The translations under genes were made by a program, and so were the position numbers. From assembly GCA_029866005.1 (NCBI GenBank), contig JARXAE010000003.1, forward strand, positions 186,001-250,000: a stretch of 64,000 nt of DNA. Reading direction: 5' to 3'. Shown one piece after another: positions 1 through 64,000 of the stretch (position 1 is the first letter of the stretch; every line of letters starts with the position of its first letter). Source of the DNA: Fimbriimonas sp. (lineage in GTDB: Bacteria > Armatimonadota > Fimbriimonadia > Fimbriimonadales > Fimbriimonadaceae). Under the pieces are notes generated by a model. The model had not been told where the DNA came from and did not search any database. It saw only the letters and a list, made by a program, of their open reading frames with translations.

Positions 1-95
1 CGATCTCACAGAACTACACCCCAGTCCCAGAACCCGCCACCATGGCAGTTCTCGGTCTCGGAGCCGCCGCGCTCATTCGACGCCGACGGAAGTAA
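1..95 (+). CDS. C-terminal end of a PEP-CTERM-anchored exported protein (partial)
   Basis: The frame open from the window edge ends with PVPEPATM, a short hydrophobic stretch rich in Leu, Gly and Ala, and the basic tail RRRRK before a TAA. This is the layout of a PEP-CTERM sorting signal: Pro-Glu-Pro motif, membrane helix, Arg-rich end. Known members are processed by an exosortase and end up at the cell surface or in the extracellular matrix. The body of the protein lies outside the window, so its function is unknown. A strong terminator follows 15 bases later. Confidence 0.85.
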   Translation, partial: ISQNYTPVPEPATMAVLGLGAAALIRRRRK

Positions 96-110
96 GCTAC
101 TCGCCACGAT

Positions 111-141
111 AACGCCTCGGCCCCATGGTCGGGGCGTTTTT
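111..141 (+). terminator. Rho-independent terminator after the PEP-CTERM gene
   Basis: A 9-bp stem (AACGCCTCG pairing with CGGGGCGTT, with one U-G wobble) closes a 10-nt loop and runs directly into a T tract. It ends the upstream PEP-CTERM gene and separates it from the ABC-transporter fusion gene that starts about 20 bases later. Confidence 0.85.
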
Positions 142-161
142 GCGCTAGGATATTGGTAGCA

Positions 162-2543
162 ATGCAACGTCGAATTCTCTGCCTCCTCTGTTTGCTGATT
201 GCAGCAATTGCGATGAGTCAAGAAGAATTGACGATTCGGATGATGTCCGGTCCTTACGGCATCCCGCCCAAGGAATCAACCTCCACCTCGGCACAAATCA
301 AACGGAAGACGTTCGAGGAGTTCCATCGCGCCAACCCCGGTCTGCGGGTCGTCAATGCAGGAGGACTCAGCTTCACAGGTGGGAATCTCGACGACTCGAT
401 GTTTTTGATGTCGATGGCGGGCGATTCTGCCCCCGACGTGTTTTACGTCAACTTCCGACAGTACTACACGTTTCTTGAGCAAGGTTTCTGCCGTCCCTTG
501 GACGACCTGATTGCCAAAGACCCCCAGGTCATGGAGCGATGTAACCCGACAGTCAAAGGAGTCCTAACGAGCTACGATGGCAAAGTCTATGCCGTCCCAT
601 TTTTCCAAGTTGCTGTCGCACTGTACTACCGAAAGGACCTCTTTAAAGAAGTTGGGCTAGACCCGCAGAAGCCTCCGAAGGACTGGAAGGAGTTCTATGA
701 GTATTCCAAGAAGCTGAGCAACCCTTCGAAGGGGCGCAGCGGCTTCATGATCTCATCACCTCCGGGCTATCAGTGGTCGAACTTTATCTATGCCGCCGGT
801 GGTGAGGCAGTAAAACAAGAAGGGACAAGGTGGAAGTCGGCGATTAACACCCCTGAAGCCGCTAAGTCAGTCGAATTCTTTCGCAAGATGCTGGTCGGAA
901 AGGACGCTCCCGCCGCGATCTCCAAAAACCTTACCGATGACATTCGCACTGGCAAGACCGCCATGTGGCTGAACTACTCGAATGATGTTCTGATCCAGTC
1001 CAGCGACCTCTCACCGAGCGTGGTTGGTATGGCTCAAGTTCCCGCTGGACCGGCGGGGCACGCAAACGAAATCAACGCCGGGATGTGGGCGATTTCCTCC
1101 CGAGTCACCGACCCCAAGAAACTCGAAGCCTGCTGGAAGTTCATCAAGTTCTTTGCCGGTGATGAAGCGGCCAAGATCAATACCGACAAGTGCGTCGAGA
1201 TGGGAATGGGAAACCTTGTCAACCCTCTCTTCCTCAAGAAGTTTGGCTACACCGAGTACCTGGCACAGGTCGATGAGTCCTACGTTCGCGCGAATGAGGA
1301 GTTGTTTAAGACGGGTCACCCCGAGCCGTACGGCAAGAACTGTCAGCAGGTCTATTCAGTGCTAGATAACATGTTAGATCGGGCGAGACTCAACCCTCAG
1401 GAGCCTGCAGAAAAGATCTTGGCGGCGGCAGCCCAGGAAATGGACGAGAAGCTGCTGGGCTACACTCCGCCGGAGATTTTGGCGCGGCAACGAGGATGGG
1501 CGCTGGGGATTTTGGTTTCGCTGTGCTTGTTCCTGACTGGGCTTGGTTACTATTTGCTGCGAAAAGCACGATCAACGCCGGATACCTTTGTCGAAAGAAT
1601 TCCTGCGGGAACAAACCGGGCGAAGATGCGCCGATTCATGACGGTCTGCCTGTTTCCGGCAGTCGCAACAATCGCCACCTGGCACTACTACCCCTTGCTG
1701 CGAGGGCTCGTCATCGCGTTCCAAGACTACGGAATTCAGCGTGGGGCGCGATGGGTTGGTCTCGATAACTTCATAGGAGTCTTCACCCAGCCGCTCTTCT
1801 ACCAGTCGCTTTGGAACTCGTTCGTTTATGTGTTCTTGGCTGTCTCAGTCGGGTTTCTCGTGCCGATCTTTTTGGCGCTTGCGCTCAACGAGATCCCTCG
1901 GTTCAAGGTATTGTTCCGCACGGTTTTCTACCTGCCAGCAATGACGTCTTCGATTGTCATCGCCTTTGTTTGGCGACAGCTTTACGACAAATCACCAACT
2001 GGGCTTTTGAATACGTTGTTGAAGCCGATCATTGAGGGCGTCGTGAATCCCTTGTTCCTCAAGATAGGAAAGGAGCCTTGGCCGACAGCGTTTGACTGGC
2101 TTGGCGATCCAGCTTTGGCGATGTTTGCCGTCGTTCTGCCAGGCATTTGGGCAGGGGCCGGACCAGGATCAATTCTGTACCTGGCCGCCCTCAAAAACAT
2201 TCAACCCGAGGGGTACGAAGCCGCCGATCTCGACGGTGCAACTTGGGTTCAGAAGATTCGATTTATCACCCTTCCTGGTCTCAAAGCACTTATCTTGATC
2301 AATCTCCTAGGAGTGTTTATTGGCGGGTTTAAGGCAATGGAGAACATCTTTGTTCTCACTCAAGGTGGACCCCTCAACTCAACTCGGACGATCGGGCTTG
2401 AGGTTTGGCAGAACGCGTTCATGTATCTCAAGTTCGGATACGCGACCGCAGCGGCTTGGGTGATGGGCTCCATTTTGGTTGGGTTCACGCTGATCCAGAT
2501 TCGGACGCTGTTGAAGATGCGCTTCCAGACCGCCAAGATTTAG
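162..2543 (+). CDS. Fusion of extracellular sugar-binding protein and MalF-type ABC permease
   Basis: This 793-residue protein joins two subunits that are usually separate. After a signal peptide (MQRRILCLLCLL, ending near AMS-QE), residues about 20-430 look like a family 1 extracellular solute-binding protein. A membrane helix lies near residues 444-467. The rest is a MalF/UgpA-like inner-membrane permease with several helices and the EAA loop (EAADLDGA, about residue 685), which docks the ATPase. The binding domain would therefore be tethered outside the membrane next to its own channel. No second permease or MsmX/MalK-type ATPase is present nearby, so those parts must be encoded elsewhere. 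The ATG at 162 is preferred over the TTG at 153 because AGGA lies 11 bases upstream and a TAGGAT -10-like element precedes it. The substrate is probably an oligosaccharide, by family only. Confidence 0.88.
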   Translation: MQRRILCLLCLLIAAIAMSQEELTIRMMSGPYGIPPKESTSTSAQIKRKTFEEFHRANPGLRVVNAGGLSFTGGNLDDSMFLMSMAGDSAPDVFYVNFRQYYTFLEQGFCRPLDDLIAKDPQVMERCNPTVKGVLTSYDGKVYAVPFFQVAVALYYRKDLFKEVGLDPQKPPKDWKEFYEYSKKLSNPSKGRSGFMISSPPGYQWSNFIYAAGGEAVKQEGTRWKSAINTPEAAKSVEFFRKMLVGKDAPAAISKNLTDDIRTGKTAMWLNYSNDVLIQSSDLSPSVVGMAQVPAGPAGHANEINAGMWAISSRVTDPKKLEACWKFIKFFAGDEAAKINTDKCVEMGMGNLVNPLFLKKFGYTEYLAQVDESYVRANEELFKTGHPEPYGKNCQQVYSVLDNMLDRARLNPQEPAEKILAAAAQEMDEKLLGYTPPEILARQRGWALGILVSLCLFLTGLGYYLLRKARSTPDTFVERIPAGTNRAKMRRFMTVCLFPAVATIATWHYYPLLRGLVIAFQDYGIQRGARWVGLDNFIGVFTQPLFYQSLWNSFVYVFLAVSVGFLVPIFLALALNEIPRFKVLFRTVFYLPAMTSSIVIAFVWRQLYDKSPTGLLNTLLKPIIEGVVNPLFLKIGKEPWPTAFDWLGDPALAMFAVVLPGIWAGAGPGSILYLAALKNIQPEGYEAADLDGATWVQKIRFITLPGLKALILINLLGVFIGGFKAMENIFVLTQGGPLNSTRTIGLEVWQNAFMYLKFGYATAAAWVMGSILVGFTLIQIRTLLKMRFQTAKI

Positions 2544-2608
2544 GATCGTCTGAATCTGCAACAAGGGGGCCGTAGTCGAGCACCAAAGGTACGCTCTATA
2601 ACACCGCA

Positions 2609-2944
2609 ATGAACACATACGCCATCTGGGTAGACCTGCGCAACAGCCGCGAAGACCTCGCTTTCTGCGACGCGGTCAATGCTTTTCTGGGATCGCTCAA
2701 GGCGCAAGGCTTGCTCGAATCATTCACCCTCGAGCGCCGAAAGTTCGGTTTCTCACCCGAGGGTCTTGGGGAGTTTCAGATTCGCATCCAAACACGCACG
2801 CTTGACCAACTGGATCAGGCATTTCACCACACGGCAACCCGTTCCGGCGAAATAGAGACCCTGCACGCTGACGTATTTAGTAGAGTGGTGAACTTTAAGT
2901 CAGCGCTCTATCGATCATTTCCAGACGAAGTGAGGACCAGATGA
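2609..2944 (+). CDS. Small conserved protein, DUF6614-like
   Basis: A 111-residue soluble protein with no signal peptide, starting MNTYAIWVDL. Its layout (AFLGSLKAQGLLESF, then an RRKFGF segment and EFQIRIQT) matches my memory of a small family of unknown function in proteobacteria (DUF6614), an alpha/beta fold of ferredoxin-like size. This assignment is from memory and tentative. A TATAAC -10-like element lies 6 bases before the ATG, with no ribosome-binding site, so the mRNA is probably leaderless. The stop codon overlaps the next start (ATGA), so the lipoprotein gene downstream should be translationally coupled. Confidence 0.7.
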   Translation: MNTYAIWVDLRNSREDLAFCDAVNAFLGSLKAQGLLESFTLERRKFGFSPEGLGEFQIRIQTRTLDQLDQAFHHTATRSGEIETLHADVFSRVVNFKSALYRSFPDEVRTR

Positions 2945-3429
2945 AGATTCTGCGCTGGGGGGTTCTGACGGGAATGACCGCGCTACTCCTGCAGGGTTGC
3001 ATCTCCGCCGACCAGAAAACGCGCCCATTTCTTGGTATGTGGGTCGGGAAGTTCACAGTCTCAAATGTTGGGGCCGGACCGAATACTCCTGACGACCATC
3101 GTCGCCACACCCTCACCGGCTACATTCGCGTACTGCTTGACAAGAAGGCATACCAGATTCACTTGGAGGGTGAGCAGCAGAAGGTAGACATCAAAGGCGA
3201 GTGGGCCTACAAGGGCAACCAACTCATCTTGAGCCCAAAGGACGTCCAGGTCGTTGACGAGTCCGACGATGGTCCAAATCCGAATCGAAAATATGTTGAC
3301 GCCGAAGAACTCACGATCGGCTATAGACAGAAACTCACCTTTAACATCAACAAAGCCGCGAACCAATACACCGCTCCAGAAATGAAAATTGCGTTCTTAA
3401 CCGGGACACACTCGTTCAAAAAAGAATAA
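2941..3429 (+). CDS. Small lipoprotein of unknown function
   Basis: The 162-residue product begins with a basic residue, a hydrophobic stretch and the lipobox LLQGC, with Cys at about residue 20, so it is predicted to be lipidated and membrane anchored. The mature part (FLGMWVGKFTV, then alternating strands such as YQIHLEGEQQ and LTGYIRVLL) looks like a small beta-sandwich or lipocalin-like fold. The function is unknown. It overlaps the preceding gene by 4 bases and ends 11 bases before the acyl-CoA synthetase gene. Confidence 0.75.
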   Translation: MKILRWGVLTGMTALLLQGCISADQKTRPFLGMWVGKFTVSNVGAGPNTPDDHRRHTLTGYIRVLLDKKAYQIHLEGEQQKVDIKGEWAYKGNQLILSPKDVQVVDESDDGPNPNRKYVDAEELTIGYRQKLTFNINKAANQYTAPEMKIAFLTGTHSFKKE

Positions 3430-3440
3430 AGTATAGGCGC

Positions 3441-5111
3441 ATGCAATACCGCTCGCTTGGGCACATGTTGCGCGAAGTTGCGCGACAATACCCGGATCGA
3501 CCCGCCCTGATGCTGCCGTCAGGAAAAGCGTTTGATACTCTGACCTTCAAGCAGGTCTGGAGCCAAGTCCAATCGTTTGCGACCTCGCTCGCAGGAATGG
3601 GGCTGGTGAAGGGCGATCGGCTCGTGATCCTCAGCGAGAACTGCGGGGAATGGCTTTACGCCCACTACGCCGCACAATCCCTAGGATTGGTAACCGTTCC
3701 GATCTACCCGACCCTTCCCGCTGATCAAGCAGAGTACATCGCCCGGGACTGCGGGGCGAAAGTCGCCCTCTGTGCCTCTCAGGATCATGCCGCGAAGTTG
3801 GCTCCGATTGAGGGATTACGCATCGAGCAGTTGAAGGAAACTTTGCCTCAAGGTGGGCTCGATGAAACCACGTGGAATACGGCAATGGAATCCGCCGATC
3901 CAACCGAAGTCTGCATCTTCATCTACACTAGCGGCACTACAGGTCAGCCAAAGGGCGCGATGCTGACTCACGAGGCGTTCCTCACCGTCAACAAGCATGC
4001 GGGACCGTACTTGGAGTTCGATGAGAAGACGGTTCTCTTTGACTTCCTTCCCCTCTCCCACGTCTTCGAGCAGATTGCCACATGCCTCGTGTGGCACGGT
4101 GGCGGTTGCATCGGGATGAACAAGAATCTTGCCTCGATGGCGAACGACTTCCAGGCGATTCAGCCGACCGCGATGGCGGCGGTTCCGCGCTTCCTCGAGG
4201 CCTTTATGGACAGGGTCGTGGATAGCGTTAAGAAGGCTCCACCACTGCGCCAGAAGCTCTTCCATCTCTTCCTTTCTCAAGGAGTGAAAAAGGCGCAGGG
4301 CGGATTTGCGCCGTTGCACAGCTTGCTGGATGGGCTTGTCGGATCAAAGATTCGAGAGCGGCTTGGTGGTCGACTGACGACAGTCATCTCGGGTGGCGCG
4401 GCACTACCAAAGCACGTTGCTGAGTTCTATCTCGCTGTCGGCGTCAACATCCTCCAGGGCTACGGCCTGACCGAAACAACCGGCGGATCGTGCGTTAATC
4501 ACCGAACACGAAACAAGTACTGGACGGTTGGGGAGCCAATAGGGGTGGAGCTGAAACTTGCTGAGGATGGCGAGATCCTGTTCCGAGGTCCGACCGTCAT
4601 GAAGGGTTACTACAACCTTCCCGAGGCGACCGCCGAGGCGCTTGACGCCGATGGCTGGTTCAAGACGGGAGACATTGGGGAGATGGAGGGTAAGTCGCTC
4701 AAGATCACGGATCGGAAAAAGGACATTTTGGTCCTTGGAAACGGAAAGAACATCGCTCCGCTGCCCATCGAGAACCGAATCCGCGAGTCACGCTTCATCT
4801 CCGAAGTTGTTGTGCTGGGCGACGGTATGGACCACTGTATTGCTCTCTTGCTTCCGAACAAGGAAGCGGTTCGCGACGAACTAGGACTTTCCGAAGGCGT
4901 GGCGATGGCGGACAACGACGACGTCCGCAAACTCTTCAAGAAGGAGCTGGATAAGGTGAACAAGCAGATTGCCCACTTCGAGATGGTCAAGAAGTTCGCA
5001 ATCATTGACGACGTATTCACCATCGAAAACGGCTTCCTGACACCCAAGATGAGTATCAAGCGAAAGGTTGTGAAAGAGAAGTACGCGGACGTGATCGCAA
5101 GCCTGGGTTGA
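3441..5111 (+). CDS. AMP-forming long-chain acyl-CoA synthetase
   Basis: This 556-residue member of the ANL superfamily activates a fatty acid to acyl-AMP and transfers it to CoA. The phosphate-binding loop YTSGTTGQPKG is near residues 162-172, GYGLTETTG near 340, GWFKTGDIG near 405, and the hinge segment DRKKDILVLGNGK follows. GNGKNIAP is typical of the FadD/FAA-type long-chain branch. Length and motif order are complete. A TAAAGT element ends 8 bases before the ATG, consistent with its own promoter and a leaderless message. The next gene starts 7 bases after the stop, so the two may be co-transcribed. Confidence 0.93.
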   Translation: MQYRSLGHMLREVARQYPDRPALMLPSGKAFDTLTFKQVWSQVQSFATSLAGMGLVKGDRLVILSENCGEWLYAHYAAQSLGLVTVPIYPTLPADQAEYIARDCGAKVALCASQDHAAKLAPIEGLRIEQLKETLPQGGLDETTWNTAMESADPTEVCIFIYTSGTTGQPKGAMLTHEAFLTVNKHAGPYLEFDEKTVLFDFLPLSHVFEQIATCLVWHGGGCIGMNKNLASMANDFQAIQPTAMAAVPRFLEAFMDRVVDSVKKAPPLRQKLFHLFLSQGVKKAQGGFAPLHSLLDGLVGSKIRERLGGRLTTVISGGAALPKHVAEFYLAVGVNILQGYGLTETTGGSCVNHRTRNKYWTVGEPIGVELKLAEDGEILFRGPTVMKGYYNLPEATAEALDADGWFKTGDIGEMEGKSLKITDRKKDILVLGNGKNIAPLPIENRIRESRFISEVVVLGDGMDHCIALLLPNKEAVRDELGLSEGVAMADNDDVRKLFKKELDKVNKQIAHFEMVKKFAIIDDVFTIENGFLTPKMSIKRKVVKEKYADVIASLG

Positions 5112-5118
5112 GTTTCCT

Positions 5119-5772
5119 ATGCATGCGTTACCCCGCAGAACGATCCTCCTGGCGGCGCTCCTGTCCGCCCTAGCGGGTTACGTCGACGCCATCGGGTTCA
5201 TGAACCTGAAGGGCTACTTCGTGTCGTTCATGAGCGGCAACTCGACGCGCCTAGGAATCTCCTTCGGGAGCACCGAAGTGAACCAAGTCGTTCAAGCAAC
5301 CGGTCTAATCGGAGCGTTCCTAGCCGGTGTCATCTCAGGCTCGCTCCTCGCCCACCGAGCCCGCCGACACCGAACACCGATCATCCTCGTCTACGTCGCC
5401 ACCCTGCTCTTCGCCGGGGGCCTCGGCTTCCTCGCCGAACGCCGATACCTCGGCGGCATCTGTCAGGTTGTCGCCATGGGCGCGCTCAACATGGTCTTCG
5501 CCCGGAAGGGTGATGTCGCCGTTGGACTCACCTACGTCACTGGCGCCCTCGTAAAGACAGGAAAGCATATCGCCCGAGCGTTTATGGGCGGACCCAAATG
5601 GGCGTTTGTCCCTTATCTAACCCTCTGGGCGGGTCTCGTCGGAGGAGCCACTATCGGCGCATCGCTCTCCCACCTCGGCGCACCCCTTCTGCTCACCTTC
5701 GGCGGAATCTACACCCTCGCGCTCATCCCCTTCGCAAGCCGCAACGTCACCTTGCGCCCGAAGGAAAGCTAA
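5119..5772 (+). CDS. YoaK family membrane protein (DUF1275)
   Basis: A 217-residue polytopic membrane protein with about six helices. The segment SALAGYVDAIGFMNL followed by YFVSFMSGNSTRLG is the family hallmark of YoaK/DUF1275 proteins, whose biochemical role is not established. It follows the acyl-CoA synthetase closely and its 3' end overlaps the convergent endonuclease/phosphatase-family gene by 26 bases. Confidence 0.88.
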   Translation: MHALPRRTILLAALLSALAGYVDAIGFMNLKGYFVSFMSGNSTRLGISFGSTEVNQVVQATGLIGAFLAGVISGSLLAHRARRHRTPIILVYVATLLFAGGLGFLAERRYLGGICQVVAMGALNMVFARKGDVAVGLTYVTGALVKTGKHIARAFMGGPKWAFVPYLTLWAGLVGGATIGASLSHLGAPLLLTFGGIYTLALIPFASRNVTLRPKES

Positions 5773-6757
5773 AGTCAAACTGAGCGGGTCGGTGATCGCT
5801 CGCGTTCGAGTCAATCACCACAGCCGACTGAGGCCCTAGCCCCTTTACAAAAGCAAAATCAATTCGCTGATAGGGTAGCTTCGGCAACAAAGACATCCCA
5901 CAGCCCACCCCAACCGCAGCAAAAGAGTCCGCCATCTCCTGACGAAACCGAATCGGCACCTCCGTGTAAGGCGGTCCGTTAAAGTCGCCAGCGACGATCA
6001 CGGGTTCGTTAGAGCGGCGCACCCTTGCCAGGACCATCTCGGCCTGCGCCCGACGATCTTTCACAACCTTGCTCAGAACCGAGTTCCAGTTTGCGAAATC
6101 GGGCGGCCAACCAGCGACCCAGCTCGGTTCAAGATGAACGCAAATCACCCTGACATCCCCCTGCGGTGTCGAGATAACGACTTCCGGAAACTTTTTGTGG
6201 GGCCACTTTGTCGGGACATCAATCACATGTTCAAGGCGCAGTGGATACCGGCTCAAAATGCCATTGTGCGACTCCTGGACGAAGTATTTGTATCCCAGCT
6301 TTTCCGCCAGCCGTTTGGTGGAAGCTTCAAATTCTTTCGGATCTGTCGCGCTTTCTTGGAGGCAAAGGACGTCGGCATCTGCCTTCCAAAGAACCTTTCG
6401 CACGCCTTCAATGTCGATCCAGCCATGCGCAATGTTGTAGCTTACGAGCCGGAGGTCGCTCTTTCTTGACTTCGCCCGGGGCACACTTAGCACTGGGTCG
6501 GCAAACGCGAGCCAATTGGCGGCTAGGATCACGACTGCAAACGGCAGAATCTTGCGCTTGAACAGCCCAATCAGAACGAGAAGCACTCCGAGCGGTACGA
6601 AGAACAGAATGCCGTTGTGCACCATTTCATACGCGAACCAATTCATCTCGGACCGAGGTCCGAAGCCGAAGCGGATGATCGCGATGGTGGCAAGATAGCC
6701 GGCGAGCACGCTGAGGTTTCGCCGCTTCTTCACACTTTGATTAACCCGATTACGCAC
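5747..6757 (-). CDS. Membrane-anchored endonuclease/exonuclease/phosphatase family protein
   Basis: A 336-residue protein whose first ~100 residues form two or three membrane helices (e.g. GILFFVPLGVLLVLIG). The remainder is an EEP catalytic domain, with the metal-binding Glu in LCLQES, the Asp/Asn pair in VAGDFNGPP, and the C-terminal SDHRP with the catalytic His. Family members cleave phosphodiesters in nucleic acids, lipids or sugars; anchored versions such as this often act outside the membrane, but the substrate cannot be told. The start is a GTG. It overlaps YoaK tail to tail. Confidence 0.88.
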   Translation of the reverse strand: MRNRVNQSVKKRRNLSVLAGYLATIAIIRFGFGPRSEMNWFAYEMVHNGILFFVPLGVLLVLIGLFKRKILPFAVVILAANWLAFADPVLSVPRAKSRKSDLRLVSYNIAHGWIDIEGVRKVLWKADADVLCLQESATDPKEFEASTKRLAEKLGYKYFVQESHNGILSRYPLRLEHVIDVPTKWPHKKFPEVVISTPQGDVRVICVHLEPSWVAGWPPDFANWNSVLSKVVKDRRAQAEMVLARVRRSNEPVIVAGDFNGPPYTEVPIRFRQEMADSFAAVGVGCGMSLLPKLPYQRIDFAFVKGLGPQSAVVIDSNASDHRPAQFDFSFPSGAR

Positions 6758-6815
6758 AACTTAGTTTCCGAGAGTCAGGAAATAGACAGAGTTTTAAGTC
6801 TCTATCCTCCAACTA

Positions 6816-6844
6816 TTGACAAGAGATAAAGTACCTAATAAAAT
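6816..6844 (+). promoter_or_regulatory. Near-consensus sigma-70 promoter for the unknown secreted gene pair
   Basis: A perfect -35 hexamer TTGACA (6816-6821) is followed after exactly 17 bases by TAAAAT (6839-6844), one mismatch from TATAAT. The ATG of the downstream gene is at 6854, so transcription starting about 7 bases after the -10 would begin almost at the start codon. Confidence 0.75.
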
Positions 6845-6853
6845 GAAGTTATC

Positions 6854-7423
6854 ATGAAATACGGAACCATCCTGGCTACTTACTCTTCCCTCTTCGCCGT
6901 ATGCGCTACTTCTTCCGCACAAGTATTAGGAGAATTCAGGTTAGAGAGTCGAACAACTCACCGTACAACGAAGGAGCGGATCGACGAGTATCCATACCCC
7001 GGTCCTGGATCTGGAGCTATTCGCATTCTCGTAACTCGCACCTATCACAATTATTGTCAAGGAAGTCTCTCACTTAACGGCATATCTGGGTCGAATTCAT
7101 GGTCTGACCCATTTGGTCTCATTTACGATCAAACGGTCGGTCCCATCACCCTAATTGATGAAACCATCTCATTGCAAAAAGGATTCTATATTCGAGTCAC
7201 CGAAAAGGCGACACGATCCGTCTACCAAAGTGATAACTTTCTTGCAGCAAAAGAGACTCTCACCGGTGAACAGTATCTGCCGTACTTTTCCTTAGTGCTT
7301 GGTTGGTACGCCGCTTGGGTGCCAGTTACTTTTGACCGAGAAGAAGTCAAATATACTGATGCATCGGCTTCCTATCGAATCGTGCCCGTGGGACAAATCG
7401 GCGGTGGCGACCCTGTGCTTTAG
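6854..7423 (+). CDS. Secreted protein of unknown function
   Basis: I do not recognise this 189-residue protein. Residues 1-23 form a signal peptide (hydrophobic core SSLFAVCATSSA), and the mature part is rich in Ser, Thr and Tyr with alternating beta-strand-like segments, without Cys pairs or a known motif. The codon use is more AT-rich than that of the flanking housekeeping genes. It has a near-consensus promoter and is followed after 12 bases by a second unknown gene on the same strand. Confidence 0.65.
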   Translation: MKYGTILATYSSLFAVCATSSAQVLGEFRLESRTTHRTTKERIDEYPYPGPGSGAIRILVTRTYHNYCQGSLSLNGISGSNSWSDPFGLIYDQTVGPITLIDETISLQKGFYIRVTEKATRSVYQSDNFLAAKETLTGEQYLPYFSLVLGWYAAWVPVTFDREEVKYTDASASYRIVPVGQIGGGDPVL

Positions 7424-7435
7424 CACCGAGCAAAC

Positions 7436-8455
7436 ATGTCAATCTCTCTTTCGTACTTAACTGCGATCTCGATTGCCCAGGCCAGTCAGAACGTAACATT
7501 TTGCCTCGTGCTGCCGCAGGACGTAGCAGAATCCGAGTTCGTCAAAAGGGTTTGTAAGTTGGAACGCAAAGCTGACGTCGAAGCTCTTTCGAAAAAGTGG
7601 AGTTACCACTTAGTAGAGGTGCAGCCGGGTCTGGTCGCCGTTCTGCCAAATCACACCAAGCTGGAGCAGTTCATCGAAAGCCGGCGAGCGGTATTTGAAA
7701 ACGCTATTCTTGACAAAGCGGGTGACTACACCCGACCTGTTGGACAATTAACTACTCTTTCCAGTCTTTCAAAGCTCTGCCGTAATGCGGTTGTGCCAGC
7801 AATGCGAGAAGTTGGTCTCGATGCCAATGACTCGACACTTGTGCATTTTGAAGTTGATGCAGATTTGCGCCTATCGTTGGGTCAGAAAATGGTTACAATC
7901 CCATTTTCGCGGATGAGAAACCTCTCCAAAACCAGCGAAGCCGAGGGGAAGCTCCACCCGACCGTCTACGACCGGAACAAAGTAGGAGGACTGCAAGATA
8001 CACTTGCTCAAGCGTTTAGCCGACGCCCCAATGTCGAAATATCAACCGAAAATTTGTCGATTAGGACATGGGGCGCGGTGAAGACGAACAGTCGGATATC
8101 AACGTTTGCTCAGCTAGCCTTCAAGCAACTCTCTGACGAATACCTGGCACTCGAACAAACAGCGCTGCGCGATGAGAGCCGTTTTGCGGCGAGCCTGGGC
8201 CAACAAGGGGCGGATTGGAAAGCGCTGGGTGCCGCGGTGGGACAACCGGTGAGAACGTTGCCACGAAACATTTGGCTGGACCTCAGCGGATCGCTCTATC
8301 AAAACGCTTTAGCAATGGAGTTGACGGATCAAGCATCCGTAGACCGATACCTGCATGAAGCGACCGTCGTTTCGATAAGGTACACGATTTCTTGCATGAC
8401 GTTTGCCAAGTTCCCAGATGGCCACACAACGCACATGGGGGTAGGACTTCTTTAG
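7436..8455 (+). CDS. Unknown protein, probably exported, second gene of a pair
   Basis: A 339-residue protein I cannot assign. The N-terminus (SISLSYLTAISIAQAS) is a short weak signal peptide or anchor. The rest is soluble and mixed alpha/beta, with no motif that I recognise. The ATG lies 12 bases after the stop of the preceding secreted protein, so the two probably form one transcription unit. The 58-base gap to the priA stop contains no clear terminator. Confidence 0.6.
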   Translation: MSISLSYLTAISIAQASQNVTFCLVLPQDVAESEFVKRVCKLERKADVEALSKKWSYHLVEVQPGLVAVLPNHTKLEQFIESRRAVFENAILDKAGDYTRPVGQLTTLSSLSKLCRNAVVPAMREVGLDANDSTLVHFEVDADLRLSLGQKMVTIPFSRMRNLSKTSEAEGKLHPTVYDRNKVGGLQDTLAQAFSRRPNVEISTENLSIRTWGAVKTNSRISTFAQLAFKQLSDEYLALEQTALRDESRFAASLGQQGADWKALGAAVGQPVRTLPRNIWLDLSGSLYQNALAMELTDQASVDRYLHEATVVSIRYTISCMTFAKFPDGHTTHMGVGLL

Positions 8456-8513
8456 AAACCGTTTGTGTTGACGATCCGGTTCGGTGTTGGTGCTTTCTCT
8501 CGCTCCGGGGGTC

Positions 8514-10928
8514 CTACATCAGCGAATAGGCATCAACGTCGACTATCATCGTAACGCCTTTCTCTTCGAGGTCCTGCAGAGCCTCGCTGATCGCATCCAG
8601 TAAACCCTCGTGCTTGATCAAAAGGTGGCGGCGCCATTTGCCGTTGAGGCGCTCGAGGGGGCAGTCGGCGGGGCCGAGGATGGTGAGACCGTCGACCTTT
8701 TGTAAATGAGCCAAGGCTCGGGCACAGAGGGACAGGACAGCTGGACGGGATTCACCGGAGAATACGATGTTGACGAGGCGGCAGAACGGCGGGTAGTCGG
8801 CCTGCACACGCTCAGTCTTGCAGGCTTGGTAGAAGGCAAGGAAGTCGTGATTCTGCGCACTCAGGATGGCCTGAGCCTCGGGGTTGAAAGTCTGAATGAC
8901 GACCTCTCCGGCCTTGGTGCCTCGACCAGCACGACCTGCGACCTGGCTCAAAAGCTGGAAGGTGCGCTCGGACGAGCGGAAGTCGGGAAGGTTGAGTGAG
9001 ACATCGGCGGCGATCACTCCAACGAGAGTGACGTCGGGGAAATCTAACCCCTTGGCGACGAGCTGGGTGCCAACAAGGACGTTGGTCTCCCCCGCGCGGA
9101 AGTTCGCAATAACCTCCTCGAGCGCCCCCTTCTTCTGCGCGATATCTCGGTCCAGGCGGGCAACGCGGGCGTTGGGGAAGAGTTCACGAACAGACTCTTC
9201 AACCTTCTCGGTGCCGACGCCGAACGGCTTGATCTTCAGCCCCGCGCACTTAGGGCAATCCAACGGCGCGGATTCTTGGTAGCCGCAATGGTGGCACTTG
9301 ATCTTATTGATCCCTCTGTGATAGCTGAGCGAGACCGCGCACTCGGGGCATGTCCACTGGTGTCCGCAGTCGCGGCACATCAGGAATGGTGCATAGGCGC
9401 GGCGGTTGAGGAAGAGGATCGCCTGGTTTCCGGCGTCGATGGTCTGATGGAGCTTTTCGGTGAGGAGTTCTCCAAACATGCTGGGGACGCCACGTTTATA
9501 TACTTGGGTAAGGTCGTCAATGTAGACCTTCGGAAGCTGGGCTGAAGCGGCCCGAATTGGCAGAGTAAGCAAGGTGAGCTTGGTTTCGTCGGCGGCATTT
9601 TCGTTCGATTCAGCCTCAAAAAAGCTCTCAAGCGACGGAGTGGCGGAGCCGAGCACTAGCGGACAGTTGTGTTGCTGAGAGAGGAAGCGGGCGACGTCGC
9701 GGGCGTGGTAGCGAGGTGCTTGCTCCTGCTTGTAGCCACCCTCGTGCTCTTCGTCGATGATGATGAGGCCGACGTTGTTGAGCGGAGCAAAGAGAGCACT
9801 GCGAGGACCGAGGACGATGCTGGCTTCGCCGCTTCGGATTCGCTGCCAGTTGGCAAGTCTCTCCACCGGAGTGAGCTCGGAGTGCATGATCGCAACTCTC
9901 GCTCCGAAGCGATCCCGGAGTTGTGCGATCGCCTGGGCAGCGAGGGCGATTTCTGGAACCAGGTAAAGAACTTGGCGGCCGTCGCTGAGGGCTTTCCCGG
10001 CGGCTCGTAAGAAGACCTCCGTTTTGCCGCTTCCGGTCACCCCATACAGGAGAAACGGCTGGGGACGATGCTCGTGAACGGCACTGGTGATCGCCTCGAT
10101 CGCCAGCTGTTGGTGAGGATTGGGGGTTGGGGGATTCTTAGCGGGAGCAGGGTGGTCTTCGTCGACTTGCTCCAACAGCTTGGCCGTGACGAGAGCTTTG
10201 ATCGTCGTCTCCGTCACCCCGGCCATCGCCCTGATTTCCGCACTCGACAAGGCGGTGCCATCGGTCTGTTGCATCTGCATCAGAACGATGGCCTGGGCGG
10301 GCTTCTTTTTGCCTTCCTTTTGCAGGAAGCTTTCGACCTGGGCTTGGTCGGGAATGAGTCGGAATGTGCCTTCTTGCTTCTTACGGTTGGCGGGCGGCTT
10401 GAGACGAAGAGTCTGCTGAACAAGGCCGAGTTTTTGGAGGTTTTTGAGGGCCTTGGTGGTGCCAGTCTCCGCAGGTTTAACTTCAAGTTCGCCACCTTGG
10501 TCCTCCAGAGTTCGCAGGACTTCCCGGTCGAGGGGTTTCAGTTCGAATGGCGTGGGCTCGTTGGTTCTCAGCCAGATCGGAATCAGGCGATCTTTCACTC
10601 CCGGCGGGGTGGCTACCGTCAGGGCAACCGGAACCGGACACAGATACTCACTCGCGACATGGTGCACAGCTTTAAGCACCGGGGCTGGAACCCTCAGACC
10701 TTCAACGATTCCGCTCACAGGACGGAGGTGTTTCGAGTCAAAGCCGAGGTCTTCTTCGGTGGTGTTTCGGGCTCCGATGGCGTAGCCCATGAGCTGCCGA
10801 TTCCCAAGCGGGACGAGAACAGCGTCCCCAACCTGGAGACCCGGGATGGGGAGATAAGAGTAGATGGCGTCCGAGCCGCCCGAGCGTGGGTCGAGCGCGA
10901 CATCAACGACCTGGATCTGCGCGCTCAT
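8514..10928 (-). CDS. priA: Primosomal replication restart helicase PriA
   Basis: An 804-residue superfamily 2 helicase that reloads the replisome at stalled forks. The N-terminal 3'-end-binding region is followed by Walker A GVTGSGKTE (about residues 295-303), the DEEH box IIIDEEHEGG (about 390), and two CxxC pairs (CRDCGHQWTCPEC, CHHCGYQ, CPKC; about 515-560) that bind zinc. Further helicase motifs follow, including VGTQLVAKGLDFP and QVAGRAGRG. Length and motif order are complete. A downstream start is not needed, as the ATG begins the typical N-terminal strand. Confidence 0.96.
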   Translation of the reverse strand: MSAQIQVVDVALDPRSGGSDAIYSYLPIPGLQVGDAVLVPLGNRQLMGYAIGARNTTEEDLGFDSKHLRPVSGIVEGLRVPAPVLKAVHHVASEYLCPVPVALTVATPPGVKDRLIPIWLRTNEPTPFELKPLDREVLRTLEDQGGELEVKPAETGTTKALKNLQKLGLVQQTLRLKPPANRKKQEGTFRLIPDQAQVESFLQKEGKKKPAQAIVLMQMQQTDGTALSSAEIRAMAGVTETTIKALVTAKLLEQVDEDHPAPAKNPPTPNPHQQLAIEAITSAVHEHRPQPFLLYGVTGSGKTEVFLRAAGKALSDGRQVLYLVPEIALAAQAIAQLRDRFGARVAIMHSELTPVERLANWQRIRSGEASIVLGPRSALFAPLNNVGLIIIDEEHEGGYKQEQAPRYHARDVARFLSQQHNCPLVLGSATPSLESFFEAESNENAADETKLTLLTLPIRAASAQLPKVYIDDLTQVYKRGVPSMFGELLTEKLHQTIDAGNQAILFLNRRAYAPFLMCRDCGHQWTCPECAVSLSYHRGINKIKCHHCGYQESAPLDCPKCAGLKIKPFGVGTEKVEESVRELFPNARVARLDRDIAQKKGALEEVIANFRAGETNVLVGTQLVAKGLDFPDVTLVGVIAADVSLNLPDFRSSERTFQLLSQVAGRAGRGTKAGEVVIQTFNPEAQAILSAQNHDFLAFYQACKTERVQADYPPFCRLVNIVFSGESRPAVLSLCARALAHLQKVDGLTILGPADCPLERLNGKWRRHLLIKHEGLLDAISEALQDLEEKGVTMIVDVDAYSLM

Positions 10929-10946
10929 GGATTAGAGTTTGGCTGA

Positions 10947-11954
10947 TTAGAGGAACTGAATCACTTCCGCAACCGGGGCTTTCAGTTGGTAAACAACTTT
11001 CACTTGGTCCGATTGACCAGCGGTTTGCAGGATCGCCCAAAACAGCTCTGTGCCACTCTTTCCTAGGAGCCGTTCGGAAATCTCTTCCAGATCATCAATA
11101 TCCCGATGATATTCGATCAGCGAGACGATGACGTCTTGGGACATCGTTTCGGTCACGACGACAACATCGTCTTCGATTTTCTCCCACTCCGAGGCGAGGA
11201 TTCCGCTCTCCTCGAGATAGCATTCGATCAGAAGTTGTTGTTCGTCCTCTTCCTGGCTGGCCTGTTGACGCAAGAATTCTTGCGTCTGAGGATCGATCGT
11301 GAGGCCAGTGAGCTCAGAAAGTTGGTCAAGGTGTTCGGTCGTCACGTTGCCACTGGAGTACTGCCACTCCATCACCCTCCGGAAGCCCTCTTCAAACTGG
11401 AACTTGAAGTCTGCCGTTGTGAACCTCTTCGGATGCGGCAAGGCGGCTGCGCAGAACCGTCCGTAAAGGCTTTCCGGTGACTCCTTGGGGGCCCTGATGC
11501 TAGTTTTCCAGGGCGGATCTGCGGGGGTAGTGGGAGTCTCGACGTTGGTTGCGGTCAGGGTGAAATCGTCGTCACCGAACTGCACATAGTCAAGCCACAG
11601 TTGCCCATTCCCAAACTCGCAGATCGCCGCCATTGATTCGCCATTGGCGTGGACGAAGCCCCTTGCAAGAGAGCCTTGCTGCATCGCAAGCCGAAACTCT
11701 CCGGCTGGCATGAAACCTTGGCTTTTCACCACGACAGTCCAATCCTCCACTTGTTTGGCATTCTTCCAATCCGGAGAGTCTTCGGGGATGAGTTCGATGG
11801 AGACAGGAACCGCAAGCCCACCCGTGTGAGTCGCCATCTGGGTTATCTGACCCTTGAGCTTACGGAGCTTGAAGAACAGATAGACGGCCCCGATACCCAG
11901 CAGGATAAAAAACGCGACGACAAGCGCGCCGATGAACTGCAAAACCAACGCCAC
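10947..11954 (-). CDS. Membrane-anchored protein of unknown function
   Basis: A 335-residue protein with one N-terminal helix (FIGALVVAFFILLGIGAVYL) followed by a basic stop-transfer segment and a large acidic soluble domain. No known motif is visible; the Trp- and Phe-containing segments (WTVVVKSQGFMPAGEF, LWLDYVQFGDDDF) suggest beta structure, followed by helices. The start is a GTG with a TACGAT -10-like element 6 bases upstream. It is encoded just upstream of priA on the same strand (18-base gap) and probably shares its transcript. Confidence 0.65.
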   Translation of the reverse strand: MALVLQFIGALVVAFFILLGIGAVYLFFKLRKLKGQITQMATHTGGLAVPVSIELIPEDSPDWKNAKQVEDWTVVVKSQGFMPAGEFRLAMQQGSLARGFVHANGESMAAICEFGNGQLWLDYVQFGDDDFTLTATNVETPTTPADPPWKTSIRAPKESPESLYGRFCAAALPHPKRFTTADFKFQFEEGFRRVMEWQYSSGNVTTEHLDQLSELTGLTIDPQTQEFLRQQASQEEDEQQLLIECYLEESGILASEWEKIEDDVVVVTETMSQDVIVSLIEYHRDIDDLEEISERLLGKSGTELFWAILQTAGQSDQVKVVYQLKAPVAEVIQFL

Positions 11955-12037
11955 GCTTCAATCGTATCACGACTGGGCGTGGCAGGGATGCTAAAGAGGT
12001 CTCACTGTCTCGAATTCGGGGATAATCGTAGCTTCCC

Positions 12038-13345
12038 ATGAAATCTTCGCCCGCGAAAATGCGGACGCTGCCCCTCGCGATGGCGATGTTCTGCTTGGTG
12101 AGCGGAGGACCCTACGGGTTGGAGCCGGTCATCGGCTCAATGGGGCCGACATTGGGGCTGATCTTAATCCTTCTCATCCCGGTGATCTGGGCTTGGCCGG
12201 TCGCCCTGATGACCGCCGAACTCGGAACTGCGATCCCCGAAGAAGGTGGCTACTACATCTGGGTGAGGCGTGCGCTGGGACCGTTTGCAGGGTTTCAGTG
12301 TGCTTGGCTCTCGTTCCTCTACAGCATTGTCGATGCGGCGCTGTATCCGTTGCTCTTTGCGGGCTACCTCTCGCAGTCGATGATCACGATTTTTCACTTG
12401 CAAGGAATGAACGCTGGCTGGCTGACTTCCATGATTGCGATCCTGCATATCTTGGTGATCACCTACATCAACATTCGTGGCGTGCGCGAAGTCGGAATGG
12501 CGGCGACGCTGTTTACATTCCTGATCATTTTGCCATTCGGGCTCATGTGCGCGCGAAGCGGATTTCAGCCCTTGCAGCTACAGCCGATCAAAGCGGACTC
12601 CGGCACAATCTCGGTCGGACTCGCAACTGTCATGTGGAACTACCTGGGCTGGGACAACCTCAGCACGGTTTCGGGAGAGGTCAAGAACCCGCAGAAGTCG
12701 ATTCCGAAGGCGCTTTGGTTTGCGATTCCTTTGGTGACGCTGGTCTACTTTGTGCCGACGGTTTCGGCGTTGCCGACGTCTCCCAATCCTGAACAGTGGA
12801 CGGATGGTAGCTGGCCTGCAATCGCCGCACGGGCAGCCGGACCCTGGGTCGGTAACCTGGTGCTTCTGGGCGGCCTCAGCAGCGCGAGTGCGATGTTTGT
12901 CGCGCAAATGCTTGCCTCGTCGCGAATTCCCGCCGTGCTCGCGCGGGACGGGTATCTGACATCATGGCTGGGGCATACCAGCGTGCGGATGGGGACCCCC
13001 GTTCGCTCGATCGTGCTCTGTGCAGGGCTCTACACGTGTTTGGCATGGTTCAGCTTCAGTGAGCTGATCACCGTCAATGCCATTCTTTACGGACTCGCCG
13101 TCATGCTCGAGTTCGCCGCACTCTATGTCCTCAGACGAAAAGAGCCGAATCTTTCACGACCCTTTCGTATTCCGGGCGGAGCGCCGATTTGTGCCCTTCT
13201 AGCCATCGGCCCGGCAATTCTTGTTGTGCTCTTGACTTGGAACAGTGTGGTCGAAGAGGGTTGGCGCAAGCAAATCCCAACATTGGTCGCAATTGCCAGC
13301 GGAGTCGTAGTTTACAAACTCCGACGCAACCCGGCTCTGTCATAA
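12038..13345 (+). CDS. APC-superfamily amino-acid permease
   Basis: A 435-residue integral membrane protein with about twelve helices. The first helix carries GGPYGLEPVIGSMGP, the substrate-binding unwound region typical of APC transporters, followed by AELGTAIPEEGGYYIWV, which is very characteristic of the amino acid-polyamine branch found in plants and bacteria. It probably imports an amino acid or polyamine by cation symport. GATAAT lies 10 bases before the ATG. The stop is immediately followed by the start region of the YmdB-type gene, indicating a two-gene unit. Confidence 0.9.
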   Translation: MKSSPAKMRTLPLAMAMFCLVSGGPYGLEPVIGSMGPTLGLILILLIPVIWAWPVALMTAELGTAIPEEGGYYIWVRRALGPFAGFQCAWLSFLYSIVDAALYPLLFAGYLSQSMITIFHLQGMNAGWLTSMIAILHILVITYINIRGVREVGMAATLFTFLIILPFGLMCARSGFQPLQLQPIKADSGTISVGLATVMWNYLGWDNLSTVSGEVKNPQKSIPKALWFAIPLVTLVYFVPTVSALPTSPNPEQWTDGSWPAIAARAAGPWVGNLVLLGGLSSASAMFVAQMLASSRIPAVLARDGYLTSWLGHTSVRMGTPVRSIVLCAGLYTCLAWFSFSELITVNAILYGLAVMLEFAALYVLRRKEPNLSRPFRIPGGAPICALLAIGPAILVVLLTWNSVVEEGWRKQIPTLVAIASGVVVYKLRRNPALS

Positions 13346-13354
13346 TTGAGCGAC

Positions 13355-14137
13355 ATGTACACCTACACGATCCTCTTTCTGGGTGACGTTGTGGGGAAGC
13401 CGGGGCGAGATGCGGTGCGCGAGCACCTTCCTGCTTTGAAGGCAAAGTACCTGCCTCGTTTCATCATCATCAACGGCGAAAACAGTGCGGCTGGACTGGG
13501 GATCACCGATAAGATCGCGGAGGAATTTTTCTCGCTCGGGGCAGACGCGATTACCCTCGGAAATCACACCTTTAATAAGCGCGAGATCGCTCCCTATCTG
13601 GATTCAGGAAAGCCCATTATCAGACCGCAAAACATGGCCGTGGGAATCCCGGGTCGCGGAATGATCCAGATCCAGAAGGAAGGCACGCAGCTCGCCGTGA
13701 TCAACCTCAGCGGCCGAGTTCAGATGGATCCTGCTTACAACGACCCTTTTTATGCTTTTGATGAGCTCACCAAAGATTTGCAAACTCCGCACATCTTCTT
13801 GGACTTTCATGCCGAAGTGACCAGCGAGAAAATCGCGATGGGTTATCACTGCGAAGGGCGTGCAACGGCAGTGGTTGGAACCCATACACACGTTCAAACT
13901 GCGGATGAGACGATCCTCGCCGGAGGCACCGCTTACATCACCGATGTCGGAATGTGTGGCCCAAGGAATTCCGTTTTGGGCATGGATCGTGATATTATTC
14001 TTCGCCGCTTCCGCACAGGATTGCCAGAAAAATTCGAGGTTGCGAACGAACCTGGTGTAATCTCTGGAGTAGCGATAAACGTCAGAACTGATACGGGCCG
14101 CGCCACGAGCATCGAGCGCATCCAAATTAGAGACTAG
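13355..14137 (+). CDS. ymdB: YmdB-family metallophosphoesterase (2',3'-cyclic nucleotide phosphodiesterase-like)
   Basis: A 260-residue member of the TIGR00282/YmdB family. Metal-binding motifs are in order: LGDVVGKPGRDAV (about residues 6-19), NGENSAAGLGIT, GNHTFNK, DFHAEVTSEK, and GTHTHVQTADE. The Bacillus homologue is a phosphodiesterase acting on cyclic nucleotides and affecting biofilm and motility choices. The ATG at 13355 is preferred over the TTG at 13346 because the family begins directly with the first beta strand. The gene lies 9 bases after the permease stop. Confidence 0.93.
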   Translation: MYTYTILFLGDVVGKPGRDAVREHLPALKAKYLPRFIIINGENSAAGLGITDKIAEEFFSLGADAITLGNHTFNKREIAPYLDSGKPIIRPQNMAVGIPGRGMIQIQKEGTQLAVINLSGRVQMDPAYNDPFYAFDELTKDLQTPHIFLDFHAEVTSEKIAMGYHCEGRATAVVGTHTHVQTADETILAGGTAYITDVGMCGPRNSVLGMDRDIILRRFRTGLPEKFEVANEPGVISGVAINVRTDTGRATSIERIQIRD

Positions 14138-14157
14138 AAAGAACCTGGAGAACTATT

Positions 14158-15180
14158 GTGATTACACTTCTCGCCGCATCCATGATGGCCGCCGCTCAGG
14201 GCGACGGAACAACGATTTTGTACCGACCGGGTGTGCCGCTCACTGAGCAAAGCATTACGGTCAAGTCATGGGGCGGAGGAATCTGCACCGAGACCGACGA
14301 CACGGCTTACGAGGGAACGAAGTCAGTTCGAGTGACGACAAGGAACTTCTACCAAGGCGGCACGTTCCTCTTTGGAAAGAATGTTGATCTAGCAACGAGT
14401 TTCGTTGATAAGAACAACCTTCTGCGGATTACCTATAAGTCACTTGATGCAGCGACGGGTTCTGCTGGAGGAGGCGCTGGGGCCTTTGGAGGCGCAGGAG
14501 CAGGAGCCGCCGGTGGTCGTCCTGGGTCGGGTGGACCTGGCGGACTTGGTGGAGGTCGAGGTGGTCCCGGGGCTGCTGGCGGTCCTTCAGGCGGACCGAG
14601 CGGAGGGCAAGGAGGACCTAGTGGCGGAGGGACAATAACACCCCTGAAATCAATTCGAATGATCATCACCACGACTGATGGAAAGCGAAGCGAAGCCATC
14701 TTGCCTGCCGCAACCAGCAGCTCAAATGACCGAGGCTGGAAGCAAGCTGGCATTCCACTCCAAGCCATTCGCGGCTTCAATAGCACCAACAAGATCATTA
14801 AGAGCATTGGTTTTGCCGGAGACGTTTCAACCGCCTTCTACATCGGAGATATGCGGGTACTCAATGACAAAACACCCATTCGAGGAGAGCCTAATTTCCG
14901 GACTCTTCAGACATTTAAGAACGCCGAGAATGTTTTCTCTGCAACCGGCTTTGGCGGAAGCAGTGTTCTCAAATACACCTGGGATTTCGACGATGCTGAT
15001 GGCATTCAGGTCGATGCCGAAGGACAGGCTGTTCGATACAAGTACCGTATCGCCAGTGACGATGCGGCAAATCCCGGAAGCATCCGCAAAGACGGCGTCT
15101 TCATTGTCACATTGACAATCAGTGACGCGTACGGATTGAAGGAGCCCTACTCCACTCAAATCAAGGTAAAAGTCCGATAA
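14158..15180 (+). CDS. Secreted protein with a long Gly-rich insertion
   Basis: A 340-residue protein with a short signal peptide (LLAASMMAAAQG). The N-terminal region resembles a carbohydrate-binding beta sandwich (SVRVTTRNFYQGG). It is interrupted at about residues 101-160 by a low-complexity linker almost wholly of Gly, Ala, Pro and Ser, then resumes with beta strands and ends in a PKD-like segment (YTWDFDDADG ... VTLTISDAYG). It starts with GTG behind GGAG at a good distance. The function is unknown; binding of extracellular sugar or matrix is an inference. A terminator follows. Confidence 0.7.
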   Translation: MITLLAASMMAAAQGDGTTILYRPGVPLTEQSITVKSWGGGICTETDDTAYEGTKSVRVTTRNFYQGGTFLFGKNVDLATSFVDKNNLLRITYKSLDAATGSAGGGAGAFGGAGAGAAGGRPGSGGPGGLGGGRGGPGAAGGPSGGPSGGQGGPSGGGTITPLKSIRMIITTTDGKRSEAILPAATSSSNDRGWKQAGIPLQAIRGFNSTNKIIKSIGFAGDVSTAFYIGDMRVLNDKTPIRGEPNFRTLQTFKNAENVFSATGFGGSSVLKYTWDFDDADGIQVDAEGQAVRYKYRIASDDAANPGSIRKDGVFIVTLTISDAYGLKEPYSTQIKVKVR

Positions 15181-15194
15181 TTCAAGATATCTGC

Positions 15195-15222
15195 GCCTTC
15201 CCTGTTACCTAGGGAAGGCTTT
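15195..15222 (+). terminator. Rho-independent terminator after the Gly-rich gene
   Basis: A perfect 9-bp stem (GCCTTCCCT with AGGGAAGGC) encloses a 7-nt loop and is followed by TTT. It starts 14 bases after the stop codon at 15180. Confidence 0.75.
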
Positions 15223-15241
15223 CATCCAAAACACAAACCTA

Positions 15242-15264
15242 AAATGTGAAAAAGTATCACATTT
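15242..15264. promoter_or_regulatory. Palindromic operator candidate upstream of the LuxR-type gene
   Basis: AAATGTGA and TCACATTT form a perfect 8-bp inverted repeat with a 7-base spacer, about 90 bases before the regulator start. It resembles a CRP/FNR-family site (TGTGA and TCACA half-sites), but the canonical spacing is 6, so another dimeric regulator, possibly the gene's own product, is equally likely. Confidence 0.5.
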
Positions 15265-15351
15265 CGTCGTTTTTGGAGTAAACATACTTGTGGGCCATTC
15301 GCCGTGGGTGAGGAACATTCGTTCCGAGATAAGCCCGGACGAGGTGAAACT

Positions 15352-15951
15352 ATGAGAATAGCAATTTGTTTTAAAGAAAGGCTCCTTTTGGACGCTCTAG
15401 CTGGAATGCTTGAGCGGAAGGGCACCTACAGTGTCGTTGCCCGTGAGTCGACCGCCCGGGCGCTCATCAGCAGCTCGAAAGCCGCCCAGGCTCAAGTCAT
15501 GCTTCTCGAAGCGGCGGGACTCGGAGCTGAGGACGCTCAGTTCCTTCAAGGTGCTAAGGCATTCGGCGAGTTCGTTGTAATTGTCGTCGGCGACAAACTC
15601 CCTGCTGGATTTGATAAGTCTATCGTTGATGTCATGATCCCTCGTGACGCTGGTGGAGATGCGCTCCTAGATGCCCTCGCTGGCGTTCAGGATAAGCTCC
15701 CGGCCCGAATGATGGTCCGAGAAGGAAAGCGACCTTACCGACGAGGAAATCGACTTACTTACCGCGAGTATGAAGTCGCCGAGTTCGTCTCGAAAGGCTA
15801 CTCCAACCGACGCATCAGCGAAGTCTCCGGTCTGCGCGAGCAGAGCGTGAAGAATCTCGTCAGCGTGATCATGCGAAAGCTTCAGTGCGAGAACCGCACC
15901 CAGGTCGCCCTCAAGCTCCTGAACGCTGAAGTCGAGCAACCAGTCGACTAA
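15352..15951 (+). CDS. LuxR/NarL-type transcriptional regulator with degenerate receiver domain
   Basis: A 199-residue protein laid out like a NarL response regulator. The N-terminal half has the receiver fold, but the acidic pair after strand 1 is absent (RIAICFKERLL), and the phosphorylatable Asp at the end of strand 3 appears replaced by Glu (VMLLEAAG). The C-terminal half is an HTH_LuxR domain (LTYREYEVAEFVSKGYSN, then an SVKNLVSVIMRKL recognition helix region). Phosphorylation by a histidine kinase therefore looks unlikely. The ATG at 15352 is chosen over an upstream GTG because GAGGTG lies 5 bases before it. A palindrome lies in the leader region. Confidence 0.85.
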   Translation: MRIAICFKERLLLDALAGMLERKGTYSVVARESTARALISSSKAAQAQVMLLEAAGLGAEDAQFLQGAKAFGEFVVIVVGDKLPAGFDKSIVDVMIPRDAGGDALLDALAGVQDKLPARMMVREGKRPYRRGNRLTYREYEVAEFVSKGYSNRRISEVSGLREQSVKNLVSVIMRKLQCENRTQVALKLLNAEVEQPVD

Positions 15952-15977
15952 ACTCCGTTTTCGTCTAAACTGAGTTC

Positions 15978-16775
15978 GTGAAACAACGAATCCTCACCGC
16001 GATCGTGCTTTTTGCCGTCGTGATGGGGGTTCTCTTTTTTGATCCATCGGGGGTTGGGGCACCGCTCTTGGCGAGACTATCGTTAGGAGCAGTCGCATGG
16101 GAACTTGCGAGTCTGATCGGGGGCTCACGATGGTTACTAGTTGCCTTGTCTCAAGTTTGTCTGATTCCGTTCGAACGCGTCGATCATCCTATCTACTTAG
16201 TGGTGTTCACCGCCATCGGAGTATTGGGCCTGAGAGATCTCGCAAAATCGTCCGCCAGCGAAGCCGGTCAAAAAAGCGGATTTGAAAACCCTAACCTGTG
16301 GAGGAACGTCCTTGTCATCCCGTTCTTAAAAGGTTCTGGCTCTGCTCTGATCCTCCTCACCACTCATGGAGGTAATCCCTTTCCTCTGATTCTCACTGCG
16401 GCAATCCCAATCTGGGCCGGGGACACCGCCGCGATCTTTGCCGGCAAAGCTTTCGGCAAGCACAAACTCGCCCCGGCCATCTCGCCCAACAAAACCTGGG
16501 AAGGCTCCATCGCAAATTTCCTCGCAGCCGTAGGTGCCGCCGCTGCACTCGGCTACTTCCTCAAGTACCCAATGGACAAGATGCTCCTCCTCGGCGTCTC
16601 GTGCGGAGTCATTGGTCAATTCGGCGACCTCTTCGAAAGCTATCTGAAACGCCAGGCTGGAGTCAAAGACAGCGGAAACCTCCTGCCGGGCCACGGTGGA
16701 GTTTTCGACCGCCTTGACTCCCTCCTCATGACTGCTCCGTTCAGCTATTGGATTCTGTCGAGCTTCCTGAAGTAG
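15978..16775 (+). CDS. cdsA: Phosphatidate cytidylyltransferase CdsA
   Basis: A 265-residue polytopic membrane enzyme that makes CDP-diacylglycerol from CTP and phosphatidic acid, the branch point of phospholipid synthesis. SPNKTWEGS (about residue 173) and the family signature SYLKRQAGVKDSG, closely followed by PGHGGVFDRLDS near the C-terminus, are intact. It starts with GTG, and TAAACT lies 6 bases before it, suggesting a leaderless message. It is not next to uppS or frr as in many bacteria. The 3' end overlaps the convergent LAGLIDADG-like gene by 31 bases. Confidence 0.95.
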   Translation: MKQRILTAIVLFAVVMGVLFFDPSGVGAPLLARLSLGAVAWELASLIGGSRWLLVALSQVCLIPFERVDHPIYLVVFTAIGVLGLRDLAKSSASEAGQKSGFENPNLWRNVLVIPFLKGSGSALILLTTHGGNPFPLILTAAIPIWAGDTAAIFAGKAFGKHKLAPAISPNKTWEGSIANFLAAVGAAAALGYFLKYPMDKMLLLGVSCGVIGQFGDLFESYLKRQAGVKDSGNLLPGHGGVFDRLDSLLMTAPFSYWILSSFLK

Positions 16776-17080
16776 CGATCCACCATCGCTCGGTAGCGGA
16801 GATAGGAGTCCGGATCAAACTCCTTCAAATCCTCAAGCACTCGAGAAGCAACCAGCTCCTCCAACCCACTTCCCCTCAGCGACCACTGATAGTAAAGTTT
16901 CACCCCGTTCGTATACGGTCCGTTGATCTTGCTACCAACCAGCAGCTCACGCAACCGCTCCATCAACGGGAGATGAACCGCGTGCATTCGCAGGATAATA
17001 TGCCCCTGCTTTCCATCACCACCAAAACTTCCCTGGCCGCAAAAGAAGCCCAGCAGAAACCCTCGATCAAAGTCGTTCAT
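16745..17080 (-). CDS. Single LAGLIDADG-like domain protein, probably not a nuclease
   Basis: A 111-residue protein starting MNDFDRGFLLGFFCGQGSFG. The segment matches the first helix and strand of LAGLIDADG homing endonucleases (compare GLIDGEGSF), followed by ILRMHAVHLPLMERLRELL and the GPYTNG turn. The residue that should be the catalytic acid is Gln (GQGSF) and the other acidic position is Cys, so cleavage is unlikely. Free-standing relatives of this length occur in other bacteria and may be DNA-binding factors. There is no intron or intein around it. It converges on cdsA. Confidence 0.72.
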   Translation of the reverse strand: MNDFDRGFLLGFFCGQGSFGGDGKQGHIILRMHAVHLPLMERLRELLVGSKINGPYTNGVKLYYQWSLRGSGLEELVASRVLEDLKEFDPDSYLRYRAMVDRYFRKLDRIQ

Positions 17081-17164
17081 GTTACATAGAACATTTTAAC
17101 GTGAAACACTTGCCTTTTGGTATCCTATAGACCTCACTCCAAGACATGGAAGCGAGGTTTCTAC

Positions 17165-19810
17165 ATGGACATATCGAACTTTCCTCCGCGCTATGACGCC
17201 GCCCCGATCGAGGGCAAATGGTACGCCGCATGGGATGCGGCCGGACTCTTTAAGCCATCCGCTGATGCGAAAGGTGGCAATTACTGCGTCACCATCCCTC
17301 CGCCCAATATCACTGGCTCGCTGCACATGGGTCACGCCCTCTGCTACCCACTCCAAGATCTCTTCGGTCGCTATCAGCGACTCCTTGGTAAGAGTGTTCT
17401 GATCCTGCCCGGACAGGACCACGCAGGAATTGCAACTCAGAGCGTTGTTGAGAAGCAGCTCCGGAAGGAAGGATCCAGCGGAGCCCAGCTTGGTCGCGAG
17501 AAGTTCACTGAGCGAGTTTGGGAATGGCGAAAAGAATCGGGGGATACCATCCTCAACCAGTTCAGAGCCCTCGGTTGCGCTTTTGATTGGTCACGTTCCA
17601 AGTTCACGCTCGATGAAAAATATGCCGATGCCGTGCTCAAAGTCTTCATTGATTGGTACAACAAGGGATTCATATACCGAGGCAAGAGAGTTGTCAACTG
17701 GGACCCGAAGCTCAAGACCAGCGTTTCCGACATCGAGACCTTCCGCGAGACCCGGAAAGGCAATCTCTATCACATCCGCTACGAATTCACTGACGACAGC
17801 GGCGAAGTAGTCATTGCAACCACCAGACCGGAGACCCTTCTCGGCGACATCGCCGTCGCGGTTCACCCCTCAGATAAGCGATACGAAGGCAAGATCGGGA
17901 TGACCCTCCGAGTGCCCCTCGTTAACCGAGAGATTCCGCTCGTCTCTGACCTGTATCCAGACCCAGAGTTCGGAACCGGAGCAGTCAAGATCACCCCTGC
18001 TCACGATCCCAACGACTTCGAAGTCGGCGCACGGCACTCTTTGCAGATGCCCGTGATTCTCAATCTGTCCGCCGAGATCAACGCCGATTGGTCGCGAGAG
18101 AACGAGACTCCAGAGATCGTTGAGAAGATCGCTAAATACGAAGGTCTCGATCGATACGAAGCGCGAAAACTCATCATCGCAGACCTAGAAGAGGCTGGCC
18201 TTCTCGTCGAAATCGAACCTCACGACATCCCCATCATCATTTCAGATCGGTCGGGCGAAGTCATCGAACCGCTTTTGAGTGAGCAATGGTTTGCGCGGCA
18301 AACCGAGCTAGCAAAGCCGGTTATTGGAGCAGTTCAGAACGATGAAGTCAGGTTCCACCCAGAAAGGTTTAAAGACATCTTCCTTGCTTGGATGGATTCC
18401 ATCCGGGATTGGAACATCAGCCGACAGCTCTGGTGGGGTCATCGCGTCCCCGCTTTCTACACCGAAGACGGCGAGTGCTTCGTCGCCCTCACCTGGGAAG
18501 AAGCTCAGACGCAAGCAGGCGACAAAAGGATCGTCCGACAAGACGATGACGTCCTCGACACTTGGTTCAGCTCGGGAATGTGGCCCTTTGTCACCCTCGG
18601 ATGGCCTGAGCAAACCGAAGACCTCAAGCAGTTCTATCCGACGAGCGCCCTTGTTACCGATCGCAACATCATCAATCTTTGGGTTGCCCGAATGATGATG
18701 ATGGGCTACGACTTGGTTGGAGCAAAGCCGTTCTCGGACGTGATGATCTACGCGACTGTTCTGCGCGAAGATGGTCGCCGAATGTCCAAGTCTCTTGGAA
18801 CCGGAATCGATCCGATGACGGTCATCGACACCCTCGGTGCCGACGCACTACGCTGGACTCTGCTTAGCCAAACCGGCGAAAATCAGGACCTGCGCTACAG
18901 CGACAAGAAGACCGAAGACGCCAGGAACTTCTGTAATAAGATATGGAACGCGACTCGATTCGTTCTCATGAACATCGAATCCGTCCCCGCTCAACCCACC
19001 GAGTTTCAAACCGTAGACCGATGGCTCCTCACCCGTCTCAGTAAGACGATTGACGAAGTCAAAGCGGGCTATGATCGCTACGACATTCAGGCCGCATGCC
19101 AGGCAATGTACCGATTCTTCTGGAGTGAAGTCTGTGACTGGTATCTGGAGATTTCCAAGTCCCGACTTCAAAATCCGGAGACGGCGCAAACTCCGCAGTG
19201 GGTGCTACTCACCGTGTTTGAGGCTTTCCTCAAGCTGCTTCACCCGGTCATGCCGTTCATCACCGAAGAGCTCTACAGTCACCTGCCACTCGAATCGAAA
19301 TCAAGCTTCTTGATGTCCGCCTCCTGGCCTATCATCGATAGCTCGCTCATCGACGAATCAGCAGAAGCAGCAATCGAGGGAGTATTTGCAGCCACAAGAG
19401 CCCTGAGAGCGCTAAGAGCAGAGCTGGATCTGAAGCCGCTCGAAAAAGTGCCCGAAGTGTTCTATGAAGGTCCGCTTGGAGAATCTGCAGGAATCGTTGC
19501 CTCCCAGGCATGGGTTCTTAAGCTGACACAAGGCAAGCCACAAGACCGCCATGTTTCAACAACTGCCGGTGGCGTGGACTTCCACATCGTCGTTGATGGG
19601 CTCATCGATCTTGAGAAGGTCACCGCTGCAACTGAGCGGGACCTGCTCAAATCTGAGAAAGAAGCCGCAGGGCTCAGCGGAAGGCTGAACAATCCTCAAT
19701 TTGTTGAGAAAGCAAATCCAGAGATCATCGAGCGAGACAAGAATGCTCTGAGCGATCTGCAGTCCAGAATCGAAAAGCTCAAGTCAAGACTCGAGCTTCT
19801 TCGAAGCTGA
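17165..19810 (+). CDS. valS: Valyl-tRNA synthetase
   Basis: An 881-residue class I aminoacyl-tRNA synthetase that charges tRNA-Val. The HIGH-type motif is PPPNITGSLHMGHAL (about residues 46-60) and the KMSKS motif is RMSKSLGTG (about 538). An editing CP1 domain (TTRPETLLGD) lies between, an anticodon-binding domain follows, and the last ~70 residues form the ValS coiled-coil arm (ERDLLKSEKEAAGLSGRLN). The start at 17165 gives the usual N-terminus (NFPPRYDAAPIEGKWYAAW). It converges on the comEC-like gene with a 27-base overlap. Confidence 0.97.
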   Translation: MDISNFPPRYDAAPIEGKWYAAWDAAGLFKPSADAKGGNYCVTIPPPNITGSLHMGHALCYPLQDLFGRYQRLLGKSVLILPGQDHAGIATQSVVEKQLRKEGSSGAQLGREKFTERVWEWRKESGDTILNQFRALGCAFDWSRSKFTLDEKYADAVLKVFIDWYNKGFIYRGKRVVNWDPKLKTSVSDIETFRETRKGNLYHIRYEFTDDSGEVVIATTRPETLLGDIAVAVHPSDKRYEGKIGMTLRVPLVNREIPLVSDLYPDPEFGTGAVKITPAHDPNDFEVGARHSLQMPVILNLSAEINADWSRENETPEIVEKIAKYEGLDRYEARKLIIADLEEAGLLVEIEPHDIPIIISDRSGEVIEPLLSEQWFARQTELAKPVIGAVQNDEVRFHPERFKDIFLAWMDSIRDWNISRQLWWGHRVPAFYTEDGECFVALTWEEAQTQAGDKRIVRQDDDVLDTWFSSGMWPFVTLGWPEQTEDLKQFYPTSALVTDRNIINLWVARMMMMGYDLVGAKPFSDVMIYATVLREDGRRMSKSLGTGIDPMTVIDTLGADALRWTLLSQTGENQDLRYSDKKTEDARNFCNKIWNATRFVLMNIESVPAQPTEFQTVDRWLLTRLSKTIDEVKAGYDRYDIQAACQAMYRFFWSEVCDWYLEISKSRLQNPETAQTPQWVLLTVFEAFLKLLHPVMPFITEELYSHLPLESKSSFLMSASWPIIDSSLIDESAEAAIEGVFAATRALRALRAELDLKPLEKVPEVFYEGPLGESAGIVASQAWVLKLTQGKPQDRHVSTTAGGVDFHIVVDGLIDLEKVTAATERDLLKSEKEAAGLSGRLNNPQFVEKANPEIIERDKNALSDLQSRIEKLKSRLELLRS

Positions 19811-21094
19811 GGCTTTCGGGGTCGGTCGCCAAGGCCGACCCCAAAGCAGCATCAGTAGCAGGCAGTAATAGCCAACCAGAATCCAAGGCGAGAAACCTCT
19901 TGGTGCAAGAACAAGCGAAGGAAACCGGGCGGCAATGTCCGTAATCAACTGCATCCACCAGAGTAATGGTCGACAAAAGAGCACAACCATTTCACCAAGT
20001 CCGGGGATAACGGAGAGGAACCCGAGAACCACCACGACCGACGATGCGAGCTCGACAAGAATATTTGTAACCGGACCAATCAGCACGATTCGTCCAAACC
20101 ACCACGCCCCAAGTGGCTCAGCAGCCAGGCTGGCAACGCAAGAAACCTCAAGCCCTCTCCACCACTCAGCAAACTCCCGGCGCTTGTCAAACCAGATCAT
20201 GAGAGCTGCGGTCACAACATAGGAAAGCTGAAAAGACGGGGAGAACACATCCTGGGGAGCGACCGCAAGCCATAGTACTCCTGCCAAACTAATCGCCGAT
20301 ATGCCATCTGAAGACCGCTTCACCAAGTAAGCGCACGAAGTGACAAGCCACATCAGCGATGATCGAACGGTCGGCGGATGAAACCCAGTCAGGAGGCAAT
20401 ATCCAAACAGCAAGACTGTAATGAGCGCAATCTGATGATGACGTCTCACACCCAACGAGACCAAGAGAAAGTGAGCAAATAGAGCTAACACCCAAACGTG
20501 TAACCCGCTCGCGCTGACCAAGTGATAAGTACCACTTTGCACCAAAGCCGCCTTGTCCGGCTTTTCTAACTCGGATGCAAAGTTGAATGTCAGCGCATTA
20601 ACCCACGGTCCATCGCGCACCCCATATAGCTGGTTGATCCGATTAATAGCCCAAACTCGAAAGGAACCAACAGGGGAGAATAATGAGCTACTTTCCCGTC
20701 GAAAAGTAGAAGCTCGCAATACTCCACTTTTGGCCTCAGTGACGACCCCAGTAACTGACCAAACCTCTCCCGCCGCAACCGCAACCTGCCCAGGCAACTT
20801 CAACAAGCCTCCTCGAAAAGGAACCTGAGTCTGCCCTTGTCGGTACTCCGCAAAGCCTGTCAATCGAACAGAATCTGAAAACGGCCCAGCGGAAACCGAT
20901 ACCACTGATTGCCAAAGCAAGAAAACTCCTGAAGCCACCAATCCGAACGAAAGCCAGGCCAACCAACGAAATCGAAAAAGAGTAGCAATCACTACTCCTA
21001 TGCCGAAAATCCAAGGTGCAAACGGCAAGTTCAGACCTATCAAAACCCCCAACAGGAGGCAAACAAACGGTCTAGCCGTGATCTGCCGAATCAT
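19784..21094 (-). CDS. ComEC/Rec2-type DNA-uptake channel, short form
   Basis: A 436-residue polytopic membrane protein with the ComEC core motif SASGLHVWVLAL and the usual companion TGFHPPTVRSSLMWL. It would form the inner-membrane channel for single-stranded DNA during transformation. An N-terminal DUF4131-like region is present, but the C-terminal beta-lactamase-like nuclease domain of long ComEC proteins is missing; short forms are common in several phyla. Its start overlaps the end of dciA by 23 bases, so it belongs to the recF-dciA transcription unit. Confidence 0.88.
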   Translation of the reverse strand: MIRQITARPFVCLLLGVLIGLNLPFAPWIFGIGVVIATLFRFRWLAWLSFGLVASGVFLLWQSVVSVSAGPFSDSVRLTGFAEYRQGQTQVPFRGGLLKLPGQVAVAAGEVWSVTGVVTEAKSGVLRASTFRRESSSLFSPVGSFRVWAINRINQLYGVRDGPWVNALTFNFASELEKPDKAALVQSGTYHLVSASGLHVWVLALFAHFLLVSLGVRRHHQIALITVLLFGYCLLTGFHPPTVRSSLMWLVTSCAYLVKRSSDGISAISLAGVLWLAVAPQDVFSPSFQLSYVVTAALMIWFDKRREFAEWWRGLEVSCVASLAAEPLGAWWFGRIVLIGPVTNILVELASSVVVVLGFLSVIPGLGEMVVLFCRPLLWWMQLITDIAARFPSLVLAPRGFSPWILVGYYCLLLMLLWGRPWRPTPKASASKKLES

Positions 21095-21485
21095 CTTGCC
21101 ACTTCTTAATCCGCCTCTGAGCGATCTCGCGAATCGAGAGTCCAGTCAGTGAATCGTCCACCACATCTTCAACCACCGCAAACTCAAACGGCCGCCGCAA
21201 AGGTCGAACCCCGAACCGCAGATCAACAAACAGAGCCTCGTCTCCCGCCATCTCCCGCAATCGAGCCAGCAGCGTCTCCTTCTGCATTCGGAGCTCCTGC
21301 GCCCAAGCCGAGCCAGTCACAGCAACAAAAACCTTCCCATGGTCATACCGATCCGGCCAAGATCGCTCCGCCATCGCCGCCCCAACCACCGTTTCCCAGC
21401 GACGTAAAATCGCCAATGCCCGAGCCGCCCGAAGCGCTTCCGGTTGCAACACCGCATCACCTAGGATTCGGTCAAATTTCCTCAT
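21072..21485 (-). CDS. dciA: DciA-like helicase loader (DUF721)
   Basis: A 137-residue protein with the DUF721 layout: an N-terminal helix pair (AARALAILRRWETVVG), then the KH-like core with VFVAVTGSAWAQELRMQK, and a basic FGVRPLRRP end. DciA loads or manages the replicative helicase in bacteria lacking DnaC or DnaI. The gene sits directly after recF with an ATGA overlap, which is a common place for it, and close to a predicted origin. Confidence 0.87.
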   Translation of the reverse strand: MRKFDRILGDAVLQPEALRAARALAILRRWETVVGAAMAERSWPDRYDHGKVFVAVTGSAWAQELRMQKETLLARLREMAGDEALFVDLRFGVRPLRRPFEFAVVEDVVDDSLTGLSIREIAQRRIKKWQDDSADHG

Positions 21486-22546
21486 CCGCGCCTCACCGTT
21501 CCATTTTGCACTGTAAGAACCTCTGCTACGCCCAAAATCTCCGCTCCTGCAGCGGAAGCCTCAGTACACGTCAGAACCGCCTGAGAGGCCCTTGAGGAGA
21601 CCACAGCGCACAAACGCGAACGCCGCACCGGATCGAGATCGGAAAGCATGTCATCCAAGAGCAACAAAGGCGCCACCCCAAGAAGATCCTTCCAAGCTTC
21701 CATCGTCGCGAGTTTCAACGAAATCACCGCCGTCCGCTGCTGCCCCTGGGACCCAAATAGCCGAGCCTCCGTCCCATCGATGAGAACTTCGACATCATCT
21801 CGATGCGGTCCCACCTGAGTCGAGCCCCTTGCGATATCCAAACCGCGAGTTAAACCTAAAGAACCCCCCGAATCTCGAACAAAGTAGCGCAACGACAAAA
21901 CCTCTTCCCGACTGGCCATCTCCTGATGGACCAAAGCCGACAGCGAAGACAAAGAGGCAACATACTCCTCGCGAAACCGCCGAATCTCGGCTCCATGAAG
22001 TTCAAGCTGTTCCTCCCAACCTTCAAAGGCCAAAGGATCAACCGACCGCTCCTGTGCCATCTTGAGCAGCGCATTCCTCTGCTCCAAAGCCCGTTTATAT
22101 GCCGCGAAGTGCCGTAGATATGACGGATACAAAGCCGATAGCTCCATATCCAGGAACAGCCTCCGGTCAGAAGGATCCCCCTGAACAATCGCGAGATCAA
22201 ACATCGAGATACAAACCGTTGGAATCCGCCCCATCACGTCCGCCGCCCGAGGCAGACTCGCTCCGTTCAGAAAGAACTTCTTCCTCGCTCCAACCTCTAG
22301 CGCTCCCGCAACCGTCGTTCCCCCCTCAAGGGTCGCCTCGGCGGTACAACCCGCCGCTCCGTGCCGCACAGCCTCGCCATCCCGTTGTCCTCGAAGCAGC
22401 CGAGCCGTCGATAGCCAATACAGCGCCTCCAAGAACGAGGTCTTCCCCTGAGCATTCTCCCCCGCCAAAATCGTGAAGCCAGGCCCCAGAGGTTGATCCA
22501 AAGACTCAAAGTTCCGGAAGTTCGAAAGGCGTAGATGTGTAATCAA
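21482..22546 (-). CDS. recF: DNA repair and replication protein RecF
   Basis: A 354-residue SMC-like ATPase that helps load RecA at gaps. Walker A is GENAQGKTS (residues 29-37), the ABC signature is GSQGQQRTA (about 263), and Walker B is LLLLDDMLSDLDP (about 295-307). The likely start is a TTG with AGAGAGGG a few bases upstream; no ATG gives a proper N-terminus. It heads a recF-dciA-comEC operon. The usual neighbour dnaN is absent, and the upstream region carries a DnaA-box cluster. Confidence 0.95.
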   Translation of the reverse strand: MITHLRLSNFRNFESLDQPLGPGFTILAGENAQGKTSFLEALYWLSTARLLRGQRDGEAVRHGAAGCTAEATLEGGTTVAGALEVGARKKFFLNGASLPRAADVMGRIPTVCISMFDLAIVQGDPSDRRLFLDMELSALYPSYLRHFAAYKRALEQRNALLKMAQERSVDPLAFEGWEEQLELHGAEIRRFREEYVASLSSLSALVHQEMASREEVLSLRYFVRDSGGSLGLTRGLDIARGSTQVGPHRDDVEVLIDGTEARLFGSQGQQRTAVISLKLATMEAWKDLLGVAPLLLLDDMLSDLDPVRRSRLCAVVSSRASQAVLTCTEASAAGAEILGVAEVLTVQNGTVRRG

Positions 22547-22730
22547 TCCACATCCCTCTCTTAAAAAAGAATCCTTTTAGAGAAAGAGTTATTACTCTTA
22601 TTAGCAGTGTGGATTTGTGGATTACCTGGTGCAATCACACCCAAAATCGCCTGTGGATAACAAGGGTTGAACCCTTTCCGAAACATGCCCTTCTCCCCAC
22701 ATGGAGTCGCAGTCCAATCTTTCCACACAA
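22544..22730. other. Candidate replication origin (oriC): DnaA-box cluster next to recF
   Basis: Three boxes on one strand read TGTGGATTT (22608-22616), TGTGGATTA (22616-22624) and TGTGGATAA (22652-22660), the last being the exact complement of the E. coli consensus TTATCCACA. Two weaker boxes in the other direction are CAATCCACA (22544-22552) and CTTTCCACA (22719-22727). Beside the boxes, about 22560-22603 is AT-rich, and on the minus strand TAATAA and TAATAA lie 3 bases apart immediately after the boxes, like DnaA-trio elements. The spacer has no plausible gene. dnaA itself is not in the window. Confidence 0.68.
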
Positions 22731-22757
22731 CAATCCCCATCGGTTTACAACACCCCT

Positions 22758-23513
22758 TCAAAGCATTCCTCGCGCTCTTCCGTACTTCATCACAACCGCC
22801 TCAGCCAAGTAAAGCGGATGGATGTTGGCGTCCAACGGAACGCTCAAATTCTTCGCCATTGGAACCCAAACCGTGTCCGTCAAGTGATTCTGAACATCTC
22901 TTGGCAACTCCGGGAATCGATCGCAATAACGGCGAAGCACGTAGTACTGCCCATCCGTCATGTTTCGAAGTTCGCCGACTGTGTGTTCGAGAGGATGCAC
23001 TCCTACGCGGTGCGGCGCAACCGAAAATGCCTCCTGAACACGGTTCTCGTGAACCACAATTGTTCCCGCAACGAGATCACCAACGCGCTGAAGGCGTGGA
23101 TTCACAAACATCGAAACAATCCCGATGAAGTAGAACCCAGGCAGAAAGTCGGCAACCCGCAAAATGTTTCGCGCAGTCGCTGCCGCAAAGGTAACCGGAG
23201 TCCCATCAAGCATCCGAACCCGAATGCCCGCCATTTTCTTACCCAGAGTCACCCCATTCATTAGGCCCTCACTGAAGATGAAGTAAGCAAAGGGTCCCAT
23301 GGAGATCAAGAACATCGTGACGCCCAGCGCAAAGCCCGAAAACAATCCGCCGGTGAAGAAACCCATCAAACCGATCACAGTAAGCAGGCCATAGATGCCG
23401 AAAAACAGGATGATAAAGTCCACGAAGTTGGCCAAACAGCGGCTACCCAACCCCGCCAGGCGGTAAGTTAGAACGGTCTTTTCCGGTGTGAGGACGACAG
23501 TCTCCAGCGGCAC
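22758..23513 (-). CDS. RDD family membrane protein
   Basis: A protein of about 252 residues with the RDD layout: GLGSRCLANFVDFIILF in the first helix, then GVTLGKKMAGIRV, a second helix pair, and a soluble C-terminal half rich in charged residues. RDD proteins are poorly characterised, and some act as ion transporters. The start is uncertain; the GTG at 23513 gives PLETVVLTPEKT, which fits the family N-terminus, whereas a longer frame would run under the divergent DUF58 gene. No ribosome-binding site is visible. RDD and DUF58 genes often cluster with moxR and spoIIM. Confidence 0.85.
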   Translation of the reverse strand: MPLETVVLTPEKTVLTYRLAGLGSRCLANFVDFIILFFGIYGLLTVIGLMGFFTGGLFSGFALGVTMFLISMGPFAYFIFSEGLMNGVTLGKKMAGIRVRMLDGTPVTFAAATARNILRVADFLPGFYFIGIVSMFVNPRLQRVGDLVAGTIVVHENRVQEAFSVAPHRVGVHPLEHTVGELRNMTDGQYYVLRRYCDRFPELPRDVQNHLTDTVWVPMAKNLSVPLDANIHPLYLAEAVVMKYGRARGML

Positions 23514-23532
23514 AACATGCAGTGTACTGAGA

Positions 23533-24909
23533 ATGAGTGGCGAACCTAACGAGTTTGGAAAATCAGATTCCTTCTTCGAGCCTAAAGTAGTTCGGGCCGT
23601 CATCGTGCCAACGCGTCGGCTGTGGTGGCTAATCATCGCAGGAGTCCCCTTGATCGTTCTCGCGACGCTCGTCGGCATGGGCTGGATGCTTTACGCTTAC
23701 AACTTGTTGCTCGGAGCTATCGCGCTCTTGACCTATCATTTTGGAGCCTCTGCAGAAGGTCTCCGGATCCGGCGGCGAATGGATGCCGTACTTTCAGTTC
23801 GAGCACGGAACCGGATCCAATTCGAAATCGAAAATGAGAGCGGAGTTTCTGTTTCAGGACTCGTAAGAGACGAGCTCCCTTCGACATTTGGTGGCGAATC
23901 AAATGAGTCCAAGTTCAAGGTTGCGCCCGGACACAAGTTCGGTTTTGAGTACACCATGATCCCGCCGGAGCGCGGGCAAGAGAGCTTAAGGGGAACCTTC
24001 TTGCGATTGGATTGCCCACTCGGTCTGGTGCAAAAGCAAGTCGAACTCGAGACCAGCCAGGACGTGAAGGTGTATCCAAACATCCTCGCTCTTCGCGAGT
24101 TCGCCCTTCTGAACCAGCAAGGTCGACTTCGGGAGGTCGGAGTAAGAGTCTCGAAGATGCGTGGCTTGGGCACCGATTTCGAGTCCCTTCGTGAGTACTC
24201 CGATGGCGATGACTACCGTAAAGTCGACTGGAGTGCGACCGCCCGTCGGGGAAAACTGATCGTACGACAGTACGAGGTTGAACGAAATCAAGCCGTCATG
24301 ATCTGCGTCGACTGCGGGCGCCACATGCTCGCCGAGATCGGCGGAATTAGAAAGCTCGATCTTGTTCTGGACGCCATCCTCATGCTCATCCAGTCGGCGA
24401 TCGCCGCTGGCGATAACGTCGGTTTTCTTGCCTATGGCGCCGATGTCATCACCTACGTTCCCCCCAAAAAGGGTCAGCGGCAGCTCGGAGTCATCCTAAA
24501 TGCCATGTACGGTCTCGTCGCCGAGCCCGTCGAGAGTGACCCAGTTCGAGCCTTCAGCTATCTAACCGCACGCCACAAGCGAAGGTCCCTCCTCGTCAAC
24601 TTCACCGGACTCGAGGACCGAGATATGGCCCGAGATGTTGTGCAAAGCTTCGGCACAATGGCCCGGAGCCACTTGGCTTTGCTCGTCAACATCGCCGATC
24701 CTCGATTCCGCGAAATTCTCCGAAAAGAGCCCGAAAGCCCAGACGAACTTTTCAGGTTCGCATCCGCCCACTTCCTGACCGACGAGCGACGTCAGGCGGC
24801 CTCAATGCTTCAAACCGCACATCTCAAAGTGCTCGACTCGGAACCCCAAGATTTGGCGAAGGATTTGGTGACCTACTACCTTGACGTGAAGTCAAGGGGT
24901 CGGCTCTAA
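23533..24909 (+). CDS. DUF58 domain protein with two N-terminal membrane helices
   Basis: A 458-residue protein. Two helices (WWLIIAGVPLIVLATLVG and the LLLGAIALLTYHF region) anchor it. The DUF58 motif is GLGTDFESLREYSDGDDYRK (about residues 210-230), followed by WSATARRGKLIVRQYE. A von Willebrand A-like segment (VMICVDCGRHM) comes after. Family members are usually partners of MoxR-type AAA ATPases in cofactor insertion or stress response; no moxR is seen here. The ATG at 23533 leaves only 19 bases to the divergent RDD gene, so the two may share a promoter region. Confidence 0.87.
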   Translation: MSGEPNEFGKSDSFFEPKVVRAVIVPTRRLWWLIIAGVPLIVLATLVGMGWMLYAYNLLLGAIALLTYHFGASAEGLRIRRRMDAVLSVRARNRIQFEIENESGVSVSGLVRDELPSTFGGESNESKFKVAPGHKFGFEYTMIPPERGQESLRGTFLRLDCPLGLVQKQVELETSQDVKVYPNILALREFALLNQQGRLREVGVRVSKMRGLGTDFESLREYSDGDDYRKVDWSATARRGKLIVRQYEVERNQAVMICVDCGRHMLAEIGGIRKLDLVLDAILMLIQSAIAAGDNVGFLAYGADVITYVPPKKGQRQLGVILNAMYGLVAEPVESDPVRAFSYLTARHKRRSLLVNFTGLEDRDMARDVVQSFGTMARSHLALLVNIADPRFREILRKEPESPDELFRFASAHFLTDERRQAASMLQTAHLKVLDSEPQDLAKDLVTYYLDVKSRGRL

Positions 24910-24995
24910 AGACTCACAAAACCCAGTCTTCCTGATAGTTTAGGGTTAAGGTTGCATGACATGGCATGTAAGTTGCCGTAAGAATCCGATGTATC

Positions 24996-25766
24996 ATGCG
25001 GTTGACTAACGGAGGAATTTTGGAGCCAGGCGATGGATTTACCTTAGACGGAATCAACCCCAAAGTGCTCCTGAGCGAGACCAACGCACCATGGTCCAAT
25101 GGAGCCTTTTTGGCAGTGAGCCTGGTTTACGTTGGTGGTCACTCCGACCATGCCGACCTTGCCCTTCCTTTGTTAAGGCAGTTGAGCATCCCTGCAACAT
25201 TCTTTATCGATCCTGCGACGATGCTGGATGATGTCAGGCGATGGGAGCAAGTGCGAGCAACCGAACACGAGCTGGCCCTAGCCCCGTTTATGGGTGCCCA
25301 GAAGACCGGCTTTCTTCCTGGCTGGACTCAAGGCGCATTTGGCGAAGAGGTCCGATCCTCCAAGCGGTTCTGCCGGGAAGTTTTTGGTGTGAGTCCACGA
25401 AGTCTCTACCATCCTGGCGCTACCCTCTTCGGCGACCAGACTAACTTCACAACGATCATTGAGCAAGAGTTCGACAATGTCGTCACTTCGACCCTCGGTG
25501 TCAACGGTCCGCTCAGCCACGCGAAGAACCTTTCCTCCCGACCACTCACCTCGTACCCGAATCAAGAATTCCGCTCGCTCCTTGGGCTCGAAGAGCCAAA
25601 CTGGCTCATCATTCCCTTCGGACCCTTGTTCGAGGGCGATAACACCCGCATTCTGGTACACCGAATGATGTTGGAATCTATCGGCAGAGAGCGCAAAAAT
25701 TTGCGAATCGGAACCGTCGCCCAAATCGCGGCCGAACTAAGGAATCGCCAGTCCCCGGTAGAATAG
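24996..25766 (+). CDS. Degenerate polysaccharide deacetylase-like protein
   Basis: A 256-residue protein. The stretch VSLVYVGGHSDHADLALPLL followed by SIPATFFIDP has the shape of the first strand and helix of NodB-type deacetylases (usually TFDDGP and then ATFF), but the two metal-binding Asp residues are not conserved, and the central HTxxH-type motif is not evident. It is probably a catalytically inactive or altered member of the fold. There is no signal peptide. It is followed after 55 bases by the Fe-S oxidoreductase gene. Confidence 0.65.
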   Translation: MRLTNGGILEPGDGFTLDGINPKVLLSETNAPWSNGAFLAVSLVYVGGHSDHADLALPLLRQLSIPATFFIDPATMLDDVRRWEQVRATEHELALAPFMGAQKTGFLPGWTQGAFGEEVRSSKRFCREVFGVSPRSLYHPGATLFGDQTNFTTIIEQEFDNVVTSTLGVNGPLSHAKNLSSRPLTSYPNQEFRSLLGLEEPNWLIIPFGPLFEGDNTRILVHRMMLESIGRERKNLRIGTVAQIAAELRNRQSPVE

Positions 25767-25821
25767 CCCTTGATTTTGGTGAGTCTTTGGCTCATCATGG
25801 ATCGCAAAGGCGCGACCCCGC

Positions 25822-27807
25822 ATGAGAGCAACTCGAGAAGAATATTGGCAGTTTAGTCTCCCTGAGAAGCTCCTCTTTTACGCCTGTGCTCTGGCGTCTG
25901 TCGGCTATATGTGCTGGCAGATTTGGGCCCGAGTTCAGCTCTGGATGAGTGGCCGTCCAACTGGAGAAGTGCGCCAAGGCAAGCAGTATTGGATGCCCAC
26001 TCGTGCCGGGCTAGAACGCTGGTTTGGTAAGGTTTGGACCTATATCCTTTTACAAAAGAAGGTGCGAAGTAGCCGCCCAAAGACCGGCGCGCCCATACAC
26101 CTCATGATGTTCTATGGGTTCCTCGCGCTCTTTGTAGCAACCACCCTTCTAGGTATCAACACCTACTCGCCCATCAAGTTTCACCAAGGCACTTACTACC
26201 TTGCCTACGAGGTCATCTTTGACACCCTAGGCCTGCTTCTGCTGTTCGGCTTGATCTGGGCGATTGTGCGCAGGGGGTCAACCAAAGAGCCCATCTCAAA
26301 GGACAGTGTGGACATGCAGGTCCTCTGGCTCCTGCTCCTGATTACGGTGAACGGCTACTTATTAGAAGCCGCCCGAATCGCGATCAATCCCCAATCACAG
26401 AAGGGTTGGGATTCGGTCTCATGGGTGGGCTTTGCGCTCGCGCAACCACTCGCTGCACTCAAAGGAAATGTCCTCGCTTACAAAGCGCTTTGGTGGTTCC
26501 ACGCACTCTGCGTGTTCGTCTTCTTCGTTCTTATTCCCCGTCTCAAGCTTCGCCACATCGTGCTAGCAATCTTTAGCGCAGCAGGCTCTCCCGATACGCC
26601 GATGGGCAAACTGCGGACCATCCCAATGGAAGAGGTCGAGCAGACCGAGCAGATCGGCGTCAAGTACGCAAGGGACTACTCGCGCTGGCACCTGATGTCG
26701 CTCGACGCCTGTATGGAGTGCGGTCGGTGCACCGAAGTCTGCCCCGCTAACGCTGTCGGCAAAATTCTCAATCCCAAACAGATCGTCCAAGACTTGCGCG
26801 GAGCCATGGCGAGTGGAGCCGAAGTCGTCCCGTCGCTCGACCCCGAAGCCCTTTGGCAATGCACCACCTGTAACGCCTGTGTTGAAGCCTGCCCAGTCCT
26901 CATTCGGCACGTGGACATCATCGTCGACGCCCGCCGAAACATCGTCTCCGAAGGCGGTCTCAGTGGCTCGGCCGCGCTCGTTCTTCGCCAAACCGCCTCC
27001 ACCGGCAATGCCTGGGGAACCAACGGAAACCGCGAAGAGTGGATGCAAGGTCTTGACATCCCTCTCGCCAGAACCACATCAGAGTTCGAATATCTCTTCT
27101 GGGTCGGCTGCGCCGGAGCAACCGATGCCGGAGCGATCAAAACCACAAAAGCCGTCGCCGATCTACTCAAAACGGCTGGAGTCAGTTTCGCCTGCCTTGG
27201 CAACGAAGAAGCTTGCACGGGCGACCCTGCGCGCCGCCTTGGAGAAGAGTTCCTCTTCCAAGAAAAGGCAATGGAGAACGTCTCTGCCTTCGAGCGATAC
27301 GGCGTCAAAAAGATTGTTACCGCCTGCCCCCACTGCTTCAACTCGCTGAAGAATGAGTACGGTGACTTCGATGCCAAGATCGAAGTTTTCCACCACACCC
27401 AGCTTCTCCAGACCCTAGTTTCGAAGGGCAAGCTCCTTGCCGCCAAGCCAGAACGAGGGTCGGTTGTCATGCACGATCCTTGCTATCTGGGTCGAGTCAA
27501 CGACGAGTCCGAAGCCCCTCGGGCATTGGTCGAAGGCATGGTTAACCCCGAATTCCACTCTCAAAAGACTCGCTGCTGCGGAGCTGGTGGCGGCCGGATG
27601 TGGATGGAAGAAGCCCTCACCGAGCGACCCTCAAACGCTCGAGTCGAGCAGCTCCTCGCTACCGGCGCCAAAACCGTCGCCCTCGGCTGCCCCTTCTGCA
27701 AAATCATGCTCGACGCCAGCGTCAAGCAGGTGACAGAAGAAGAGATCAACCTTGTCGACTTGGCGGAAATGCTTCAACAGGCAAACTCCAAAGCTTCGGT
27801 GACGTAG
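25822..27807 (+). CDS. Membrane Fe-S oxidoreductase of the heterodisulfide reductase D / NarI-fusion type
   Basis: A 661-residue fusion. Residues about 15-250 hold five or six membrane helices with His residues, like the cytochrome-b subunit NarI. Two [4Fe-4S] motifs follow: CMECGRCTEVCP (about 297-308) and CTTCNACVEACP (about 347-358). Then come two CCG-type repeats with GCAGATDAGA, CPHCFNSL, DPCYLGR and CCGAGGGRMW (about 585). This domain order is that of enzymes passing electrons between a soluble donor such as electron-transfer flavoprotein and the quinone pool. No etf gene is adjacent, so the donor is inferred from the family. Confidence 0.9.
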   Translation: MRATREEYWQFSLPEKLLFYACALASVGYMCWQIWARVQLWMSGRPTGEVRQGKQYWMPTRAGLERWFGKVWTYILLQKKVRSSRPKTGAPIHLMMFYGFLALFVATTLLGINTYSPIKFHQGTYYLAYEVIFDTLGLLLLFGLIWAIVRRGSTKEPISKDSVDMQVLWLLLLITVNGYLLEAARIAINPQSQKGWDSVSWVGFALAQPLAALKGNVLAYKALWWFHALCVFVFFVLIPRLKLRHIVLAIFSAAGSPDTPMGKLRTIPMEEVEQTEQIGVKYARDYSRWHLMSLDACMECGRCTEVCPANAVGKILNPKQIVQDLRGAMASGAEVVPSLDPEALWQCTTCNACVEACPVLIRHVDIIVDARRNIVSEGGLSGSAALVLRQTASTGNAWGTNGNREEWMQGLDIPLARTTSEFEYLFWVGCAGATDAGAIKTTKAVADLLKTAGVSFACLGNEEACTGDPARRLGEEFLFQEKAMENVSAFERYGVKKIVTACPHCFNSLKNEYGDFDAKIEVFHHTQLLQTLVSKGKLLAAKPERGSVVMHDPCYLGRVNDESEAPRALVEGMVNPEFHSQKTRCCGAGGGRMWMEEALTERPSNARVEQLLATGAKTVALGCPFCKIMLDASVKQVTEEEINLVDLAEMLQQANSKASVT

Positions 27808-27816
27808 ACCCCTCAG

Positions 27817-28266
27817 ATGCTCACGATAGATCCTGGCTTCGCCCGCCTCCAAGGAACCTACGCCGGAACGATGTTCTACCACGACCAGTTCCAAAATAAA
27901 GACTTGGAGATGCCCATCCAGGTCCGGTTTGGCGAGGGAGTCTACGACACCAAGTATCGATTCTCACCCCCGAAGTATCAGTGGGCGGTTGATTGTATCG
28001 AGATCAGCGCAGACGGGACCCAATGGGTTGAGAGCAATCTCACAGAGAAATTTGTTTTCAAGCTCACCAACTGGAGCGAATTCCAGAAAGGCAAATCTGA
28101 CTGGTTTGAGATGGAACGAACTCAACTCACATCCAACTTCGTCGGTCTCTTCCGCCGTCGCTGGATCCTCGCCCCCAACGGCGACCTCATCAGCGAAAAG
28201 TGGCTGAAACCAAACGGCAAAGAGTGGGAAGTAAGCCACCGAATGGTTCTAAAACGGAACCTGTAG
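27817..28266 (+). CDS. Unknown cytosolic protein
   Basis: A 149-residue protein with many Trp, Tyr and Phe residues and a predicted all-beta, lipocalin-like pattern (FARLQGTYAGTMFYHDQF ... YRFSPPKYQWAVD). It has no signal peptide. I do not recognise the family; the fold impression is only from strand alternation. The ATG is 9 bases after the Fe-S oxidoreductase stop, so it is probably co-transcribed. Its end overlaps acpS tail to tail by 18 bases. Confidence 0.65.
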   Translation: MLTIDPGFARLQGTYAGTMFYHDQFQNKDLEMPIQVRFGEGVYDTKYRFSPPKYQWAVDCIEISADGTQWVESNLTEKFVFKLTNWSEFQKGKSDWFEMERTQLTSNFVGLFRRRWILAPNGDLISEKWLKPNGKEWEVSHRMVLKRNL

Positions 28267-28605
28267 AACGACCCGTTCGACCACTGCAACTCCCGCCGCA
28301 TGAGTCTTCTCGTGGGTTAATGAGACAAAAACTCGCAATCGTGCCGAGTCGAATCGATGATCCCGAATGACCACATGCGGCTGACCCAAAGGGTCGTTCA
28401 GAATCTCGATATTCCTCATCAACAGAGGGATTCCCACCGCTTTGATCACCGCTTCCTTAGCCGCCCATCGCCCGGCAACCTGTTGAGCGTTCCTGCAATA
28501 TGCCTCTTCTCGCTCGGTCAGGACTTTAGGAACAAAACGAGGGTTACGCATCGCATGGGCAATCCGCGCGATGTCCACCAGATCGATCCCCACTCCTACA
28601 ACCAC
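28249..28605 (-). CDS. acpS: Holo-[acyl-carrier-protein] synthase
   Basis: A protein of about 118 residues that transfers 4'-phosphopantetheine from CoA to acyl carrier protein. The family motifs are GVGIDLVDIARI at the N-terminus (with the metal-binding Asp) and GRWAAKEAVIKA (with the metal-binding Glu) in the middle, followed by a C-terminal SLTHEK segment with the conserved Ser-x-x-His. The GTG at 28605 gives the standard start; a longer frame upstream would overlap the divergent GYF gene. No acpP is nearby. Confidence 0.93.
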   Translation of the reverse strand: MVVGVGIDLVDIARIAHAMRNPRFVPKVLTEREEAYCRNAQQVAGRWAAKEAVIKAVGIPLLMRNIEILNDPLGQPHVVIRDHRFDSARLRVFVSLTHEKTHAAGVAVVERVVLQVPF

Positions 28606-28635
28606 AGGTTCATTATGAGCGTAAACTAGAGAGGC

Positions 28636-29115
28636 TTGCGCTATTTCATTCACGCTCCTGATGGTCAGCAGTATGGCCCCGCAGATATCCCGACGATCAA
28701 CCTCTGGATCGCCGAGGGTCGTCTTCTGCCCACCACACTCCTGCAACCGGAGGGCAGCACCATGCGCGTCGCCGCGAGCACGATTGATGGCCTCGCCTGG
28801 GCCGAAAATCAAACATTCCAGGCCTACACGCCTCAATCGGTAAGCACCGGGCGGCTTGAACTGAGGGCGTCCTGGGTATGCCTCGCAGGCTCGCTCATTC
28901 TTTGTTGCCTCCCCGTCGGTTTCCACGTGGTGGCCGGAATCGCCGGCGTCCTCTTCGCCGTCATTGCCTACCGCAAAGGCAACCAGGTCGCGCTGGCGTC
29001 CCTGGTGTTAAACCTTCTGGTTCTTGCCCTAGTGGTGTTCCAACTCCAAGGCAAGCCCACGCCCTACGATCCCGAGGCGATCCTCGAGAGGTTCAAGGCT
29101 TTAACGCCTCGATAA
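28636..29115 (+). CDS. GYF_2-domain membrane protein
   Basis: A 159-residue protein. The first ~60 residues match the GYF_2/DUF4339 domain (YFIHAPDGQQYGP ... WIAEGRLLP), a proline-peptide-binding-like module. It is followed by two membrane helices separated by a short loop (LILCCLPVGFHVVAGIAG and LASLVLNLLVLALVVF), as in DUF4190-type proteins. The only fitting start is TTG with AGAGAGG just upstream, unusually close. Such proteins may localise partners at the membrane; the role is unknown. The end overlaps the convergent S9 peptidase gene by 23 bases. Confidence 0.8.
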   Translation: MRYFIHAPDGQQYGPADIPTINLWIAEGRLLPTTLLQPEGSTMRVAASTIDGLAWAENQTFQAYTPQSVSTGRLELRASWVCLAGSLILCCLPVGFHVVAGIAGVLFAVIAYRKGNQVALASLVLNLLVLALVVFQLQGKPTPYDPEAILERFKALTPR

Positions 29116-31126
29116 AGAACTCTAACTGGCGATCTTGGCGGAGCCCCGCGTGACCCTGGTCAACGCCGACATAAAGCCGGTAAGGCTTATTCGCCCGGTC
29201 AAGCGCCGCGATCATCTGGTGGGTGTTCGACGGATGGACGTTATCGTCCGCAGTCCCGTAGAAAAGGCACAACTTCCCGGTCATATCCTTCACGTACTCC
29301 ATCGCCGAACCCAGCTTGTATCCGTCCGGATTGTTCTGCGGCGTATCCATGTAGCGCTCCGTGTAGATCGTGTCGTAATGGAGCCAGCTCGTCACCGAGC
29401 TACTGGCGCATGCCGCTGCAAACACCTGCGGGTGGCGCACAAGTGCGATCGCCGAGAAGTAGCCGCCGTAGGACGTGCCCTCAACCCCAACACGCGTGCC
29501 ATCAATCCAAGGGTTCGCCTTGCAAAGATTGGTTACCGCCGCCGCAGTGTCATCAACCTCGACAACCCCGAGCTTCCCATAGACCGCCTGAGTAAAGTCT
29601 CGCCCACGCCCCGAAGTTCCCTTTGCATCAATCCAGGCCGTTATAAAGCCGAGCTCGCAAACCGGATCCGCACCTCGATAAGCCTCACGGCTCGAACCAG
29701 ATTCCGGGCCGCCATAAACCCGAAGAAGCATCGGATACTTCTTCGCAGGATCAAAATCGCGAGGCTTGCAGAGATATCCATAAACCGGCGTCACTCCGTC
29801 CGCTCCCATCACCGAAAACCGCTCCGCCGCCCGATATCCTGCGTCCTCATAAATCGAGAGATCACCCTTGGTAAGGCCAATCTTTACCTTTCCATTCTCA
29901 TCGCGCAAAATCGCAGAAGGTGGCAAGCCCAACCTTGAGGCCCGGTCAATGAACATACTTCCGTCAGCAGAGACAATCGGGTTATGACTCGTCGAAGGAT
30001 CCGTTAATCGGACATCACCTTTACCGTCCAAACCAACACGATGGAGCTGAATCAAATACGGATTGTCTCCGTCATGCGCCGTATACCAAAGCACCTGCTT
30101 CTCTTCATCGAGTTTGACAATCGCGTCAACCTCCGCTTTCAGATCCGTCACCTTCGAGATCAACCCCTTCTCCAAAGACCCAAGCCAGAAGTTGTTAAAC
30201 CCGTTCCGCTCATTCACCCAAAGGAACCGCTTCCCGTCCTTCAGCCAAGTCATCCGAGGGCTGTTATCCACCCACCCCGCCGGGTTCGACTCCTGAATCA
30301 CAACCCGAGATTTGCCAGACGCCAGATCAGAAGCACAAAGTTCCATCACGTTCTGCTTTCGGTTCGTGCGGTTGAACAGCAGAGTCTGCCCATCCGGCGC
30401 AAAGCGCACGTTGTAAACGTAGTGCGCGACGTCCGCATCGGTAGATGCAAAAGCGGCATCCACTTGCTTCGATGCCCCTTTCGCCACGTCGTAAGCCCAA
30501 AGCTGAACCGTCGGATTCGGAGTTCCCGCCTTGGGATACGCCTCCGTGTAAAGCTCATTCTGGACGCCGTTCTGCTTGGTCGTGAGGAAGTAATCCAGCA
30601 CCTTCGACTCATCAAACCGGTAGTAAACGAGGGTCTTCGAGTCCGCAGACCACCACATCGCCTGGTTCTGGTTCAGCTCCTCGCCATACACCCAACTTGC
30701 CGTGCCGTACTTGATCCGAGTCTGAGCTGACCCATCTTTGGTGATCTCAACCTTCCCATTGGGTGTATCTAGCGAGATGTTCGAGTTCGCATATCGAGCG
30801 GTGTACTTTCCGTCCGGGCTCGCCGCCGTACTGAACTGTCTCCCCCGACTAGGCGCCCCCTGCCCCCGTCGCCCCAACCCAGGATCTGCTCCCGCCGGAG
30901 TCTCTTTCGGAGTATCCGACAAGGCGCCGGTGGAAATCTCAATCCGCTTGCCGTTACTCAAGAGCACAAACTTCGAGTCAGCCGAAAAACCCGTCGCCGA
31001 TGTTGGATTAACCTTCGAGTCAAGGGTAGGAATCTCCTGCCGCGCCTTAACATAAGCTGCATAACGCGGATGCTTCGGCAGATCAGACTGAAAGGTAGCG
31101 AGCAATAAAGGCGCAAGTATCGGCAC
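29093..31126 (-). CDS. S9 family (prolyl oligopeptidase / dipeptidyl peptidase IV-like) peptidase
   Basis: A 677-residue secreted serine peptidase. A short signal peptide (ILAPLLLATFQS) is followed by a DPPIV_N-type beta-propeller region (DYFLTTKQNGVQ, WLKDGKRFLWVNERNGF). The C-terminal alpha/beta-hydrolase domain carries GTSYGGYFS (nucleophile Ser near 550), GTADDNVHPSN (Asp near 622) and DQGHAGL (His near 658). It starts with GTG. It is the last gene of a minus-strand series with the glucoamylase-family, tautomerase-like and SpoIIM genes (gaps 23, 3 and 5 bases). Confidence 0.92.
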   Translation of the reverse strand: MPILAPLLLATFQSDLPKHPRYAAYVKARQEIPTLDSKVNPTSATGFSADSKFVLLSNGKRIEISTGALSDTPKETPAGADPGLGRRGQGAPSRGRQFSTAASPDGKYTARYANSNISLDTPNGKVEITKDGSAQTRIKYGTASWVYGEELNQNQAMWWSADSKTLVYYRFDESKVLDYFLTTKQNGVQNELYTEAYPKAGTPNPTVQLWAYDVAKGASKQVDAAFASTDADVAHYVYNVRFAPDGQTLLFNRTNRKQNVMELCASDLASGKSRVVIQESNPAGWVDNSPRMTWLKDGKRFLWVNERNGFNNFWLGSLEKGLISKVTDLKAEVDAIVKLDEEKQVLWYTAHDGDNPYLIQLHRVGLDGKGDVRLTDPSTSHNPIVSADGSMFIDRASRLGLPPSAILRDENGKVKIGLTKGDLSIYEDAGYRAAERFSVMGADGVTPVYGYLCKPRDFDPAKKYPMLLRVYGGPESGSSREAYRGADPVCELGFITAWIDAKGTSGRGRDFTQAVYGKLGVVEVDDTAAAVTNLCKANPWIDGTRVGVEGTSYGGYFSAIALVRHPQVFAAACASSSVTSWLHYDTIYTERYMDTPQNNPDGYKLGSAMEYVKDMTGKLCLFYGTADDNVHPSNTHQMIAALDRANKPYRLYVGVDQGHAGLRQDRQLEFFIEALKP

Positions 31127-31149
31127 CTCACGACGCTACCCCAATCACG

Positions 31150-32433
31150 CTATTTCGGGGCAATCAAAAGTGGCCGCTTTTCGATCGGACCTTCCTGAGT
31201 CACTCGGAATCCAGCCCGCTTCATCCCGCGCTGAACAAGCGGCGACGTCATAAACACCTTGTTCGGAAAGCCGTCCCGAGCATTCTCAATCCCCAGCTGC
31301 ATCTGCCCGTGATCAATCCCGATCATATCCTTCGAAACCCAGCCCTTCGATGGATTGAACCCAGTCACGAACGAGTACTTACCGTAAGTCTCCGGGTAGA
31401 GCCGCACATAAGCCTCCGCAGACGCCAGGCTCTCCGTCGGAGTGAACATCATGCTTGCCACCGCACAAGGCGGCGCTAAAGTTCCGTTATCGCCCCAATC
31501 ACCAAAAATCCCCTGCGCGCCGTAGCCGTCGGGAACATCGCAAGCACTCAGACCCCAGATTCCCCCGCCATAGGCCTTAAACTTCTTCGGATTCTGCTTC
31601 GCGTATTCAATCTGAGCGAGCGTGTTGTTTCGACTGCTCACCCAATAGTCGTAACCCATCATGTCGCGCTTGCCTTTGAAGTCAAAGAAGATGTGCGACA
31701 TCTGATGCAAGAACAGCGGTCCACCCGTCAACACTTCCTGCCCGTAACCTTTGAAGTGCTTCCGCTCAAATCCCTTCCAGGTATCTGCCGGAATCGACTC
31801 ATCCGAGCCCAACATCAACAGGTACAGCATCGCGGATTCAAAGTAGCCGTTCCATTCTGCGGCGAGAAATCCCTGATTCGGTCGCCAACCCATCGTAAGG
31901 GTCTTCTTATTCGGCTTCGCACCGCCGTTGGTCAGCATGAACTTCCAATCGACCGCCTTCAGAATCTGGTTGCTCATCCGCGTGATCTCAGGGTCCTTCA
32001 GAGCCCGCTCGTTCGTGATCATCCCGCACCAAAAGATCGCGGAATCAATCGTGGACAGCTCGCTATCCCACTCCTTCTTGCCCGTCTCCCAGTTCAGCCA
32101 ATGGTAGAACCAACCCCGGTGCTTCGGCGCAACCTCGATCATGTGCTTGAGCGTCTTCCGAGAAACCTTAATCGCTTCCGAGCGCGTCATCCAGCCCCGA
32201 TGCTCGCCAACCGCATAGGCCGAAAGGGCAAACCCAATGGCCGCGATGCTCGCAACAACGTGGTCATCCGTGTCCTTCTCTTGAAAATTACGAGAACGAT
32301 CCTTGGTAAACCCCGTGACCGGGTGGGACCGCTCTACGAAGTAGTTGAACGTTCGCTTCGAGATGTCATTCAGCAAGGGCCAGCCCTTCGGTGGTGGTTG
32401 AGCGAGAGCGACGGCAATTGCAACTGAAATCAT
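31150..32433 (-). CDS. Glucoamylase-family secreted glycoside hydrolase (PF10091, GH144-like)
   Basis: A 427-residue protein with a signal peptide (SVAIAVALAQ) and the features of the bacterial glucoamylase family: RTFNYFVERSHPVTGFTKDR near the N-terminus, ASIAAIGFALSAYAVG, then WFYHWLNWETGKK and SELSTIDSAIFWCGM. Characterised members hydrolyse beta-1,2-glucans; others are unassigned. It is predicted to act in the periplasm or outside the cell. It lies in the same minus-strand cluster as the S9 peptidase. Confidence 0.88.
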   Translation of the reverse strand: MISVAIAVALAQPPPKGWPLLNDISKRTFNYFVERSHPVTGFTKDRSRNFQEKDTDDHVVASIAAIGFALSAYAVGEHRGWMTRSEAIKVSRKTLKHMIEVAPKHRGWFYHWLNWETGKKEWDSELSTIDSAIFWCGMITNERALKDPEITRMSNQILKAVDWKFMLTNGGAKPNKKTLTMGWRPNQGFLAAEWNGYFESAMLYLLMLGSDESIPADTWKGFERKHFKGYGQEVLTGGPLFLHQMSHIFFDFKGKRDMMGYDYWVSSRNNTLAQIEYAKQNPKKFKAYGGGIWGLSACDVPDGYGAQGIFGDWGDNGTLAPPCAVASMMFTPTESLASAEAYVRLYPETYGKYSFVTGFNPSKGWVSKDMIGIDHGQMQLGIENARDGFPNKVFMTSPLVQRGMKRAGFRVTQEGPIEKRPLLIAPK

Positions 32434-32436
32434 GGG

Positions 32437-32787
32437 TTACTTGCGGTAAGTTACCTTTTCCATCTGCCGTAGCTCGAGCGTGATGCCCGCCTCGCCAGAT
32501 TCATGCGAGCGAGGGAACGCCTCCAAAAGGGCGGCGTGCATCCCATCCGTAATCTGCTGAACCAGTTCCTCGGGTCGACCCGAAAGGATCGCAACTTCAC
32601 AGTGGATGAACCCATGAGGCCCACCCTCCCCCATCACCCAGGTATGCCGAAGCGAGTGGTAAGCCTTAATTGAAGCTGGAGAAATGCTTTCGAATCCCGC
32701 CAACTTCAGCACCAAGGCTTCGAGGATGTCAACGACATCCTGGTTCTCAACAACGTCGCTGGTGGTTTCAAGAATAATGTGCGGCAT
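32437..32787 (-). CDS. 5-carboxymethyl-2-hydroxymuconate isomerase-like tautomerase
   Basis: A 116-residue protein beginning MPHIILETTSDV. In this family the N-terminal Pro exposed after Met removal is the catalytic base. The body (SIKAYHSLRHTWVMGEG, HCEVAILSGRPEEL) fits the CHMI/HpaF subgroup of the tautomerase superfamily. No other homoprotocatechuate genes are nearby, so the true substrate is unknown. The gene is sandwiched between spoIIM-like and glucoamylase genes with very short gaps. Confidence 0.85.
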   Translation of the reverse strand: MPHIILETTSDVVENQDVVDILEALVLKLAGFESISPASIKAYHSLRHTWVMGEGGPHGFIHCEVAILSGRPEELVQQITDGMHAALLEAFPRSHESGEAGITLELRQMEKVTYRK

Positions 32788-32792
32788 GAGGG

Positions 32793-33773
32793 CTACTCCG
32801 TAAGGGGGTCATTCGGGTCGCGTTCTTTGCCATAAAGGCTCCAAAACGCGACCCACATACAAACTTCGGCGACCGCAACCGCCGTCTTCAGCCATTGCGG
32901 AATATTCGGGTTGAAACTGAAAAATCCCTCAATCGGCGCCGCGATAAAGCACAGCACAACCCCGGTCACAATCATCATCACGGCATCCTTAGACGCCCGG
33001 CGCAAAGACTCTCCCCGCGAAAGCAGCCCTGGCACCAAAATCGCCCAACCGAGTCGCAACCCCCCCGCCCCCGAAAAGATAATCCCCGAGATCTCCGGAA
33101 CCCCGTGCGGAGCAATCGACGAAAGCAAGAAATACAGCTTGCCCACCGCATTCATCTCGTAAGACAAAGCCCCAATCAATGCGCCGTTCTGAACCATCAT
33201 CCCAATCGAACCCAGACCCATCGTCGCGGCCCCAATCGCCCCCGCGATAATCGAGACCGTCGGGTTGTTCGACGCGTAAAAGAAACTCGCCGCCAAACTC
33301 TCATCCAAGTTCCGCCCCTCGTGCTTCCCGTCCGTCCAATCCTTGAAATTTCCCTCCATCCCGCCGGCAAACACGCTCAGATTGTCGTGATTGTAAGCGA
33401 TCATTCCGTAAGCAAAAAAAGCGCTTCCAAAAGCCAGGGCAAACGAAGCCCAGAAAAACGCCTTATTCCGCCGAAACGTCAGAACAACGTTCAGAATAAA
33501 CAACTCAACGGCTCGGAAGAAGGGCTTCTTCGGTGCCCGATAGATGAGCGCATGAGCCCGCCCCACCAGGTTATTCAAGTAGTTGGCCAGCGGAACATTC
33601 TGGCTCCGAGTACGAATCACCGAAAGGTCGGTCGAGGCTTTCCGATATAATCGAACAAACTCGAACAGCTCATTCTCGTTGAGGTTGCCGACCCGCACGT
33701 CAGCCTGAGCGCAAAGAGCTTCGAGCCGCTTCCAATCGGCAATGCGACGGTCCACCAAAGTCTCTTCGTTCAT
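32793..33773 (-). CDS. SpoIIM-like membrane protein (DUF95)
   Basis: A 326-residue protein with a soluble N-terminal helical region (EFVRLYRKASTDLSVIRTR) and six to seven membrane helices. Features of the SpoIIM/DUF95 family include FRRNKAFFWASFALAFGSA and APHGVPEISGIIFSGAGGLR. In sporulating Firmicutes SpoIIM assists engulfment; in Gram-negatives it usually sits with RDD, DUF58 and moxR genes. Here those relatives are 9 kb away on the other side of acpS, so the cluster appears split. Confidence 0.9.
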   Translation of the reverse strand: MNEETLVDRRIADWKRLEALCAQADVRVGNLNENELFEFVRLYRKASTDLSVIRTRSQNVPLANYLNNLVGRAHALIYRAPKKPFFRAVELFILNVVLTFRRNKAFFWASFALAFGSAFFAYGMIAYNHDNLSVFAGGMEGNFKDWTDGKHEGRNLDESLAASFFYASNNPTVSIIAGAIGAATMGLGSIGMMVQNGALIGALSYEMNAVGKLYFLLSSIAPHGVPEISGIIFSGAGGLRLGWAILVPGLLSRGESLRRASKDAVMMIVTGVVLCFIAAPIEGFFSFNPNIPQWLKTAVAVAEVCMWVAFWSLYGKERDPNDPLTE

Positions 33774-33801
33774 GCGCCCTCGCTCTCATTATAGAGCGGT
33801 C

Positions 33802-34557
33802 ATGCTCGCGCTCGCCTGTGTCGCCGCCTGCCCCGCCGAAATCTACTCCGCAAAGGTACTCCGAGTCGAGGGAGGCATGATGGTCTTCCAGGCCAACGGG
33901 ACCGAGCTTCAAGCGAAAATCGAACCCAAAACCCACTTCTGGCGTCGCCGAGCCCAAGTCGATGCCTTTAAGTTCAAAGAAGGCGACGAGGTCACCGTCA
34001 ACGTCCGCACCAACGAAAAAGGAACCTTCCTCCGCGAAGTCACCGACGCCGAAAGCACCCGCTGGCTCGGCTTCATCCGCAAAGGCATCATGCTTGGAAC
34101 CCTCCGTGGCGGAGACAAAGACGGCATCTTCATCGAGTTCGCCGACGGCAGCCGATACAAGTACCGCCTCACCGAAAAAGCCGCAATCCTCATCGGCGGA
34201 AAAACCGCCAAAACCGCCGACCTCAAACAGGGAATGCCGGTCTTCATCAAGGGCAGAACCACCAGCACCCTCGACATCTCCGTCGCAACCCTCAGCGACG
34301 CCCCTCTCCGAACCGAACCACCCAAAAATGACGACCCCGCCCCCATCGTCGGCCAAGTCATCCAGTTCGACGAAGACAAGCGCGTTCTCACCCTCAAAAA
34401 CGGCGATCAAGAAACCCGTATCGTTCTCGATAAAACAAGCCAAGGATATGTGGCAAAACTGGCGGGTAACCCTTTCATCTGGCTCATCGTTGAACGGACT
34501 GATTCAGGGCTGCTTCGTGCCATCGAATTTCACACAATTTCATCACCCAAACGATGA
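33802..34557 (+). CDS. Exported protein of unknown function with repeated beta modules
   Basis: A 251-residue protein. The N-terminal ALACVAACPA is a short signal peptide; the ATG at 33802 is chosen because upstream frames would run into the divergent spoIIM-like start. The body alternates strands of the type AKVLRVEGGMMVFQANGTE and VTVNVRTNEKGTFLREVTD, later repeated as GQVIQFDEDKRVLTLKNGD, suggesting several small beta-barrel (DUF5666-like) modules. The coding region is very Lys- and Pro-rich. The function is unknown. Confidence 0.7.
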   Translation: MLALACVAACPAEIYSAKVLRVEGGMMVFQANGTELQAKIEPKTHFWRRRAQVDAFKFKEGDEVTVNVRTNEKGTFLREVTDAESTRWLGFIRKGIMLGTLRGGDKDGIFIEFADGSRYKYRLTEKAAILIGGKTAKTADLKQGMPVFIKGRTTSTLDISVATLSDAPLRTEPPKNDDPAPIVGQVIQFDEDKRVLTLKNGDQETRIVLDKTSQGYVAKLAGNPFIWLIVERTDSGLLRAIEFHTISSPKR

Positions 34558-34701
34558 AACTAATCCGCCCAAAAGTGCGTCAACTTGAATAAAGAAGCGC
34601 ATCTGCCAATCCGCATGGCATGGAACTTGCGAGTAGGTTGGTGCGCCTAACCCAGAACTAGGTTGCGCTCGTCACTTTTCTCGATCCAGCCCAAACAGTC
34701 G

Positions 34702-35544
34702 ATGCAAATCAATCCGGCCCCCGTGCACGAAGAAGAAGGTATCCCCAGCTACCTGAACCGCCTGACGCAAGAACCGTTGCTCAGCGCGGAAAGCGAGATT
34801 GTGCTCACCCGGGCCATCCAGAACGGTGACCAAACCGCCCGCCGACGCCTCATCGAATCCAATATGCGCCTGGTGATCAACATCGCCAAAGGCTACAAGT
34901 GCCGCCATATCCCCATGGAAGACCTCATCCAAGAGGGCGCCATCGGGCTGATGCAAGCCACCGAAAGGTTCGATCCTGATCGCGGATTCCGATTCTCAAC
35001 CTACGCCACCCACTGGATCCGCCAGTCCATCGGCCGAGCCATCGACAACAAGTCGAAGGCGATCCGCCTCCCTGCCCACGTCTCCCAAACCATTCGCCGC
35101 GTCGAAAAAGAGCGCGCCAAATTTCTCCGCGAAACCGGACACGAGCCGACTCTCCAAGAACTCTCCGAACTCATCGGAATCTCGGTGGTCAAGCTTCAAC
35201 AAAACATGAGCGTGGGTCAAGAAATGCTCTCTCTCGACCTCCCCATCGGCGACGGCGGCGGAACCCTCGGCGGCATGATCCGCGACGAAACCACCATCAA
35301 CCCCGAAGAACGTGCGATGCGCGAATCCATCCTCTCCGAACTCCGAAATGTCGTCTCCGAACTCAGCGAGCGCGAGCAGCAAGTCATGGAATTCCGCCTC
35401 CGAGGCGATGGCGTCGAAGTTCAACCCGAAGAAATCGCCCAAGCCCTCAATCTCACAAGAGACCGAGTCCGCCAAATCGAAGTTCAAGCCATCCGCAAAC
35501 TGCGAATCATCGCTCAGCAAAGAAGGCTGAGAGAGCTGCTTTAG
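34702..35544 (+). CDS. Sigma-70 family RNA polymerase sigma factor, RpoD/RpoS-like (group 2)
   Basis: A 280-residue sigma factor with region 1.2 (DLIQEGAIGLMQATERFDP marks 2.2), core-binding and -10 recognition in region 2 (RGFRFSTYATHWIRQSIGRA), region 3, and region 4 with a helix-turn-helix (PEEIAQALNLTRDRVRQIE). Region 1.1 is absent, and at this length it is an alternative or reduced primary-type factor, not a full RpoD. The ATG at 34702 gives a complete N-terminus; a TTG at 34663 is possible. It borders repeat island 1. Confidence 0.92.
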   Translation: MQINPAPVHEEEGIPSYLNRLTQEPLLSAESEIVLTRAIQNGDQTARRRLIESNMRLVINIAKGYKCRHIPMEDLIQEGAIGLMQATERFDPDRGFRFSTYATHWIRQSIGRAIDNKSKAIRLPAHVSQTIRRVEKERAKFLRETGHEPTLQELSELIGISVVKLQQNMSVGQEMLSLDLPIGDGGGTLGGMIRDETTINPEERAMRESILSELRNVVSELSEREQQVMEFRLRGDGVEVQPEEIAQALNLTRDRVRQIEVQAIRKLRIIAQQRRLRELL

Positions 35545-35571
35545 GCTTTAGTCGGACCCTAAGGGAAATTT

Positions 35572-35606
35572 GATGCCTCGGGGTCCGAGACCCCGCAGGC
35601 TAAAGC
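35572..35606 (-). repeat. Repeat module A, copy 1
   Basis: A 35-base element of the A family (also at 36992, 49303, 49962 and 50351). It forms a hairpin with a 7-bp core stem (CGGGGTC with GACCCCG), a short outer stem GCCT/AGGC offset by one unpaired base, and a 3-base loop. The core stem here is CGGGGTC/GACCCCG, whereas other copies have CGGGATC/GATCCCG, a compensatory change that keeps the pairing. Confidence 0.85.
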
Positions 35607-35645
35607 TTAGAGCACCCTCACATACAAAAATCAATAGGATGAGTT

Positions 35646-35771
35646 ATGATCGGAGGAGGAAGAAACCGTCTTATGAAAAGGTGGACCTCAAAATGGGATC
35701 ATGATAAGTTCAGCACCATATTTGCTCAATTTTGCAACGGATGGCGTCTAGTCTACGGGATACCTGGCTGA
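35646..35771 (+). CDS. 41-residue protein translationally coupled to a small membrane protein
   Basis: A short open frame (MIGGGRNRLMKRWTS ... VYGIPG) with AGGA 6 bases before its ATG. Its stop overlaps the next start as TGATG, a classic coupling junction. An internal ATG at 35673 could give a 32-residue version. The sequence is basic and rich in Trp and Arg and matches nothing I know. Support comes from the coupling geometry and the ribosome-binding site; it could also act only as a leader peptide for the downstream gene. Confidence 0.5.
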   Translation: MIGGGRNRLMKRWTSKWDHDKFSTIFAQFCNGWRLVYGIPG

Positions 35772-35983
35772 TGAATCATCTGAAGGGCTCCAAGTTGCTC
35801 GATCGACTATTACTAGCACTTGTTGTGATATTCGCGATTGGCATCGGAGTACTGGTATTCGGCGGTATCTTACGAAGCAGTGATACAAGTGGTTACTTGA
35901 TCATGTGGATTTTTGGCTACCCTATCCTATCCCTCGCCGTTTACTTGATCGCTAAACTGGTTCTAAGCTTTGTCAGGCACTAG
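35771..35983 (+). CDS. Small two-helix membrane protein
   Basis: A 70-residue protein (MNHLKGSKLLDRL ...) with two clear membrane helices (LLLALVVIFAIGIGVLVFGG and LIMWIFGYPILSLAVYLIA) joined by a short polar loop. The start at 35771 is supported by the TGATG overlap with the 41-residue frame. A B-type repeat begins 8 bases after the stop. No family is recognised. It is the first confidently coding gene of repeat island 1. Confidence 0.65.
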   Translation: MNHLKGSKLLDRLLLALVVIFAIGIGVLVFGGILRSSDTSGYLIMWIFGYPILSLAVYLIAKLVLSFVRH

Positions 35984-35993
35984 AGCCAGAGCG

Positions 35994-36019
35994 ACGAGCC
36001 ACTTGCGTGGGCTGGGTAA
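35994..36019 (+). repeat. Repeat module B, copy 1
   Basis: The stretch ACGAGCCACTTGCGTGGGC followed by GGGTAAC matches the B module seen in both orientations through both islands. It fills nearly the whole gap between two genes, ending 3 bases before the next ATG. Confidence 0.8.
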
Positions 36020-36022
36020 CGT

Positions 36023-36547
36023 ATGAGTAGGACTGAGTACAAGTTTCGACAGATTATAGGACAAGAATCCATTGATATTTCGACTCAAGGGCAGCAGTAT
36101 CTTAAGTGTAAATATCCTGAGAAATGCTTCAACATAGTCAATTCGAAAGATTTTTGGCCAATCGTGGTTTCGGAACTGAGGTTGCCAGATTCGAGTTTTG
36201 TGAATGGATTCCTCATTCACGGAGATACTCCACCACTTATTCTCAATCCGGACGAACTCCCAGGATACGAAGATGCCCTAGTGGCTTACGCGTTCCTACT
36301 CGAAGGTTGGATACGCAAACGAGGTCGTTCAGTGCCTGGATCTCCGATTGCAGACATCTCCTTTCCAAGCATTGACATGACGCGGGAGCAGGAAAACGCG
36401 TTAATAATGCGGCTGGTCGAGAGGAAGAACTATGTCCTGTTTCATTTACTCGGTGAACTGTGTGTTAATGTGAAAAGCCAGGAAATCAAGGATCGGCTTC
36501 TGAGTAGAGGGCTTGCCCGAGCCGAACAGTTTTCATGGGTGGGGTAA
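36023..36547 (+). CDS. Orphan protein of unknown function in repeat island 1
   Basis: A 174-residue soluble protein (MSRTEYKFRQIIGQESIDI ...) with no signal peptide and no motif that I recognise. It has a central PDELPGYEDALVAYAFLLEG helix and a charged C-terminal helical part. Size, composition and isolation are reminiscent of immunity-type proteins, but this is only an impression. The stop overlaps a perfect AAGGAGG ribosome-binding site for the next gene, so the two form an operon. Confidence 0.65.
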   Translation: MSRTEYKFRQIIGQESIDISTQGQQYLKCKYPEKCFNIVNSKDFWPIVVSELRLPDSSFVNGFLIHGDTPPLILNPDELPGYEDALVAYAFLLEGWIRKRGRSVPGSPIADISFPSIDMTREQENALIMRLVERKNYVLFHLLGELCVNVKSQEIKDRLLSRGLARAEQFSWVG

Positions 36548-36562
36548 GGAGGATGATTCGAT

Positions 36563-36973
36563 ATGATGTTCGAAACCGACGGTCGAAAGATGTCTTACAA
36601 GGTGACAATCTGGATTGTCGTCGTCGGCTTTCCTTTGCATCTCTTCTTGTCGACGATGGAAGTCCTTGGCCAAGCTGACACGATTCTCGGATGCCTACTC
36701 ATAGGATTTGCGGCCTGCCACTTTTGGTACATGGCGGCAAATCCTGCGGTGTTCAGAGTTGAAGATGAGTTTCGGAACATCACAAAGACTGGCCGAAATG
36801 CAATTATTTTGCCTGGTGTTTTTCGATTTGTTGAGATGGTTTCTCTCTCGAGTCTGCCCGTTGAGCCTCTTAGGTGGATGCCCTACGCGGACGCTTCTCT
36901 TTGCTTCCTGGGGGCGCTTTACCTTTGGCGCAAGATATCGATCGTGGTTCGTCGCAACACGTCGAAACAATGA
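36563..36973 (+). CDS. Orphan membrane protein in repeat island 1
   Basis: A 136-residue protein with about four membrane helices (VTIWIVVVGFPLHLFLS, ILGCLLIGFAACHFWYMA, a weaker one near FRFVEMVSL, and ASLCFLGALYLW). The ATG at 36563 lies 10 bases after AAGGAGG, the strongest Shine-Dalgarno sequence seen in the window. It is co-transcribed with the preceding orphan gene. The family is unknown. An A-module repeat starts 18 bases after the stop. Confidence 0.68.
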   Translation: MMFETDGRKMSYKVTIWIVVVGFPLHLFLSTMEVLGQADTILGCLLIGFAACHFWYMAANPAVFRVEDEFRNITKTGRNAIILPGVFRFVEMVSLSSLPVEPLRWMPYADASLCFLGALYLWRKISIVVRRNTSKQ

Positions 36974-36991
36974 CTGACTGACTAGCCCCTC

Positions 36992-37026
36992 GATGCCTCG
37001 GGATCCTCGATCCCGCAGGCTAAATC
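36992..37026 (-). repeat. Repeat module A, copy 2
   Basis: A 35-base hairpin element: CGGGATC pairs with GATCCCG around a 3-base loop, with outer GCCT/AGGC offset by one base. It is followed by a short linker and an inverted B module (37053-37072). The same A-linker-B order occurs, reversed, at 49257-49337 and 49913-49996. Confidence 0.85.
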
Positions 37027-37052
37027 AACAACCAGCTACCTCTGCTTACACG

Positions 37053-37072
37053 GCCCACGCAAGTGGCTCGCC
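37053..37072 (-). repeat. Repeat module B, left arm of a perfect inverted pair
   Basis: GCCCACGCAAGTGGCTCGCC here is the exact reverse complement of the 20 bases at 37206-37225. The pair encloses a 133-base segment that holds one microprotein gene. Confidence 0.9.
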
Positions 37073-37083
37073 GCTGGGCATCT

Positions 37084-37182
37084 CTACTTGTCCTGTCCCA
37101 ATCCCAGTTTTGTCAGCCACCAAGAGAGTGCACAGAGAACAACTATTAGAATCACCATTGCAACTAGGAGGAGTGCCTGCAT
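37084..37182 (-). CDS. 32-residue single-helix membrane microprotein
   Basis: The frame reads MQALLLVAMVILIVVLCALS, then WWLTKLGLGQDK and a stop. It is one long hydrophobic helix ending in aromatic belt residues and a charged tail. GAGGAG lies 8 bases before the ATG, an ideal ribosome-binding site on the minus strand. The gene is centred between two perfect 20-bp inverted repeats and runs opposite to its island neighbours. Short hydrophobic proteins of this type include type I toxins and membrane-enzyme modulators; no antitoxin RNA can be shown here. The coding call rests on composition plus the ribosome-binding site. Confidence 0.6.
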   Translation of the reverse strand: MQALLLVAMVILIVVLCALSWWLTKLGLGQDK

Positions 37183-37205
37183 TCAAGCTACTCCTCGTCC
37201 ACAGT

Positions 37206-37888
37206 GGCGAGCCACTTGCGTGGGCAGGACCAAGCAGAAGTAGCCGGGGTGGCACTGGTAACCGCGCCCAGAACATCTTGACGCTCTCACCGAGCCAGGT
37301 TACCAGTGAACCAACTTGGAGTCGCCAGAGCTCTGACTGAAAATCCACCCACCCCAAACTCCCAACGAGCAGGTTGACAAACACCCCGAAACTTCGCCTA
37401 GTAGGTAGATGTTCAATTCTCACGGAAGCACCCGGTCCCGCCGCGTGACCACCCGCCAACCGCAGCACCACTCGCACCGATGTCCGCTTTTCCAGATTCA
37501 ACGAAAAGCACCGACTTCACCAAAATCCCCGCCGTCGCCCTACAACTCTGAACCCAAAAGCACCGAATTCACCGACCCCCACGTTGGCCGCCGTCAAGCC
37601 GCCACGAGTCGAATTACCCCCTGTTTCCCCATCAGCCAAAACTCAGGTTCAACGAATTACCCGTCTTTCCCCCCCCTCGAGCAAAGAGGAGACCCGCTTG
37701 AACCTGATTTACCCCAATTATCCAACCCCCACAAGCACTGCCCCTTCCTGCCCATCTTATGACGACGATGGAACACATTTGAACCTGAACTGCCCCACCA
37801 ACTTTACACACGCTGACCCCAACCGTCCCCAACAAAATCAAAAAAACACACCGAGTTGAACCTAACGCCCCCATCAAAATGCGTCGCA
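37206..37888 (-). repeat. Long repeat element, copy 1 (B + C hairpin + extended region)
   Basis: About 683 bases that recur inverted at 48080-48757, roughly 90% identical by eye. From left to right it has a B module, a C hairpin (CACTGGTAACC at 37253 pairing with GGTTACCAGTG at 37298) and a C-rich region with repeated AGGTTCAA/TTGAACCT words that can pair with each other. Open frames exist in it, but indels break the frame between copies and most differences are amino-acid changing, so it is judged non-coding. Similarity ends abruptly at CATCAAAATGCGTCGCA. Confidence 0.85.
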
Positions 37889-37917
37889 GTTCTCTCTCCC
37901 GACCAACGACCGACGAT

Positions 37918-37946
37918 AAAAAAAGTGCCCCCTGGAGGGAGGGGGC
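37918..37946 (-). terminator. Rho-independent terminator of the M10-like protease gene
   Basis: On the minus strand a perfect 7-bp stem (GCCCCCT with AGGGGGC, 6-base loop) is followed by AC and seven T. It lies 35 bases past the stop of the gene ending at 37981 and marks the right edge of repeat island 1. Confidence 0.85.
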
Positions 37947-37980
37947 TGGGGTTGGGGTTAGGTTGTGCGGTCAATAAATC

Positions 37981-38736
37981 TTAGTGGTGATGATGCTCGT
38001 GCTCATCGCAGGAGCCGTAGCCAAGGAAGTGGTGCCCGTGCGGAGCATCCGCCTTCGCCACAATGCTCTCGCACTCTTCGCGGATCGCCTGAACTGTCTC
38101 GATCTCCGTCGGGTTGGGCTTCGAAACCGGCCGTCGCAAGTCAAGCGGCCCCATCAGCATCCCCACGGTGTTCACGTCGTCAAGGCCAAACATATGCCCC
38201 AACTCGTGCCCCGCGGTGTGCCGCATCTGAACCGCGTTCATCTGCTTCCCGTTCGGATCAGTTGTCCGCAAGTGAATATCCGCATTAAAAATCGGCGTCG
38301 CCTGGTTCCCTTGTCGCTCAATCGTTCGACTCCAGTTGATGTAACCCGAAACAATCGAGCCATCCAACCGAACATCTTTGCCGTACCGAATCTTAATCGT
38401 CGCCTCTTCCCCCGGCTTGGCAAGCGCAAATTTCACATCGCCGTGCAGAGCCGTCTCCCACATCTCAAATGCACCGGCCAGCGACTCCGAACAAGCCCCA
38501 ATCTGCGAAGCGGGAGTGTCGCCATAATCAACCGCGACCAAGAGCCGCTGCCCCATGAGCATCGATTCGGCATATCCCTTCGCCTGGGCCTTGTCGCCGT
38601 TCGCAATCTGTCGCCGCGCCGCATCGATCGTATCGGAAGCCTGCGGATGAACCGCCGCCCGAGCCTTGAACCCTGCATATCCGGTTGCAAACAAAAGCCC
38701 CGTAACCGCGATAACCCCAAATTGCTGAACCTTCAT
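37981..38736 (-). CDS. Secreted M10-like zinc metalloprotease
   Basis: A 251-residue protein with a signal peptide or anchor (FGVIAVTGLLFATGYAGF). The zinc-binding motif GHELGHMFGLDD (about residues 176-187) has the HExxHxxGxxD form of metzincin-like proteases (matrixin side), followed by a Met (GMLMGP) where the Met-turn is expected. The C-terminus is His-rich and ends in HEHHHH. Upstream residues include strands typical of the M10 fold (ATIKIRYGKDVRLDG). It is predicted to cleave proteins outside the cytoplasm. The ATG at 38736 fits a signal peptide. Confidence 0.82.
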   Translation of the reverse strand: MKVQQFGVIAVTGLLFATGYAGFKARAAVHPQASDTIDAARRQIANGDKAQAKGYAESMLMGQRLLVAVDYGDTPASQIGACSESLAGAFEMWETALHGDVKFALAKPGEEATIKIRYGKDVRLDGSIVSGYINWSRTIERQGNQATPIFNADIHLRTTDPNGKQMNAVQMRHTAGHELGHMFGLDDVNTVGMLMGPLDLRRPVSKPNPTEIETVQAIREECESIVAKADAPHGHHFLGYGSCDEHEHHHH

Positions 38737-38866
38737 TGTGCCTCGGGTTTGGTATTTCCCGTGTGCCAACTCGCACAGCCCTGCCCCGTTTACCAGGGTC
38801 AAAACAAACAAGCATCGGTGCTAGCTGACACCGATGCTGGCTGGTAAAAGTGATGCCCGGCAAGCC

Positions 38867-39973
38867 TTACGGCTGTAGTTTTACGGTGTCAATCACTTTG
38901 CCTTTCGAGTCGATTTGCCGGACCGTCGCGCCGCTCCTGTCGTACTCCAGCGAAGTGAACGAGTACCCCGGAATATAAGCGGCAGTAAACGGCTTCCAGA
39001 GCTTCTTGTTGCCCGCAATCTTCTGGTCGTACAACTCAGCCCCGCCGGCCCCCGTGACAAAGTACGTCACGCCATTAATCGGTCTCGTGCGCTGGTAGTT
39101 GTGAACGTGCCCGTTGAAAACCGCCGTCACCCGACCTTGCTCAAAGATCGGAGCAACGACCTTCATGTAAACCTCATCCTTCTTTTTGTCCGAAGAGTGG
39201 AACGGCGGATGGTGGAACGCAACAAAACGCCACTTGTAATTCGCGCCCTTTGCAAGCTCCTGCTTCAGCCAGGTCTGCGGCCCAGTGCCTTTCCAGTTGA
39301 TGTAAGTGTTACTGTCAAGAATCACCCAGTATGCATCTCCGTAGCCAAAACCAAAGTTCCCCGGCCCCTTCGCCCACTTCGGCTTGAACTGTGGCAAGTG
39401 CCAGAACTTGTAGTAAGCAAGCCCATCGGGATAAGCCTTCAGATCCCGATAAGCGGTGTCATGGTTCCCAGGTGCCGCCGTGCTTGCCGTCTTGGCGAGG
39501 ATCGAACCGTAGACCGGGAAGTGATAAAGCAGATACTCGCTTTCGCGACCCCTCGGATAAACGATGTCTCCGACGTGGACGATCAGATCAGGGTCATACT
39601 TTTCGAGCTGCTTTCCCACGAGCCTTTGCCCAGGCAACCCTCGACCCGAGTCTCCAAAAACCGCGAGCCGAACTTTTCCACTCGGAAGACCATGAGCCTT
39701 GTAACTCTTCGAACCAACTGAATAAGACCAAGCCTGCCCCGGTCTGAGTCCGGAAACGACCCATTTGCGAACAAACAGGCCACGGGTGGCGAGTGAGATC
39801 GACGGCAAAGGACGTACCGTCAAGCCCTTCGCCTCAACGGGAATCTTGAGATCACCTTGCTGGATCACCTGGACGACCATCGTTCCCGGCGAAGAGGCAA
39901 GCTGCAGGTATGGCCCGGCGACTAATCCTGCCGTTGTCTGAGCCAATAAAGCGGGAACGAAAGCGGCGACCAT
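38867..39973 (-). CDS. Secreted calcineurin-like metallophosphoesterase (purple acid phosphatase-like)
   Basis: A 368-residue protein with a signal peptide (VAAFVPALLAQ). An N-terminal fibronectin-like region leads to the catalytic domain with FGDSGRG, HVGDIVYPRG, PGNHDTAY, FHHPPFHSS and NGHVHNYQR, which supply the two-metal centre. Tyr in PGNHDTAY and the fibronectin-like lead are reminiscent of purple acid phosphatases. It probably releases phosphate from extracellular esters. The start faces the divergent acyltransferase gene 21 bases away. Confidence 0.9.
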   Translation of the reverse strand: MVAAFVPALLAQTTAGLVAGPYLQLASSPGTMVVQVIQQGDLKIPVEAKGLTVRPLPSISLATRGLFVRKWVVSGLRPGQAWSYSVGSKSYKAHGLPSGKVRLAVFGDSGRGLPGQRLVGKQLEKYDPDLIVHVGDIVYPRGRESEYLLYHFPVYGSILAKTASTAAPGNHDTAYRDLKAYPDGLAYYKFWHLPQFKPKWAKGPGNFGFGYGDAYWVILDSNTYINWKGTGPQTWLKQELAKGANYKWRFVAFHHPPFHSSDKKKDEVYMKVVAPIFEQGRVTAVFNGHVHNYQRTRPINGVTYFVTGAGGAELYDQKIAGNKKLWKPFTAAYIPGYSFTSLEYDRSGATVRQIDSKGKVIDTVKLQP

Positions 39974-39984
39974 CTCGCTCAGTT

Positions 39985-39990
39985 TATACT
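39985..39990 (+). promoter_or_regulatory. -10 element directly before the start codon of the GNAT/FemAB-like gene
   Basis: TATACT lies only 4 bases before the ATG at 39995. A transcript starting at the normal distance would begin at or just inside the start codon. This is one of the clearest examples of the leaderless arrangement found across the window. Confidence 0.65.
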
Positions 39991-39994
39991 AGCT

Positions 39995-41029
39995 ATGATG
40001 CCGAAGCTGGAAATCGTGAAGGGCTTCTCGGTACATACCCTCTCGGGTGGCACAATCTTCCAAACACCCGAGTGGCAGCAGAACTGGCTGACCCACTATG
40101 GCGATCCCTCTCGAGTCATCAGCATTCAGGTGAGCGAGGGCAACGACCTCGTCGGCCTCTGGAATCTTTACCGTCACCGCTCGGGCTGGCGCTCCATCCG
40201 ACCCCTTGGCGTTGGACCAAGCGACTATCTTGGACCGGTGGGCGCCTATAACGAGTTGTTTCGGGAAGCAATTCATAGCTTCAACCAAAAGTCGCTCGTA
40301 GATATTCACCAGCTTCCCTCGGATCATCCGGCGCTGGGTGCTCTCGAAGGTCACGAAGCGATTGAGCAAGCCAAGTGCCTTGTGCTGGACCTTCCTGCCA
40401 ATTTTGATGACTACGTCAAAACCCTAAGCAAGAGTCTTCGCTACGATGTGAGGCGTATCAACGGAAAAGCCCTCCAGGAGAAAGGAGCGAGGGTCGAATG
40501 GGTGACCCCGGAGACAGTTGATAAGTTCGCCGATGCATTCTTCGAACTCCACAAGCTCCGCTGGAAGCAGCGGGGATTACCCGGAGCGTTCTTCGGCAAG
40601 GCAGAGCGCTTCCAGCGCGATTGGCTATGGCTCGCCGCCAGCCAGCAGAAGCTTTGGATGAACTTGCTGATCGCCGATGGGAAGCCGGTCGGTTGCGTCT
40701 ATGCCATGCGCCACGAGCAGACCTGCTACTTCTATCAAGCGGGAATGGACCCTGCCGCCGCCAGTCTGTCGCCGGGCACCGTCTTAGTCGCTCAAACCAT
40801 CGAGCGAGCGATCGAAGAAGGGTGTACCGAATTTGACTTCATGCGTGGCGATGAGCCGTACAAACGCAGGTGGAAACCAACCCGGGAACGAACCAATTTT
40901 CGGATCATTCTGCCACCTCAAACCGCCCTCACGAGGGCCGGCTATGCGTGGAACAAGGCGGCGTGGCGAGTAGAATCAAAGGTAAGAGAGCGCGTTGAGG
41001 GGAAAAGTCTCCGCAACCCTAAGCCTTAA
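39995..41029 (+). CDS. GNAT/FemAB-like acyltransferase (CelD family)
   Basis: A 344-residue protein. The N-terminal WQQNWLTHYGDPSRVISIQV and the central LSKSLRYDVRRINGKALQEKG are typical of the acetyltransferase_6/CelD group, and the C-terminal half has a second GNAT fold (VYAMRHEQTCYFYQAGMDP, FDFMRGDEPYKRRW). Such enzymes often modify exopolysaccharide or cell-wall precursors. It is followed 31 bases later by a glycosyltransferase gene on the same strand, consistent with surface-polymer work. Confidence 0.88.
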   Translation: MMPKLEIVKGFSVHTLSGGTIFQTPEWQQNWLTHYGDPSRVISIQVSEGNDLVGLWNLYRHRSGWRSIRPLGVGPSDYLGPVGAYNELFREAIHSFNQKSLVDIHQLPSDHPALGALEGHEAIEQAKCLVLDLPANFDDYVKTLSKSLRYDVRRINGKALQEKGARVEWVTPETVDKFADAFFELHKLRWKQRGLPGAFFGKAERFQRDWLWLAASQQKLWMNLLIADGKPVGCVYAMRHEQTCYFYQAGMDPAAASLSPGTVLVAQTIERAIEEGCTEFDFMRGDEPYKRRWKPTRERTNFRIILPPQTALTRAGYAWNKAAWRVESKVRERVEGKSLRNPKP

Positions 41030-41060
41030 AACTGACGTTAAACAAACGTAAGAAGCAAAG

Positions 41061-41741
41061 TTGACTAAACGTGTAGCGATCATTATTCCGGCCTATAACG
41101 AGGCCTCGCGCATCGCCACTGTACTCAAGGCGGTGAAGGCTTCTTCGTATGCGCACGAGATCATTGTTGTGAACGATGGCAGTGCTGACAACACCGCCGA
41201 GGTTGTCAAGGGCATCGAAGGCGTGCACCTTGTTGATTTGGTTAAAAATGTTGGTAAAGGTGGCGCGATGGTCGCCGGCGTCAGCTCGACGCTCGCTCCG
41301 ATTATTGCGTTTGTTGATGCAGATCTCGAAGGGATTGAGCCAGGTCATATCGATTCAATCGTCCTCCCTCTCATTCGAGGAGAATGCGACATGTGTGTCG
41401 GTGTTTTCCGCGGAGGGAAGATCGGCAGTAATGCCGCGATGGCAGTAACGCCCTTTCTGAGTGGACAGCGGGCGATGAAGAGAGAGCTTTTCGAGAGCAT
41501 CCCATACATCGGGGAGCTACGGTACGGGGTAGAAGTTGCGATCACCGAAGCGGTGCGGAAGAAGCGCTCAAAAGTAAAGCGAGTGATCCTGCGAGGCGTC
41601 AGCAATTGCTTTAAGGAAGAGAAGTTGGGCCTGGTTAAGGGACTTCAGGCACGAACAAAAATGTATCGCGACATCCGAGAAGCGATGGTGCGAACCAGAA
41701 AAAAGAAACGTGTCCAGCGCAAGAAATGGCTTGACCGTTAA
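41061..41741 (+). CDS. Family 2 glycosyltransferase
   Basis: A 226-residue GT-A enzyme: VAIIIPAYNEASRI at the N-terminus, EIIVVNDGSADNT for nucleotide-sugar binding, then GKGGAMVAG and the FVDADLEG segment with the DxD-like metal site. It lacks the C-terminal membrane helices of many relatives. It resembles small prenyl-phosphate or glucosyl-3-phosphoglycerate transferases; the donor is unknown. It starts with TTG. The end overlaps the convergent lipoprotein gene by 4 bases. Confidence 0.88.
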   Translation: MTKRVAIIIPAYNEASRIATVLKAVKASSYAHEIIVVNDGSADNTAEVVKGIEGVHLVDLVKNVGKGGAMVAGVSSTLAPIIAFVDADLEGIEPGHIDSIVLPLIRGECDMCVGVFRGGKIGSNAAMAVTPFLSGQRAMKRELFESIPYIGELRYGVEVAITEAVRKKRSKVKRVILRGVSNCFKEEKLGLVKGLQARTKMYRDIREAMVRTRKKKRVQRKKWLDR

Positions 41742-42745
41742 CTGTGCTCTTTCATCGCTTGGGCTATTTCTTTCTCTAGACGGGCTGTCTGTGTAGAATC
41801 GAAACCTTGCCAAAGTGCGCACACGACGCCCTTCTTGTTCACCAATGCACAGGTAGGAGTTGCGCTCACCATGACCCAGAAAGCTTTTTCGTCTGTAACG
41901 GAATAGTCGCCGCCGGCACCCAGCGAGACTTCGACTTTGGCCGCCCCTAACTGCGTCTTCGAGAGCCAGCTCCGCATTCCGGCTGAAATAGGATCTGCAG
42001 GATCTGAGAAAAGGACTAGAGACCAGTTATCACCAAGTTTTTTGGAGCTGTTTTTCTTCATTTTCGAAAAATCAAGCACCTGTCCGTTGAAGAGGCTCAT
42101 GGGTTCCGTGGGTAGGAACGCCATCACGTATCCATCTGGAACTCTTACCGTGAAGTCGCTGTCCTGCAAGCTTGCATTAAGTTCCCATTTGCTAATCATA
42201 AACTCCCCCGATGGACCCAAGAATCGCTTGAGCTCACCTTCTGTGCTGAGTTCAAACTCGAATTTCTGAGGTCCAGCTTGAGTCTGAACAAACGTAGTCC
42301 AAACTTCGTTTCCGCCCGCCTTTGTGAGCTTCCAATCCTTTGACGGAGCGATTTGAAGCGGCGTGACTCCGTACGCAAATAGGCATGCGGTCACCTGAGG
42401 AGCAACGAGCTTTCCAATGCTGGGGAAGAATTTCCCCCCCCAAGGAATGGTTGCGTACTTGTTTGCATCTCCGTCAACTTCCAGCCATCCGTCCTTATCG
42501 TTGACCAGTGCAATCAGTTTTTGGGAAGTCGTTTTGGCCTGGTTAGGAAGCTTGCGAAGAATCGAAACCGGCCGGGTTTTAGAGCCCAACTTCAAAGTTG
42601 CTTCCGCGCGGATGCTTTTCGCGCTACTGATCTGCTTAGTGAACTGTTCCAGGGAGCTTCCTTTCTGGCATCCGGACGTGAGAAGTCCGGCAACGATTGA
42701 CATCGCACACATGGTCATTATTTGCTCTAATCTTGCCAGTCGCAT
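41738..42745 (-). CDS. Lipoprotein with LolA-like and thioredoxin-like parts
   Basis: A 335-residue protein with the lipobox LLTSGC near residue 25. The first part (AEATLKLGSKTRPVSILRK, TTFVQTQAGPQKFEFEL) resembles LolA/LppX lipid-carrying folds. The last ~100 residues (WSLVLFSDPADPISAGMRSW ... TPTCALVNKKGVVCALW) resemble a thioredoxin-like domain without an active CxxC. The precise role is unknown. It is transcribed divergently from cheW, 52 bases apart. The ATG at 42745 places the lipobox correctly. Confidence 0.72.
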   Translation of the reverse strand: MRLARLEQIMTMCAMSIVAGLLTSGCQKGSSLEQFTKQISSAKSIRAEATLKLGSKTRPVSILRKLPNQAKTTSQKLIALVNDKDGWLEVDGDANKYATIPWGGKFFPSIGKLVAPQVTACLFAYGVTPLQIAPSKDWKLTKAGGNEVWTTFVQTQAGPQKFEFELSTEGELKRFLGPSGEFMISKWELNASLQDSDFTVRVPDGYVMAFLPTEPMSLFNGQVLDFSKMKKNSSKKLGDNWSLVLFSDPADPISAGMRSWLSKTQLGAAKVEVSLGAGGDYSVTDEKAFWVMVSATPTCALVNKKGVVCALWQGFDSTQTARLEKEIAQAMKEHS

Positions 42746-42797
42746 CTGGTACTTATGGCAGTATGACGCGTTTCCATCAGTGGAAAACCCTTTTCGG

Positions 42798-43253
42798 GTG
42801 AAGGAAGTGGAAGGAAAATTTGTTGTGTTTCGTTTAGGTGATGAGAAGTTTGGAGTGCCCATTGAGTCAGTGGAGCGCATTTTGCCTTCTCAAACGCTTA
42901 CGAGAATCCCTCGTGCATCAAAGACTTTGGTAGGAATGTTTCCTTATCAGGACACGACGGTGGCGGTGATTGATGCCTCTGCTCGATTCGAGATTCCCTT
43001 GAATGAAGAGCCAGAGCACCTTTTGGTGATCTCGACAGGAGTCGGACGATATGCTCTGCGTGTCGAAGGCGTCGAGACAATCAACCACTTCTCTGAAGCT
43101 GACTTTGACGGGGCCCAAGACTGGCTGGCAAGCATTGAACCGGACCTAGCTTACGGCGTAGGCAAGAAGGATGGCTCGCTTTGTTTGCTTCTAAAACCAG
43201 AGGCGATCGTACCAGCTGATCTCAAAAAGAAACTTGAAAAACTAGCGGCTTAA
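42798..43253 (+). CDS. cheW: CheW-like chemotaxis adaptor
   Basis: A 151-residue protein with the CheW fold: FVVFRLGDEKFGVPIESVERI, then TRIPRASKTLVGMFPYQDTTVAVID, and a C-terminal LLKPEAIVP. CheW couples chemoreceptors to the kinase CheA. No cheA, receptor or flagellar gene is in the window, so it is an orphan here. The GTG at 42798 is the best start; a GTG at 42807 is an alternative. The end overlaps tmk tail to tail by 12 bases. Confidence 0.9.
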   Translation: MKEVEGKFVVFRLGDEKFGVPIESVERILPSQTLTRIPRASKTLVGMFPYQDTTVAVIDASARFEIPLNEEPEHLLVISTGVGRYALRVEGVETINHFSEADFDGAQDWLASIEPDLAYGVGKKDGSLCLLLKPEAIVPADLKKKLEKLAA

Positions 43254-43850
43254 CCGCCTTTGGATTTCCGCTAAGGCATCGGCGCAAAGTGCGTCCGGTG
43301 CCTTAGTCGCGTCTAGGATGACCCATCTTTCGGGTTCTTGACTTGCAAGGTCCAGAAACCCTGCACGAACTTTTCGATGAAACTCTAGCGGCTCATGATC
43401 GAGACGGTTGTTGTCGCGCCCGTCTCCGATTCGTTGCAGCCCAACGACTGGGTCGAGGTCAAACAGCAGAGTCAGATGTGGTTTCAGCCCCTTTGTCGCG
43501 AAGCTGTTACCTCGCTTGAGGAAGTCGATATCGACGCCTCGCGCATACCCCTGGTAAGCAACGGAAGAGTCTGCGTGTCGATCGCAAAGAATGATGGTTC
43601 CGCTGGCGAGTGCTGGTCGGATAATCGTCTCGACATGGTTGGCTCGATCGGCGAGAAACAGAAGGAGTTCTGCTTCTGGGACGACGTCCCCTTGCTCTAA
43701 AAGCAGTGCTCGGATCTTTTTTCCAAACGACCCCGCACCTGGCTCCCTCGTGACTAACACGGAGTACCCAGCTTGCTCAAGTGCCGTCGCCAAACTGCGG
43801 ATCGCGGTCGACTTCCCCGCCCCCTCTGGCCCCTCAAACGTCACGAACAT
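43242..43850 (-). CDS. tmk: Thymidylate kinase
   Basis: A 202-residue kinase that phosphorylates dTMP to dTDP. It has the P-loop GPEGAGKST (residues 7-15), TREPGAGSFG with the family Arg-Glu-Pro, the DRHADSSVAYQG motif, and a lid region GDGRDNNRLDHE. Length is standard. The ATG at 43850 gives MFVTFEGPEG, the normal start. The divergent deacetylase-fusion gene starts 38 bases away. Confidence 0.95.
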   Translation of the reverse strand: MFVTFEGPEGAGKSTAIRSLATALEQAGYSVLVTREPGAGSFGKKIRALLLEQGDVVPEAELLLFLADRANHVETIIRPALASGTIILCDRHADSSVAYQGYARGVDIDFLKRGNSFATKGLKPHLTLLFDLDPVVGLQRIGDGRDNNRLDHEPLEFHRKVRAGFLDLASQEPERWVILDATKAPDALCADALAEIQRRLSR

Positions 43851-43888
43851 GGAACCAAAGACTACCAGCAGGACGCTACAATACTTGG

Positions 43889-45574
43889 GTGAGAAAGACG
43901 TGGCTTCTGGCAGTAGTGCTTGGTCTGGTGCTGTCCGGATGTAAGGCAGAGCAAGCCAAGGCGGCGGTTGATACGAACTCCGATTCGGGTCAGATACAGC
44001 AAGTGAGCCTTGATGAATCCAGCGGCTTCCGAGGCGAGAAGCCACTGGAAGAGGACATCTGCTTTGAAGCGCAGCAACGCCGAATTCCAGTTCTCATGTT
44101 CCACGACATCGTTGCCGAGCGAGGAAAGGGCACCCTGTGGTACGACTGCACGATCGAAGAGTTTGAGGCGATCCTGCAAGCGATTGATATCGAGGGTTTC
44201 ACCGTGATCTCATCACAGGATCTCTATGAGCACTTAACTGTCGGAAAAGAGGTGCCTGAGAAGTCGATAGTGCTCACATTTGATGATAACTATCAGAGCT
44301 TCTACGATTATGCCTGGCCCCTGCTCCAGCAATACAGTTACCCCAGCACGATGTTTGTTCATACTGGCTTTGTGGGAAGCCAACAAGGTCGTCCCAAAAT
44401 GACTTGGGATACTCTCAAGGAACTCAGACAGAACAAGCTGTTCACTGTGGGTGGTCACACAATTAATCACTTCCTCGATCTCAAAGATCGAGATATTGCA
44501 GAGCAGACAACTGAACTTGTCGATTCCAAGAAGGACATCGAGAAGAATCTTGGAATCACTGTCGATTTCCTTGCATATCCCAATGGAAGTAACAGTGAAG
44601 ATACACAACTTCTGACCAGACAGTCTAGATACAAAATGGCGTACACAATCGTCAATACTCCGGCTGAAGAATCGCCTAATATTATGGCGGTAGGGCGATA
44701 TGTACATACGAAGTATCAGGAAGCTCTTCGTGACCGAGATGGCGCAATCTTCGGACAGCCTGCCAGCATCTTTAGAACCCCGTGGAACAAGAAGTCGAAG
44801 ATCAAGTATGTCAACGAAAAGTTTGCGGGAGTTCCGCTCAAAATGACTTTCGGGGGAATGCCGTCCACCCATATGAGCCTCACAGGGCGAGAAATGGTTT
44901 CCGCCTTCGTCGAACGGGAGCAGGCACAAGCCGGCATTAACGGTGGTTTCTTTGCGATGGCGGCGATCGCATCAACCGATAACGCCATGGTTGGTCCGCT
45001 CAAAACCCCGGAAATGGATGAAGTTGCTCCGGATCAATCCCCTGAAAGGTGGGACAAAATCAACGGTCGACCGCTCGTAATCTGGAGTGGCGAGGAGTTC
45101 GCCATTCTTCCGTACATTCCGGCTCAAATGGGTAAGGAAGAGCAGTTTCAGTGGTTCATGAAGGACTATAACAACACCTTTATGGCCGGAGTTTGGCTGG
45201 TCCACAACGGCGTACCTCAACCGCGCGAGTTCCAGAATGTTGTTGGTGCAAAAGACATTCAAGATCTGCGGCGCCGGGCATTTATCGGGGTCACCAAGGA
45301 TGGGCAATTCGTCGCGGGCGCTGCTGTCTCCTCAGTTTCGAGCGAGAAGCTTGCCGTGGCCATCGCCGAAGCCGGTGTCGAAGAAGCTGTCCTGATTGAC
45401 TCAGGCTTTTCTACGTCGCTTGTCTTCGACGGGAAGATTAAGGCCTCTGGACACTCCTCCGCTAAGGATCCCTCTCGCCCAGTCCCCCACGCAATCACGA
45501 TCAAGGGGATCGTGGACGAGACGACGCAGGACGATGAGGACCTTGCGGTTCAGCAGCCTAAACGGCGAAGATGA
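43889..45574 (+). CDS. Lipoprotein fusion: polysaccharide deacetylase plus phosphodiester glycosidase (NAGPA-like)
   Basis: A 561-residue lipoprotein (LGLVLSGC). Residues about 60-280 form a NodB-type deacetylase: VLMFHDIV, VLTFDDNYQSF (Asp pair near 131) and GGHTINH (190-194). Residues about 300-550 form a phosphodiester glycosidase domain like mammalian uncovering enzyme: GINGGFFAM, an RRRAFIGVTKDG strand, and IDSGFSTSLVFDG. The combination suggests trimming and deacetylation of a phosphate-linked or N-acetylated surface glycan. The start is GTG with TACAAT 6 bases upstream. It overlaps the next gene by 4 bases. Confidence 0.88.
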   Translation: MRKTWLLAVVLGLVLSGCKAEQAKAAVDTNSDSGQIQQVSLDESSGFRGEKPLEEDICFEAQQRRIPVLMFHDIVAERGKGTLWYDCTIEEFEAILQAIDIEGFTVISSQDLYEHLTVGKEVPEKSIVLTFDDNYQSFYDYAWPLLQQYSYPSTMFVHTGFVGSQQGRPKMTWDTLKELRQNKLFTVGGHTINHFLDLKDRDIAEQTTELVDSKKDIEKNLGITVDFLAYPNGSNSEDTQLLTRQSRYKMAYTIVNTPAEESPNIMAVGRYVHTKYQEALRDRDGAIFGQPASIFRTPWNKKSKIKYVNEKFAGVPLKMTFGGMPSTHMSLTGREMVSAFVEREQAQAGINGGFFAMAAIASTDNAMVGPLKTPEMDEVAPDQSPERWDKINGRPLVIWSGEEFAILPYIPAQMGKEEQFQWFMKDYNNTFMAGVWLVHNGVPQPREFQNVVGAKDIQDLRRRAFIGVTKDGQFVAGAAVSSVSSEKLAVAIAEAGVEEAVLIDSGFSTSLVFDGKIKASGHSSAKDPSRPVPHAITIKGIVDETTQDDEDLAVQQPKRRR

Positions 45575-45984
45575 CCTTCGAAACACTTGAACTCGTTCTG
45601 GGCCTGACGGATTCCCGACGGATTCTCATCATAGAGGATAACCTGTCCTTTGCCCTGCGCCTGCGTGGATTTCTGATCAAAAAGGATCATATCGTTCACA
45701 CCTATACTGGGGTTGAACGACAAGGTAACCGCTTACTCGGCATTGAGCCGCTTTGGCCCGAAGATCCAGACGAAATCAACCTGGGCGACTATCAAGTCTG
45801 CTTTCTGGATCATTACTTCGCCGGACGAGACTTCAATGGCTCGACCTTTCTCGGAGTTCTTGCGAACTATCCGATCAAGGTCTGCGGGATGTCTTCAGTC
45901 GATTCGGCGAACGAGTCCATGCGCCGCTGTGGTGCGCTCACTTCGCTTCGAAAAGACAAACTTGATCAGCTCTTAACGCTGTAA
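45571..45984 (+). CDS. Stand-alone response-regulator receiver-like protein
   Basis: A 137-residue protein with RRILIIEDNLSFALRLRGFL (acidic pair after strand 1), VCFLDHYFAG (candidate phosphorylation Asp), VCGMSSVDSANE (Thr/Ser position) and SLRKDKL (conserved Lys). All receiver positions appear present, without an output domain. Its start overlaps the stop of the deacetylase-fusion gene (ATGA), an odd partnership that implies co-expression. No kinase is nearby. Confidence 0.8.
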   Translation: MTFETLELVLGLTDSRRILIIEDNLSFALRLRGFLIKKDHIVHTYTGVERQGNRLLGIEPLWPEDPDEINLGDYQVCFLDHYFAGRDFNGSTFLGVLANYPIKVCGMSSVDSANESMRRCGALTSLRKDKLDQLLTL

Positions 45985-46481
45985 CGAAGTTGCACTAAGC
46001 CGCTGTCAAACGCCTCAGCGTCGAGGAGCTTCAAGGAAGTCTGTGGGAAGCCACCTGGGAACAAAGGAACTCCCTTTCCGAGCAAGACCGGGTGAACAGA
46101 GACCACGACTTCTTCAACGAGTTTGCCTTCGAGATAGCCCTTCACCAATTCACCGCCACCAACCAGCCATGAGCGCTTAACGCCCTGCTCTTTGAGCATC
46201 TTCTCCAGTTCTACCAATGACCCATTAAAATAGGCTGTGTCCGCTGTTGTGATGTCGAGCTTTTCTGAGCGGGTGACGACTAGGGTTCGCTTTCCTGAGT
46301 AAGGCCATCGGCCCATTCCACGCACGACATCGTAAGTGCCCCGACCCATGATGAGCGTGTCCACAGACTGATAGAATTCATCAAATCCATAGTCGTTGTC
46401 GGTGAACTGCCACGACAAATCATCATCGGGGCCAGCAATGTAGCCGTCGAGGCTCGTGGCGATGAAGAGAGTCGTGAGCAC
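45966..46481 (-). CDS. Dihydrofolate reductase-like / RibD C-terminal domain protein
   Basis: A 171-residue protein of the YwjB/YyaP type: LFIATSLDGYIAGPDDDLSW at the N-terminus, TLIMGRGTYDVVRGM, then WLVGGGELVKGYLE with NADPH-binding Gly residues and VHPVLLGKGVPLF. It is a putative NADPH-dependent reductase, not the housekeeping DHFR. The GTG at 46481 gives the standard start. It overlaps the receiver gene by 19 bases and is divergent from the cupin gene 54 bases away. Confidence 0.9.
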   Translation of the reverse strand: MLTTLFIATSLDGYIAGPDDDLSWQFTDNDYGFDEFYQSVDTLIMGRGTYDVVRGMGRWPYSGKRTLVVTRSEKLDITTADTAYFNGSLVELEKMLKEQGVKRSWLVGGGELVKGYLEGKLVEEVVVSVHPVLLGKGVPLFPGGFPQTSLKLLDAEAFDSGLVQLRYSVKS

Positions 46482-46535
46482 ACAAAGATGATACTCGGCA
46501 ATGCGAACCCTTGGGGCTCGTAGTACAATCCCGGC

Positions 46536-47009
46536 ATGCCGTTTTCGGGTGTCCGCAATCAACAAGAGCAAACAACGCCAGCTGTTCTCAACATTTTTGG
46601 CGACCTGGTTTCGATCAAGGTCGCCAGCGCTGAAACGGGTCATCAGTACACTGTGATCAGTGGTCAGACTCCACCGCTCGGTGGCCCTCCATTGCACCTG
46701 CACGTATCAGATTCAGAAACATTTTATGTGCTTGACGGCACCTTCATCTTTGAACTTGATGGACAGATCTTCAACGCGCATGCGGGCGACGTGGTACACA
46801 TCCAACCTGGCGTCAAGCATCTTTATCAGAATGTTGGTTCTGAACCAGGCAGATTACTTCTCGTTGTGTCCCCGGGTGGGTTGGATGATTTCTTCATCGA
46901 GCTGGATTCACTCCTCAAATCACATGCTGAGCCGCCGATGGCCGAGATCGCTGCTCTCCATGCAAAGTTCAAGATGGAGCTCCTCGGCCCTCCAATGGTC
47001 GCAAGATAA
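46536..47009 (+). CDS. Cupin-domain protein
   Basis: A 157-residue single-cupin protein. The metal-binding motif 1 is PPLHLHVSDSETFYVLDG, with two His and a Glu, and motif 2 is AGDVVHIQPGVKHLYQN with a further His. Such proteins include small dioxygenases, isomerases and ligand sensors; nothing here narrows it. TACAAT ends 6 bases before the ATG, with no ribosome-binding site, indicating a leaderless message. Confidence 0.88.
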   Translation: MPFSGVRNQQEQTTPAVLNIFGDLVSIKVASAETGHQYTVISGQTPPLGGPPLHLHVSDSETFYVLDGTFIFELDGQIFNAHAGDVVHIQPGVKHLYQNVGSEPGRLLLVVSPGGLDDFFIELDSLLKSHAEPPMAEIAALHAKFKMELLGPPMVAR

Positions 47010-47016
47010 CGAAAAA

Positions 47017-47042
47017 TCGCCCCGCTGTGATCAGCGGGGCGA
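47017..47042 (-). terminator. Rho-independent terminator of mdh
   Basis: A perfect 11-bp stem (TCGCCCCGCTG with CAGCGGGGCGA, 4-base loop) is followed on the minus strand by five T. It lies 22 bases past the mdh stop and may also end the convergent cupin transcript, where the T run is poor. Confidence 0.85.
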
Positions 47043-47064
47043 CTCTGTGTTTACATTCAGCGGA

Positions 47065-47997
47065 TTACTGAATCTGCGCCCAAATCTCTTTAAGCGAAGC
47101 TGCTGACTTGTGAAGCAACTCTTTCTCCTCTGCGCTTACGGCTGGTTCGATGATTTCGACGACACCGTGTCGTCCAACAACGGTCGGGAGGGAGAGGGAG
47201 ATGCCTTCGATTCCAAGCTTGCCACTTTGAACTGCGCTGACCGGAAGGATTGCGTGGGAGTCGAGTGCGATTGCCTCAACGACTTCCTTGATCGAAACTC
47301 CGACCGCGCGTCCTGCGCCGCCCTTGAGTCGAATGACTTCTGCGCCTGACTTACGGGTGAACTCGAACACACCCTTCACTGCCTCGGCGTCAACGCCAGG
47401 GTAGGAAGTAAGCGGGACACCTTGGGCAGTTGCGGAGGAAAGGATCGGAACCATCGTGTCGCCATGCTCGCCAAGGACGAGAGCCTTCACGTCGGGAGCC
47501 GAGAGGTTGAAGTGATCGGCCAAAAGGGATCGGAATCGAGCCGTATCAAGAACGGTTCCAAGCCCGAGAACTTGCGACTCTGGAAGAATTCCGCTCTTCG
47601 CTGCGAGGTGGGTGAGGATATCGACCGGGTTGGAAACGACCACGATGGTCGCACCCTCTGCGAGCTTGACACCTTTCAGCGATTCAAGAATGCCTTTGAA
47701 GAGGCCAACGTTTCGGTTAATGAGGTCGAGTCGGGTCTCATCTGGCTTGCGTCGAAGGCCGGCAGTGATGACCACGCAGTCGGAGCCGTTCACGATGTCG
47801 TAGGAGCTGGACGAGGTGAACTTGATGTTCGAGGTCAAGGAAGAGCCGTGTCGGAGGTCAAGTGCCTCGCCGTCTGCCATGTCGGGGTTTGCGTCCACCA
47901 ACGCGATCTCCCGAACCTTTCCACCGAGCTGGAGCGCATAAGCTGCGTCCGATCCAACCCGTCCGCCGCCGCCGATGATGCTTACCTTAAATCCCAT
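47065..47997 (-). CDS. mdh: Malate dehydrogenase, LDH-like type
   Basis: A 310-residue NAD-dependent dehydrogenase of the lactate/malate family: FKVSIIGGGGRVG (dinucleotide fold), VSNPVDILTHLAAK, GLGTVLDTARFR and the catalytic LGEHGDTMVP. The specificity loop is AGLRRKPDETR, with Arg where lactate dehydrogenases have Gln, which by family rules favours oxaloacetate/malate. The ATG at 47997 is followed upstream by repeat island 2. A mutated copy of its first 11 codons is found at 50414-50448. Confidence 0.93.
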   Translation of the reverse strand: MGFKVSIIGGGGRVGSDAAYALQLGGKVREIALVDANPDMADGEALDLRHGSSLTSNIKFTSSSSYDIVNGSDCVVITAGLRRKPDETRLDLINRNVGLFKGILESLKGVKLAEGATIVVVSNPVDILTHLAAKSGILPESQVLGLGTVLDTARFRSLLADHFNLSAPDVKALVLGEHGDTMVPILSSATAQGVPLTSYPGVDAEAVKGVFEFTRKSGAEVIRLKGGAGRAVGVSIKEVVEAIALDSHAILPVSAVQSGKLGIEGISLSLPTVVGRHGVVEIIEPAVSAEEKELLHKSAASLKEIWAQIQ

Positions 47998-48020
47998 CTT
48001 ATCTATGATTATGGCAGGTT
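47963..48020 (-). repeat. 58-bp imperfect direct repeat, left copy (mdh 5' end)
   Basis: These bases cover the first 11-12 mdh codons and 23 bases before them, and match 50414-50471 at 48 of 58 positions in the same orientation. Everything between the two copies (48021-50413) is repeat island 2. Confidence 0.8.
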
Positions 48021-48079
48021 TGGTTGGGATCGCTTTTCGTTTGTGGCTTATCGCTTATCCCGCTCAGTTGGGATAGAAG

Positions 48080-48757
48080 TGCGACGCATTTTGATGGGGG
48101 TGTTAGGTTCAACGTGGTGAGGTTTTTTTGATTTTGATGGGGACGGATGGGGTCAGCGTGTGTAGAGTTGGTGGGGCAGTTCAGGTTCAAATGTGTTCCA
48201 TCGTCGTCATAAGATGGGCAGGAAGGGGCAGTCCTTGTGGGGGTTGGATAATTGGGGTAATTCAGGTTCAAGCGGGTCTCCTCTTTGCTCGAGGGGGGGT
48301 AAAGACGGGTAATTCGTTGAACCTGAGTTTTGGCTGATGGGGTAACAGGGGGTAATTCGACTCGTGGCGGCTTGACGGCGGCCAACGTGGGAGTGGGTGA
48401 AGTCGGTGCTTTTGGATTCAGAGTTGCTGGGCGACGGCTTGGATTTCGGTGAAGTCGGTGCTTTCGTTGAACCTGGAAAAGCGAACATCGGTGCGAGTTG
48501 TGCTGAGGCTGGCGGGTGGTCACGCGGTGGGATGGGGTGCTTTTGTGAGAATTGAACATCTACCAACTAGGCGAAGTTTCGGGGTGTTTGTCAACCTGCT
48601 GGTTGGGAGTTTGGGGTTGGTGGATTTTTATACAAAGCTCTGGCAGCTCCAAGTTGGTTCACTGGTAACCTGGCTCGGTGAGAGCGTCAATACGTTCTGG
48701 GCGCGGTTACCAGTGCTACCCCGGTTACTTCCGCTTACCCCGCCCACGCGTGGCTCG
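48080..48757 (+). repeat. Long repeat element, copy 2
   Basis: Inverted relative to the copy at 37206-37888, about 90% identical by eye. It begins at TGCGACGCATTTTGATG, about 80 bases upstream of the mdh start, and carries the G-rich strand, three TTCAGGTTCAA/TTGAACCTGA-type words, two copies of GTGAAGTCGGTGCTTT about 50 bases apart, the C hairpin (48660-48670 with 48705-48715, 34-base loop) and a terminal B module. A short indel against copy 1 shifts all frames, so it is taken as non-coding. Confidence 0.85.
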
Positions 48758-48774
48758 TCTATGAGAGCACGAAT

Positions 48775-49236
48775 ATGTTAGTAACTTTGACTTTAATCTC
48801 TACCTTTCGCGACACGATCGATTTATCAACGAGAAAACTGTTGCATTTCGAGCTAGTTGCCTACTCTCAACCAATTGCAGACGTGTACCGGACAAGCTCT
48901 ACTCAGCAAAAAGCACCGTTGGCTGTCTATGATTCGAGATACAATGACCTTCGCGAGCGCGCCAAGTACCTCGACGCTTGGAAGAACTCAATGGAGAATC
49001 AACTTAGACTTGAACGAGCAAACAGTTACTTCAAAAGCAGTGGACTAGTCGTTCAGTTGATCGGTTCAAATGTCAATCGAAGTTCGCTCGAGATTCAGTC
49101 TTCCGATAGAGTGTTTACGCTCATGACAACCACTGGTGTTCTGGTTGGCAAAATTGGTTGGGATGGAGTGTTTTATCTCGATGGGGACGTGTCGAAATTG
49201 AGAGCAAGAGGAATCGAAGTTAGCATCGTTGATTAA
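48775..49236 (+). CDS. Orphan protein in repeat island 2
   Basis: A 153-residue protein of unknown family. Residues 1-12 are hydrophobic (LVTLTLIST), too short for a clear signal peptide. The middle is helical and charged (YNDLRERAKYLDAWKNSMEN), and the C-terminal half is beta-like (LVVQLIGSNVNRSSLEIQ). GAGAG lies 8 bases before the ATG. It starts 18 bases after a B module and another B module follows 20 bases after its stop. The AT-rich codon use differs from that of mdh and neighbours. Confidence 0.6.
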   Translation: MLVTLTLISTFRDTIDLSTRKLLHFELVAYSQPIADVYRTSSTQQKAPLAVYDSRYNDLRERAKYLDAWKNSMENQLRLERANSYFKSSGLVVQLIGSNVNRSSLEIQSSDRVFTLMTTTGVLVGKIGWDGVFYLDGDVSKLRARGIEVSIVD

Positions 49237-49553
49237 CGCGGCGCTGGCTACTTCCTGGCGAGCCACTGGCCTGGGCGGGGTAAGCAGAGGTAGCTGCTTG
49301 TTGATTTTGCCTGCGGGATCGAGGATCCCGCAGCATCAAAACATCACGCATGGCGATCAAGCTTCCTTTTGGCGGCATGGTTCTGAGGCGAGAACAGGAA
49401 CTCTCAGGTATTTCTAAGTTGGTTCGCTGGTAACCTGGCTCGGTGAGAGCGTCAGTATGTTCTGGGCGCGGTTACCAGTGCCACCCAGGCTACTTCTGCA
49501 TACCCCGCCCACAGAAGCGGCTCGCCTTAAGAAGATGCAAATAGAGCTCAAAG
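49237..49553. repeat. Gene-free repeat mosaic: B, A, spacer, C hairpin, inverted B
   Basis: The 317-base gap is nearly all repeat: B (49257-49296), A (49303-49337, with a variant outer stem), a 87-base spacer, the C hairpin (49425-49435 pairing with 49470-49480, one mismatch) and an inverted B (49489-49526). The spacer holds a 27-codon open frame (49350-49433) running into the C hairpin; it has no ribosome-binding site and looks like a remnant. Confidence 0.8.
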
Positions 49554-49907
49554 ATGTGTGATGCCGTAATTCATATGAAAGAAGCCGTTCAAATCCTGGC
49601 TGAATCTAGGACTGAAATGTCTGTCGAAGACCTGTCATACGTAATCGATTGGATGTTTGACGATTTCCCTCCAGAGGATTGGAGAGGTGAGCTTGAACAA
49701 GCATATTCTGAAGAAGTCGCAGAGCTATTGATAAAGATTAAAGGCCAGTTGAAATTTCTCCTTGATGATCTTGAAAAGCTATCCCCATCTGTGGGGCCAA
49801 TAGACCAAAAGTATGTAGGATCTGTGGTGGCACGGGCTGATTGGGCCGACATATGTTCTACAGCAGATAACGCACGTCAAATGATGTCCCAAGCAGGAAA
49901 AAGTTAG
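49554..49907 (+). CDS. Small acidic orphan protein in repeat island 2
   Basis: A 117-residue acidic, helix-rich protein (VEDLSYVIDWMFDDFPPEDW, KIKGQLKFLLDDLEKL) with no signal peptide and no recognised motif. The composition and size recall immunity or antitoxin proteins, but no partner toxin is visible. An internal ATG at 49575 is an alternative start. A B module begins 6 bases after the stop. Confidence 0.6.
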   Translation: MCDAVIHMKEAVQILAESRTEMSVEDLSYVIDWMFDDFPPEDWRGELEQAYSEEVAELLIKIKGQLKFLLDDLEKLSPSVGPIDQKYVGSVVARADWADICSTADNARQMMSQAGKS

Positions 49908-49912
49908 CTGTA

Positions 49913-49996
49913 GGCGGAGAGCCACTCTCGTGGGCGGGGTAAGCAGGAGTAGCTGGTTGTTGATTTAGCCTACGGGATCGAGGATCCCGAGGCATC
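49913..49996 (+). repeat. Composite repeat B + A
   Basis: B module (49913-49956, diverged in the ACTCTCG part) joined by TGTT to an A module (49962-49996, CGGGATC/GATCCCG hairpin). It fills the whole space between the flanking orphan genes, ending 12 bases before the next start. Confidence 0.85.
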
Positions 49997-50008
49997 AAGA
50001 GGATGGCA

Positions 50009-50302
50009 ATGGAAGTTACGGACTTAGCAGACAGTATTCAGTCGCACCTATCCAGGCTCCCAGGACAGTTAAAGGTCGTCTACTGCGACGAGCCGAATGG
50101 TGACTATGAACCTATCCGTATCCTTTCCTATGCAGAGGCCACTGAAGAATTCGACATTGTGTTTTTCGAAAACGGAAGAGTAAGCATAGAACGTCTTCAT
50201 TGCGGAGTGTTTGACTCAAAGATGCTCCCACCACACTCAGTGTCTGGAGAGCAGAGTCTAGTCGAGATTTTACAATTCCTTGAACTGGATGTCTCTACTT
50301 AA
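50009..50302 (+). CDS. Small acidic orphan protein in repeat island 2
   Basis: A 97-residue protein (MEVTDLADSIQSHLSRL ...) of unknown family, acidic, with alternating strands (KVVYCDEPNGDYEPIRILSY, FDIVFFENGRVSIERLHCG). The second ATG at 50009 is chosen because AAGAGG then lies 6 bases upstream, whereas it abuts the first ATG at 50003. The whole gene lies between repeat modules, starting 12 bases after an A module and ending 2 bases before a B module. Confidence 0.6.
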   Translation: MEVTDLADSIQSHLSRLPGQLKVVYCDEPNGDYEPIRILSYAEATEEFDIVFFENGRVSIERLHCGVFDSKMLPPHSVSGEQSLVEILQFLELDVST

Positions 50303-50304
50303 TC

Positions 50305-50417
50305 GGCGAGCCACTTGCGTCGGCGGGGTTAGCAGAGGTAGCTGGACGTTGATTTAGCCTGCGGGATCGAGGATCCCGAGGCATCGAAGTCCTACCCCGC
50401 TCACGCAAGTGGCCCGC
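50305..50417. repeat. 113-bp composite palindrome B-A-B'
   Basis: A B module (50305-50344), an A hairpin (50351-50385) and an inverted B (50392-50417) form one large imperfect palindrome. The outer arms share GCCACTTGCGT and GCGGGGT and pair at about 22 of 25 positions, and the A hairpin sits at the tip. It is the most complete unit of this repeat family in the window. Confidence 0.85.
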
Positions 50418-50471
50418 CGCCGCCAATGAAGCTTACCTTCAATCCCATCTCACAAGTGATTACGACAGGTT
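50414..50471 (-). pseudogene. Dead 5' fragment of mdh (right copy of 58-bp direct repeat)
   Basis: On the minus strand an ATG at 50448 opens a frame MGLKVSFIGGG, matching the mdh N-terminus MGFKVSIIGGG, then runs into a B repeat. The 23 bases upstream of the ATG also match those of mdh (for example TAATCA at the same distance). The fragment is 48/58 identical to 47963-48020. It marks where island 2 meets the ancestral upstream region of mdh. Confidence 0.78.
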
Positions 50472-50512
50472 GTTCCTGCAAGGACTCGTGATGGGCTATC
50501 GGATTACCGAAA

Positions 50513-50541
50513 AGCCCCAACTCACCTTATGAGCTGGGGCT
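50513..50541 (-). terminator. Terminator downstream of the small basic protein gene
   Basis: An 11-bp stem with one mismatch (AGCCCCAACTC with GAGCTGGGGCT, 7-base loop) is followed by TTTT on the minus strand. A T run also follows some bases away on the plus strand, so it may work in both directions. Confidence 0.75.
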
Positions 50542-50562
50542 ATGGCGTTTTTTATTCGGATT

Positions 50563-50793
50563 CTATGCCGCCTTAGTTTCGTCAAGCAGCTGCTGGTTCA
50601 CGTAAACCTGAAGCCTGAGCTCCTGAATCTTCGTGAGATTCCCGTGCTTATGCTCCTTAGCACCCGGAACCGGAGCGGGGCGGTCGGCCTTGCGCTTCTG
50701 AACCGTCTTGAGTAGCCACACCTTCGTGTCTTCGATCTTTGCAACCACGCGTCGGGTTTGCTTTCTTCGCCAAGCTCGTGTTCGATTTGTCAT
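50563..50793 (-). CDS. Small highly basic protein
   Basis: A 76-residue protein, MTNRTRAWRRKQTRRVVAKI ..., rich in Arg and Lys with two predicted helices and a basic Pro-containing hinge. It could bind nucleic acid, but no family is recognised. The ATG at 50793 is preferred over a longer frame because the basic N-terminus is compact and a terminator follows the gene. It lies between the edge of repeat island 2 and the GH4 gene. Confidence 0.62.
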   Translation of the reverse strand: MTNRTRAWRRKQTRRVVAKIEDTKVWLLKTVQKRKADRPAPVPGAKEHKHGNLTKIQELRLQVYVNQQLLDETKAA

Positions 50794-50945
50794 CGTATCC
50801 TCGTGTTGCCGTGTTAAGGGCGTCTTAAGGACCAGTAATTGAGCGGTTCTTAGCTCCATGATACGAAACCCCCGAGGGTTACCGGGACTGATGGACTAGT
50901 GGGAGTTATTCACATTGAGTCTTTTCTCGGAAACCGCCTTGGTGT

Positions 50946-52481
50946 TTAGCTCGACAAGCCGGCCTTATCGCTCGCAGCTGCCGCTTTTTTCGCTTCGGCA
51001 TCGGCTTCCATTTCCTCGACGGATCGCGTGACGAGTCGCGCGGCGCCTTTGTTGCCTTGGAACCGGGCCAGGGAGGGTTCTGAATCTAGGCGCGAATTGA
51101 TCTCGGGCAAGAACGCCTGATACTGCGGTAGCCATTCGGACAGCTCCGAAACCATTCGGTCGGTCATCTGCCAGGTCTCGGGAGGGTTGCAGACAGCGCC
51201 GGTCAAGGGGTCCATCATCATTGCTTGTTTGAGGAGATTCAGGTCGCCATGGACGGCGGCTTCGACCGCCATTCGCTGGACTGAGATAGAAGCGTTGCAG
51301 ACTGCGGCGCACCCGAGTGGAAGATCACCAACCACAGGGATCGAGATCCCGTTTCCATCGGCATAACCAGGGGATTCGATGACGCAGTCGTCGGGCAGAT
51401 TTGTGATCACCCCGTTGTTCACTGTGCAGAAGTGCCCACGGTACATCCGCCCTGTCTCCAGCCCTTCTAGGATGTATGAACCGTGCTCGTTGCCTCGTTT
51501 TTCGGGTTCGAAGGTGAAGGGATCATCTTTGAGCCACTGCGGAAACTCGTGCTCAAACCAGTTGCGTCCCTCGGTGCAAACACGTAGGTAGCCCCCGGTT
51601 TCGCCATGGATCCAGGTACTCATGTCGATCCAGCTAGGGATCTCTTCTGCCCGTTTTCGGTACCAAGGGACGTACTCGCTCAAGTGCCCGTTTGACTCGG
51701 TGGAGTAGTAGCCAAACCGCCGCAGCATGTCGATTCGCACCTTCTCGGTCTCGGGATACTTGCTGTGTTTCTCAAAGCCTTCAAGAAGGAATGGAGTCAT
51801 GTCCATTCCCTTGTATCGCGCCTGAATATACCAAGTTTGGTGGTTAATACCTGCACAAATGATGTCGATATCGTCGCGAGTCAGTTTCGTTCCTTCCGGA
51901 TGCCAGCCCTTCTCGGCGCCAAGGTTTTCGATGACTGAGGCGATCTGGCTGTGCCCTCCAATCACCCCATGGCAAAGGCCAATCGTTGGAATCTCGGTGT
52001 ACTTGTTGCAAGCCCAGGTGAGCATCGCCATCGGGTTGCTGTAATTGAGGAAGAGCACCTCGTCGTGGGCAACTTCCTCCATGTCGGCGCAGAAGTCAAG
52101 GAGGACGGGAATGCCGCGCTGCGCGTACATGATTCCGCCTGGCCCCAGGGTGTCACCGACGCATTGATCCACGCCGTATTCCAGGGGAGTGTTGACATCG
52201 TAAGCGAATGCTTCAAGTCCGCCGACTCGCACAAACGAGAACACATATTTCGCTCCCTCCAGGGCCTTTCGGCGATCGAGGTGACTCTCAACCTTGGTCG
52301 GCAATCCTGCCGACGATACATCTCGCGAAATCAGCTGCTGGACCATCGAGAGGTTGTGCTCGTTGATGTCGTGCAGGGCAACCGTCATCTCCGCGAATTC
52401 TGGGACGCAGAGAATATCTCGCACCATCGTCCGTGTAAATCCCACCGAGCCGGCGCCGAGAATCGCAATTTTGAAGCTCAT
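50946..52481 (-). CDS. Glycoside hydrolase family 4 (alpha-galactosidase/alpha-glucosidase type)
   Basis: A 511-residue NAD- and metal-dependent glycosidase. The Rossmann motif is KIAILGAGSVGFTRTM at the N-terminus, followed by LFLNYSNPMAMLTW and GLCHGV (about residues 167-172, metal-binding Cys and His) and GINHQTW, which are hallmarks of GH4. GH4 enzymes work by a redox elimination mechanism. The group with Cys-His-Gly-Val acts on alpha-galactosides or galacturonides; the exact sugar is unknown. It is downstream of an ASCH-domain gene on the same strand. Confidence 0.93.
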   Translation of the reverse strand: MSFKIAILGAGSVGFTRTMVRDILCVPEFAEMTVALHDINEHNLSMVQQLISRDVSSAGLPTKVESHLDRRKALEGAKYVFSFVRVGGLEAFAYDVNTPLEYGVDQCVGDTLGPGGIMYAQRGIPVLLDFCADMEEVAHDEVLFLNYSNPMAMLTWACNKYTEIPTIGLCHGVIGGHSQIASVIENLGAEKGWHPEGTKLTRDDIDIICAGINHQTWYIQARYKGMDMTPFLLEGFEKHSKYPETEKVRIDMLRRFGYYSTESNGHLSEYVPWYRKRAEEIPSWIDMSTWIHGETGGYLRVCTEGRNWFEHEFPQWLKDDPFTFEPEKRGNEHGSYILEGLETGRMYRGHFCTVNNGVITNLPDDCVIESPGYADGNGISIPVVGDLPLGCAAVCNASISVQRMAVEAAVHGDLNLLKQAMMMDPLTGAVCNPPETWQMTDRMVSELSEWLPQYQAFLPEINSRLDSEPSLARFQGNKGAARLVTRSVEEMEADAEAKKAAAASDKAGLSS

Positions 52482-52502
52482 GGAGCCTAGTTTAGCCAGC
52501 GA

Positions 52503-52850
52503 CTATTCGTCAATGCGCGAGAAGTAAATCACGGTGACGTGATGATTCGGGGTAATCAGATCTCCGTAGACCCTCGAAAGCAATCCGATCACGTCGTCTT
52601 GCGATCTAAACTCCGGGTTCTCTCTTTCGATGTCTCGCGGCGAAAGCTCGTGGATGGGTTTCACTTCGACTCGGTCGATAATTGCCGAGTACAACTTCTG
52701 TCGCCGACCGAAGCGGGGACCGACGGTGACCCAGACCACCATGCCATCCTGATACTTGTCCGCTTTGTCTCCAAGTCGAATTGTGACCGTTTTGCGGTTA
52801 TTCTTCAAAACGTCGCCGTACAAATCTGAGTAAAAGTTGAGTGCGAACAT
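52503..52850 (-). CDS. ASCH/PUA-like domain protein
   Basis: A 115-residue protein (MFALNFYSDLYGDVLKNNRK ...) with KTVTIRLGDKADKYQDGMVV, a segment typical of the ASCH superfamily of PUA-like folds (compare YqfB), and an IIDRVEVKPIHELSPRDIE element. Members bind RNA or modified nucleosides, and some are amidohydrolases. The ATG at 52850 is chosen because the family starts with this strand. It is 21 bases from the GH4 start on the same strand and divergent from the hydrolase gene. Confidence 0.8.
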   Translation of the reverse strand: MFALNFYSDLYGDVLKNNRKTVTIRLGDKADKYQDGMVVWVTVGPRFGRRQKLYSAIIDRVEVKPIHELSPRDIERENPEFRSQDDVIGLLSRVYGDLITPNHHVTVIYFSRIDE

Positions 52851-52895
52851 GGAGACTGCTAACATTGTCTTCTAACCCAGCCACAAAACGCAAAC

Positions 52896-53756
52896 ATGTT
52901 CATTCTTTTTCTTCTTCTTGGCCTCTATGTGGCGTTAATGGCGGGCATCGCTTACCTGTTCGCCTACCCGATGCGCACCCCCCTCTTCATCTCCCCGGGG
53001 TTTCTCGGTGCTCCACAGGAGTGGGTTGAGTTCGATGATCCTTCAACGGGGCTGAAACTACGCGGCTGGTGGGTTCCCCATGATTCGCCAAAGGGAGTCG
53101 TGATTTGTGCCCACGGCTACATGATGAACCGGGCCGAAATGGCTCCATTGGCTCCACGCTTGTTAGAACAAGGGTACGCCTCGCTCTATTTCGATTTTCC
53201 CGCTTGTGGGGCGTCTGAAGGTAGGAAGTCGGGGTTAGGATGGCGAGAAAGAAGTGCGATCCTGGCGGCATGCGCCTGGGTCAAAGCAAAGCATCCAGGG
53301 GTTCCAATCGCGTTGATTGGAAGCTCGATGGGTTCCGCGGCGTCGGCATTCGCTATGGCTGAGGAGCCGGGGTGTGCCGATGTGCTGATCCTCGACTCTG
53401 CTTATGACCACCTCAGTAGTGCGATCGACGGATGGTGGAATTTCCTGGGCGGGAAGAGGATGCAGGTTCTCCTGAAACCGGTCATCTACCTCGGCATCCC
53501 AGTTCTCGGGCTCAACCCCTTCCAGATCCGCGTCTCCGACGCGCTTCGGAAGATCGTCAAGCCGACCCTCGTTCTGCACGGCGCGAAAGACACTCTCGCC
53601 CTCCCCAAGGCAGCCGAGGGCAATTATGCTGCGCTGAAAGGCCCCAAAAAGCTCGTCTGGTTTCCGGGGCGAAACCACGCCGAAGCCCGCTGGGAGGATC
53701 CAGAAATGTACTTCGAAGAGGTGCTTGGCTTTCTAAAAGAGCACTTCTACTCATAA
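52896..53756 (+). CDS. Membrane-anchored alpha/beta hydrolase
   Basis: A 286-residue protein with one N-terminal helix (LFLLLGLYVALMAGIAYLFA). The hydrolase core has VVICAHGYMMNRAEMAPLA (oxyanion region), LIGSSMGSAASAFA with nucleophile Ser near 143, GAKDTLALP with Asp near 231, and GRNHAEARW with His near 256. The triad is complete. It probably acts as an esterase or thioesterase-like enzyme at the cytoplasmic membrane. The substrate is not known. Confidence 0.9.
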   Translation: MFILFLLLGLYVALMAGIAYLFAYPMRTPLFISPGFLGAPQEWVEFDDPSTGLKLRGWWVPHDSPKGVVICAHGYMMNRAEMAPLAPRLLEQGYASLYFDFPACGASEGRKSGLGWRERSAILAACAWVKAKHPGVPIALIGSSMGSAASAFAMAEEPGCADVLILDSAYDHLSSAIDGWWNFLGGKRMQVLLKPVIYLGIPVLGLNPFQIRVSDALRKIVKPTLVLHGAKDTLALPKAAEGNYAALKGPKKLVWFPGRNHAEARWEDPEMYFEEVLGFLKEHFYS

Positions 53757-53820
53757 ATTAGGCATAATCAGCAGGGACGTAGCCAACGATGTCTGCGCCG
53801 ATAACATAGGCAAGTTATAC

Positions 53821-54294
53821 ATGACATCGCAAGCATCTTGGCAGTTGGACCAGCTTCAGCGCATCGGGCAGCGCACGCCCGAGCGACTAGAAGAGCTGTT
53901 GACGGCGATGTGGAACCGCTACCCGAACCTTTTGGAAGAGCTTGCCATCATGGCCGCCGACGAGGGTCAGGTCACAGTTCAAGAGGTTGCTGAGCTTTTG
54001 TCGATCGGACGCGAAGAGGCCGAGTCCAAGCTTGCCCACTATCACAGCACTGGCGACCACCGCATCGAGATCGTCGATGGTGTCGCGAAACTGGTCTCTT
54101 GCCAGGTCGCCGTGTGGGAAGTCGCGCGGGAATCGCGGAAGGGGGCGAGCGTCAATGGACTTGCAAACCTTTACCCAAGTTTGCCGATGAGCGAAATCAA
54201 GGCTGCACTCCGATACGCCGAATCCCATCCCGACGAAATCAATACAATGATCGAGAAGTTCGAGTTAGTCGGAACCGGGCGCTACGTGCGCTAG
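53821..54294 (+). CDS. DUF433-like protein
   Basis: A 157-residue soluble protein. The N-terminal helices lead to a HTH-like segment (VTVQEVAELLSIGREEAESKL). The last 45 residues (GASVNGLANLYPSLPMSEIK and AALRYAESHPDEI) resemble DUF433, a domain found in antitoxin-like proteins. No toxin gene is next to it. It starts 18 bases upstream of the lgt start and may be co-transcribed. Confidence 0.7.
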   Translation: MTSQASWQLDQLQRIGQRTPERLEELLTAMWNRYPNLLEELAIMAADEGQVTVQEVAELLSIGREEAESKLAHYHSTGDHRIEIVDGVAKLVSCQVAVWEVARESRKGASVNGLANLYPSLPMSEIKAALRYAESHPDEINTMIEKFELVGTGRYVR

Positions 54295-54312
54295 TCGGTA
54301 CACTCGTAGCTG

Positions 54313-55071
54313 ATGCATCCCGAGCTGATCCACATCGGCAATTTTAAGATTGCCAGTTTTGGCGCGGCGATGGTTGTCGCATTCCTTCTCTCTCTCATTG
54401 TCGCCTCTCGGCGAGCGGAGCGATTTGGGTTCACCAAGCAACAAGTTTCGGACGTCGCCTTTGTCGCGATCATTGCCGGAATTTTTGGTGCTCGGGTCTT
54501 CTTCATCGTCCAAGACTTGCCCTACTATTTGTCGCACAAAGATCAGCTCTTTAGCCTGCAAATGCAAGGACTAACGAGCTTCGGCGGATTTATCTTTGGT
54601 GGTGTCGCAGCAGCAATCTGGTGCAAGCGCAAAAAGCTGAGCGTGATAGGCTTTCTGGACCTTGCCGGCCCTGCATTCGTCATTGGTCACGTGGTTGGCC
54701 GAATCGGGTGTCTCCTCAACGGTTGCTGTCATGGCGCCGTGGCTGCGACCGCCTTTCCATTTACTGTGTACAGCGCTGAGGCCAAGGCACAGACGGTGCC
54801 CGCGCAGTTGTACGATTCGTTGATGAATCTGATCGTCTTCTTCGTGGTTCTTCAGCTTGAAAAGCGGTCAAACAAGCCTGGATTCACGTTCGGCTTAGTC
54901 TTCCTTCTCCACGGCCTGACGAGGTTCATTTATGAGTTTTTCCGAGCCGGGTCGAGTTCAACCACAATCGGTGGGTTGCCATTTACTGAAGGTCATGTGA
55001 TGGCTCTGGTCGTTGCGCTCTTCGGACTCTTCTTTGTTCTTCGTCCAGCGAAGCAGGCGGTGGTGGCATGA
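54313..55071 (+). CDS. lgt: Prolipoprotein diacylglyceryl transferase
   Basis: A 252-residue polytopic membrane enzyme that attaches diacylglycerol to the lipobox Cys of lipoproteins, the first step of lipoprotein maturation; several such lipoproteins are encoded in this window. The Lgt signature region reads HVVGRIGCLLNGCCHG, the Cys-rich variant common outside proteobacteria, and HPELIHIGNFKIASFGA is the usual first segment. TACACT lies 8 bases before the ATG. It overlaps the kinase gene by 4 bases. Confidence 0.94.
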   Translation: MHPELIHIGNFKIASFGAAMVVAFLLSLIVASRRAERFGFTKQQVSDVAFVAIIAGIFGARVFFIVQDLPYYLSHKDQLFSLQMQGLTSFGGFIFGGVAAAIWCKRKKLSVIGFLDLAGPAFVIGHVVGRIGCLLNGCCHGAVAATAFPFTVYSAEAKAQTVPAQLYDSLMNLIVFFVVLQLEKRSNKPGFTFGLVFLLHGLTRFIYEFFRAGSSSTTIGGLPFTEGHVMALVVALFGLFFVLRPAKQAVVA

Positions 55072-56048
55072 ATGGTAAAGGCTACTTAGCAAAGTTCCAC
55101 AGCCTCAGTGTGTTGGTCGTCGGTGATCTGATGCTCGACGAATACATCTACGGTCAGGCGACCCGGGTCAGTCAAGAAGCCCCCGTGATGGTGGTTAAGC
55201 AGACTAAAGTTAGCTCGGTTCCCGGAGGGGCGGCCAACGTGGCCATGAACCTCATGTCTCTCGGGGCGAAGACGGGAATCATTGGGATTGCTGGTCAGGA
55301 TAGCGCAGGAGATGATCTGGAGAATTCGCTCAAGTTGAGCGGGATCGATCCGATCCTCATTCAGCGCGATCCTGCCCGTCCAACCACTCGCAAGACCCGT
55401 GTCGTAGCGAACCACTCCCATCAAGTTTTGCGAATTGACCACGAAGACGACCGACCCATCCCTGAGGCGATTGCCCAGCAAATGATTGCTCAGGTGGAAG
55501 CAAACTCCGAGGGACGGGACGTGATCTTACTGAGCGACTACCAAAAGGGAGCGATTCCGCAGAACGTGATAGAGCAGATCATAGCGTTCGGACGAAAGAA
55601 AGGTCTTCCTGTCGTTGCAAATGCCAAACCAGGAACGCTAGCTTATTACAAAGGGGCGGCAATGGTCAGCCTCAACCGCTTCGAGGCAAGCGCTGCGGTA
55701 GGTTCAAGCAAGCCGATAGGGGACGATCAGGCGGCTTCGGTTGCCTCGATGCTGCGCGAGCAATACAACATTGATAATCTTGTCGTCACGCTAGGTGGTA
55801 GCGGAATGGTCGTTGCAGCATCCGGGGGAAAAGTTGCCCAAGTTCCTGCGGTTCGCGTGGATGTCTATGACGAAGCTGGTGCTGGAGATACTGTCATCGC
55901 CACCCTCGCTCTGTGTTCGGCTCTTGGTCCGCTTACTGAGACGAGCCTCTACTTAGCCACCCATACCGCAGCCAGTGTTGTTCGAAAGCCTGGTGTCGCG
56001 GTTCCGTCTAGCGATGATTTGGAGCAGATCGGGCGAATATTGGGCTAG
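55068..56048 (+). CDS. PfkB-family carbohydrate kinase, HldE/RfaE kinase-domain type
   Basis: A 326-residue ribokinase-fold enzyme: LVVGDLMLDEYIYGQATRVS followed by EAPVMVV, PGGAANVAMNLMSLGA, and the C-terminal catalytic DEAGAGDTVIATLAL with the active Asp. The N-terminal pattern is that of the kinase domain of HldE, which phosphorylates heptose-7-phosphate at C1 for LPS core synthesis. The adenylyltransferase half is absent. Activity on a different sugar phosphate is possible. The start overlaps lgt (ATGA). Confidence 0.9.
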   Translation: MNGKGYLAKFHSLSVLVVGDLMLDEYIYGQATRVSQEAPVMVVKQTKVSSVPGGAANVAMNLMSLGAKTGIIGIAGQDSAGDDLENSLKLSGIDPILIQRDPARPTTRKTRVVANHSHQVLRIDHEDDRPIPEAIAQQMIAQVEANSEGRDVILLSDYQKGAIPQNVIEQIIAFGRKKGLPVVANAKPGTLAYYKGAAMVSLNRFEASAAVGSSKPIGDDQAASVASMLREQYNIDNLVVTLGGSGMVVAASGGKVAQVPAVRVDVYDEAGAGDTVIATLALCSALGPLTETSLYLATHTAASVVRKPGVAVPSSDDLEQIGRILG

Positions 56049-56106
56049 TTTTCGAAGCTAGGGTAAACTGCCTTTTTAGCAAATTGCTGGAGATTTAGAA
56101 ACAACG

Positions 56107-56283
56107 ATGCGAGTCCGAAATAAAGAACTACGAGTGAAGCGACACCGAAAAGAGCAGATCATTAAGACTGCCAAAAAGGAAGCGATGGCAGGCGGGGCTA
56201 AGAAAGAAAAGAAAGCCGCTGCGCCAAAGGCCGCAAAGCCAGCCGCCAAGAAAGCCGCCGCTCCAAAGAAGACTGAAGAGTAA
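56107..56283 (+). CDS. 58-residue Lys/Ala-rich basic protein
   Basis: The frame MRVRNKELRVKRHRKEQIIK continues into a tail with repeated AKK, AAPK and PAAKK units and stops at 56281. The strongly basic N-terminus and the Ala-Lys-Pro tail resemble histone H1-like or ribosome-associated proteins. A TAAACT element about 38 bases upstream and GGAG about 15 bases before the ATG suggest its own promoter with a leader. A strong terminator follows 24 bases after the stop, so it is a complete monocistronic unit. The function is unknown. Confidence 0.72.
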   Translation: MRVRNKELRVKRHRKEQIIKTAKKEAMAGGAKKEKKAAAPKAAKPAAKKAAAPKKTEE

Positions 56284-56307
56284 GCTCTTCGTCAACCAGA
56301 GTTTTCG

Positions 56308-56335
56308 AAACGACCCGCCAACGAGCGGGTCGTTT
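56308..56335 (+). terminator. Rho-independent terminator of the small basic protein gene
   Basis: A perfect 11-bp stem (AAACGACCCGC with GCGGGTCGTTT, 6-base loop) is followed by CATTTT. Confidence 0.82.
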
Positions 56336-56379
56336 CATTTTCCGAGACAATCAATTCCTTAAGGCGTCAAACTAGAGAG

Positions 56380-58332
56380 ATGCTTTCCTCGCTTGCCTTT
56401 GCCGTCGTAGCTGCCGATACGTTTGTGCTTCGACGCGGAGTCAATCTTGAGGGGTCGATCCTCAGTCGATACTGGGACGTCCAGGAGGCACAAATCGACG
56501 CGGAGGCGCCTGCTCTTCCAATTTCCACGGGTTTTGGCTTGGCCGGAGATGCCAAACGAAGCGTCCTTTTGCGTTTTGGCTCGTTAGATCTCGCACTCGG
56601 TCGGGGCAAGTCAATCACCGACGCAACGCTCAAGCTCAAGCTCTCCGACCCAGAGAAGTCTGCAGTCTCGGGGGTGCGTCTCCTAAAACGACCCTGGCTG
56701 TGGCCCGGAGTTCAAACGCTCTCTAAAAGCGTTAAAGCGCCGGTCCCCGGGGCTGAGGCACCGTTCGCCCCAGGGGTGACATGGACGAAAGCGGGTGGAG
56801 ACACCGGCAATTGGCAGACGCCCGGTGCATTGGGACCTGAAGACTCAGAGCGCATCAACGCGAAGATCGAAGTCCAAGGCGATACCTTAACCATCTCGGG
56901 GCTAGGAGCTGCGTTCCGAACGATGCACCACAATGAAGGACTTAACTTTGGGATCATTCTTGAGTGCTCTGGCCGGTTCGAGATGTGGAGCTCTATCTCA
57001 CCCACCGACCAACCAGAGCTACACCTCAAGACAGAAGTGAGTCAAAGCGTCGCACCAAAAGTGTGGCTTACCCGTACTGGTGAGAAACTGACTCTTAATT
57101 GCGACCAAACCATGAGCGGTTATCGAGTCTTCGTGGGTACTCAATCAGCTTCTCAAACATCAATTCAAGGCGGATCGAAGGAAACTGAACTAAAACTTCC
57201 ACAATCGGTGAAGTCAAAGGACAGTCGCAACAACATTATCCGGATCATCCCTACCTTCCAGGATGCGACCGTCTCTAGCGAACCCCTGTTCATCAACCCT
57301 TCCGGTACTTGGATCGAGACTCTGCCTGCGATCGCTAGAGCCTGGAATCTCAACCAAGTGGACGCTTCGACCTACAGCTTTGCCCCGATTGGTGCACAAA
57401 AACATGTCAATCCTCTCGGAGTTGGCGGTACGACTGACATCCTTCGATTGCTTATTCCTAACGATGCCGAGGATGACAATTTGACCGACATTGCGTTGCT
57501 ATCAGGTTTGGTGCCTCCCGCCAGACCGACGAATGAGCCTCTTTTCCGACAGCTTGCCCAGCCAGAAACTGGACCACTGACTATGTTCCAAGTCGACCGT
57601 CTGATGAATCCTGTGGTGAGTTATCCAGGAGTCATCATTCTTCAAGCAGTCAATACCGAAGGGGATCCGCTGGCCGGGGCAAAGCTGCGGTTCGCCGATC
57701 AACCCGAAATAGTCACCGACAAGAATGGTTATGCCTTTCCCGCATCTCCCGCCCCCGGTTATGTCGGCCCTATTGCGGTTTCTGCCGAAATTGGCGGGAT
57801 CAAAGACTCGTTCAGTTTTAGCAGCGCGAAGCTGAGCAACATCTTTGCCCGAGGGATGACCAAAGCTGCCTCAATCGAACTTCCCTTCAACCTGCCCGCA
57901 TCCGAAATCACCCGTGACACCAACCTCGTCCTCGGTAAGCCCACCCGCGATTCTGCAAATTCCTTCCCCGCTCAGCTCCTCGGGCTCAACGATGACAACG
58001 ATGCTACAACCTTTACGCTGGCACCCAAAGCTTGGGTCGAAGTTGACCTCGGCCGGGACCGCCTGCTCGGCGAACTAGAGCTTCGAGGAGATCTTCCCGA
58101 GGCTTTCGTGGTCGCTGTGTACGGAACCACCGAGAAGATCAACGAATCTCGCCCCTGGATCGGAGAATCAAGCCTGAGTACGAGATTGCGCCGTTACCCA
58201 AGCCCCGAACCCGGAACCGTGATCTATCGACCTCGACCGATAGGGGGACGCTACATCCGGATTCTCAATGCCGGAGAAAAGGCCGCAACTCTGAAAGGTA
58301 TCCGGCTGTTAGCTACCAAGCGGGCAGGCTAA
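56380..58332 (+). CDS. Large secreted protein with DNRLRE-like and discoidin-like parts
   Basis: A 650-residue protein with a short signal peptide (LSSLAFAVVAAD). Residues about 10-220 match the DNRLRE layout (RSVLLRFGSLDLALGRGKSI and then TDATLKLKL, later NEGLNFGIILE), a surface beta-sandwich module. A Gly-Pro-rich middle with an Ig/carboxypeptidase-regulatory-like segment follows (AGAKLRFADQPEIVTDKNGY). The last ~130 residues have F5/8-type discoidin features (WVEVDLGRDRLLGELELRGD and GGRYIRILN). It is probably a cell-surface or matrix protein. Confidence 0.78.
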   Translation: MLSSLAFAVVAADTFVLRRGVNLEGSILSRYWDVQEAQIDAEAPALPISTGFGLAGDAKRSVLLRFGSLDLALGRGKSITDATLKLKLSDPEKSAVSGVRLLKRPWLWPGVQTLSKSVKAPVPGAEAPFAPGVTWTKAGGDTGNWQTPGALGPEDSERINAKIEVQGDTLTISGLGAAFRTMHHNEGLNFGIILECSGRFEMWSSISPTDQPELHLKTEVSQSVAPKVWLTRTGEKLTLNCDQTMSGYRVFVGTQSASQTSIQGGSKETELKLPQSVKSKDSRNNIIRIIPTFQDATVSSEPLFINPSGTWIETLPAIARAWNLNQVDASTYSFAPIGAQKHVNPLGVGGTTDILRLLIPNDAEDDNLTDIALLSGLVPPARPTNEPLFRQLAQPETGPLTMFQVDRLMNPVVSYPGVIILQAVNTEGDPLAGAKLRFADQPEIVTDKNGYAFPASPAPGYVGPIAVSAEIGGIKDSFSFSSAKLSNIFARGMTKAASIELPFNLPASEITRDTNLVLGKPTRDSANSFPAQLLGLNDDNDATTFTLAPKAWVEVDLGRDRLLGELELRGDLPEAFVVAVYGTTEKINESRPWIGESSLSTRLRRYPSPEPGTVIYRPRPIGGRYIRILNAGEKAATLKGIRLLATKRAG

Positions 58333-59282
58333 ACACCGGATTTCTTGCCCATCTCACCCTCAACATGCGGGGCGGTCTCCACCTTGGGGCTAAGGTCTTT
58401 CTCGGTAAGCGGCTTGTCGCTTTGACGCCAACGCAATGCAGCAACAACTCGAGTTTTTTTCGCGTCATCAACATCCATCTGAAGCTCCACCGGAAGCTTC
58501 TTGCTCGGTTCGATCAAGATGGTGTAGGTCCGCTTGGGCTTGGTGTTTGAAGTGAGAATAACGCGCTGAAACGTACCGTTATCGAACTTCTTCGTTTCGA
58601 CCGCTGTTTTCCAACCGGCTTTTGCTGCTGCTCGAGCGAGATCGCTCAAGGCATTGACCTTGCCTTCGCCAAAGTTGCTCACAAGGTGTTGCGAGAAGTT
58701 TTTCGGCCAAGTTTCTAAGACGTTTCCGGAGGCGTTTCGATGGCCAGGTTGATATTCCTGACCGACCAGCGTTTGAGACTTGCCTGTCTTTCGAACTTCG
58801 GTGTACTGAACGAGATTGAACTTTGAGCCGAATGGTTCTAGGTTGGCATATCTCAGAAGGAGGTCGTTTGGCCCCTTGATCCGACTGATGAGCTCCGCAC
58901 TTCCGCGACCGACGGGGTATGTCGCACGAACACTCTGAACGAACTCGATATCACGCATCCGTTTCATCTGGGCATCCACAGCAGCGAGTGTGGTGACTGC
59001 ATCATTCGGCGTCGGTTTAAATCCCCCAGTTCCCGGTTCCGGAATGGGAGGAGGCAAAGGAGGGGCACTTTTCGTTGTCGCCGACTTAGCCGGATCGGGT
59101 GACTTCGGCTCCGGTTTGGTGAAGGGTTCCGTTTTGCCGGCCTCCGGTGTAGCCGGCGTGTTGGCTTCTGGCTGTGACGCAGCGGCTTCAGTAGGTGCGC
59201 TACTCGAGGCGCTAGCTTCTTCCTTCTGAGGCGAGCATCCCCATACAAGTAGGAGCGGAAGGAGGGCAGAAAAGCGGCGCAT
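58329..59282 (-). CDS. Lipoprotein with LolA-like fold
   Basis: A 317-residue lipoprotein (LLLVWGC lipobox) with a long Pro/Ala/Ser/Glu-rich linker (about residues 20-85) and then a domain of alternating strands (MRDIEFVQSVRATYPVGRG, LLLRYANLEPFGSKFNLVQY, RTYTILIEPSKKLPVELQMD) like LolA/LppX carriers of lipids. The ATG at 59282 sets the lipobox in place. It is 5 bases downstream of the GH57 gene and co-transcribed with it. It overlaps the convergent secreted-protein gene by 4 bases. Confidence 0.78.
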   Translation of the reverse strand: MRRFSALLPLLLVWGCSPQKEEASASSSAPTEAAASQPEANTPATPEAGKTEPFTKPEPKSPDPAKSATTKSAPPLPPPIPEPGTGGFKPTPNDAVTTLAAVDAQMKRMRDIEFVQSVRATYPVGRGSAELISRIKGPNDLLLRYANLEPFGSKFNLVQYTEVRKTGKSQTLVGQEYQPGHRNASGNVLETWPKNFSQHLVSNFGEGKVNALSDLARAAAKAGWKTAVETKKFDNGTFQRVILTSNTKPKRTYTILIEPSKKLPVELQMDVDDAKKTRVVAALRWRQSDKPLTEKDLSPKVETAPHVEGEMGKKSGV

Positions 59283-59287
59283 GGGAA

Positions 59288-60991
59288 TCATTGTACTAGG
59301 GCACCCGTCACAGGATCGATTGCCCACATGGTGAGGTCGATCTCTGGGAACGGTGCGTCCTTGATTTGACAATCTCTTAGGAATTCGAGTTCCTGCTCGT
59401 TCATAGTTCCACCAGTGTGGACTTTTTCTGCGATGCCGTACAGTTCTAGGAATCGATCGACATGGTCGTTAAAGCGAATCTCGGAGTAGTCGCGAGCCGC
59501 CTGGGTGGAGATGAGGAATTGCCAATCGCTTGCTTCAGCGAGTAGGAGCTCCCTCGCCGCCTGAGTGATGATCTCCTTTGCTCCTCCGTCGCGCCACTCT
59601 TTTGCCATCCAGCGCATCTTGCGCTGGCACTCGTAAAGCCGCCCCCAAGTCCAGTTGTTCTCTTCGTTGAGCCAGATGTAGTGATAACCACCCTCGCCCC
59701 ATGAACCTTCGGGCAAGGTGATGACATGCTTCGCTGGATCGATATCCAAGACATCGCCGCCGCTGACCATCTCAACTTCGCCATCCTCATGGAGCTTTTT
59801 GCCGAGTTGGTAAAGGAACTCCGGACCCTCCCACCACCAGTGGCCAAAAAGCTCAGTGTCGTACATCGCGACGATGCAGCCATTTCTGTCGGCGAGACCT
59901 TTGTAGTGCGCCAAAGTCTGCTTGATGACATCCACCATGTCCGCTGCATGGTTTTGAATCGACTCATACGCTCTGAACGGGTCATAGGGCTGCTTTTGCC
60001 CAAGATCGGCCTTGTTCTCGCTGATGCGCCAATACTTGTGTCGACCGGGATAAAGCTGCTTGTGAAACTCAAGGTAGGCAGGATCGCCTGGATATCCGAC
60101 TTCACCGGACCAGACTTTGACCGTCGTCTGGGGGTCGCGAGCAAAGCAAACAACTCCGTTCGGGAGCATATAGTGCTCATACTCAGACCGGTATTCGGCA
60201 GGTGGGGTGAAGAACTTTGACGACCGCGCAAACATCTCCGCAAGTTGGGGGAATTTGGTAGCGTAAGTACCCAAGGGATTGCCACCTCGGATCATGTGGC
60301 TATCAACGAAGAAGTATTCAATCCCCTCGTCTTTGAGGATTTCTTCCGTACCCATGCGTTGCCACGCCGATTCGTTGTCCGCAACTGGAGACTTCCAGTC
60401 GTACCGTGGCCGATAGGCGCATTCAGGGAGCCAGATTCCGCGTGGTTGCTTGCCGAAGTGCCGTTTGTGAGTTTCGACGCCGAGGCGCACCTGAGCTTTG
60501 CAACTCTCATCTGTTCCGAGCAGAGGCTGGTAGCCGTGGGTTGCGCCACTGGTGATGACCTCGATTGAGCCATTGTCGTTGAAATGCTTGAAGCCGCCGA
60601 TGATCGAACGGTTCCACCGCTCGCGGAACTGCTCAAGCTCCTTCTCGTACTGCGCGACCCAAAAGTGTGCGAGCCCTTCCATCCACATCTCGCCTTGGGC
60701 CTTGAATCCCACCGCATCGCCCTTTGCGTATTCGATCTTTTCCAAACAGTAGTGCTCAAAACTGTCTTTCAGAGATTCATCCTCAAGCTGTTCGGCGAGG
60801 ATGGGGGTCATATTGACCGTCCATCGGGGCTTGATTCCATCCTGCTCAAGACGCCAAAGGGCATCAAGCAAGGGGAGGTAGCACTCAAGGATCGCTTCGT
60901 GGATCCAGTCCGTCCCGTGAGGGCTCTTTCCATGGCTCAGCACGTAGGGCATGTGCGAGTGGAGGCAGAGAAGGAATCTTCCGACGGGCAT
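59288..60991 (-). CDS. GH57-family alpha-glucan branching enzyme-like protein
   Basis: A 567-residue protein of the GH57 1,4-alpha-glucan branching enzyme group (with DUF1957). The N-terminal LLCLHSHMPYVLSHG has the family His pair. IWLPECAYRPRYDW (about residue 185) holds the nucleophile Glu, and VAMYDTELFGHWWWEG (about 375) holds the catalytic Asp. A C-terminal helical domain follows (NNWTWGRLYECQRKMRW). It probably adds alpha-1,6 branches to glycogen-like polymers. The ATG at 60991 gives PVGRFLLCLHSH. Confidence 0.9.
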   Translation of the reverse strand: MPVGRFLLCLHSHMPYVLSHGKSPHGTDWIHEAILECYLPLLDALWRLEQDGIKPRWTVNMTPILAEQLEDESLKDSFEHYCLEKIEYAKGDAVGFKAQGEMWMEGLAHFWVAQYEKELEQFRERWNRSIIGGFKHFNDNGSIEVITSGATHGYQPLLGTDESCKAQVRLGVETHKRHFGKQPRGIWLPECAYRPRYDWKSPVADNESAWQRMGTEEILKDEGIEYFFVDSHMIRGGNPLGTYATKFPQLAEMFARSSKFFTPPAEYRSEYEHYMLPNGVVCFARDPQTTVKVWSGEVGYPGDPAYLEFHKQLYPGRHKYWRISENKADLGQKQPYDPFRAYESIQNHAADMVDVIKQTLAHYKGLADRNGCIVAMYDTELFGHWWWEGPEFLYQLGKKLHEDGEVEMVSGGDVLDIDPAKHVITLPEGSWGEGGYHYIWLNEENNWTWGRLYECQRKMRWMAKEWRDGGAKEIITQAARELLLAEASDWQFLISTQAARDYSEIRFNDHVDRFLELYGIAEKVHTGGTMNEQELEFLRDCQIKDAPFPEIDLTMWAIDPVTGALVQ

Positions 60992-61044
60992 GACTCTAAT
61001 GATACGCTCTGCCCTGGCGCAACTGGGGATAAACTCGGAAAGCA

Positions 61045-62319
61045 ATGATGCAACCTTGGTTTCCTGACGCCAAACTTGGCATTTTCATCCACTATGGAAT
61101 CTATGCGGTCGAGGGGATTCCCGAGTCCTGGTCCATGTTTAGTGGCCAGGTGACGCCAGAAGTTTATTGGGGTCAGCTAGAAGGGTTTACAGCGTCCAAG
61201 TACGACGCCTCTGAATGGGCGGAGCTCTTTGTGAAGGCGGGGGCGAAGTATGCCGTTCTGACGACAAAGCACCATGATGGCGTCGCTCTTTGGGACACGA
61301 AGGCAGAGGGTCGAAGCGTAGTTCGAGACACCCCGGCGGCTCGAGACCTGATCACACCTTATGCTCAAGCTTTACGGGCGAACAATTTGAAGGTCGGCTT
61401 CTATTTCAGTCAGCTCGATTGGGCACATCCTGATTACGCTTCGATCCGGCCAACAAAATCTCACTATACGAACTTTTCTAACCGATTCGCTTTCCCTCCA
61501 GATGGGGAAGAATCCCCCGAGCGATGGGGAAATTTTATCAGATTCCATCGCCAGCAATTGGATGAACTTTGCACGGAGTTCGGCGAGATTGACCTCCTCT
61601 GGTTCGACGGTGACTGGGAGCGCGACCCCGAACAGTGGAACTTCCCTGAGCTCAAGGAGCGGATTTCCGCCAAGCAACCAAACGTGATCTTTAACTCTCG
61701 AATGCTCGGATATGGCGATTATGCGACCCCAGAGCAGGGACAGCCGATCATCGCTCCTGATGGCCCCTGGGAGTTCTGCATGACGATCAACGACAGCTGG
61801 GGCTACCAGAAGCAAGACTTCAACGAGAAATCCGTGCGCCGACTAGTGCGAATCTTCGCCGAGACCATCGGCATGGGCGGAAACTTGCTCCTCGACGTCG
61901 GGCCAACCGAAGATGGTCAGATTACACCGGTTCAACAGGAGCGGCTACTTGGCCTCGGGCGATGGACGCACAAACATTCTGAGGCGATCTACGGCTCGGT
62001 TGCTGGACTCCCATCAGGGCTGTTCTATGGATCTTCGACCTTGAGCAAAGATCGGGAAACTCTCTACCTGCACCAGTTCGACATTCCTCGCGAGTATGTC
62101 AACGCCCGTGGTATCCGAAACGCCGTGAAGCGGGTAACCGTTCTGGGAACCGGCGAGGAACTTGCGTTCAAAAAGGCAGCGACCATGGAGTGGACTGGGG
62201 TCCCCGGAGACCTGGAAATCCAAATCCCCGAGGGCTTCGTACCGGACCCCGACGCAACGGTTTACAAGGTCGAACTGGAAGGTCCGCTCGAGTTGCTCAT
62301 GACCAAAGGCCGGAGCTAA
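61045..62319 (+). CDS. GH29 family alpha-L-fucosidase
   Basis: A 424-residue protein with the family N-terminus WFPDAKLGIFIHYGIYAVEG, KYAVLTTKHHDGVALWD, and DLLWFDGDWE with the predicted nucleophile Asp (about residue 188). Later comes MGGNLLLDVGPTEDG. It lacks a signal peptide, so it would act in the cytoplasm on imported fucosides. TAAACT lies 9 bases before the ATG. It is divergent from the GH57 gene (53 bases) and convergent with the M14 gene (4-base overlap). Confidence 0.92.
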   Translation: MMQPWFPDAKLGIFIHYGIYAVEGIPESWSMFSGQVTPEVYWGQLEGFTASKYDASEWAELFVKAGAKYAVLTTKHHDGVALWDTKAEGRSVVRDTPAARDLITPYAQALRANNLKVGFYFSQLDWAHPDYASIRPTKSHYTNFSNRFAFPPDGEESPERWGNFIRFHRQQLDELCTEFGEIDLLWFDGDWERDPEQWNFPELKERISAKQPNVIFNSRMLGYGDYATPEQGQPIIAPDGPWEFCMTINDSWGYQKQDFNEKSVRRLVRIFAETIGMGGNLLLDVGPTEDGQITPVQQERLLGLGRWTHKHSEAIYGSVAGLPSGLFYGSSTLSKDRETLYLHQFDIPREYVNARGIRNAVKRVTVLGTGEELAFKKAATMEWTGVPGDLEIQIPEGFVPDPDATVYKVELEGPLELLMTKGRS

Positions 62320-64000
62320 TTCCCCGGCATCAGAATGAGTGAGTTGAGCAGAAGCTTGTGGAGACCCGGCCACATCGCTCGCTCGCATGGGTCTTGGGCG
62401 AACCAGATGATGTGCCCGCGACCCAGTGGCTCATCATGGAGCCAAACCGTGCCCTTGATCGCCTTCTCGGTCTCCTCGCCCCACATCCAACCAGTGAGGT
62501 GCTTGGAGGTGTCGTCGTCGGCAAACTTCACCACTCCGCCGCCTTCTTTTCGAGCTTTAAAGAACGAGTCTCCATCGACCGGGACGGCGATTCGGTCGCC
62601 GTCATAGCCGCTGGCAAGCAAAGATCGCTTATCAAGAACCGCCTGGAAAATTGCTCCTGGGATCGCCCGGGTTTCTGAGCTTCCAGTGAAGGAGGCAACT
62701 CCGGAAGGGTTCTCACCATAGACGACCAGAACGCCGCCCTCTCGAACCCACTCTTTGACTTTGCTATTACCTAGAGCGCCAGAGCCGGAAGGGGCGATGA
62801 TTGCTGTGTAATCACGAATCGCTGGGGTGCCCAGGGCGTTCGTCCCGAGCGAAACGAACGGGAGTTTGAACTCTTGCTCAAGAGTGAACCAGGTTCCACT
62901 CACGCCCGTCATGTTCGCCCCGTTGCCGAAGACGACACCGATGTTTGGCGCTCGCAGACCGGCGAGCCGGTTCCCCGGTCCTTCACGTCCGGATTCGGGG
63001 TAGGAAGTTGTCAAAGGAGTGACCTCAGAGCCTCGTGAGAAAGTGGCTTTATTGATCAGCATGGCCGTTTCTTCGGGATTACGAAGGGCAAAGATGACGA
63101 ACGATCCTTTGGTGATTTTTTGATCGCCCAAGTTCATGTCAGCGGTTGCAACCGATACCTTCACGCCATCGGCAAGGAGATCCCGAACCGCCAAAACATC
63201 CTCCGAGTCGCGGTAGGCAATTACCCAGCCGAGGGGATTGTTCTGAACTTGAGGTGTCAAGGTCTGATACGCTTTAGTGGTTGGAACTTTCTCCGAGCCA
63301 TCAGTCCAATATGCCTTTAGGTCGTAAACAAATGGTAGCGCCCAGCCCGTCAGATCGTAGAACTCGGTACCCTCGGGACCTGGGTACTGCTCTCCTTCTG
63401 GAGCAGTCTTCTTTTTATTCATTTGGGCGTCGATAAACTCCTTCTCAAAATCGGAGACGCGCTCAAGGAGTGACTTGGCTACTGGGCCAAACTCCTGGCG
63501 AAGGTCAACGACTAGTGTGTAGGGGTCTAGTTCATACTTGTCCTTCTTATTCGTCCAAAGGTCGTTGGCTTCGAGCCGAGGGAGTTCGACTTTGCCACCA
63601 GAAGTCGGCTGTTGCTGTGCAAAGGCGTACTCGGAGACGACGCCAGTGCGCATGAAGTGCTCGTTCAACCGCTTGAGAACTCGAAGGTCTTTACTGGTGA
63701 TGTAAACCTTTTTCATCTCACTGCCTTCGGCGGTGACTGCGGCTTTCTTGTACTTCGCCCAGTCGGCGATGAGTTCGTCCCGCTTCTCAGCTGCGGTTTT
63801 GATGACGGCGAGGGCCGTGGTTAAATGCTTCGCTGCGCCTTCGCGCAAGGTCGAAATGGAGCCGTCATTACGGCTCTTCGACAAGACTTTGCCACCATCG
63901 GTTTCGTGCGTAATCCCAATCGCTCCGCTGAGTGCGGCGTGGGCATCGAGATAACAGGGAGCATAAAAGTCGAAATCCTCCTTGATAAAGTAACTCCAGC
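62316..64000 (-). CDS. M14 zinc carboxypeptidase-like protein, C-terminal part (runs past window end)
   Basis: The frame is open to the window edge, so the N-terminal part with the zinc-binding HxxE is missing. Near the edge, SYFIKEDFDFYAPCYLDAH followed by GAIGITHETDG fits the end of an M14 peptidase domain, whose catalytic Glu lies in this type of segment. After it comes a helical linker and a ThuA/GATase-like C-terminal domain (IIAPSGSGALGNSKVKEWVR, GGVLVVYGENPSG). Proteins of this build are usually secreted peptidases. The last strand ends in LLNSLILMPGN. Confidence 0.82.
   Translation of the reverse strand, partial: WSYFIKEDFDFYAPCYLDAHAALSGAIGITHETDGGKVLSKSRNDGSISTLREGAAKHLTTALAVIKTAAEKRDELIADWAKYKKAAVTAEGSEMKKVYITSKDLRVLKRLNEHFMRTGVVSEYAFAQQQPTSGGKVELPRLEANDLWTNKKDKYELDPYTLVVDLRQEFGPVAKSLLERVSDFEKEFIDAQMNKKKTAPEGEQYPGPEGTEFYDLTGWALPFVYDLKAYWTDGSEKVPTTKAYQTLTPQVQNNPLGWVIAYRDSEDVLAVRDLLADGVKVSVATADMNLGDQKITKGSFVIFALRNPEETAMLINKATFSRGSEVTPLTTSYPESGREGPGNRLAGLRAPNIGVVFGNGANMTGVSGTWFTLEQEFKLPFVSLGTNALGTPAIRDYTAIIAPSGSGALGNSKVKEWVREGGVLVVYGENPSGVASFTGSSETRAIPGAIFQAVLDKRSLLASGYDGDRIAVPVDGDSFFKARKEGGGVVKFADDDTSKHLTGWMWGEETEKAIKGTVWLHDEPLGRGHIIWFAQDPCERAMWPGLHKLLLNSLILMPGN

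Follow-up and report, generated by a model that had tools for sequence, protein, structure and literature searches.

What are the palindromic repeats that stand between small genes without a recognised family at two places in this stretch of Fimbriimonas DNA, and do they carry those genes from place to place? The window, by which we mean the whole 64 kb analysed (C20:186001-250000 of G000, an assembly of 2.81 Mb in 38 contigs, 97% complete), was studied against a set of 20 genomes of the genus (Fimbriimonadales), among which the closest relatives of G000 by mdh protein identity are G018 (99%), G001 (97%) and G009 (90%). The set consists of assemblies, several of them fragmented and of varying completeness, and fragmentation is a caveat because assemblies tend to break at repeats. 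Gene calls come from a simple home-made codon-score caller. The two islands contain the following features.

35568-35606, minus strand: REP-A copy 1, a palindrome of the RAYT-A type (covariance model, folding).
35741-35983, plus strand: 80-aa membrane protein of no recognised family, GC 0.47.
35992-36047, plus strand: truncated B copy, TIR of the RAYT-B type (covariance model).
36023-36547, plus strand: 174-aa protein of no recognised family, GC 0.46, whose last codons enter a degenerate B remnant.
36563-36973, plus strand: 136-aa membrane protein, with a homologue (83% nucleotide identity) at a different locus of G018, beside B.
36988-37026, minus strand: REP-A copy 2 (covariance model).
37020-37073, minus strand: B copy fused to A, a mosaic.
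37205-37320, plus strand: B and hairpin C, the canonical RAYT-B terminal repeat.
37320-37896, plus strand: dispersed element E, which together with B and C forms one half of a 690-bp inverted repeat with 48072-48757.
47963-48020, no strand: 58 bp of the mdh start and upstream sequence, with a diverged second copy at 50414-50471.
48072-48760, minus strand: second E with C and B, inverted relative to the first.
48775-49236, plus strand: 153-aa protein of no recognised family, GC 0.44.
49256-49341, plus strand: B-A mosaic.
49405-49527, minus strand: C and B.
49575-49907, plus strand: 110-aa protein of no recognised family, all-helical in the predicted model (pLDDT 80).
49915-50000, plus strand: B-A mosaic.
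50003-50302, plus strand: 99-aa protein, with a G009 homologue (82% nucleotide and 77% amino-acid identity) directly after the 3' end of RAYT-B and a B repeat.
50304-50419, plus strand: B-A-B(inverted) mosaic.
50414-50471, no strand: second, diverged mdh start, closing the island on the right.

A possible 32-aa membrane peptide is also encoded between two B repeats (37084-37182, minus strand). A 92-bp stretch coding for MSYDRRRKKPSYEKVDLKMGS lies at 35613-35703 and recurs at L149:4948-5039 and L154:7441-7552; in G018 it is found beside repeats, ahead of unrelated genes.

Module A occurs five times in the window (35568-35606 and 36988-37026 on the minus strand; 49303-49341, 49962-50000 and 50351-50389 on the plus strand). 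Covariance models place B eight times, at 35992, 37205, 49256, 49915 and 50304 on the plus strand and at 37020, 48709 and 49474 on the minus strand, and BLAST adds a ninth copy at 50393-50418 (minus); C occurs three times (37252-37315, minus; 48653-48720 and 49418-49481, plus). An earlier note on this DNA had counted five A, at least eight B in both orientations and three C between the small genes, and had described them as tight against starts and stops. Both descriptions are borne out, with eight to nine B copies and with many repeats ending 1-25 bases from a gene end: B follows the stop at 50302 after 1 base and the stop at 49907 after 7 bases, and a REP-A ends 2 bases upstream of the start at 50003. 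B and C are adjoining halves of one terminal repeat, most B copies running on into GGGGTGGCACTG and hairpin C, and the fused modules form BIME-like mosaics. Compared with shuffled sequences, module A folds much more strongly (z = -4.3), and the whole B+C stretch no better (z = -0.5). A search of Rfam returned nothing above chance.

The earlier note had also proposed looking for the modules in the window's own genome, where A and B are indeed present outside the two islands. By covariance model, which underlies all our genome-wide counts, G000 carries 14 A and 17 B copies, and 13 of these 31 lie in the islands; with the BLAST copy counted, 14 of 31 fall in 64 kb of 2.81 Mb (binomial p ~2e-15 under uniform placement). 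The same models find 12 A and 8 B in G001 and 9 A and 22 B in G018, and confine A and B to 4-5 of the 20 species of the genus. Clusters of the B + C terminal repeat are found in G000, G018 and G009.

The nature of the modules emerges from a search for Y1 transposases across the genus. In G001, a 187-aa RAYT-A (HUH motif MTHHFHAL, catalytic-tyrosine segment EYIHMNPVRGEL) lies between two inverted copies of A, and in G018, a 167-aa RAYT-B (HUH motif MPDHVHLL, catalytic-tyrosine segment NYIHFNPVRKGL) lies between inverted copies of B, with a C-like hairpin on one side; the tyrosine of both enzymes sits in a YIHxNPVR context. Two RAYTs of G003, 51-57% identical to RAYT-B, have B-like repeats on their flanks. 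A G018 RAYT that is 52% identical to RAYT-A adjoins palindromes that keep the outer frame of A (TTAGCCTC...GAGGCATC) but differ in the core, which fits the expectation that repeats change along with their transposase. Since A flanks RAYT-A and B with C flanks RAYT-B in sister species, we assign A, B and C as REP/TIR modules; judged by sequence, A matches the repeat of a REPtron and B with C that of a TIRtron. The idea of an undescribed system without a transposase is not supported, as RAYTs of the Y1/HUH type are flanked by these same modules in sister species and the kind has already been described (PMC2817692, PMC3733652). No cognate RAYT for A or B was found in the G000 assembly. Its two Y1 transposases are not flanked by A or B, and the repeats of G000 are therefore without a cognate enzyme in the assembly; the enzyme may have been lost, or may be located in the missing 3% of the genome.

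Two simpler explanations bear on the repeats themselves. That they are ordinary transcription terminators, repeated by chance, would account for A as a strong hairpin close to gene ends, but is very improbable given that A and B are restricted to so few species, form exact inverted flanks of RAYT genes and are fused with one another, and that B is a weak hairpin. The resemblance to a cassette array, small orphan genes with palindromes in between, had been pointed out in the earlier note together with the lack of a visible integrase. The lack of an integrase extends to all 20 genomes, none of which encodes a protein over the curated cut-off for the integron integrase IntI (TIGR02249); with the repeats in both orientations and RAYTs flanked by them, the probability that the islands belong to a chromosomal integron, or to another tyrosine-recombinase cassette array, is close to nil, and, as far as sequence can tell, we reject the integron reading.

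Do the repeats mark sites at which gene content changes? We compared all G000 REP loci that have an identifiable counterpart in G018, counting an interval as different at a threshold of at least 300 bp and a gene. Every one of the 11 REP intervals flanked by collinear sequence differs, compared with 12 of the 77 intervals free of REPs (Fisher p = 4e-8), although REP and REP-free intervals may differ in length; three further REP loci (L130, L136, L141) lie at points where collinearity with G018 ends. Against G001, five of seven REP intervals are variable versus 8 of 33 REP-free ones (p = 0.03, a count that covers all but the last three pairs), and seven of nine when the two window islands are added by hand. 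G000 and G018 represent a comparison between species, and the turnover events can therefore be neither dated nor placed in order. The comparison of gene content proposed in the earlier note thus upholds its link between repeats and small orphan genes, such genes being gained or lost between close relatives at REP intervals. That note had named two layouts as contrary to its reading, one in which relatives keep the same genes in the same order with the repeats confined to the two islands, the other in which genome-wide terminators have no linkage to orphan genes. Neither describes fully what we observe: gene content and order are not shared by the relatives, and the repeats, although they occur outside the islands as well, keep their link to variable genes.

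The window is collinear with G018:C1, reversed, and both islands occupy variable sites within this shared frame. At the mdh site, the right island of G000 is replaced by a different 220-aa gene in G018 and by nothing in G001. At the site of the left island of G000, between the sigma factor and matrixin genes, G018 has a repeat-free stretch of 6.3 kb with different genes, and in G001 different genes come after an A repeat. Further variable REP sites are katG-317aa...hisC, sigE...epimerase, rpsB...390aa, 550aa...173/195aa and a methyltransferase site. Among them, the sigE...epimerase interval (L135, L160, L167) holds PADLOC candidates that differ from genome to genome, PDC-S32 in G000, PDC-M65B in G018 and PDC-S26 in G001, and the 550-aa site holds a 1366-aa RHS protein, a 132-aa orphan and three B copies in G000 as against a 140-aa orphan and a B-RAYT-B unit in G018. 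RHS/YD-like fragments, named by their likeness to RHS repeats, lie beside repeats at several other loci; the 1366-aa protein is the one RHS assignment confirmed with Pfam.

Genes at the hot spots are small and often AT-rich, and comprise unassigned families, RHS fragments and candidate defence genes. Across REP copies in general the shift is modest (REP-adjacent genes versus others, 143 versus 212 aa and GC 0.526 versus 0.549), many copies adjoin ordinary genes, and one REP-A site (G000:C16) is kept together with its genes in G001. We rejected the stronger proposition that all REP-adjacent genes are small orphans on the ground of this modest shift, the length effect of which is not significant without the window. 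The six island genes have a GC of 0.44-0.50, against 0.546 for the window, and none has a match over the curated cut-off in Pfam, NCBIfam or PADLOC. The 110-aa protein weakly matches SCO4402, below the cut-off, and its predicted model has no fold match in the PDB; the model of the 99-aa protein (pLDDT 47) is too poor for use. At a guess, some window genes could be orphan immunity genes.

Taken together, we consider it probable, with good confidence, that the modules belong to two RAYT lineages (A to RAYT-A, B and C to RAYT-B) as their non-autonomous REP/TIR repeats, and that the two islands, with their BIME-like mosaics, are among roughly a dozen chromosomal hot spots of accessory-gene turnover in the sister species. 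We propose that RAYTs now absent from the G000 assembly spread the repeats, that copies would build up at spots already tolerant of insertion, and that their presence there may add homology for recombination.

Could the repeats instead be the boundaries of moving genes? When the six island genes, with repeats removed, were searched for in the relatives, two of the six were found at other loci: G018 has the 136-aa gene and G009 the 99-aa gene, each within ~40 bases of a B repeat, and at the G009 locus a RAYT-B 3' end comes first. A RAYT could conceivably make its cuts at two repeats and carry off the single-stranded DNA in between together with its gene, since cleavage by TnpA-REP enzymes in vitro occurs on the 5' or the 3' side of REPs (PMC8266576). 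In the window, the block with the 99-aa gene fills the space between a REP-A and the B that follows, and in G009 it adjoins RAYT-B and B; a one-gene segment of 693 bp in G018, corresponding to 13 bp in G000, starts beside the outer edge of a B repeat; and the block with the 136-aa gene begins inside a degenerate B remnant. We nevertheless regard such cassettes as unlikely. Repeats adjoining gene ends would passively yield the same flush edges, neither target duplications nor circular junctions were seen, and over 16 segment-genome cases the distance from repeat to segment edge is not significantly short relative to random intergenic placement (combined p = 0.066). Segment edges thus do not match repeat edges beyond chance, and on this value we prefer to see the repeats as passengers or as sites of recombination rather than as agents of active capture. 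The broader claim, that the RAYT/TIR system transposes small accessory genes and defence genes in repeat-bounded units from one fixed chromosomal hot spot to another, is, in our judgement, quite unlikely; if it were true, REP/TIR repeats would be vehicles of gene exchange, beyond selfish intergenic repeats.

The whole contents of a hot spot could be swapped by homologous recombination involving the repeats and the conserved genes on either side, with the 84-bp B-A mosaics and the 690-bp copies that include E as arms. Two features absent from the earlier note concern this possibility: an inverted repeat of 690 bp (37208-37896 and 48072-48757, 92% identity, C included), and the 58-bp mdh-start copies (47963-48020 and 50414-50471, 83% identical) that flank the right island. 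G001, where the mdh site is empty, has a single copy. The outer mdh copy shares 88% identity with the G018 sequence and 83% with its counterpart in the window, which would fit an arrival with donor DNA; the hot spots, moreover, combine collinear flanks with differing interiors. Against this, most repeat copies are short and diverged, and the segment between the inverted E copies is not inverted relative to G018. Recombination of this kind is a real possibility, though short of a probable one. A separate candidate, that the 10 kb lying between both E copies had been inverted, was rejected, as this segment is collinear with G018.

Element E (37320-37896 and 48072-48650) has conserved ends and internal TTGAACCTGA-like repeats, the inverted pair flanking a 10-kb core segment; further copies and lone ends occur elsewhere in G000, G018 and G001, and an Rfam search with E gave no match. 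WD40-repeat genes with a similar signal peptide stand beside E or REP at two G000 loci and one G001 locus (L130:4473-6497, L133:5117-6094, L168:3703-4659), with a tandem pair in G000. At L142, a five-gene block (the start of a DinB-like gene and small membrane proteins) is tandemly duplicated, with REP-A inside.

What is the relevance of this arrangement? The host role of RAYTs is an open question in the field, and here the repeats of two RAYT lineages coincide with sites of gene gain and loss that include candidate phage-defence genes. Should the pattern hold in isolates, REP/TIR repeats could serve as pointers to hot spots of accessory and defence genes, and the capture of genes by RAYTs would become open to direct test. 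In the open-licence literature, we found no description of RAYTs in connection with Fimbriimonas and none of gene capture by RAYTs.

Known systems share the elements of this arrangement to different degrees. REPs are usually read as markers of stable DNA. A REPtron consists of a RAYT (TnpA-REP) with flanking REPs, together with BIMEs (Nunvar et al., PMC2817692; PMC3116915), and the likeness extends to a Y1/HUH RAYT between inverted palindromes, additional intergenic copies and module mosaics in both orientations. Unlike REPs that number in the hundreds, A has a low count of 9-14 copies per genome, and the copies here lie at gene-content hot spots; A lacks the GTAG tag, the feet of its palindrome reading GATG and TTAG (the foot of C has GTGG), so we do not claim membership of the GTAG superfamily. 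RAYT-B, with its long terminal inverted repeats of B and hairpin C that also occur as dispersed clusters, resembles the TIRtron/TIRYT of Di Nocera et al. (PMC3733652), but the GGGGWSAS motif was not recognised in B on inspection by eye. RHS fragments and small orphan genes beside repeats at several loci recall RHS/polymorphic toxin loci with orphan immunity genes (PMC3482391), from which the window differs in that its genes have no family match over curated cut-offs and an immunity role could be demonstrated for none of them. In the P. fluorescens group, where the distribution of REPs has likewise been set against strain-specific genes, REPs are characteristic of old, stable DNA, and REP deserts harbour the strain-specific genes (PMC3390384); the pattern in the present lineage is reversed, REP intervals being the variable ones. 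The kind of repeat is thus known, its phylogenetic setting is new, and its link to gene turnover is unusual.
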